In this document: positions 1 through 22,693 of the stretch, piece by piece
Position numbering within the stretch: position 1 is the first letter of the stretch
Layout of the letters: each line of letters begins with the position of its first letter
Notes under the pieces: model-generated
The model's input: the letters and a program-made list of their open reading frames with translations, nothing else
What the model was told of the DNA's origin: nothing
The model's database searches: none
Position numbers and translations under genes: made by a program
From: a virus
Strand: one strand, 5' to 3'
DNA: 22,693 nt
IMG/VR virus record: IMGVR_UViG_3300010158_000344
Span: 1 to 22,693 of that record

Positions 1-1755
1 CGGGCCGTCGTTGGGCTGATACGCACCGAGGCCGTAGCCGTAGGAGTAGCGGGTGAACCAGAGGACGGACTTGCCGTTCTCAACCGCGTAGGCGCGGAGC
101 TGGTGGCGGTTGAGCAGGCGGACTCGCTTGGACAGCAGGCGGGCGGATTCCATCACCGCGTTGCCGTTGATGGCGGCATCGGACGACACGAGGTCGGGCG
201 TGGCGTGCTGGTTGATGAGCGCGCCCCATCGCCAGTAGTCGGTGCCGATTTCCTTGGCCCGTTCTTCGTCCAGGCCGCTGCCGTCGGTTCCGTTGGTGGG
301 GACGAGGGTTGCGCCGGCGAGGCGGAGGACGAGGCACCAATCGTGGTGCTGCGGGAGATAGCTCAGCAGCTCCGCGGGCTCGATGAGGATGCCGCCGGCC
401 GCATCGGTGAGGGCGGCGCCGCTGGATACCTTGAAGGTTACGCTGCCGACGGCGGGCGCGTCGAGCACCAGCACGTCCTCGGCGTGGCCGGTGGCGTCTG
501 GCGTGAGCGTCACGGTGCCGATGACCACGCCATCGTCGAGCACTTGCACCGTAGCGGAGCCGCTGAGCTTCTCCGCGCCGGCGAGGAGGGAGTGGATGCA
601 GAAGCCTTCGGCGACGCCGTGGGCGGTCGCGCCGGTGCTGCGGTTGGCCAGCAGTGTGCCTACCGGGATGTTGCGCGAGCCGGTGGTCTCGTAGGTCTGG
701 TAGTCGGCGACGACGGTCTCGGCATCGGTCTGGAGGCCGTGCGCGGGCGCGAGCGCGTACTGCCGTGTAAAGAAACGCTGGGTGTCAAAGCCGACCGCTT
801 TCACCGATTGCGCCCGGCGTTGGGCATCGGTGCCGCGGAACTGCGATGCAAAATGGTTGAGCACGCGCGAGGGGAACTCGCCGTCTTGTTTGGTCAGCCG
901 GTTGCCGCCCGAGTACGGCCCCTCGATGTAGTAGCGGGTGTCGAGGTACTCGGTCGCGCCCGAGTTGAGCACGACCACAAAGGCCCACGGGAAGCGGTAG
1001 ATGAAGGACACGCCGCCGGCCACGCCATCGGGTGAGGAGAGCGGGCAGGTGCCGGGGTACGTCTTGGTGGTGAGGCCGAGGGCCGCGCCGGTCTCTGTGA
1101 CGCTGAAGAAGATGACGTAGTTTAGCACCGGCGACGTGGTGGTCGAACCGGTGCCGGCGCACTCGCCGAGGTACTCGGGGGTCGGTGCGTACCCGCCGTA
1201 TGATTTCCCGTGCTCGCTCACGCCGGCCGAGACAATAGCGAAGTGCGACCTGGCCGCTGTGAACGTCGGCGAGAAGATCAGGCCGGTCGTGCGGTCGTAG
1301 GCTCCGCGCTGGTACTTGCCCAGCTCCCAGTTGTACCGCGCGGAGCCCGTCGTGTAGGTGCTGCTGATGGACAACGGCACGCCGCCGGCCAGTGGGTCGG
1401 AGAGTCGGACGGCCTCGTTGTTCAGGTCCAAAGCCTCGGCCCCGAAGACGAAGGCCGGCATGAACGAGGCGATGTTCGCGCCTTCCTCGGTGCCGGGCGG
1501 GCTCAGTGGCCACTCGGCTTCGGTCGGCAGGACGGACTGGTAGAATTCGAGGAACTCCCCACGCGCCGGGAACAGGTAGCCGCTCGGGTTCCGTATCTGG
1601 AGCAGCGCGCTGTAGAAGTAGAAGGCGATGCGCCACGGCTCCGCCAGCCCGGAGACGAGGCGAGCGTTGATTCCGTTGGCGAGGCTCACCAGATTGGAGC
1701 TGGAGAACGGCTGGCCGGGCGCTACCTGATGGACGCGGGGGAAGGAAACAGCCAT
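1..1755 (-). CDS. Large phage structural-like protein, C-terminus beyond the window
   Basis: An ATG at 1755 opens a frame that runs 585 codons to the left edge without a stop, so the gene is partial at its 3' end. Other long frames over this stretch translate to Arg/His-rich or Gly/Val/Glu-rich text, whereas this frame has normal globular composition with many aromatic residues. It begins MAVSFPRVHQVAPGQPFSSS and reaches the edge with a Tyr/Gly-rich segment. I see no signal peptide, membrane segment or catalytic motif. It follows small structural-looking genes at the distal end of the tail module, so a tail-tip, baseplate-associated or appendage role is possible by position only. The start lies directly after repeat A with no Shine-Dalgarno sequence. 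I do not recognise the family. Confidence 0.8.
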   Translation of the reverse strand, partial: MAVSFPRVHQVAPGQPFSSSNLVSLANGINARLVSGLAEPWRIAFYFYSALLQIRNPSGYLFPARGEFLEFYQSVLPTEAEWPLSPPGTEEGANIASFMPAFVFGAEALDLNNEAVRLSDPLAGGVPLSISSTYTTGSARYNWELGKYQRGAYDRTTGLIFSPTFTAARSHFAIVSAGVSEHGKSYGGYAPTPEYLGECAGTGSTTTSPVLNYVIFFSVTETGAALGLTTKTYPGTCPLSSPDGVAGGVSFIYRFPWAFVVVLNSGATEYLDTRYYIEGPYSGGNRLTKQDGEFPSRVLNHFASQFRGTDAQRRAQSVKAVGFDTQRFFTRQYALAPAHGLQTDAETVVADYQTYETTGSRNIPVGTLLANRSTGATAHGVAEGFCIHSLLAGAEKLSGSATVQVLDDGVVIGTVTLTPDATGHAEDVLVLDAPAVGSVTFKVSSGAALTDAAGGILIEPAELLSYLPQHHDWCLVLRLAGATLVPTNGTDGSGLDEERAKEIGTDYWRWGALINQHATPDLVSSDAAINGNAVMESARLLSKRVRLLNRHQLRAYAVENGKSVLWFTRYSYGYGLGAYQPNDGP

Positions 1756-1877
1756 TGGGCGAGTGAGCGAGTCGGTGAGTGAGCCAGTGCGCCAGTGCGC
1801 CAGTGAGCCAGTGAGCCAGTGAGCCAGTGAGTGAGGCTGCCGATGGCTCTCTGACCTATTGGCTCACTGGCTCACTT
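1756..1877. repeat. GTGAGCCA inverted repeat, copy A
   Basis: This is the longest copy of the octamer element. The left arm has many tandem GTGAGCCA or GTGCGCCA units (about 1771-1835). A short centre follows, then a right arm CTGACCTATTGGCTCACTGG and onward to about 1877. The arms are complementary and would form a hairpin in the minus-strand transcript. It fills the spacer between the structural gene ending at 1888 and the gene starting at 1755. Confidence 0.9.
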
Positions 1878-1887
1878 TGGCGCCGCG

Positions 1888-2268
1888 TCAGAACGCTTCG
1901 GCGACGATGACGTTCACATCGGCTGCGGTCGTGTTGGCGCGCACCTTGATGATGATGTTTGCCGCCACTCGCACCGGGCCGAAGAACTCGCCGGGGTAGA
2001 TGCGATACGGATATGTCACGCCGTCATCGGATGTGACCTCCACGTAGTCGGTGGTGTTCTGGTTCCGCATCAGGACCACGAACTGGTTGGCGGGGTCCAC
2101 GGACCCGACCGGGATGGCGGTTTTGGTGCCGGCGGCAAACGTGGTCACGTCGCCGATCATGTTGGTCCCGGTCGTCATGTCAGACGACTTCGTGCTGGTG
2201 GCGTTGGTGACGGTCGAGCCGCCCTTCGACACGCTGAGTTTTGCAGTCCAAGCGATTTCTGAGGCCAT
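1888..2268 (-). CDS. Small beta-rich phage structural-like protein
   Basis: A 126-aa protein starting at ATG 2268 and ending in TGA. It is rich in Thr, Val and Ala, with alternating hydrophobic residues and the segment YPYRIYPGEFFGPVRV at about residues 85-100, which suggests a beta-sandwich. There is no signal peptide or membrane segment. Such small beta proteins in phage late regions are often decoration, tail-tip or fibre-associated proteins, but I cannot assign a family. It lies upstream of the large gene at 1-1755 and downstream of an A-rich intergenic repeat. A structural role is inferred from composition and position. Confidence 0.75.
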   Translation of the reverse strand: MASEIAWTAKLSVSKGGSTVTNATSTKSSDMTTGTNMIGDVTTFAAGTKTAIPVGSVDPANQFVVLMRNQNTTDYVEVTSDDGVTYPYRIYPGEFFGPVRVAANIIIKVRANTTAADVNVIVAEAF

Positions 2269-2290
2269 GGTTTAGGTGGGTTGTGGTGAG

Positions 2291-2326
2291 AAAAATGAGA
2301 AATACTGAATGAAAAATGAGAAATGG
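2291..2326. repeat. A-rich intergenic repeat, copy 1
   Basis: An AT-rich island in GC-rich DNA. The 26 bases 2291-2316 match 5881-5906 at all but one position, including the 16-mer AATACTGAATGAAAAA. It lies just upstream, in the direction of transcription, of the gene starting at 2268. No function is evident. Confidence 0.8.
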
Positions 2327-2333
2327 CCGAGGG

Positions 2334-2531
2334 TCAGCTCCACACGGCGTCTTGGCTGCCGCCGCTGCGGCCGCCGCCGCCGCCGGTGTTGCGCCGGGTC
2401 AGCGGGAGGAAAGTCCCGCGCGGGGTGCGCAGGTAGCTCGAGGTCCGGTCGAATGCCGGGCGGGCCGCGCGCGTGGTGGCGCGAAGGCGGGCGAGCGGGT
2501 TGGCAGCGAGGGGGATGGGGTCGATGTTCAT
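2334..2531 (-). CDS. Small basic hypothetical protein
   Basis: A 65-aa ORF beginning MNIDPIPLAANPLARLRA. Its ATG lies 3 bases after the SSB stop codon, as expected for a translationally coupled gene. It is rich in Arg and Thr and has a Gly-rich tail (GGGGG near residue 52). I recognise no domain. The tight coupling and otherwise unexplained 200-base stretch favour a real gene, but low-complexity GC-rich DNA of this length could stay open by chance. Confidence 0.5.
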   Translation of the reverse strand: MNIDPIPLAANPLARLRATTRAARPAFDRTSSYLRTPRGTFLPLTRRNTGGGGGRSGGSQDAVWS

Positions 2532-2534
2532 GGT

Positions 2535-2960
2535 TCAGAAGGGGACGTCGTCGTCATCGATGGGCGTGCCTAGGACGGGGGCGGCGGGAGCGGAGGCCGA
2601 GGCCGCGGGCGCGGCGGCGGTGCGCTCGGCGGCGTCGATGAAGGAGAAGGACTCCATGACCACGACGGTGCGCGAACGCTTGGCGCCGGTGGTCTTGTCG
2701 TCCCAAGTCTCGAGGTGGAGCCGGCCCTCGACCAACAGCGGGCGACCTTTGCGCAGGAACTTGGCCACGGTCTCGGCTTGGCGGCCGAAGGCTTTCACAT
2801 CCACGAAGGTGACCTCTTCGCGCTTTTCGCCGGTCTCGGTGGTCCAGTTGCGATTGATGGCGAGGCTGAATTTGCCGACGGCGGTGCCCTTGGGCGTGTG
2901 CGTCAGGGCGGGGTCGCAAGTCAGGTTGCCGGCGAGGATTACTTTGTTGAAGGAGGCCAC
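2535..2960 (-). CDS. ssb: Single-stranded DNA-binding protein
   Basis: A 141-aa OB-fold protein of bacterial/phage SSB type. It binds ssDNA during replication and recombination and recruits partners through its acidic tail. The N-terminus reads ASFNKVILAGNLTCDPAL, the typical opening strands. The middle includes KGTAVGKFSLAINR and VTFVDVKAFGRQAE. An Ala/Pro-rich linker leads to the tail DDDDVPF, the canonical SSB C-terminus. The start is taken as GTG at 2960. The open frame runs further upstream, but that extension is repeat B and antisense of the neighbouring gene. Its place between tail genes is odd, since ssb is normally an early replication gene. Confidence 0.93.
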   Translation of the reverse strand: MASFNKVILAGNLTCDPALTHTPKGTAVGKFSLAINRNWTTETGEKREEVTFVDVKAFGRQAETVAKFLRKGRPLLVEGRLHLETWDDKTTGAKRSRTVVVMESFSFIDAAERTAAAPAASASAPAAPVLGTPIDDDDVPF

Positions 2961-3005
2961 GGTGGGGAGAGTGGGCGAGTAAGCCGGTGAGTGAATGAGC
3001 CAGTG
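2961..3005. repeat. GTGAGCCA repeat, half element B
   Basis: Contains GTGGGCGAGTAAGCCGGTGA followed by GTGAATGAGCCAGTGG, i.e. only the left arm seen in the full elements. No inverted right arm precedes the stop codon of the neighbouring gene at 3010. It occupies the whole spacer upstream of ssb. Confidence 0.8.
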
Positions 3006-3009
3006 GGGA

Positions 3010-3927
3010 CTACGCGACGATCTTGCGTTGGGCGAAGAGGCCGAGACGCTCGGCGAACCAGTACTCGAGGCGGTAGTGCCAGCGGCCGTCGGCCAGCTGG
3101 TCGCCCTCGGGGGCTTTCTTGAGCCAGTAGCCGGCGGCGGTGGCACCGGCGCGGAGCTGAGCATCAATGGTGAGCGCGGCCATCTCGACTTGCAGCTCGG
3201 CGGGGATGGTGGGCTCTTCGGTGATGAGCTTCACCGTGGAATAGATGTTGTCCACGTTGGTGAAGAGCGGCGCCAGCGGCCTCGTGGTCGGGGGCGGCAC
3301 GACCGTGGTCGGACCGTAGAGGATGGCGGAGGTCAGCAGCGGTTGGTTGGGCACGATGCCCCGGGCAAAGGCGGGGAAGATGCGCGACAGCTGCAGCACG
3401 GGCACGCTGATGAGCTCGGCCTCGACGCCGGCGGCCAGGTCTTTGACCAGGTCCTCGAAGATGGCGGTCTCGATGCCGTAGGCCGAGACGGTGGCGAAGA
3501 TGGTGGCGAGGTCGAGCGGGTGGATGGTGCCGGCGTCGTCGGTCCAGGTGCGCTCGCCGCGGAGGATGGCTTCGATGTCGGCCTTGAAGTTGGCCTTGCC
3601 CGCGGGGTCGGTGAGCTTGGCCATCTCGACCGCGACCTCGTCGTTGAGCCAGAGGCTCTGCTGGATCTCGTTGAACCTCACGGACCAGTTGTCCACCACG
3701 CTGACGACGGGGGCGGCCCAATGCAGCAGGGCATCGGGGCTGGTGCCCTCGGGGTCGACGGAGTAGGCGAGGCCGGAGGCTTGCAGGGCGTTTTCCCACG
3801 AGGACAGGTCCGACTTGGGCACCCGCTTGGAGTGCGCCACTTGGCGGCCTTCGCGCGGGTCCCAGTGGATGGTGGGGAACAGGTCGAAGCTGGTGGCGGT
3901 GCCGCGGCGTTGGGGGGAAGTGGGCAT
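3010..3927 (-). CDS. Phage protein of unknown function, tail region
   Basis: A 305-aa protein from ATG 3927 to TAG at 3010-3012, with balanced globular composition. It contains a Pro/Thr-rich segment VVPPPTTRPLAPLF near residue 220 and a basic-aromatic C-terminus (GRWHYRLEYWFAERLG). There is no signal peptide, membrane helix or recognised motif. It follows the tape-measure-like gene, where distal-tail or baseplate genes usually lie, so a tail-tip role is possible by position. Repeats B and C flank it on both sides. Confidence 0.8.
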   Translation of the reverse strand: MPTSPQRRGTATSFDLFPTIHWDPREGRQVAHSKRVPKSDLSSWENALQASGLAYSVDPEGTSPDALLHWAAPVVSVVDNWSVRFNEIQQSLWLNDEVAVEMAKLTDPAGKANFKADIEAILRGERTWTDDAGTIHPLDLATIFATVSAYGIETAIFEDLVKDLAAGVEAELISVPVLQLSRIFPAFARGIVPNQPLLTSAILYGPTTVVPPPTTRPLAPLFTNVDNIYSTVKLITEEPTIPAELQVEMAALTIDAQLRAGATAAGYWLKKAPEGDQLADGRWHYRLEYWFAERLGLFAQRKIVA

Positions 3928-4027
3928 GGGGAGTGGGCGAGTAGGTCAGTGAGCCAGTAAGCCAGTGGGTGAGGGGGCGCTGGCGCCAGCCCTCTGACCT
4001 ACTGGCTCACTCGCATACTGGCTTTCT
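3928..4027. repeat. GTGAGCCA inverted repeat, copy C
   Basis: The left arm GTAGGTCAGTGAGCCAGTAA pairs with the right arm CTGACCTACTGGCTCACT. The centre GGCGCTGGCGCCAGCC is itself nearly palindromic. It fills the spacer between the tape-measure-like gene and the next gene. Confidence 0.9.
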
Positions 4028-4031
4028 TGCT

Positions 4032-5096
4032 TCATGGCCGGACGCGGTTGTGGGCGGCGCGGAGGAGGCGGATCTCAGCGAGGGTGTGCTCGGCCACGCT
4101 CAGGTGGCGGCGCGAGATGTCCACCATCGGGTTGCCGGCGCCGCCTACGAAGAGCCCGATTTTCGAGTAGCTGTCGCCGGTGTCGATCTGGTTGCCGCCG
4201 TTGGCGAGCTTGCCGGAATTGGCAGGGAGCACCGTGCCTTTGAGCTTCTTCTTTGCGGTGGCGATCTCCTCGGGGGTGAGGGCGGCGCTGGGGGTGTTGC
4301 TGCCGTCATCGGCCATCTCGCCGTAGACGGAGCGGGCTCCGCTGAAGATGCCGCCGAGGATGGGGACCTTCTCCAGGCCGATGTCTTGCTGGCCGGCAGT
4401 GCGGCCAATCACCCGGGACCAGAAGCCGGCTGCGGGCGCGGCGGCCACCAGCAGGCGCCGGCCGAGTTCATCGATGGCATCCTGCGCGGCCGACAGGTCC
4501 TTGATGTTCTGGTCGTCGAGCAGCTTGACGGGGCCGAGGTTTTTGAGCGTGGCGAAGGTGGCGGCCAGGCGGTCGCCTTTTTTTCCGGCGAGGTCGAAAA
4601 GATCGGCCTGCTCCTGCACGCCGATGCCAGCGGCGCTGGCGGTGTCGTAGAGCTGCTTGAGCAGGTCGAGGTTGCTCATCTGGCCGTCGGCCAGCTTGGC
4701 GAGGCCCACGCCGTAGCGGGCGAAGAGCTGCTGCTCCTTGCCATCGCCGCTGAGAGCTTTCTGCCGCGCTTGGCCGATGTGAGCCAGCGCCTTGGCGATG
4801 GTCTCGAACTCGAGGCCATTGCGACCGCCGGCGATGGTGAGGCGCTGCACGTCTTCGGTGGCGATGCCCAACTGGTCGGAGAGGTCGCCCACGTTGTCGC
4901 CGTAGGCGATGGTTCGGCGGCCCAGCTCACCGATGGTGCCGACCACGGCGGCGAACCCAAACGAACTCTTGAGCTTGGACCCGATGTCTTTGCTCCACGA
5001 CCCGACGAGGTCGCCGGAGAATTTGCCGGCAGCGCTCTTGGCGGAGGCAAGTCCGCGGACGAAGCCGGAGCCATCCAGGCCGAGGCGGGCGAACAT
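4032..5096 (-). CDS. Short tail tape-measure-like protein
   Basis: A 354-aa protein starting MFARLGLDGSGFVRGLASAK. Ala/Gly/Leu-rich helical text with segments such as LSDQLGIATEDVQRLTIAGG follows. This pattern is typical of the N-terminal part of tail tape-measure proteins, which set siphovirus tail length and leave the virion with the DNA. A hydrophobic patch (GFAAVVGTIGELG) lies near residue 47. The open frame extends to 5618, but that part is an Arg-rich shadow of the upstream gene. GTG at 5102, overlapping the upstream stop, is an alternative start. The protein is short for a tape measure. Position directly after an assembly-chaperone-like gene supports the call. Confidence 0.65.
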   Translation of the reverse strand: MFARLGLDGSGFVRGLASAKSAAGKFSGDLVGSWSKDIGSKLKSSFGFAAVVGTIGELGRRTIAYGDNVGDLSDQLGIATEDVQRLTIAGGRNGLEFETIAKALAHIGQARQKALSGDGKEQQLFARYGVGLAKLADGQMSNLDLLKQLYDTASAAGIGVQEQADLFDLAGKKGDRLAATFATLKNLGPVKLLDDQNIKDLSAAQDAIDELGRRLLVAAAPAAGFWSRVIGRTAGQQDIGLEKVPILGGIFSGARSVYGEMADDGSNTPSAALTPEEIATAKKKLKGTVLPANSGKLANGGNQIDTGDSYSKIGLFVGGAGNPMVDISRRHLSVAEHTLAEIRLLRAAHNRVRP

Positions 5097-5098
5097 GT

Positions 5099-5875
5099 TC
5101 ACGCGGCGGCCTCCTGCGGTGCCGCGGCCGCGGCGCGGCGGAACGATAGCAGCTCTTCGTAGGCCTCGCGGGCATCCTGCAAGTTGGCGGCCTCCTCCGC
5201 GCCCCCGCTCGATTTCCACCGGGACTCGGCGTCGATGATATGGGCCTTGGCGATGACCAGCTCGTGGTCGAGGCAGGCAGCCTGGGCGCTGAGGGCGTTG
5301 ACCTCCTGCTCGGCGGCGTCGTCGAGCAGTTCGATGCGGCCTTCGACTTCCCAGAAGGTAAAGTAGTCGAAGAGCGCGCGACCCAGGGGCAGGGCGATGG
5401 CCTCGGAGGGCGAGTAGCCGAGCTTGGCCTGGAGCACCACCCGGACGTGCTCGAGGAACGGTGCGCCCCGCGGCGCGGAACGCTCGCCCCGCCCTTCGTC
5501 GGCCAGTTGGCGGAACTCGGGGCAGGCGGAGTGGTGCTCGCAATACTCGCGGAAGAGCGCCAACGCGCGGACCACGATGGCGAAGGCGGCGGGCGCGCCC
5601 TGGGTGATGCGGGTCCACGCCAGTTGCCCGCGGATGGAGCTGGTCCAGAGCCAGACGCGCAGCGCGAGCCGTCGCGAACCCATCAAGCGCTGGAAATCAC
5701 CGGGCGGGAGCGTGCAGACGAGCACGGCCACAAAGAGCGCCCCGGCATCGTCCACGGTGCGCAGGCCGAGGCTCTCGAGCGTGCAGGCGTGGCCGAGGGT
5801 GAAGGGGCGAAGCTCCTGTCCCAGGACCCGGAACGGGCGGGGGATGTGGCAACGCGTTTGGAAGTCGGAAAGCAC
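5099..5875 (-). CDS. Possible tail assembly chaperone
   Basis: A 258-aa helical protein starting at GTG 5875, with no signal peptide. Its early part contains RPFTLGHACTLESLGL. The middle holds LGYSPSEAIALPLGRALFDY, and the C-terminus is an Ala/Glu-rich helix. It lies between a tube-like gene and the tape-measure-like gene and overlaps or abuts the latter's start. That is the position of lambda G/GT-type tail assembly chaperones, which coat the tape measure before tube assembly. I did not find a convincing slippery heptamer for a frameshifted product. The call rests on position and general character, not on a diagnostic motif. Confidence 0.5.
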   Translation of the reverse strand: MLSDFQTRCHIPRPFRVLGQELRPFTLGHACTLESLGLRTVDDAGALFVAVLVCTLPPGDFQRLMGSRRLALRVWLWTSSIRGQLAWTRITQGAPAAFAIVVRALALFREYCEHHSACPEFRQLADEGRGERSAPRGAPFLEHVRVVLQAKLGYSPSEAIALPLGRALFDYFTFWEVEGRIELLDDAAEQEVNALSAQAACLDHELVIAKAHIIDAESRWKSSGGAEEAANLQDAREAYEELLSFRRAAAAAPQEAAA

Positions 5876-5877
5876 TT

Positions 5878-5914
5878 TGAAAAAATGAAAAATACTGAAT
5901 GAAAAAGGAAAAAG
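5878..5914. repeat. A-rich intergenic repeat, copy 2
   Basis: The second copy of the A-rich family. Bases 5881-5906 match 2291-2316 at 25 of 26 positions. As at copy 1, it sits immediately before the start of the next gene (GTG at 5875). Confidence 0.8.
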
Positions 5915-5941
5915 GTTTGTTCCTTTTGCCTTCGGTCCGCT

Positions 5942-6376
5942 TTAGGTCGCGGTCGTGGAGAGGTCGGTCTCCCAAGCTTTGAGGGTGATGTCGAACTCGG
6001 TCTTGTCGCTGACCTTTCGGGTGCGACCCACCTTCATCACGATGAAGGTGGCGGCGGCCACGGCGTCATCGGCATCGGTGATGATGAACTTGTCGCCGAT
6101 GGCCGGCAACGTGGCGGCCGCGGTCTTGGCACCCGCCAGCCCCGTGCTCTTGGGGTAGACGCGGAGCTGGAGTTCGGTGGTGAAATCGTAGAAGACGATG
6201 CCGAGGGTCGCGCCGGTCACCGGGTCGGCGGACTCGCCCATCTTGGCATCCTTGGTCACGCTCTGCTCGGTCGCGTGGACGCTGAGCGCCACGGCAGACC
6301 CGGTGGACCAGTTGGCGTATGCGGTGCTGGTGATGCCCCACGCGACAGCGAGGCCTTTTTGTGTGACGGTGGGCAT
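5942..6376 (-). CDS. Putative major tail (tube) protein
   Basis: A 144-aa protein from ATG 6376 to TAG at 5942, beginning MPTVTQKGLAVAWGITSTAY. It is Thr/Ala/Val-rich with alternating beta-strand patterns, and it ends with TEFDITLKAWETDLSTTAT. There is no signal peptide or membrane segment. Size, composition and order (terminator-like gene, this gene, chaperone-like gene, tape measure) match a siphovirus tail tube protein. I recognise no family motif, so the assignment is by synteny. Confidence 0.5.
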   Translation of the reverse strand: MPTVTQKGLAVAWGITSTAYANWSTGSAVALSVHATEQSVTKDAKMGESADPVTGATLGIVFYDFTTELQLRVYPKSTGLAGAKTAAATLPAIGDKFIITDADDAVAAATFIVMKVGRTRKVSDKTEFDITLKAWETDLSTTAT

Positions 6377-6401
6377 AAGGTTTTATCGGGTTGGGGAACG
6401 G

Positions 6402-7172
6402 TCAGGAAACGTCGAGGCCCGCACAATACAGGCCGATGGTGATGGTGTGGACGCGGGCGCGGCCCTCGGCGGAATGGTCGCTGGACCGGTCGGTCACGCC
6501 GATGACGGTCAGTCGGGTGGCATCGAACCGCACGGCGTTGAGCTGGGCGGCAAGGTCATCGGCTTGCAGCGCATCGATGAGGGTGGCGCTGGCGCTGCGC
6601 AGGGCCGCTGGGATGTCCACGATGGCAGCGGTGCCGGCGGCCGGCGGGAGGTCGCCCGCGGCCAGGGCGGTGTCGATGCTGCTGCCGGCCGCGGAAAGCA
6701 ACGCGGCAAAGTTGGTGCCGCTGGCGGGAATATCCTGCGCGTCTTCGGCGGCGATGATGGCGGCGCGGCAAGTGGCGAGCAACGCGGCCAGCCCCGCGAT
6801 GGTGCCGGCATCGGCCGGGCTAGCGGGCAGGAGGATGTCCACCTGGAGCTTTACGGCCTCGTTGCCGGAAAGGTCGCCATTATCGCCGCCTCCCTGGGCG
6901 GAGACGATGGCGCAAGGGAGCAGTCGCTCCTCGGTGCCGTGGCCGCGGTAGAAGCGAAAGACGTTGCCGCCGGCAAGGGGGATGCCGTTCTCGTCGCTCA
7001 ACTCGCCAAAGCCGCCATCGAGCATGGGGCTGGGGAGCGCGACGGTGACGGTATCGACCGAAGTCAGCCCGCCATCGGGCAGCGCGCCGCCGGCCGCCGC
7101 GCCGGCCGTGGACGCGACGAGCCGCGCGACCAGGTAGGCCGTCGCAGCGCGTTCGAGTTCATCGGCAATCAC
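6402..7172 (-). CDS. Putative tail terminator or tail completion protein
   Basis: A 256-aa protein starting at GTG 7172 (MIADELERAATAYLVARLVA) with an N-terminal helix. The centre is Ala/Gly-rich, and the C-terminal strand ARVHTITIGLYCAGLDVS resembles the last strand of tail-terminator and minor tail proteins, which handle variable-length ends of the tail tube. It is longer than a typical terminator. It directly precedes the tube-like gene with only 25 bases between them. The role is inferred from order. Confidence 0.45.
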   Translation of the reverse strand: MIADELERAATAYLVARLVASTAGAAAGGALPDGGLTSVDTVTVALPSPMLDGGFGELSDENGIPLAGGNVFRFYRGHGTEERLLPCAIVSAQGGGDNGDLSGNEAVKLQVDILLPASPADAGTIAGLAALLATCRAAIIAAEDAQDIPASGTNFAALLSAAGSSIDTALAAGDLPPAAGTAAIVDIPAALRSASATLIDALQADDLAAQLNAVRFDATRLTVIGVTDRSSDHSAEGRARVHTITIGLYCAGLDVS

Positions 7173-7175
7173 TTC

Positions 7176-7210
7176 GGGTTGCAGGGTTCAGGTTGAAGGT
7201 TGCAAGTTGG
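7176..7210. repeat. Short GGTTGCA/GGTTGAA intergenic repeat
   Basis: GGTTGCAGGGTTCAGGTTGA followed by AGGTTGCAAGTTGG: degenerate tandem units of about 7 bases. It occupies the spacer between the genes ending at 7216 and starting at 7172. Only one copy is in the window, so the family status is inferred from its low-complexity form. Confidence 0.6.
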
Positions 7211-7215
7211 AGAGC

Positions 7216-7434
7216 TCAGGCGGTGAGCACGAACTTGGAGCGGAAGGGCTCGGGAATCGGGCGGCCGGTGTCGAGCAAGGCGCGGAGGTGGACCTTGGCG
7301 GCCTGCTGGAATCGGACGAGCACACCCCACTTGTCGCGCGCGGCGACGTGGACACCGGGCAACAGGTCGGACTGGGCAATCCAGTAGCCGTCATCCTGTT
7401 GCTCGAGGCGGATTTTCTTTTGCGGGACGATCAT
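7216..7434 (-). CDS. Orphan HicB-like protein
   Basis: A 72-aa protein from ATG 7434 (MIVPQKKIRLEQQDDGYWIA). It contains SDLLPGVHVAARDKWGVLVR and later DTGRPIPEP. The order of a YW-(I/V)A strand, an LPGV turn, a helix and an IPxP end matches the HicB/UPF0150 fold found in antitoxins and stand-alone proteins. No HicA-like partner is adjacent and no C-terminal DNA-binding domain is present. An in-frame ATG at 7533 within repeat D (MDAARTSQRPG) would add 33 residues of low-complexity text and is less likely. Its role between the lysis and tail genes is unknown. Confidence 0.6.
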   Translation of the reverse strand: MIVPQKKIRLEQQDDGYWIAQSDLLPGVHVAARDKWGVLVRFQQAAKVHLRALLDTGRPIPEPFRSKFVLTA

Positions 7435-7524
7435 GCGTGCGAATGCGGTAACGGCCGGGAGTGCCACGGCGGGCGCGGCGTAGAGCGCTGGCGACTCCGC
7501 TCCCGGTCGTTGACTGGTGCGGGC

Positions 7525-7637
7525 GGCGTCCATGGTGGCGGCGCGCGGCCGGTGGCCTCGGGGAAGTGGGCAAGTGAGCCAGTGAGCCAGTGAGTGAGGC
7601 TGGCGCTGGCTCACTGGCCTACTGGCTCACTGGCTTT
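7525..7637. repeat. GTGAGCCA inverted repeat, copy D (long form)
   Basis: Begins with GCGTCCATGGTGGCGGCGCG, the extension shared with copies E, H and J. It continues with GTGAGCCAGTGAGCCAGTGA on the left arm and ACTGGCTCACTGGCT on the right arm. The stop codon and last six or so codons of the lipoprotein gene ending at 7611 lie inside the right arm. Confidence 0.9.
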
Positions 7638-7868
7638 CTCGGCAATCTTGTCCGCCACCGCGCGGCGGTAGCGCAGGTAGAGGCTGTCGGTCATGTACCA
7701 GCCATCCCTCGGCGGCGTGTAGGCGGTGCCGGCCTTGAGCCTCACCACGGCGTCGTCACTGGGGACGATGACGATCCGGTGGGCGCAGCCGCTCCAGAGC
7801 ATCGAGGTCAGCAAGGCCATTGGCAGAAGCCTCTGGCGCAAGTCCTGGCGGGGTCGTGGCAATGTCAT
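7611..7868 (-). CDS. Putative outer-membrane spanin lipoprotein (Rz1-like)
   Basis: An 85-aa protein whose ATG (7868) lies inside the preceding gene in another frame, with an overlap of 113 bases, as in Rz/Rz1 pairs. A basic start and hydrophobic stretch (LLPMALLTSMLWSGC) lead to a lipobox-like end with Cys28. The mature part has GTAYTPPRDGWYMTDSLYLR. O-spanins are lipoproteins that join an inner-membrane partner to fuse the membranes at lysis. Tryptophan at the -3 position makes the lipobox imperfect. The C-terminal residues SEPVGQ are encoded by repeat D, which also gives the stop. Confidence 0.6.
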   Translation of the reverse strand: MTLPRPRQDLRQRLLPMALLTSMLWSGCAHRIVIVPSDDAVVRLKAGTAYTPPRDGWYMTDSLYLRYRRAVADKIAEKASEPVGQ

Positions 7869-8007
7869 GGGCAGCGGTGTCGATGCGGCGGTTGCGGGCG
7901 GTCTCGGGGTCGGCAGCGCGGTCCTGGCGGCTGGTAATCCAGCGCGCGAGCGCAGGGGCCAGAGCCGCCAGGAGCGCCAGCAGCGCGCCGATGATAGCGA
8001 TGGTCAC
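7756..8007 (-). CDS. Small membrane protein, possible inner-membrane spanin (Rz-like)
   Basis: An 83-aa protein starting at GTG 8007, whose GTGA overlaps the stop of the upstream holin gene. Residues 2-20 (TIAIIGALLALLAALAPAL) are one membrane segment. A charged region with RQDRAADPETARNRRIDTAA follows, and the C-terminus is Pro/Arg-rich. N-terminal anchor, small size, lysis-cassette position and an overlapping lipoprotein gene suggest an i-spanin. It is shorter than usual and lacks an obvious long coiled coil, so the pairing is inference. Confidence 0.55.
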   Translation of the reverse strand: MTIAIIGALLALLAALAPALARWITSRQDRAADPETARNRRIDTAAHDIATTPPGLAPEASANGLADLDALERLRPPDRHRPQ

Positions 8008-8183
8008 GGCTTGTTCGCCGTGGCGGAGCGCGCGGCGATGATGCCCCACACAACGGAGATAAGGCCGATCAGCGAGCCGACGATGGTCTCGGCTCCCGCG
8101 GAGTCGGTGATGCCCTTCGTCACGAGCACGCCGGCCCCGACTTTGAGGACGGAGCGGAGGATGGATTGATAGGTTTCGTTCAT
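8004..8183 (-). CDS. Pam3-gp28-like putative holin
   Basis: A 59-aa protein from ATG 8183. Residues 5-22 (YQSILRSVLKVGAGVLV) form an amphipathic or hydrophobic helix. A short GITDSAGAE turn follows, then a membrane segment at about 32-50 (ETIVGSLIGLISVVWGIIA). Two hydrophobic helices around a TKG-x-TD turn in about 60 residues is the pattern I associate with the Pam3-gp28 family of putative phage holins. Holins permeabilise the inner membrane to time lysis. The start lies 2 bases past the upstream stop codon. Confidence 0.7.
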   Translation of the reverse strand: MNETYQSILRSVLKVGAGVLVTKGITDSAGAETIVGSLIGLISVVWGIIAARSATANKP

Positions 8184-8185
8184 GT

Positions 8186-8434
8186 TCAGTTTTTGGTGGA
8201 GGTCTTGCTTCGGTTCCGAAGGTCTTTTCTGAGGCGGACGATGTACCACGCCAGCCCGACGGCAGCGGCGCACAGGCCGATGATATGGGTCGCAAATGTC
8301 ACCACTACGTCCGCGCTGTGGAGCGTGGCCAGCGCGCTCCCTCCACCGACCGGTAGCGCGGCTTTGATTGTGTCCGCAATGAAAGCCCCGGAGCGATTGG
8401 TGGTCTCGTTGACGAGGTTGTCAGATGGGTCCAT
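8186..8434 (-). CDS. Putative holin or lysis membrane protein
   Basis: An 82-aa protein from ATG 8434. A polar N-terminus is followed by a possible weak helix (17-38), one clear membrane segment at about 43-66 (VVVTFATHIIGLCAAAVGLA), and a basic tail RLRKDLRNRSKTSTKN. This arrangement fits small phage holins or antiholins. It heads the lysis cassette, 4 bases after the stop of the LamG-like fragment, and abuts the Pam3-gp28-like gene. Holin and antiholin roles cannot be separated from sequence. Confidence 0.6.
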   Translation of the reverse strand: MDPSDNLVNETTNRSGAFIADTIKAALPVGGGSALATLHSADVVVTFATHIIGLCAAAVGLAWYIVRLRKDLRNRSKTSTKN

Positions 8435-8438
8435 GGTA

Positions 8439-8824
8439 TCAGTTCGGAGTTCCGCCGTTGTAGAGATTGGTCAGCTCGGTTCCAGAAAGAAGACGTGTGT
8501 AAACTCGAAGGTGCTGGATGTACCCAGTGAAAGGTGACGCCAAGATGTCGGAAACCGGAGCGCCCACGTTGAATGTCTGAGACGAAGGAGATCCCATTGC
8601 GGTCGCCGATGATGAATTGGTGGCGGACGTTGATGCGTTCACCGACACCGATAGCGCGTTGGCCGGCTTATTGAACTGTCCGACGATGAAGTTCCAAGAG
8701 TTCACGTTGGTAGCAAACGCACCCAGCCCGATTCCCTTCGTGCCGTTGGTGGAATCCCGCATCTCCAGAGATCACATCATAGTTGTCAATGCCGTCATTG
8801 TATGGGCCGAGAATATGGTTTTCA
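8439..8824 (-). pseudogene. Frameshifted remnant of a LamG/ConA-like tail-fibre tip
   Basis: An open frame 8439-8762 reads WNFIVGQFNKPANALSVSVN, then GYIQHLRVYTRLLSGTELTN and LYNGG. This is the C-terminal half of a LamG/concanavalin-like domain (the last strands plus the usual helix and N-G end). Upstream, the sense text continues in another frame across 8765-8845 (ILGPYNDGIDNYDVISGD). An in-frame TGA blocks extension of the 8762 frame. The first half of the domain is missing and the fibre gene stops at 8825. The simplest reading is a displaced or decayed receptor-binding tip left behind by exchange of the fibre end. A short functional protein from ATG 8762 is possible. Confidence 0.55.
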
Positions 8825-11800
8825 TCAAGTTCCAGTGTCACCGGCGAGCACGAACGCGGTTGAACTGAGCCCGTACAGCGTCACCGCGGCGTACTGGCCG
8901 AACGTCTTGGTTTGACTGTGGGCGTTGCTGACGGTAGTTCCGGACGCCGAGAACGTCACCTGGCCCGCGCCCTTCTGGATGAACGTGCATGAGAACCCGG
9001 CCGAAAGCGTCGGGACCGTCACCGTGATGGCCGCGGCGTTGCTGAGTGTGACGACCTTGCCATTGTCGGTAGACAGGACGGTGTAGGTAGTTCCGGTCTG
9101 GGTGTTCTCTGTCACGGTGATTAGTGTGGATGCAATTGAACCAGACGAAGGGGTTCCGAGAGCGCCGCCATTGACCACCGGAGCGCCCGCGCTGCCGACG
9201 TTGACCGCGAGCGCAGTCGCCACTCCGGTTCCGAGGCCAGTGAGAGTAGCCGCCGCGGCCGTGACCGTGATGTTCGCGGTGCCGTCGAACGACGTGCCGT
9301 TGATCGTGCGCGCGGTAGCCAGCGCGGTGGCCGTCGCGGCTCGCAGGTTGGCGACCTCGGTGGTGCTCGACACGGCCAGAGGCGCGGTTCCCGTCGCGAC
9401 CGCGGAGATTAATTGATCCGTAGTCGAGAGACCTCGGGCGATTGTCAGCGTCTTCGTCACACCCGACCCTGCAACCGCACCGACTACAATCGGCGTCACA
9501 AACGCCGGGCAGTTTGGACCAAATCCCCAGAGCGCAATCCCGCCTGCGCTCGTAACGTCAGAAATATAAACGTCAAGGTAGGAATACTGCGTGCCGGATT
9601 CGCAAGTTATCCTTGCCTGTGTGATGATTTGACCGCCAAAAATGCCGGCTTTTGTGCAATTTAATGTTCCGGTGTTGTTGTACCCGGCCACTTCCCATTT
9701 CAGTTCCAACTCGTCATATTTGTTGTTATATCCAGCAATCACTCGAAGAGTGCCTCCGCCAGTCGCAGATGCGGCAGGAGCAAACACGCGATACCATCCG
9801 ATTGTGGTCGGCGTGAATGATGTGTATTTTTCAACCAGCGCACTTGCGGTGACGGAACCAGCGGAAACCAAGGACGTAGCCGTGGCCGCCCCAAGCGCCG
9901 GCGTGACCAGCGTTGGCGAGGTGGACCGGACGAACGTGCCGCTGCCTGTGGTGCCTGCCGCGGCAAGGTTTGTGAGGTACTGGTTTGCCGGCTGCAAGCT
10001 GGCCGCATGCAGCCCATCAACCATGTCGGCGTTGAGGTTGGCGTTGAGCGTGGTGCTTGCCACCGAAACTGGAGAGGTTCCGGTCGGGACCGCGGAGATC
10101 AACTGGTCGGTGGTGGACAGCCCCCTGGCGACCGTCAGCGTCTTGGTCGTACCGCTCCCCACAACAGCGCCAACGACAATCGTTCCGACTAGTGGTGGAC
10201 TATTTGGCCCAAATGCGTAGAGGTAGATTGGTGACGCGCTGGTTACATCTGAAACGTAGATGTCAAGATACCCGTACTGGTCTCCCGCGTTGCCCGTGAT
10301 GCGGACCTGCGAGACAATCGACGAGCCGTACTGCAGCACCCTTGTGACAGCCAATGTTCCTCCGTTATTGTAACCGCTGGACGCCCATTGGATCTCGGTG
10401 TCGTCTTGCTTGTTGTTGTAAGAACCATAGATCCGGAGGATGCCGCTCCCGGTCGCGGTCGATACCGAAGTGAAAACCCGGTACCATCCAACAGTGGTCG
10501 GTGTGAACGAGCTTATCTTCTCGTAAAGCGCAGAGCCTTGGATGGTGTTTGTGGCGTATATTGAACCGGCCAGAGTATTTCCCAGCGTCGTTGTTCCTGC
10601 GGCGAGAGTGCTAAACGCGCCCGTGTTCGGGGTGCCGCTACCAATCGGGCCAGGGCTACGCATCATGGCAAGAACGGCGGCAGGACTTGCCACAGAAGAC
10701 CAAGCGCCCCGAAGAATTGGCAGGCCGTTGGTCAGAAGGTGCGCCGCGACCGCGGTATATCCCGAGGCGTTCAGGTGGAGCCCATCGTACCGGAGCGAAG
10801 TCGGTGGAACGTCGTGACCGTAATCAATCACGTCTCCGGCCAGCGTGGAATCGTAGCGGCTGACCAGATAGGACCGGATGTCCACGTAGTTCGAGCCATA
10901 GATGGACGCCAGCATCCCGTTGAGGTTGGTGATGGTCTGGTAGTTTGTGCCTCCCTTCCATTCTGAGGCGGTGTCTCCGTTGAGCACCGACAACACCAGG
11001 TACCGGTTGGTGTTCCCGACGGTGGCGAGGTTCGCCACCATTGCGGCTACGTCCGCCAGCACGGTATTGGTCGCGGTGTAGTTGTTCCGGCCCGCCCAGA
11101 TGATGGTTGGCTGGAACCATGTGTTCGACCCCGCGGTTTGACGGGTTCGGATCTGGGTGGAGGTTTCGCCGTCCACGCCGCCGTTGGCCACGTAGAAACC
11201 TGAGTAGAGAGCGAGCGCACCGGGGTAGGTGTTGCTGACAACGCTGATGGGATAGCTGTGGGTCAGTGAATCGCCCCAGGTCTGGACTGCCATCCAGTTG
11301 TCGAGGTTGGTCGAACCGGGGATGTCGATTTCCCGGCGCGCGACTAGGCGGTCCGGTGCCAGCGAGGATAGCGTGGAGGAGGCGAGCCCCGAAGACACGC
11401 CGTTGGCGGTGTCGAGTTTGCTGGCTCCACCGGCAGCGACAGCCGCATCGAGCGCGGTCTTGTTGACCACGCTATTGCCGGTGGTCGGGACGGTGGCGGT
11501 GGTGAGGCCCACGGCTACGCCGTTGGTGGCTTCGAGTTTGGTCGCGGCCGCGATGTAGGCTGCGGTGCCAAAGGTTCCGCCCGCGCCACTGACCAGGCTG
11601 GAACCTGTCACGCCGCTCGCAAGGGTCGAGCCGGTGAGCGTGCCCGCCGCGGCGGTGACTGTGATGGCGGCGGTGCCGTCGAACGACACGCCATTGATGG
11701 CGCGCGCCGTTTGGAGCGCCGTGGCGGTGCCGGCGTTGCCCGTGATGGTGGTCTGGTCGCCGGTGTTCACTCCCGAGCTGGTCCCGGAGAAGGTGCCGCT

Positions 11801-12208
11801 CTGGGTGGCCAAGGTGCCGAGCCCAAGGTTGGTGCGCGCCGTGGCCGCAGATGCCAGGTCGGAGAGATTGCTCGCCTTGGCAAGCGCCAGAGCTGCGGCG
11901 GCATCCAGCGCGGTCTTGTTGACCACGGCGTTTCCGTTGGTCGGGACGGTGGCGGTGGTGAGGCCCACGGCCACGCCATTGGTGGCGTCGAGCTTGGAGG
12001 CGGTGGCGGCCGCCGCAAAATTGGTGGCAAGCTGCGCAATCGAGACGCCGCGAAGCGCGGGGAAGGTGGAGTCATCCAGCGCGATGCGGCCATTGGTGGG
12101 GATGGTGATGGTGAGCGGGAGGTCCTTTATTCGCGTGCCTTGCGCGCGCGCGGGGACCGCGACCGCAACTGCGAGGAGGAGGAAAAAAAGCGGACGAAGG
12201 CAGCGCAT
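8825..12208 (-). CDS. Tail fibre/adhesin with SGNH (GDSL) esterase domain and signal peptide
   Basis: An 1127-aa protein from ATG 12208. Residues 1-22 are a Sec signal peptide (RPLFFLLLAVAVAVPARA). Fibre-type repeats follow, including NGVAVGLTTATVPT at about 78 and 230 and ATALQTARAINGVSFDGTA at 162, recurring at about 960. Residues 305-500 are an SGNH hydrolase: GDSLT (Ser314), Gly344 in NGG, GRN (Asn375) and DGLH (Asp475, His478). Residues 561-720 and 791-950 are a collinear duplication. The C-terminus (VVTLSNAAAITVTVP, GAGQVTFSASG) is a common fibre end. Such esterases deacetylate surface glycans. The signal peptide is unusual for a virion protein. An upstream in-frame extension falls in repeat E and is rejected as the start. 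Confidence 0.85.
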   Translation of the reverse strand: MRCLRPLFFLLLAVAVAVPARAQGTRIKDLPLTITIPTNGRIALDDSTFPALRGVSIAQLATNFAAAATASKLDATNGVAVGLTTATVPTNGNAVVNKTALDAAAALALAKASNLSDLASAATARTNLGLGTLATQSGTFSGTSSGVNTGDQTTITGNAGTATALQTARAINGVSFDGTAAITVTAAAGTLTGSTLASGVTGSSLVSGAGGTFGTAAYIAAATKLEATNGVAVGLTTATVPTTGNSVVNKTALDAAVAAGGASKLDTANGVSSGLASSTLSSLAPDRLVARREIDIPGSTNLDNWMAVQTWGDSLTHSYPISVVSNTYPGALALYSGFYVANGGVDGETSTQIRTRQTAGSNTWFQPTIIWAGRNNYTATNTVLADVAAMVANLATVGNTNRYLVLSVLNGDTASEWKGGTNYQTITNLNGMLASIYGSNYVDIRSYLVSRYDSTLAGDVIDYGHDVPPTSLRYDGLHLNASGYTAVAAHLLTNGLPILRGAWSSVASPAAVLAMMRSPGPIGSGTPNTGAFSTLAAGTTTLGNTLAGSIYATNTIQGSALYEKISSFTPTTVGWYRVFTSVSTATGSGILRIYGSYNNKQDDTEIQWASSGYNNGGTLAVTRVLQYGSSIVSQVRITGNAGDQYGYLDIYVSDVTSASPIYLYAFGPNSPPLVGTIVVGAVVGSGTTKTLTVARGLSTTDQLISAVPTGTSPVSVASTTLNANLNADMVDGLHAASLQPANQYLTNLAAAGTTGSGTFVRSTSPTLVTPALGAATATSLVSAGSVTASALVEKYTSFTPTTIGWYRVFAPAASATGGGTLRVIAGYNNKYDELELKWEVAGYNNTGTLNCTKAGIFGGQIITQARITCESGTQYSYLDVYISDVTSAGGIALWGFGPNCPAFVTPIVVGAVAGSGVTKTLTIARGLSTTDQLISAVATGTAPLAVSSTTEVANLRAATATALATARTINGTSFDGTANITVTAAAATLTGLGTGVATALAVNVGSAGAPVVNGGALGTPSSGSIASTLITVTENTQTGTTYTVLSTDNGKVVTLSNAAAITVTVPTLSAGFSCTFIQKGAGQVTFSASGTTVSNAHSQTKTFGQYAAVTLYGLSSTAFVLAGDTGT
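9359..9838 (-). repeat. Fibre internal duplication, block 2
   Basis: Encodes residues 791-950 of the fibre. It aligns without gaps to residues 561-720, sharing SFTPTT-GWYRVF, GYNNK, SDVTSA, FGPN and ARGLSTTDQLISAV. The module is probably a beta-sandwich binding domain, which is inference. Confidence 0.85.
10049..10528 (-). repeat. Fibre internal duplication, block 1
   Basis: Encodes residues 561-720 of the fibre, the partner of block 2 at an offset of 230 residues. The blocks are diverged in the middle but strongly conserved at both ends, which indicates an old duplication followed by divergence or local conversion. Confidence 0.85.
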
Positions 12209-12227
12209 GTCAACCGATGTGCGCGCG

Positions 12228-12342
12228 CGTCCATGGTGGCGGCGCGCCGGCGAAGCCGGCGAAGAAGTGAGCAAGTGAGCCAGTAGGTCAGAGAGCCAGC
12301 GCCAGCCTCACTCACTGGCTTTCTGGCTCACTGGCTCACTTT
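12228..12342. repeat. GTGAGCCA inverted repeat, copy E (long form)
   Basis: Starts with GCGTCCATGGTGGCGGCGCG and a GCCGGCGAAGCCGGCG hairpin. The left arm GTGAGCAAGTGAGCCAGTAG and right arm CACTGGCTTTCTGGCTCACT follow. The gene ending at 12328 takes its last codons (VSQ) and TGA stop from the right arm. Confidence 0.9.
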
Positions 12343-13125
12343 CACACGGGCCTTGCGCGCGATGGCGCGGAGGGTCTGCTCGAGCTGCTTCGGCAGCAGC
12401 TGCCGGCGGACTTTCAGCGCGGCATCGATGATGCGCAGCTCGCGGCCGGCCTCTTGGATGTGGGGCACGTTGTTGCCCAGGGTCATCACCGGCGCGGCGG
12501 CGCTGCCCTCTTCGGTGTAGACGCCATCGCCACCGAGCGCGCGCACGTAGGCGGGGCGGTGACGGGAAGCCAGCCCTACGCCATCGGCGGCGGCGTTCCA
12601 GCCGCTCTTGCCCAGGCCGACAAACCGGAGGCGGTCGGCCAGGAACTCACGGCGGGCGGCTTCGTTGTGGACGAAGATACCCGCGGCAGTCTTGGCCACG
12701 CGGCCGCGACTATTGCGGGCGGCGCGATGCAGGGCGCGGGTGGGCTCGTAAGCGGCGGTCTCCTTCCAGTGGCCGCGGGTGAGGAGCTGGTTGGCCAGGG
12801 TGATGTCGCCCGCTTTGACGGCGCGCGCGATGGCGGCGCCAAGCGTTCCCTTGGCCTTGCTCATGGCGTCGAGCTGGGCTTTCCCCTTGAACAGCCGGCG
12901 CAGGTCCATCCGGACGCGCGATTGGCCGATCTTGCGCTGCTCGGTGTGGGATTGCTGGCGGGCGCCCTTGAAAGTGTTGGGCGGAGTGAACTTGATGAGG
13001 TCGGCCACGAGCGGGCGGCCGAGGTCTTCGCGCAACGCGCGCCGCAGCTCCTTGCCGGTGCCAGCCGCGAGGGCGCGGAGGGCGTTCTCAAGCTGGGCGA
13101 TGGCGACCTGGAAGCCGATGTTCAT
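12328..13125 (-). CDS. Putative tail completion/minor tail protein (HK97 gp10 or lambda Z type)
   Basis: A 265-aa basic protein from ATG 13125. It begins with a helix (QLENALRALAAGTGKELRRA) followed by LREDLGRPLVADLIKFTPP. This resembles the N-terminal helix and 'P' turn of HK97 gp10/lambda gpZ-type proteins, which finish the tail or the head-tail interface. The rest is Arg/Lys-rich without a recognised catalytic motif. It follows the joining-like gene and precedes the fibre. Its stop codon is supplied by repeat E (ends KVSQ). It is longer than gp10 proteins, so the family is tentative. Confidence 0.55.
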   Translation of the reverse strand: MNIGFQVAIAQLENALRALAAGTGKELRRALREDLGRPLVADLIKFTPPNTFKGARQQSHTEQRKIGQSRVRMDLRRLFKGKAQLDAMSKAKGTLGAAIARAVKAGDITLANQLLTRGHWKETAAYEPTRALHRAARNSRGRVAKTAAGIFVHNEAARREFLADRLRFVGLGKSGWNAAADGVGLASRHRPAYVRALGGDGVYTEEGSAAAPVMTLGNNVPHIQEAGRELRIIDAALKVRRQLLPKQLEQTLRAIARKARVKVSQ

Positions 13126-13131
13126 GATGTG

Positions 13132-13229
13132 GCGAAGTGAGCCAGTAGGTCAGAAAGCCAGTGGGTCAGAGAAGAGCGCCAGCGTCACTCACTGGCTCTC
13201 TGGCTCACTCGCCTACTTCCGTTCACTGG
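13132..13229. repeat. GTGAGCCA inverted repeat, copy F
   Basis: The left arm GTGAGCCAGTAGGTCAGAAA and right arm CACTGGCTCTCTGGCTCACT flank a short GCGCCAGCG centre. A further half unit, TTCACTGGCTTATG, carries the stop codon of the gene ending at 13223. Confidence 0.85.
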
Positions 13230-13540
13230 CTTATGCCATTGAGTCCGAAGACGATGCCCGACGGGTCGTCGGTGATGTCGACGATGACGTAGGTGTGGCC
13301 GTTGCACAGGAGGCGTCCGCCGGTCTTGGGCAGCACGATGCCGGCAAACTGGGCCTTGGCCGCGGTGAGCAGGGAGTCGCACTCGATGCCGAAGCCGCCA
13401 TCGGCCAGCTTGGTGCGGCGCCGGTGGGCATCAAGGATGCCGACGAACAGGGTGTCGGTGCCGGCGAGCTTGAAGGATTGGCCGCAGACGGAGGCAGCGG
13501 CTTCGAGCGAGGTGGCGCAGAGGGTGTCGAAGGCGTTCAT
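13223..13540 (-). CDS. Putative head-tail joining protein (lambda gpFII-like)
   Basis: A 105-aa protein from ATG 13540. An N-terminal helix (FDTLCATSLEAAASV) leads into a beta-rich body with DTLFVGILDAHRR, FGIECDSLLTAAKAQFAGI and GHTYVIVDITDDPSG. The pattern of an amphipathic helix, an 'x-G-x-x-D' strand, a mid 'dsLL' segment and a final G-x-x-Y-x-V strand fits the phage attachment/joining (FII) family. Those proteins join finished heads to tails. Position right after the coat gene agrees. The last residues ISQ and the TGA come from repeat F. No SD sequence is visible, and the terminator at 13551-13590 lies just upstream. Confidence 0.6.
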   Translation of the reverse strand: MNAFDTLCATSLEAAASVCGQSFKLAGTDTLFVGILDAHRRRTKLADGGFGIECDSLLTAAKAQFAGIVLPKTGGRLLCNGHTYVIVDITDDPSGIVFGLNGISQ

Positions 13541-13550
13541 GGGGAGAAGG

Positions 13551-13590
13551 AAAAACCCCGCCCCTCGGGGAGCGAATCCGAAGGGCGGGG
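13551..13590 (-). terminator. Rho-independent terminator after the coat gene
   Basis: On the minus strand, CCCCGCCC (13590-13583) pairs with GGGCGGGG (13563-13556). An inner TCGG/CCGA pairing strengthens the stem, and a run of five T (13555-13551) follows. A perfect 8-bp GC stem plus a T-run is a standard intrinsic terminator. It would lower expression of genes after the coat protein. Confidence 0.85.
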
Positions 13591-13599
13591 CGGTGCGGC

Positions 13600-13695
13600 G
13601 GTGGGTGAGTGAGCCAGTGAGCCAGTGAGCCAGTGAGTGAGTGCGGACGGCGTCAGCTTTCTGGCCTACTGGCTCACTTGCCCACTCACCCACTT
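13600..13695. repeat. GTGAGCCA inverted repeat, copy G
   Basis: The left arm is three or more tandem GTGAGCCA units (about 13605-13640). A GCGGACGGCGTCAGC centre follows, then the right arm CTGGCCTACTGGCTCACTTG and CCCACTCACCCAC. It lies between the coat gene stop (13698) and the terminator, so it is transcribed as the 3' end of the coat mRNA. Confidence 0.9.
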
Positions 13696-13697
13696 GC

Positions 13698-14864
13698 TTA
13701 GCCGAGCAAGATGGAGATGTGCTCGGGCTTGATGACTTTGACGCCCCAGCAGGCGCGGACATGGTAGGTGGCCATGTCGATGCCGGGATACCCGGCAATC
13801 TCGAAGGAGATGCCCGAGACGGGGTCGGTGACGATTTCTTTCATGAAGGCCAGGTCGCGCTCGACGGACGACGGCAAGCGGGTGGCGAACACGATGGCGT
13901 TGCGCGAGAACCCGATGTTGCGCGCCGCGGCGGCGACCACGGTGATGGCGCGGGTGGCGACACCTTGCGCGACGCGAAGGCCGGGAGCAGCCAACGTGAT
14001 GGTATCGCCCGAGGCCGGATTCGCACCGGCAAACGAGACCGCCGCCACGACGTACTTGTTGGTGTCGCTGGCGAAGGTGATGACATCGCCCGCGGCGACC
14101 ACACCGGTGCCGGCAGTTGCCAGCGGGATGGCGGTCTGCCCCACGGTGAAGGCGGCGCTGGTGGAGGTGGCGCTGGCCATGGCACCCGCGGTGCTGGTGA
14201 CCACCTGGGCGGACTCGCGGAAGTTGAACCCGTTGACATCGAGGATAACGCCCTGGCGGGTCATGTCGCCGCTCAGCGAGGTGTTCGCATTGAGCGGGTT
14301 GTTGAGCAGCGTGCGCAGGGCAGCGCCGGCGGAGGTGTTGACCACGAGCGAGCGGTCCACGCCCGGAGCGCCGTTGTCGTCGAGGATCTTCTTGATCTGG
14401 GCGGACTCGCCGAGGTTGGTGGCAAAGGCGGTGGTGCCGGCGGTGCCGTAGGCGCGTGAGGCGCCGAGGTTGGCGGCGACCGCGATGTCGGACTCCATCT
14501 CGTTGACCGCGGCGCGCATCGCTTGGGCAATCTGGCCCTGATTGATGGTGAGGACGCCGGGGCCTTGGTTGAGCGAGTAGCGCTCTTCGTTGGTCCAGCT
14601 GAAGGGATAGGCGCGCTGCTTGGTGATGGTGAGCGCGACGTTGGCGACGGTCTGGTCAGCCCGCGCAGGGAAAGCCATCGCGGGGGTGATGTCGAGGCCG
14701 GCGGTGTTCGCGCCGACGACGGGGATGCGGAGGGACTGGTTGATCGCGACGCGATCAGCGCTGGTGTCGCGCGAGATGCCGGGGATGAATCCGACCAACT
14801 CGCGGGAGACGACATCCATCGCCGCAAAGGCGTCTGGAATCAGGTTTGTGAGGGTGTTTGCCAT
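13698..14864 (-). CDS. Major capsid protein, P22-like coat family
   Basis: A 388-aa protein from ATG 14864. It opens MANTLTNLIPDAFAAMDVVS, followed by RELVGFIPGISRD and INQSLRIPV. Later segments are QIAQAMRAAVNEMESDIAVA, ASRAYGTAGTTAFATN and ILDDNGAP. The C-terminus holds NIGFSRNAIVFATRLP and ISFEIAGYPGIDMATYHVRA. This is the text pattern of proteins annotated as P22-type major capsid proteins with an HK97 fold, which form the icosahedral shell. A Thr/Ala/Val-rich beta insert at about residues 230-300 may be an accessory surface domain. It follows the scaffold-like gene by 51 bases and is followed by a terminator, consistent with high expression. Confidence 0.88.
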   Translation of the reverse strand: MANTLTNLIPDAFAAMDVVSRELVGFIPGISRDTSADRVAINQSLRIPVVGANTAGLDITPAMAFPARADQTVANVALTITKQRAYPFSWTNEERYSLNQGPGVLTINQGQIAQAMRAAVNEMESDIAVAANLGASRAYGTAGTTAFATNLGESAQIKKILDDNGAPGVDRSLVVNTSAGAALRTLLNNPLNANTSLSGDMTRQGVILDVNGFNFRESAQVVTSTAGAMASATSTSAAFTVGQTAIPLATAGTGVVAAGDVITFASDTNKYVVAAVSFAGANPASGDTITLAAPGLRVAQGVATRAITVVAAAARNIGFSRNAIVFATRLPSSVERDLAFMKEIVTDPVSGISFEIAGYPGIDMATYHVRACWGVKVIKPEHISILLG

Positions 14865-14915
14865 GGTGGTCTAGGTGTTGAGTATCGACGGGAGTGGGTG
14901 TGGGCTGGGTGGTGG

Positions 14916-15410
14916 TCAGTCCGCGAGCGTGCCGCCGGATGCGAAGAACGACTTCGCTTCCCACGGTTTCATCTCCCGGTATTGGGCCAACGTCTGGGGT
15001 TCGGGCTTGCCGCTGCCGGACGGGGTGCTGGCGCCGGCGATGGGCTTGATGCCGTGCTTGGAAAGGGTCTCGGCCGCTTCGCGGGCAGCGGCGGTCTTCA
15101 GCGTGGCCGCGGCGATGGCGGCGGGGTCGGCGCCGGCGGCGAGCAGGGCGACCGGGTCGATGCCGAGCGCGCTCAGTGCGGCGAGGAACGAGGTGTCGCG
15201 GGTGGCCGCAATTTGCAACATGGCGTCCCGGGCTTGCAGCGCCCGGTCCTTGGTGGCGATGTCGGCGGCGAGCTGGTCGCGGGTGGCGGATTCACCGACG
15301 AGGAAGTCGGTGTTGCCGGCGGCGTAGGCGGCGTCGACCTGCTCGGCGCTGATACCAGCAGCCGCGAGCGCGGTGAGGACGAAGGCGGGCTTTTTGGAGA
15401 AAAGGCTCAT
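14916..15410 (-). CDS. Putative scaffold or head-assembly protein
   Basis: A 164-aa helical, Ala-rich protein from ATG 15410 (MSLFSKKPAFVLTALAAAGI). Residues about 40-70 (ATRDQLAADIATKDRALQAR) could form a coiled coil. A Pro/Ser/Gly linker then leads to a C-terminal TLAQYREMKPWEAKSFF helix. Short helical proteins between the head protease and coat genes are commonly scaffold or protease-substrate proteins that are lost on maturation. I see no decoration-type beta domain. The role is inferred from position and composition. Confidence 0.55.
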   Translation of the reverse strand: MSLFSKKPAFVLTALAAAGISAEQVDAAYAAGNTDFLVGESATRDQLAADIATKDRALQARDAMLQIAATRDTSFLAALSALGIDPVALLAAGADPAAIAAATLKTAAAREAAETLSKHGIKPIAGASTPSGSGKPEPQTLAQYREMKPWEAKSFFASGGTLAD

Positions 15411-15453
15411 GTGGGGTTTGGTGGCGGTGTGCCGGTTACGAATGGGAAGTGCG

Positions 15454-15580
15454 GGCGTCCATGGTGGCGGTGCGGCGCGAAGCGCCGGGGAAGTGGGTGA
15501 GTGAGCCAGAAAGCCAGTGAGCCAGCGGACTGCGCGCCTTCTCTGACCTACTGGCTCTCTGGCTCACTTTCACACTGGCT
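15454..15580. repeat. GTGAGCCA inverted repeat, copy H (long form)
   Basis: Starts with GCGTCCATGGTGGCGGTGCG and a GCGCGAAGCGC hairpin. The left arm GTGAGCCAGAAAGCCAGTGA and right arm CTGACCTACTGGCTCTCTGG, then CTCACTTTCACACTGGCTTT, follow. It fills the spacer between the protease and the scaffold-like gene. Confidence 0.9.
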
Positions 15581-15581
15581 T

Positions 15582-16406
15582 TCATCGGGCCGCGACAATC
15601 TGGGCGAGCAGGTCGGCGAGGTCGGTCACGACGTCGTCGGCCAGGTTGGCGTCCACGGCGGCGTGACCCATGAAGGTCTGGCCTTGTAGCACGGCGTCGT
15701 CCACCAGGCCGCGGCCGGTGCGGACATCGGCGATGAACATCCCGTAGATGGTGTCGACGTTGCGCTGGAAGCCGGCCACGTCGTCGGCAGTGATGGGGGC
15801 GCCCGCGATGCCCGCGGCTTTTTGGGCGCCAGCCTTCACGAGTTCGAGCCGGTAGCCGTCCTTGGCCCAGGCGGCGCTTTCATCCACCAGGGCGCAGTAG
15901 ACGCCGACGCTGCCGACGGTGGCGCTGGTGGTGATGGCGAAGCGGTCGCAGGCACTGGCAATCCATTGGGCGGCGGAGCACGCCTGCGAATCGGTGAAGC
16001 CGAACACGGGCTTGATGTCGGCGCTGCGGCGCACGGCGGCGAAGGCCTCGGGCACGCCGGTGCAGGTGCCGCCCGGGGAATCGATGAAGAGCACGCGCTC
16101 GCGGACGCGCGGGTCGGCGGCGCTGGCGGCCAAAGCGGGCGCCAGCGTGTCGAGGTCGTACCCGCCGCACATGGTCTCCATCGAGGAGAGGTGCTTGCCG
16201 ATGATGCCCCGCACCGGGATCACGGCGATGCCATCGGGCGAGATGACGTAGGCAGGTTCGGGCGCCGGCATCGGTTCGTCTTCCCCCATGGCCGCCCGGG
16301 GCCGCCCGGCCGCCGCGATAACCGCGGCATGGATGGCGTGGACGGTGGACGGCAGCGCGGCCCACGGGGTGCTGCGGATGGCGGCGAGGATTCGGGGGAA
16401 GCGCAT
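15582..16406 (-). CDS. S49-family head maturation protease (lambda C-like)
   Basis: A 274-aa serine peptidase of the SppA/S49 clan, which in phages cleaves scaffold and head proteins during prohead maturation. Residues 52-70 give the first strands (AYVISPDGIAVIPVRGIIG). DSPGG at 109-113 is the oxyanion-region motif. Ser144 in QACSAAQW is the probable nucleophile and Lys196 in AGAQK the probable general base. The 52-residue spacing equals that of the Ser/Lys dyad of bacterial SppA. There is no membrane segment, as expected for phage forms. It lies between the portal and the scaffold-like gene. The start follows repeat I directly with no SD sequence. Confidence 0.9.
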   Translation of the reverse strand: MRFPRILAAIRSTPWAALPSTVHAIHAAVIAAAGRPRAAMGEDEPMPAPEPAYVISPDGIAVIPVRGIIGKHLSSMETMCGGYDLDTLAPALAASAADPRVRERVLFIDSPGGTCTGVPEAFAAVRRSADIKPVFGFTDSQACSAAQWIASACDRFAITTSATVGSVGVYCALVDESAAWAKDGYRLELVKAGAQKAAGIAGAPITADDVAGFQRNVDTIYGMFIADVRTGRGLVDDAVLQGQTFMGHAAVDANLADDVVTDLADLLAQIVAAR

Positions 16407-16408
16407 AA

Positions 16409-16506
16409 AGTGAGTAGGTGAGTGGGCGAGTAAGCCAGTGAGCCAGTGAGTGGGTGGGCGCGATTGGGTGTTTTCTGACCTACTGGCTCACTGGCTCACT
16501 TGCCCA
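16409..16506. repeat. GTGAGCCA inverted repeat, copy I
   Basis: The left arm GTAAGCCAGTGAGCCAGTGA and right arm CTGACCTACTGGCTCACTGG flank a GGGCGCGATTGGGTGTTTT centre. The portal gene takes its last codons (QVSQ) and TGA stop from the right arm. Confidence 0.9.
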
Positions 16507-18074
16507 CCCGCCACCGGCGGGTTTTCCGATGGGTCATCGGCCAGGGTGGTGGCGGCGGGCTGGCTGGCGGCGCCGGGGTTGTAGACGTGCTCGATGTCGA
16601 CGCCTTCTTCCTCGGCGATGCGCTGGGCGAGCGCGGCGGCGCGGGCGTTGGCGCGGAAGTGGTCCTCGAGGTCGCCCTCGCCGCTCTCGGTCACGTAGCT
16701 GGCCACGGTCTCGAGCCCCATGGCGATGTTGAGCCGGCGGTTCTCTTGGTCGCGGCCGACATCGACGCCGAAGGTGGCGGGCAGGGAGAAGCCGATGTTG
16801 TCCCAATCGTCGGCCATGGGTAGCTCGCCGCGGGCCATGTAGCGCGCGGCGGCGTAGAGCACGGCGGCGCGGAAGGGGCTCCACAGCTGCTCTTGTCGCT
16901 GCTCCACGCTGCGCTTCACCTGGGAGACGAGGCCGCGGACGCTGGCGCCGCCGATGCCGCGGAGGTCGTGCATCTCGATGGGCCAATCCATGCCGCGATG
17001 CGCGCTGCGGGCGATGTGGTCCATGAAACTCTCCCAGGCCGCGCCGGGCCGGTTGCCCTCGAGGCTCTCGATCTTGTTGCCCGACCCGGCGCGGAAATAG
17101 CGGATGAGGCCGTCCTCGATGACTTTGACGGAGGTATCGACTTTTGACGCATCGGCGGTGCCGCCGATGGTGCGGTTGGCGGTGTAGGCGGCGGAAAGGT
17201 CGGCGCGGCCGGTGTCGTTGTACTCGACCATCGCGTGCTTGGAGAAGGCCTTGACGCCGGTCTTCTCGGCCTCGCGCATCTCGTGCATGTCGTACCAATC
17301 CAAGATGCCGTGGCAGATGGTGGGCACGCCGCGGCCTTGGCTGAAATACTGGGGGTCGTAGACGTGCTGGACGGCGGAGGCGGGGAGGAAATTGTAGGCG
17401 GTGCCGTAGGGGATGACTCCGTAGCCGGCATCGGCGGGCAGCAGGTTGTAGGCGAGCGGACGGTCGAACGGGTCGTAGACGATGCCGTTGAGCATCTTCA
17501 GCCCCTTGTAGTTTCCCTCGGTGACCAGATTCTGGCCGCCGGGGGAGCCGATGCGATGGCTCTCGATGAGCTGCAACCGGGGGCTGCCGTTCTCGCTCTC
17601 GGTGAGCAGGATGAAGAAATCGCCATCGCGATCGAGCGCGAGGGAGCCGATGCCCACGTCGCACTGGAAATCGTAGGGGCGGCCCCGTAGGTCGGCATTG
17701 CCAAGCCAGCTGCGCTGGATGCGCTGGTTGAAGGCGGCCTTGTACTTCGCATCTTGCCCGAGGTACTGCGGCACCCAGGCCTTGCCCACGGCGTAGGCGC
17801 GCTTTTCGCGGATGGCTCCGCTCACCTGGCCGACGCGGCTGTAGATGAATCGGGCATCGCTGAGCATGGCGCGCTGCTGGTACTGGCTGACCATGCGCGC
17901 GGCGTCGCGGTCGAGCTTGGGGCGCCAGCCGCGGGTGCCGCTGTCTTCGCTGTTGGGCACCAGGCCGGTGCCATAGCCGCCGCGGTAGGGTCCGAGGTCG
18001 GTGGCCTGGATGGCCGGGCGCGGAGCCACGGCGGCGGGCGGTGCGGGTCGCTGGCGTGTGCGGGTGCGGGACAT
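16488..18074 (-). CDS. Portal protein, lambda (gpB) family
   Basis: A 528-aa protein from ATG 18074 forming the dodecameric ring at the head vertex through which DNA enters and leaves. The N-terminal part has TDLGPYRGGYGTGLVPNSED and LDRDAARMVSQYQQRAMLSD. The middle has LALDRDGDFFILLTESENG and SHRIGSPGGQ, and later LSAAYTANRTIGG and GMDWPIEMHDLRGIGGASVR. This series is typical of lambda-family portals. The start lies 4 bases after the gpW-like stop. The frame extends 16 codons further upstream into that gene, which is rejected. Repeat I supplies the stop. The C-terminal tail is Ala/Pro-rich and acidic. Confidence 0.92.
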   Translation of the reverse strand: MSRTRTRQRPAPPAAVAPRPAIQATDLGPYRGGYGTGLVPNSEDSGTRGWRPKLDRDAARMVSQYQQRAMLSDARFIYSRVGQVSGAIREKRAYAVGKAWVPQYLGQDAKYKAAFNQRIQRSWLGNADLRGRPYDFQCDVGIGSLALDRDGDFFILLTESENGSPRLQLIESHRIGSPGGQNLVTEGNYKGLKMLNGIVYDPFDRPLAYNLLPADAGYGVIPYGTAYNFLPASAVQHVYDPQYFSQGRGVPTICHGILDWYDMHEMREAEKTGVKAFSKHAMVEYNDTGRADLSAAYTANRTIGGTADASKVDTSVKVIEDGLIRYFRAGSGNKIESLEGNRPGAAWESFMDHIARSAHRGMDWPIEMHDLRGIGGASVRGLVSQVKRSVEQRQEQLWSPFRAAVLYAAARYMARGELPMADDWDNIGFSLPATFGVDVGRDQENRRLNIAMGLETVASYVTESGEGDLEDHFRANARAAALAQRIAEEEGVDIEHVYNPGAASQPAATTLADDPSENPPVAGGQVSQ

Positions 18075-18078
18075 GGCG

Positions 18079-18393
18079 TCAGGGGAGGACGAGCACGGTG
18101 CGCTGGCCGATGGGCTGGCCATGGCTGCCGCTGACGAAGACGGACGCGCTGGGGATGGGCTGGGTGGCGTCGTCGACGTAGCTCATGGCGTGGACGACTT
18201 CGGCGATGTCGGCATCGATGTTGCGACCGCGGGTGTCGTAGGTGAAGGCGCGGCCATTGACGCTGGCGGAGGTCATGCCGCCGCCGCCGGCCGCGCCGGC
18301 GAGCTTGGCGGCTTGCAACGTGGCAAGGCGCGTCTGCAGCTGCACGAGTGTGCAGCCGAAGAAGGGTCCGAAGGGGACGGTCGCGTATGCCAT
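18079..18393 (-). CDS. gpW-like head-tail joining protein
   Basis: A 104-aa protein from ATG 18393. A helix LVQLQTRLATLQAAKLAGAA is followed by SVNGRAFTYDTRGRNIDADI and a further helix AEVVHAMSYVD. The arrangement of helix, 'v-x-G-R-x-x-x-Y' hairpin and helix matches gpW-type joiners, which plug the portal for tail attachment. A tail of about 30 residues is extra compared with lambda gpW. The order large terminase, W, portal, protease matches lambda. The ATG overlaps the stop of a 7-codon frame beginning ATGGACGCC in repeat J (TGATG), which may allow coupling. Confidence 0.65.
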   Translation of the reverse strand: MAYATVPFGPFFGCTLVQLQTRLATLQAAKLAGAAGGGGMTSASVNGRAFTYDTRGRNIDADIAEVVHAMSYVDDATQPIPSASVFVSGSHGQPIGQRTVLVLP

Positions 18394-18408
18394 CAACGGA
18401 CGCGTGCG

Positions 18409-18474
18409 GCGTCCATGGTGGCGGCGAAGCGCCGCGGGGGAGTGGGCGAGTGAGCCGGTGAGCCAGTGGGTCAG
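18409..18474. repeat. GTGAGCCA repeat, left half element J (long-form start)
   Basis: GCGTCCATGGTGGCGGCGAA followed by GCGCCGCGG, then GTGAGCCGGTGAGCCAGTGG. Only the left arm is present. The matching right arm type appears as half element K on the other side of the HNH gene. Confidence 0.85.
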
Positions 18475-18477
18475 GAA

Positions 18478-18765
18478 TCACTCCCACCGGTCTTTTGCCT
18501 TTGCCTCGGCCTTGGTCTGCCACTGCATGTTGGCCGGGATGTCTTTTCCACCGCGCTTGAGCGGGATGATGTGGTCGACCACATAGCCAGGCCGACCGTG
18601 TGGATACCCGGTCTGCCGCATGAACTGCCGCTTGGCGGCGGCGCTGCGACGGATGCGGCCGTCGACCGCGCGCGGAACTCCGACCGCCCGGGGCGAGGCA
18701 TCCACCGGCGACGCGGACGCCAGGAGCAGGGCCGCCAACAACCATGCGGAAAAACTTTTCATCAT
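18478..18765 (-). CDS. Small exported HNH-type nuclease-like protein
   Basis: A 95-aa protein from ATG 18765 (ATG 18762 is also possible). Residues 1-24 are a signal peptide (FSAWLLAALLLASASPVDA). The body RRSAAAKRQFMRQTGYPHG leads to PGYVVDHIIPLKRGGKD, NMQWQT and EAKAKDRWE. This is the bacterial HNH-like family with a DH (Asp64-His65) and NMQWQ (Asn79) core, often with signal peptides. The third His of classical HNH is absent (Lys/Asp there). It sits between large terminase and gpW, where cytoplasmic HNH nucleases are common in cos phages, but export is unusual. The half repeats J and K flank it, suggesting an inserted cassette. Confidence 0.75.
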   Translation of the reverse strand: MMKSFSAWLLAALLLASASPVDASPRAVGVPRAVDGRIRRSAAAKRQFMRQTGYPHGRPGYVVDHIIPLKRGGKDIPANMQWQTKAEAKAKDRWE

Positions 18766-18913
18766 CTGCAAAGAGAAGAGCAACCACTACGCAGGTTGCA
18801 ATCCGCGCCGCTGGCTTTTCGACCCGATTCCACAAGGGGTTCAGCGGTCCCGCCACACGACAGGTGGGGCGGGAAAAGGGGTCATCATGTCGTGGTCATG
18901 GTCGTTGTGTTCT
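18766..18913. other. Spacer upstream of the HNH gene with a palindrome
   Basis: No gene is supported here. A palindrome TCCCGCC...GGCGGGA lies at about 18848-18873. On the minus strand the T-run precedes the hairpin instead of following it, so it is not an intrinsic terminator. A 15-codon frame (MMTPFPAPPVVWRDR) is too short to support. Confidence 0.5.
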
Positions 18914-18950
18914 TCACTGGCTCACTGGTCACTGGCTCACTTGCTCACTG
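18914..18950. repeat. GTGAGCCA repeat, right half element K
   Basis: CACTGGCTCACTGGTCACTG followed by GCTCACTTGCTCACT. Only the right arm is present. It overlaps the end of the terminase gene and supplies its last codons (VSK) and TGA stop. Confidence 0.85.
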
Positions 18951-20727
18951 TCTCCTCCGCCGCCTGCCGCGGCGTGCTATCGGTCAGGCCCATGCGGGCC
19001 GCTTGGATCATCAGCCCTTTCTCGCAATCCCACGCGTGGTCGGGGCCGATCTTGGTCCACTCGTAGGTGAATTCGTTGGGGTTCTTCGGGTGGCGCTTGC
19101 GTCGGTAGATCTGGCCCAAGCGCTGCCTGCGGTATTCCTCGGGGGTGTCGCGGGCGATGGTGTGGATGTGGCGGCCTTGGAGGTCCTTGGCCTGGGTGGC
19201 GCTCTGTAGCAGCCCGGCCGCGCCGGTGAAGGAGTAGATGAATTCCCAAGCGTGATGCCGCCCCTGGAGCCCGCCACCCATGAAGGCATCGATGGGGGTG
19301 GGCATGGAGTGGATGCGGCGGACGCCATCGGTCCAGAGGAAGCTCCGGTCGTCCACGGCCTTGGCGGAGAAGTAACCCCAGCGCGCGCAGATTTGCCGGA
19401 CGATCTCGGTGTTGTACCGGGCATCCATCACCACGCTCTCGGCGGGGACCTCGAAGCGCGCGCGCAGGTCCTCAATCTGGCCCTCGACGTGGAGCTTGCC
19501 GAAGTGCAGGAGGCGGGAGTGCGCGTAGGTATCGGGGGAGGTCGACCACTGGCGGATGACCACCCAGAAGTGGTCCATCTGCACGTCGACAAACATGGTG
19601 CGGATGGGCCGCCCTTGCGGGTCTTTGCCCTCGGCAAGCCACTCATCGCCGAGCGCGTAGTCGCCCTCGGGGATGCCTTTGGTGCGGTCGACCAGTTGGG
19701 CGGGATTCCACGAGATGCACTTTTTCTTCCGGACGAATTCCTCGATGAGCTCCATGTTGCCGAGCTTCTTGGCGTTGGCCGCGGTGAGCCATTCGCCGAC
19801 CAGGTCTTCCCAGTTGCGAAACACGGCGGCCTCGGCGTGCCAGAAGTGGATGCGGGGGTCGGGCTTGGGATGGGTCTGCTCGTAGCCGGCGCCGCGGGCG
19901 GGGTCGTTGAGCTGCCGCAGGACTTCGCGCGAGTACTTGGTGGACTCGCCGCAGGCCGGGCAGACCCAGCGGGTGGTGAGCTTGGCGACGGGTTCGCGCC
20001 AGTGGCCCGAGGGTTCGCGGGTCCATTCGTCGGAGTCCCACTTGAGACCGCCCTTGGTCTCGGTGCCGCCGAACTCGAGGGGCACGCGCTGGCGGCAATG
20101 GATGCAGACGACGCGCCATTCGTTGCGGGCGCTCTGCTTCCACAGGGTGTCGACCGCATCGGTCTCGGTGGGGCCGGTCGAGGTGATGATGATGCGGCGC
20201 TGCCACTCGTAGCTGTCGGAGCGGGCGAAAATCTCGCGCAGGGCGCCGGGTTCGTACTGCCAGGCTTCGTCGAGATAGAGGTCGCGGCCGGAGCGGCTGT
20301 TGCGATGGGCGCGGGTCTCGGCGGAGAGCAGGGACACGGGGGCATCGGTAAAGCGGTAGAGGCGCTTGCTGCCGCGCTTGTCGGGGTCGTCGGTGAAGTG
20401 CCGCGAGACGGCGGGCGTGCTGTCGATGAGGGGGAAGAGCTTTTCGTCGGCAAGGTCGGCGGCGTCCTTGCCGGTGACGCAGTAGAGCAACGCGCGGCCG
20501 GGGTCGACGGCGACATCGCGCAGAAGGCGGAGCTGGACGAAGAGCGTCTTGAAGAGCTGCGGCGGGAAGACGAGGCCGAAGACGGCGTTGCGCTGCTGGT
20601 CGACGGCGCGGGCGATGTCGGTGAGCCACGGGTAGTCGGCCGCGACGAACGGCTGGCCATCTAGCCGGATGTGGCGCTCAGCCCAATCGAGGGTGCCGAT
20701 AAGGCGGGGTGGGGGAAGGGGGGTCAT
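18937..20727 (-). CDS. Terminase large subunit, GpA family
   Basis: A 596-aa ATPase-nuclease that pumps DNA through the portal and cuts it. Residues 53-61 (VFPPQLFKT) are a divergent Walker A motif. DLYLDE (150-154 region) is Walker B, and ITSTGP (180-186) is the coupling motif. Cys208/Cys211 (VCIHC) and Cys256/Cys259 (VCPAC) form a zinc-ribbon-like pair. MFVDVQMDHFWVVI and VVMDARYNTE carry acidic residues of the C-terminal nuclease. The start is ATG 20727, overlapping the upstream gene by a few bases. A much longer open frame to 21135 is a Gly/Arg-rich shadow. The stop lies in half repeat K. GpA-type terminases usually cut at cos sites. Confidence 0.93.
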   Translation of the reverse strand: MTPLPPPRLIGTLDWAERHIRLDGQPFVAADYPWLTDIARAVDQQRNAVFGLVFPPQLFKTLFVQLRLLRDVAVDPGRALLYCVTGKDAADLADEKLFPLIDSTPAVSRHFTDDPDKRGSKRLYRFTDAPVSLLSAETRAHRNSRSGRDLYLDEAWQYEPGALREIFARSDSYEWQRRIIITSTGPTETDAVDTLWKQSARNEWRVVCIHCRQRVPLEFGGTETKGGLKWDSDEWTREPSGHWREPVAKLTTRWVCPACGESTKYSREVLRQLNDPARGAGYEQTHPKPDPRIHFWHAEAAVFRNWEDLVGEWLTAANAKKLGNMELIEEFVRKKKCISWNPAQLVDRTKGIPEGDYALGDEWLAEGKDPQGRPIRTMFVDVQMDHFWVVIRQWSTSPDTYAHSRLLHFGKLHVEGQIEDLRARFEVPAESVVMDARYNTEIVRQICARWGYFSAKAVDDRSFLWTDGVRRIHSMPTPIDAFMGGGLQGRHHAWEFIYSFTGAAGLLQSATQAKDLQGRHIHTIARDTPEEYRRQRLGQIYRRKRHPKNPNEFTYEWTKIGPDHAWDCEKGLMIQAARMGLTDSTPRQAAEETVSK

Positions 20728-20729
20728 GC

Positions 20730-21203
20730 TCACGCGCTGCGCCGAAGGACGAGGTCGCGGAAGTTTGCGGTGAGCCGCGAGACCTCGCCGCGGCTCACGC
20801 GGAAGACGGCCTTCATCTGCTCGACCGTGAGGGCGTTCTTCATGTGGGGCGTCATCACCTTCACCGCGACCGCCGCGCGTAGGCCGACCCGCCGGCGCGC
20901 CACGGCGAAGGTGTCCTCCTTGACGGTGCGCGCCCAACGGTCGGAGCGCTCGCCGCCGCGGTAGTCCAAGTCGCGCCCGCTGGCCACCCAGCCGAGCACG
21001 CGCTCGACCATCGACAATTCCCCGGCGGCAGCCGCGCGAGTCTGGCGCACGCTCCACCGCAGCACCGCCTCCGCCGCCGCCCGCGGCAGCACCACGCCGC
21101 AGTCCTGCGCGATCTCCTCGACCACGACCCCGCATGGGTCCTCGACTGCCGCCCAGTCGAACCCGACCACCGGTCCGACCTCGCGCCGCCGCTCGTCGCT
21201 CAC
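20730..21203 (-). CDS. Unknown protein upstream of terminase, possible small-terminase candidate
   Basis: A 157-aa protein starting at GTG 21203, whose GTGA overlaps the upstream TGA. GGAGG lies 7 bases before the start, one of the few clear SD sequences in the window. The N-terminus is acidic (PVVGFDWAAVEDPCG). The C-terminus KNALTVEQMKAVFRVSRGEV followed by SRLTANFRDLV looks like a helix-turn-helix. The position directly before the large terminase, together with an HTH-like C-terminus, makes it a candidate small terminase, competing with the gene at 21909. The family is not recognised. Confidence 0.7.
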   Translation of the reverse strand: MSDERRREVGPVVGFDWAAVEDPCGVVVEEIAQDCGVVLPRAAAEAVLRWSVRQTRAAAAGELSMVERVLGWVASGRDLDYRGGERSDRWARTVKEDTFAVARRRVGLRAAVAVKVMTPHMKNALTVEQMKAVFRVSRGEVSRLTANFRDLVLRRSA

Positions 21204-21916
21204 GCGGCGCCTCCGTTCAATCGGGCCTCACCGTTTTCGCCAACGCGAAGCGTTGGCGAATCCGGGGTGTCCGTCAGGTCGACCCACCCGAGCGCGACCG
21301 CCGCCCGGAAGAAGCTCTCGACGATGCGGGCGTGGACCTTGAGCCCGTCGCGGTCCACGGCGGCCGCGAGGTCGGCGATGGTGTTACGCGGGGCCGCGGT
21401 CAGCGGGCGGATGCGGATGCCGCGGAAGCCGCGGGCGAAGATGGCGATGGCTGGCGTCTTCTGGTGCCACATGCGGGCGGGAGTGGCCCCGTGGATCTTG
21501 GGGAGCTTGGCCGCGGCCAGTCGCAGCAGCCGGGTCCGGTCCATCGGCGCCAACGATTCCGCCCGGCACCAAGCGGCGTAGGCCTCGGCCAGCTCGTCGC
21601 TGGTGCAGCCGGCCTTCGCCGCGGCCCGGCCAGAGATGATGCGCTCGACCAGGAACCGCTGAGCCGAGCGCTTGGTCGACTCGGACCACGCCCACGCTTC
21701 CTGTCGGCGGAGGCGGTTGTCGGCCTGAGCTTCGGCCCTCGGCGTCTTATGGAGAGTTACCGGATGTACCGCGTCGGACGGGAAACGACCGGAAAGGGAA
21801 AGTCCCTCACGCATGTGGCCGCGCACACGTGCACGCACCCGCGGCCGTACACGCGCGAGGGTTTTCTTTTTTGGTCGTTTGCCGTCCGACACGGTACTGG
21901 TGGTACTGTTATTCAT
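21200..21916 (-). CDS. Basic protein with primase-C-terminal-like winged-helix segment
   Basis: A 238-aa protein. ATG 21916 is preceded by AAGGAG at 6 bases and overlaps the upstream gene's end. The frame stays open to 22294, but that is a shadow. Residues 12-36 are very basic (GKRPKKKTLARVRPRVRARV), suggesting nucleic-acid binding. Residues 87-150 (FLVERIISGRAAA, SDELAEAYAAWCRAESLAPM, RLAAAKLPKI) resemble the winged-helix region C-terminal to P4/D5-type phage primase-helicases, with the 'eLyeaY..WC' pattern. No ATPase part is present. Function is unknown. A DNA-binding role near packaging or replication is inferred. Confidence 0.75.
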   Translation of the reverse strand: MNNSTTSTVSDGKRPKKKTLARVRPRVRARVRGHMREGLSLSGRFPSDAVHPVTLHKTPRAEAQADNRLRRQEAWAWSESTKRSAQRFLVERIISGRAAAKAGCTSDELAEAYAAWCRAESLAPMDRTRLLRLAAAKLPKIHGATPARMWHQKTPAIAIFARGFRGIRIRPLTAAPRNTIADLAAAVDRDGLKVHARIVESFFRAAVALGWVDLTDTPDSPTLRVGENGEARLNGGAA

Positions 21917-22679
21917 GTAACTCCTTGATGTCGTTCTGCATGGCAACGGAGAGTTGGGCTTCACCGTCTTGGATATGGGCGGCGATGGCGGTTTTGAAGG
22001 CCTTGACCAGCCGTTCCGGGAGACTGGTGCCGCAGGCGGTGTTGGCGGCGGCGGCAACTGGTTGGAGGACGGCGGCCAGCAGAAGCCGCGGCTCGAGCCA
22101 GTCCGCGACCGCCGCTTCGTCCTGGAGGCCGACCCCACCAGGAGCCCGCTCGTCGCGAAGTCGGACCACCGCGTAGACGAGGCGGTTGACCAGCGAGACG
22201 ATGATGCGGTCCAGCTCCTCCCACGCCACCAGGTCGCCCGAGTCCAGCCCGAGCGTCGCCATCCCTTTCCGGGTCGACAGCACCGTGGACCCAAACTCCC
22301 GGGTCAGCTTCGCGTAGGTCGCGACCAGCCCGAGCTGCCCCGTCTCCTGCGCCATCCGCAGCTGGGTGCCGGCCCAGCCGAGGAACCGCTCCTGCTCCGC
22401 GAGGAACGACGCCATGTCGCCCTTCACCACCCCGGGGCTCTGGACATCGATGGCCATCCGATGCGCAGCGACAAAGCCGGCGGCCTTGGCGTGGAGGTCG
22501 GCCCCGCTCTTCGGCGAGGTCAGGATTTTCTCGGCCAGCAGGTGCGCCGTCCCGCACACCTCGGCGCCGTACCGGCCGACCCAATTGCGCACCGTCCGCT
22601 CCGTGACCCCCCACGTTTTCGCAACGACCTTGACGGAAAGGAACGCATCGCGTTTTTGGCTTCGAGGCCTGTTTTGCAT
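21909..22679 (-). CDS. HTH protein, putative terminase small subunit (Nu1-like)
   Basis: A 256-aa protein from ATG 22679 to TAA 21909. Residues 14-36 (LSVKVVAKTWGVTERTVRNW) form a helix-turn-helix of the type seen at the N-terminus of lambda Nu1 and related packaging proteins. A long helical region follows (FLAEQERFLGWAGTQLRMAQ, LVATYAKLTREFGSTVL). Nu1-like subunits bind cos and recruit the large subunit. It lies two genes upstream of the large terminase rather than directly before it, so a regulator is the main alternative. The overlap with the next gene suggests one transcript. Confidence 0.65.
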   Translation of the reverse strand: MQNRPRSQKRDAFLSVKVVAKTWGVTERTVRNWVGRYGAEVCGTAHLLAEKILTSPKSGADLHAKAAGFVAAHRMAIDVQSPGVVKGDMASFLAEQERFLGWAGTQLRMAQETGQLGLVATYAKLTREFGSTVLSTRKGMATLGLDSGDLVAWEELDRIIVSLVNRLVYAVVRLRDERAPGGVGLQDEAAVADWLEPRLLLAAVLQPVAAAANTACGTSLPERLVKAFKTAIAAHIQDGEAQLSVAMQNDIKELHE

Positions 22680-22693
22680 AGAGAATCTAAACC

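Follow-up and report, generated by a model that had tools for sequence, protein, structure and literature searches.

The window analysed here is a complete virus record of 22,693 bases with a G+C content of 66%, and is probably a fragment of a phage genome. Its genes encode the terminase large subunit, a lambda-type portal, a head maturation protease, the major head protein, a head-tail attachment protein, tail proteins and a single-strand DNA-binding protein. All of them run on the minus strand, which makes the transcript the reverse complement of the letters shown. The virus likely infects a Verrucomicrobia bacterium. Repeats of 105-118 nt (families D7 and D8) lie within a long tail-fibre-like gene (8825-12274), a region that varies strongly among relatives.

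The octamer GTGAGCCA has 33 exact matches on both strands of the 22,693 bases, with 1.02 expected, a number reached by none of 100 dinucleotide shuffles. A sequence-only reading of the window had listed eleven intergenic copies of an inverted repeat based on this octamer. All eleven were found at the places listed, each between genes, eight with two arms (1756, 3928, 7525, 12228, 13132, 13600, 15454 and 16409) and three with one (2961, 18409 and 18914). Octamer hairpins are referred to as type A, and hairpins of the heptamer AAAAGGC, found in relatives, as type B. The features are as follows.

1756..1887, minus strand: two-armed type A, z -4.5, occupying the whole stop-to-start spacer
2961..3001, minus strand: one-armed type A, sense 3' arm only, immediately upstream of the start of the SSB-like gene
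3928..4031, minus strand: two-armed type A, z -5.5
7526..7540, minus strand: conserved motif CGCCACCATGGACGC on the downstream side of the hairpin; further copies at 12227, 15455 and 18409
7562..7640, minus strand: two-armed type A, z -6.2
12262..12345, minus strand: two-armed type A in reversed orientation, z -5.5
13126..13222, minus strand: two-armed type A in reversed orientation, z -3.4
13551..13592, minus strand: canonical intrinsic terminator (terminator proper 13576-13557), after the type A hairpin behind the major head protein gene
13597..13697, minus strand: two-armed type A behind the major head protein gene, z -8.4
15488..15581, minus strand: two-armed type A, z -6.4
16407..16512, minus strand: two-armed type A, z -8.6
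18430..18470, minus strand: one-armed type A, sense 3' arm, adjoining an HNH-like ORF
18914..18950, minus strand: one-armed type A with the sense 5' arm, behind the stop of the terminase gene

The octamer hairpins are real and unusual. All eight two-armed elements fold as sense RNA, as had been proposed from their complementary arms (z -3.4 to -8.6 against shuffles), while the three one-armed elements have a folding z near 0. Seven of the eight were recovered by an ungapped inverted-repeat scan that returned nothing in five shuffled windows. Elements are present in 11 of the 15 spacers of at least 60 nt, in agreement with the claim that nearly every spacer longer than about 60 bases holds one, and in 11 of the 12 spacers of at least 80 nt; the twelfth (21827-21908) overlaps another inverted repeat. 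This different, long repeat (21766-21897, arms of 36-58 nt) lies upstream of the terminase genes, is retained in the relative L013 at 171-302 and is possibly a packaging or other site. Some details of the sequence-only reading needed correction. At 7525, 12228, 15454 and 18409 its start positions fall on a different conserved motif, GCGTCCATGGTGGCG, and the octamers proper start near 7565, 12266, 15492 and 18437. The late operon that it took to be a single unit contains the canonical terminator at 13576-13557, which is retained in the relatives L015, L012 and L157. No Rfam covariance model matched in the window, L015, L157, L084 or L079.

The motif CGCCACCATGGACGC also occurs in L015 (2277, 5254, 8591 and 15529) and L157 (60, 3368 and 6291). 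It follows hairpins of either type, often behind a small GGCGCTTCGCGCC-type hairpin, and opens very short ORFs (e.g. MDARTSHS*, or MDAARVR* overlapping the next start), which recalls start-associated sequences.

Each full element consists of a head arm, a loop and a tail arm. The head arm, ([GTGGGCGA][GTRAGCCA]n[GTGAGTGA]), ends in GTGAGTGAG and is followed by the GC-rich loop; the tail arm, (TCTGACCTAC[TGGCTCAC]n[TTGCCCAC]), ends in GTAGGTCAGA. The two are distinct in every full element and are not mirror images, and two of the eight two-armed units (12228 and 13132) are reversed relative to the other six. Upon comparison of the arms, the mean score was 21.8 between same-side arms of different units and 17.8 between both arms of one unit. 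Because same-side arms are most alike, pairing stems from the common word and the units share an asymmetric ancestor; the copies are related by descent in both orientations. In the phage, pairing the two arms of a unit gave no better match than pairing arms across units (permutation p 0.98), so the base pairs do not covary. Covariation between arms had been suggested as a check, and its absence from the phage elements is an outcome that the sequence-only reading itself had named as speaking against its proposal. The arm comparison also indicates that phage arms do not correct each other, and quasipalindrome correction was not seen in the permutation test. Host units showed a weak arm-to-arm correspondence (p 0.015).

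Relatives were collected by the major head protein and by the octamer. L015, L011 and L013 are 93-96% identical to the window over the structural genes, and in these phages six of the eight word hairpins are built of the heptamers AAAAGGC/AGAAGGC, with a different loop. Among relatives 85-96% identical, the spacers that hold a hairpin in the window carry the unrelated AAAAGGC hairpin, half of one, or none, and the flanks match where type A in the window faces type B in the relatives. The repeat is thus shared at homologous spacers, one of the points on which the original proposal depended, with hairpins there of type A or type B. A further relative, with 98% major head protein identity to the window phage, is formed by contigs C84, C164 and C180 of the metagenome-assembled genome (MAG) G081, and is referred to as the G081 phage; its contigs could have been co-binned rather than belonging to a phage that infects that host.

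Three spacers lie outside the L015 coverage: s1756, with type A in the window and empty in the G081 phage; s2961, where the half A is matched by a one-armed type B in the G081 phage, which has no SSB gene there; and s3928, with type A in the window and only the 3' arm of type B in the G081 phage. At s7525 the window has A and L015, L012, L164 and the G081 phage have B, and L016 has no hairpin. Spacers s12228 and s13132 both hold A in the window and L012, and B in L015, L157 and the G081 phage. At s13600, A in the window is joined by B in L015 and L012, and L157 and the G081 phage have B only. Type A at s15454 is found in the window and L006, type B in L015 and L013, and an inverted B in L157 and the G081 phage. 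The window, L015 and L006 all have A at s16409, with word numbers in L015 and L006 differing in one arm; L157 has only the 3' arm of type B there and the G081 phage half a B. At s18409, where the window has half an A, L015 and L013 have a complete type B hairpin, and the half unit at s18914 is retained in L015 and in the G081 phage, where two more ORFs follow.

All seven comparable spacers are occupied in both the window and L015, with a change of type at five, and L012 is a mixture of A and B hairpins. No A or B hairpins were found in L016 and L017 (85-86% head protein identity; 16 kb and 4 kb), which have the standard terminator alone behind the head gene. More than 12 type B units are present at different spacers of L015, L012 and L157, several with a common loop; within G081, exact matches to this loop were found on phage contigs only. 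The B unit of L015 at s15454, 102 bases long, is inverted as a whole in the G081 phage: identity between the two units is 92% when one of them is reverse-complemented and 74% in direct orientation, and the flanks are fixed. In orthologous chromosomal spacers (L079 and L084) the loop is flipped. The presence of unrelated words at the same gaps of sister viruses suggests that whole hairpins are copied, flipped and swapped as units.

In another pair of orthologous chromosomal spacers (L142 3267-3406 and L148 3300-3500), the outer AAAAGGC arms are conserved and, on visual inspection, the inner TCAAAGC segment appears to run in opposite directions; the orientations were not separated by global alignment. 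A more distant phage (L019, 57% head protein identity) has one hairpin of another octamer, CAGGCCAG/CAGGCCGG, at 13199-13297.

A strict hairpin pattern was searched in one genome per species, and true tandem-word units were judged from the matched sequences. Matches came from Verrucomicrobia MAGs and from the Bacteroidota Sandaracinomonas limnophila. The suggestion that the element might be shared with the host was borne out, since octamer hairpins are present in Verrucomicrobiia chromosomes. Type A was found in four of the 50 genomes of one Verrucomicrobiia family (that of G001), and all four, G081 among them, also carry type B, which was looked for in these four A-bearing genomes of the family. 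The A-bearing genomes outside the family (G002 and G003) are without type B. A widespread Verrucomicrobia element was ruled out, the strict pattern being present in 1 of 236 genomes of the class. Chromosomes with A or B also hold hairpins of many other words (TCAAAGC, CAGGAGA, AATTTCG, CAGGAAAA and others). The word hairpins of AT-rich S. limnophila (L102-L111) include GTGAGCCA, so this word is common to different phyla. The phage carries 7-8 word hairpins per 22.7 kb, compared to about 11 per 400 kb of chromosome, an approximately 13-fold higher density; other phage loci contained one word-like hairpin in 289 kb, approximately 100-fold below the window.

We give about even chances to the explanation that these are dispersed intergenic word-hairpin repeats of a host type, copied as units at the DNA level into intercistronic gaps and turned over whole. 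The constant feature would be the architecture rather than the sequence: a single 7-8 nt word repeated in tandem in two opposed arrays, with a short unique loop between them. Entire units of 80-110 bp (head arm, loop and tail arm) would pass as copies from one intergenic gap to another within the phage and, presumably, from phage to host or the reverse. Slippage could add or remove words in one arm, exchange or template switching between the arms could invert the whole unit, and an arm may be lost or a unit replaced by one of another word. In the phage, intercistronic gaps would be where units accumulate, as the only places that tolerate insertion, and the units may later act as joints for gene exchange. 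The copies related by descent, with distinct head and tail arms and in both orientations, the A/B replacements at the same spacers, the inverted unit, the empty and half sites, and the two word families in one Verrucomicrobiia family with a phage relative in one of its MAGs are the observations on which this explanation builds. The lack of an orientation bias in the chromosomes also favours it. What we infer beyond them is the enzyme that makes the copies, in which direction units were transferred, and that no RNA function is required; neither a clear target duplication nor a copying enzyme was found. The density in the phage and the persistent occupancy in L015 speak against unit copying, as they resemble selection for having a hairpin.

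Such selection is the basis of the strongest alternative, in which intercistronic RNA hairpins are selected in the phage and a stem in the late mRNA protects, cuts (in the manner of RNase III) or insulates the cistrons. Any strong stem would do, so that the hairpin stock of the host would supply interchangeable parts. The z values of the eight stems (-3.4 to -8.6), the hairpin kept despite a change of type at five of seven spacers between the window and L015, and the density relative to other phage loci and to the chromosome all fit this role, and the density together with the full occupancy in L015 keeps a phage-specific function a candidate. We consider it rather unlikely all the same. L016, with 85% major head protein identity, has no hairpins in 16 kb, the G081 phage has empty and half sites, and the head gene already has a standard terminator behind it. 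Selection on the sense strand through G-U wobble was ruled out, as folding was better on the antisense strand in 17 of 24 cases, and the phage arms do not covary. In the chromosomes, hairpins in co-directional, divergent and convergent gaps (25/10/8) follow the proportions of all gaps (104/38/29). Without a gene-orientation bias the chromosomal copies are not 3'-end elements. Of the 43 classified hairpins 10 are in divergent gaps, the share that the gap counts predict, and a role as terminator or 3'-end element in the host was rejected. Non-word hairpins in an unbiased 400 kb sample were most frequent in convergent gaps. No T run was reported after the long type A stems, unlike the separate terminator at 13576-13557, and a partial stem at 13196-13178 reaches only a weak terminator pattern. 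In view of the lack of orientation bias, wobble bias and covariation, the mRNA end protection and pausing put forward by the sequence-only reading are not supported as a general role, and neither is termination.

It is improbable that the elements are translation leaders in which a pyrimidine-rich 3' arm before the start codon is active, for example in S1 binding, under modulation by the purine-rich 5' arm. Among one-armed copies, the arm that remains is the 3' arm ahead of a start codon at seven sites and the 5' arm alone at one, although seven against one is a small sample. Leaders of the likely host, in data from L170-L189 (G185, Verrucomicrobiia), are 58% pyrimidine at -20 to -1 and have no purine (Shine-Dalgarno-like) bump, and the pyrimidine arms of the hairpins face start codons. 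Related TAACTGA heptamers also lie just ahead of start codons in Beggiatoaceae (PMC4679880). At least four spacers, however, have another hairpin and a CGCCACCATGG motif, or a terminator, between the arm and the start, and units are found between convergent genes too.

Equally doubtful is movement as REP-like non-autonomous elements, with a host transposase of the Y1 (RAYT) type that would act on the hairpins in single-stranded form. The elements are indeed intergenic, palindromic, dispersed and in both orientations, and Y1 transposases occur in the genomes that bear them. Yet Y1_Tnp is present in 47 of the 50 family genomes regardless of repeat content, against four with type A, and none of 10 Y1 loci (G001, G185 and G081) has A or B units directly at its flanks; the one A unit nearby is about 800-900 bp away, at a locus common to two genomes. 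The stem foot has no fixed GTAG/CGTC tag: it consists of GTGGGYGA/GTGGGCAA words in type A and AAGGC words in type B, and GTAG appears only within GTAGGTCA words. Two unrelated word families would moreover require two specificities. For a MITE, which would be recognised by a target-site duplication and by terminal repeats of its parent transposon, the empty site s1756 of the G081 phage showed no clear duplication, and a parent was not found.

The hairpins are possibly recombination joints, with cargo genes between or beside them. In L012 a metallophosphoesterase gene (PF00149; 6976-8079) lies between two type B hairpins at s7525. An ORF at 18478-18783 of the window (minus strand), with a weak, below-cut-off match to HNH endonuclease (PF01844, E 0.002), is located between two half A units and is absent from L015 and the G081 phage. 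The latter has an insert of about 1 kb with two ORFs beside the half unit at s18914 (L210 527-1582), one with a P-loop resembling a nucleotide kinase, as judged by eye. Breakpoints specific to hairpins were rejected: identity steps occur at hairpin spacers and also at the hairpin-less spacer 14865-14915, so the breakpoint test was not distinguishing.

The usual interpretation of intergenic hairpins is as terminators or mRNA stabilisers, with a single family in each genome. In the phages studied here, which are nearly identical, two unrelated families replace each other in the same gaps, and the likely host has both. This exchange offers a natural before-and-after experiment on hairpin function, on copying and on whether phages carry hairpins between genomes. 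More tentatively, and with the balance of probability against it, the architecture may define a class of mobile DNA, opposed-tandem-word hairpins that spread as units through the gaps of phages and hosts, with unrelated words competing for each site; a phage lineage could then exchange the word in most of its intercistronic hairpins. Shared non-coding repeats also help to link uncultured phages to Verrucomicrobia hosts.

A published description of the element was not found in the literature searched, which left most subscription journals outside its coverage; the string GTGAGCCAGTGAGCC had no match there and AAAAGGC an unrelated match only. REP/BIME elements and GTAG/CGTC palindromes, known in Verrucomicrobia from Opitutus terrae (PMC3733652), are likewise intergenic, dispersed, stem-forming bacterial repeats in both orientations. 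The present arms differ in being tandem 7-8 nt words without a GTAG/CGTC foot, no associated RAYT was found, several unrelated words occur per site, and the units are carried in bulk by a phage. The STRR of cyanobacteria and the TAACTGA repeats of Beggiatoaceae (PMC4679880) are tandem degenerate 7-mers, intergenic, patchy over phyla and often before start codons, and the phage and host arms are likewise intergenic arrays of degenerate 7-8 nt units in tandem. Those repeats are described as direct repeats, with a single inverted set reported for TAACTGA (PMC4679880), whereas full units here are two opposed arrays as a rule. Template switching between inverted repeats has been described as causing spacer inversion (PMC8604942). 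Template-switch inverted repeats (PMC8604942, PMC8794818) are alike in that the segment between the arms inverts, and differ in that the phage unit arms here are not homogenised and the units are dispersed. The ESAS of Cluster K mycobacteriophages (PMC3203893) are also inverted repeats of phages, positioned in gaps ahead of start codons, with an adjoining second short conserved motif and with arms that differ between subclusters. They have unique arms of 17 bp and spacers of 4-13 bp, lie in the non-structural half of the genome and are conserved by gene family; the elements described here have tandem-word arms, lie mostly among structural genes, carry wholly different words per spacer and are shared with the host. 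REP elements, tandem heptamers and ESAS each share some of the features described, and each fails on at least one defining point.
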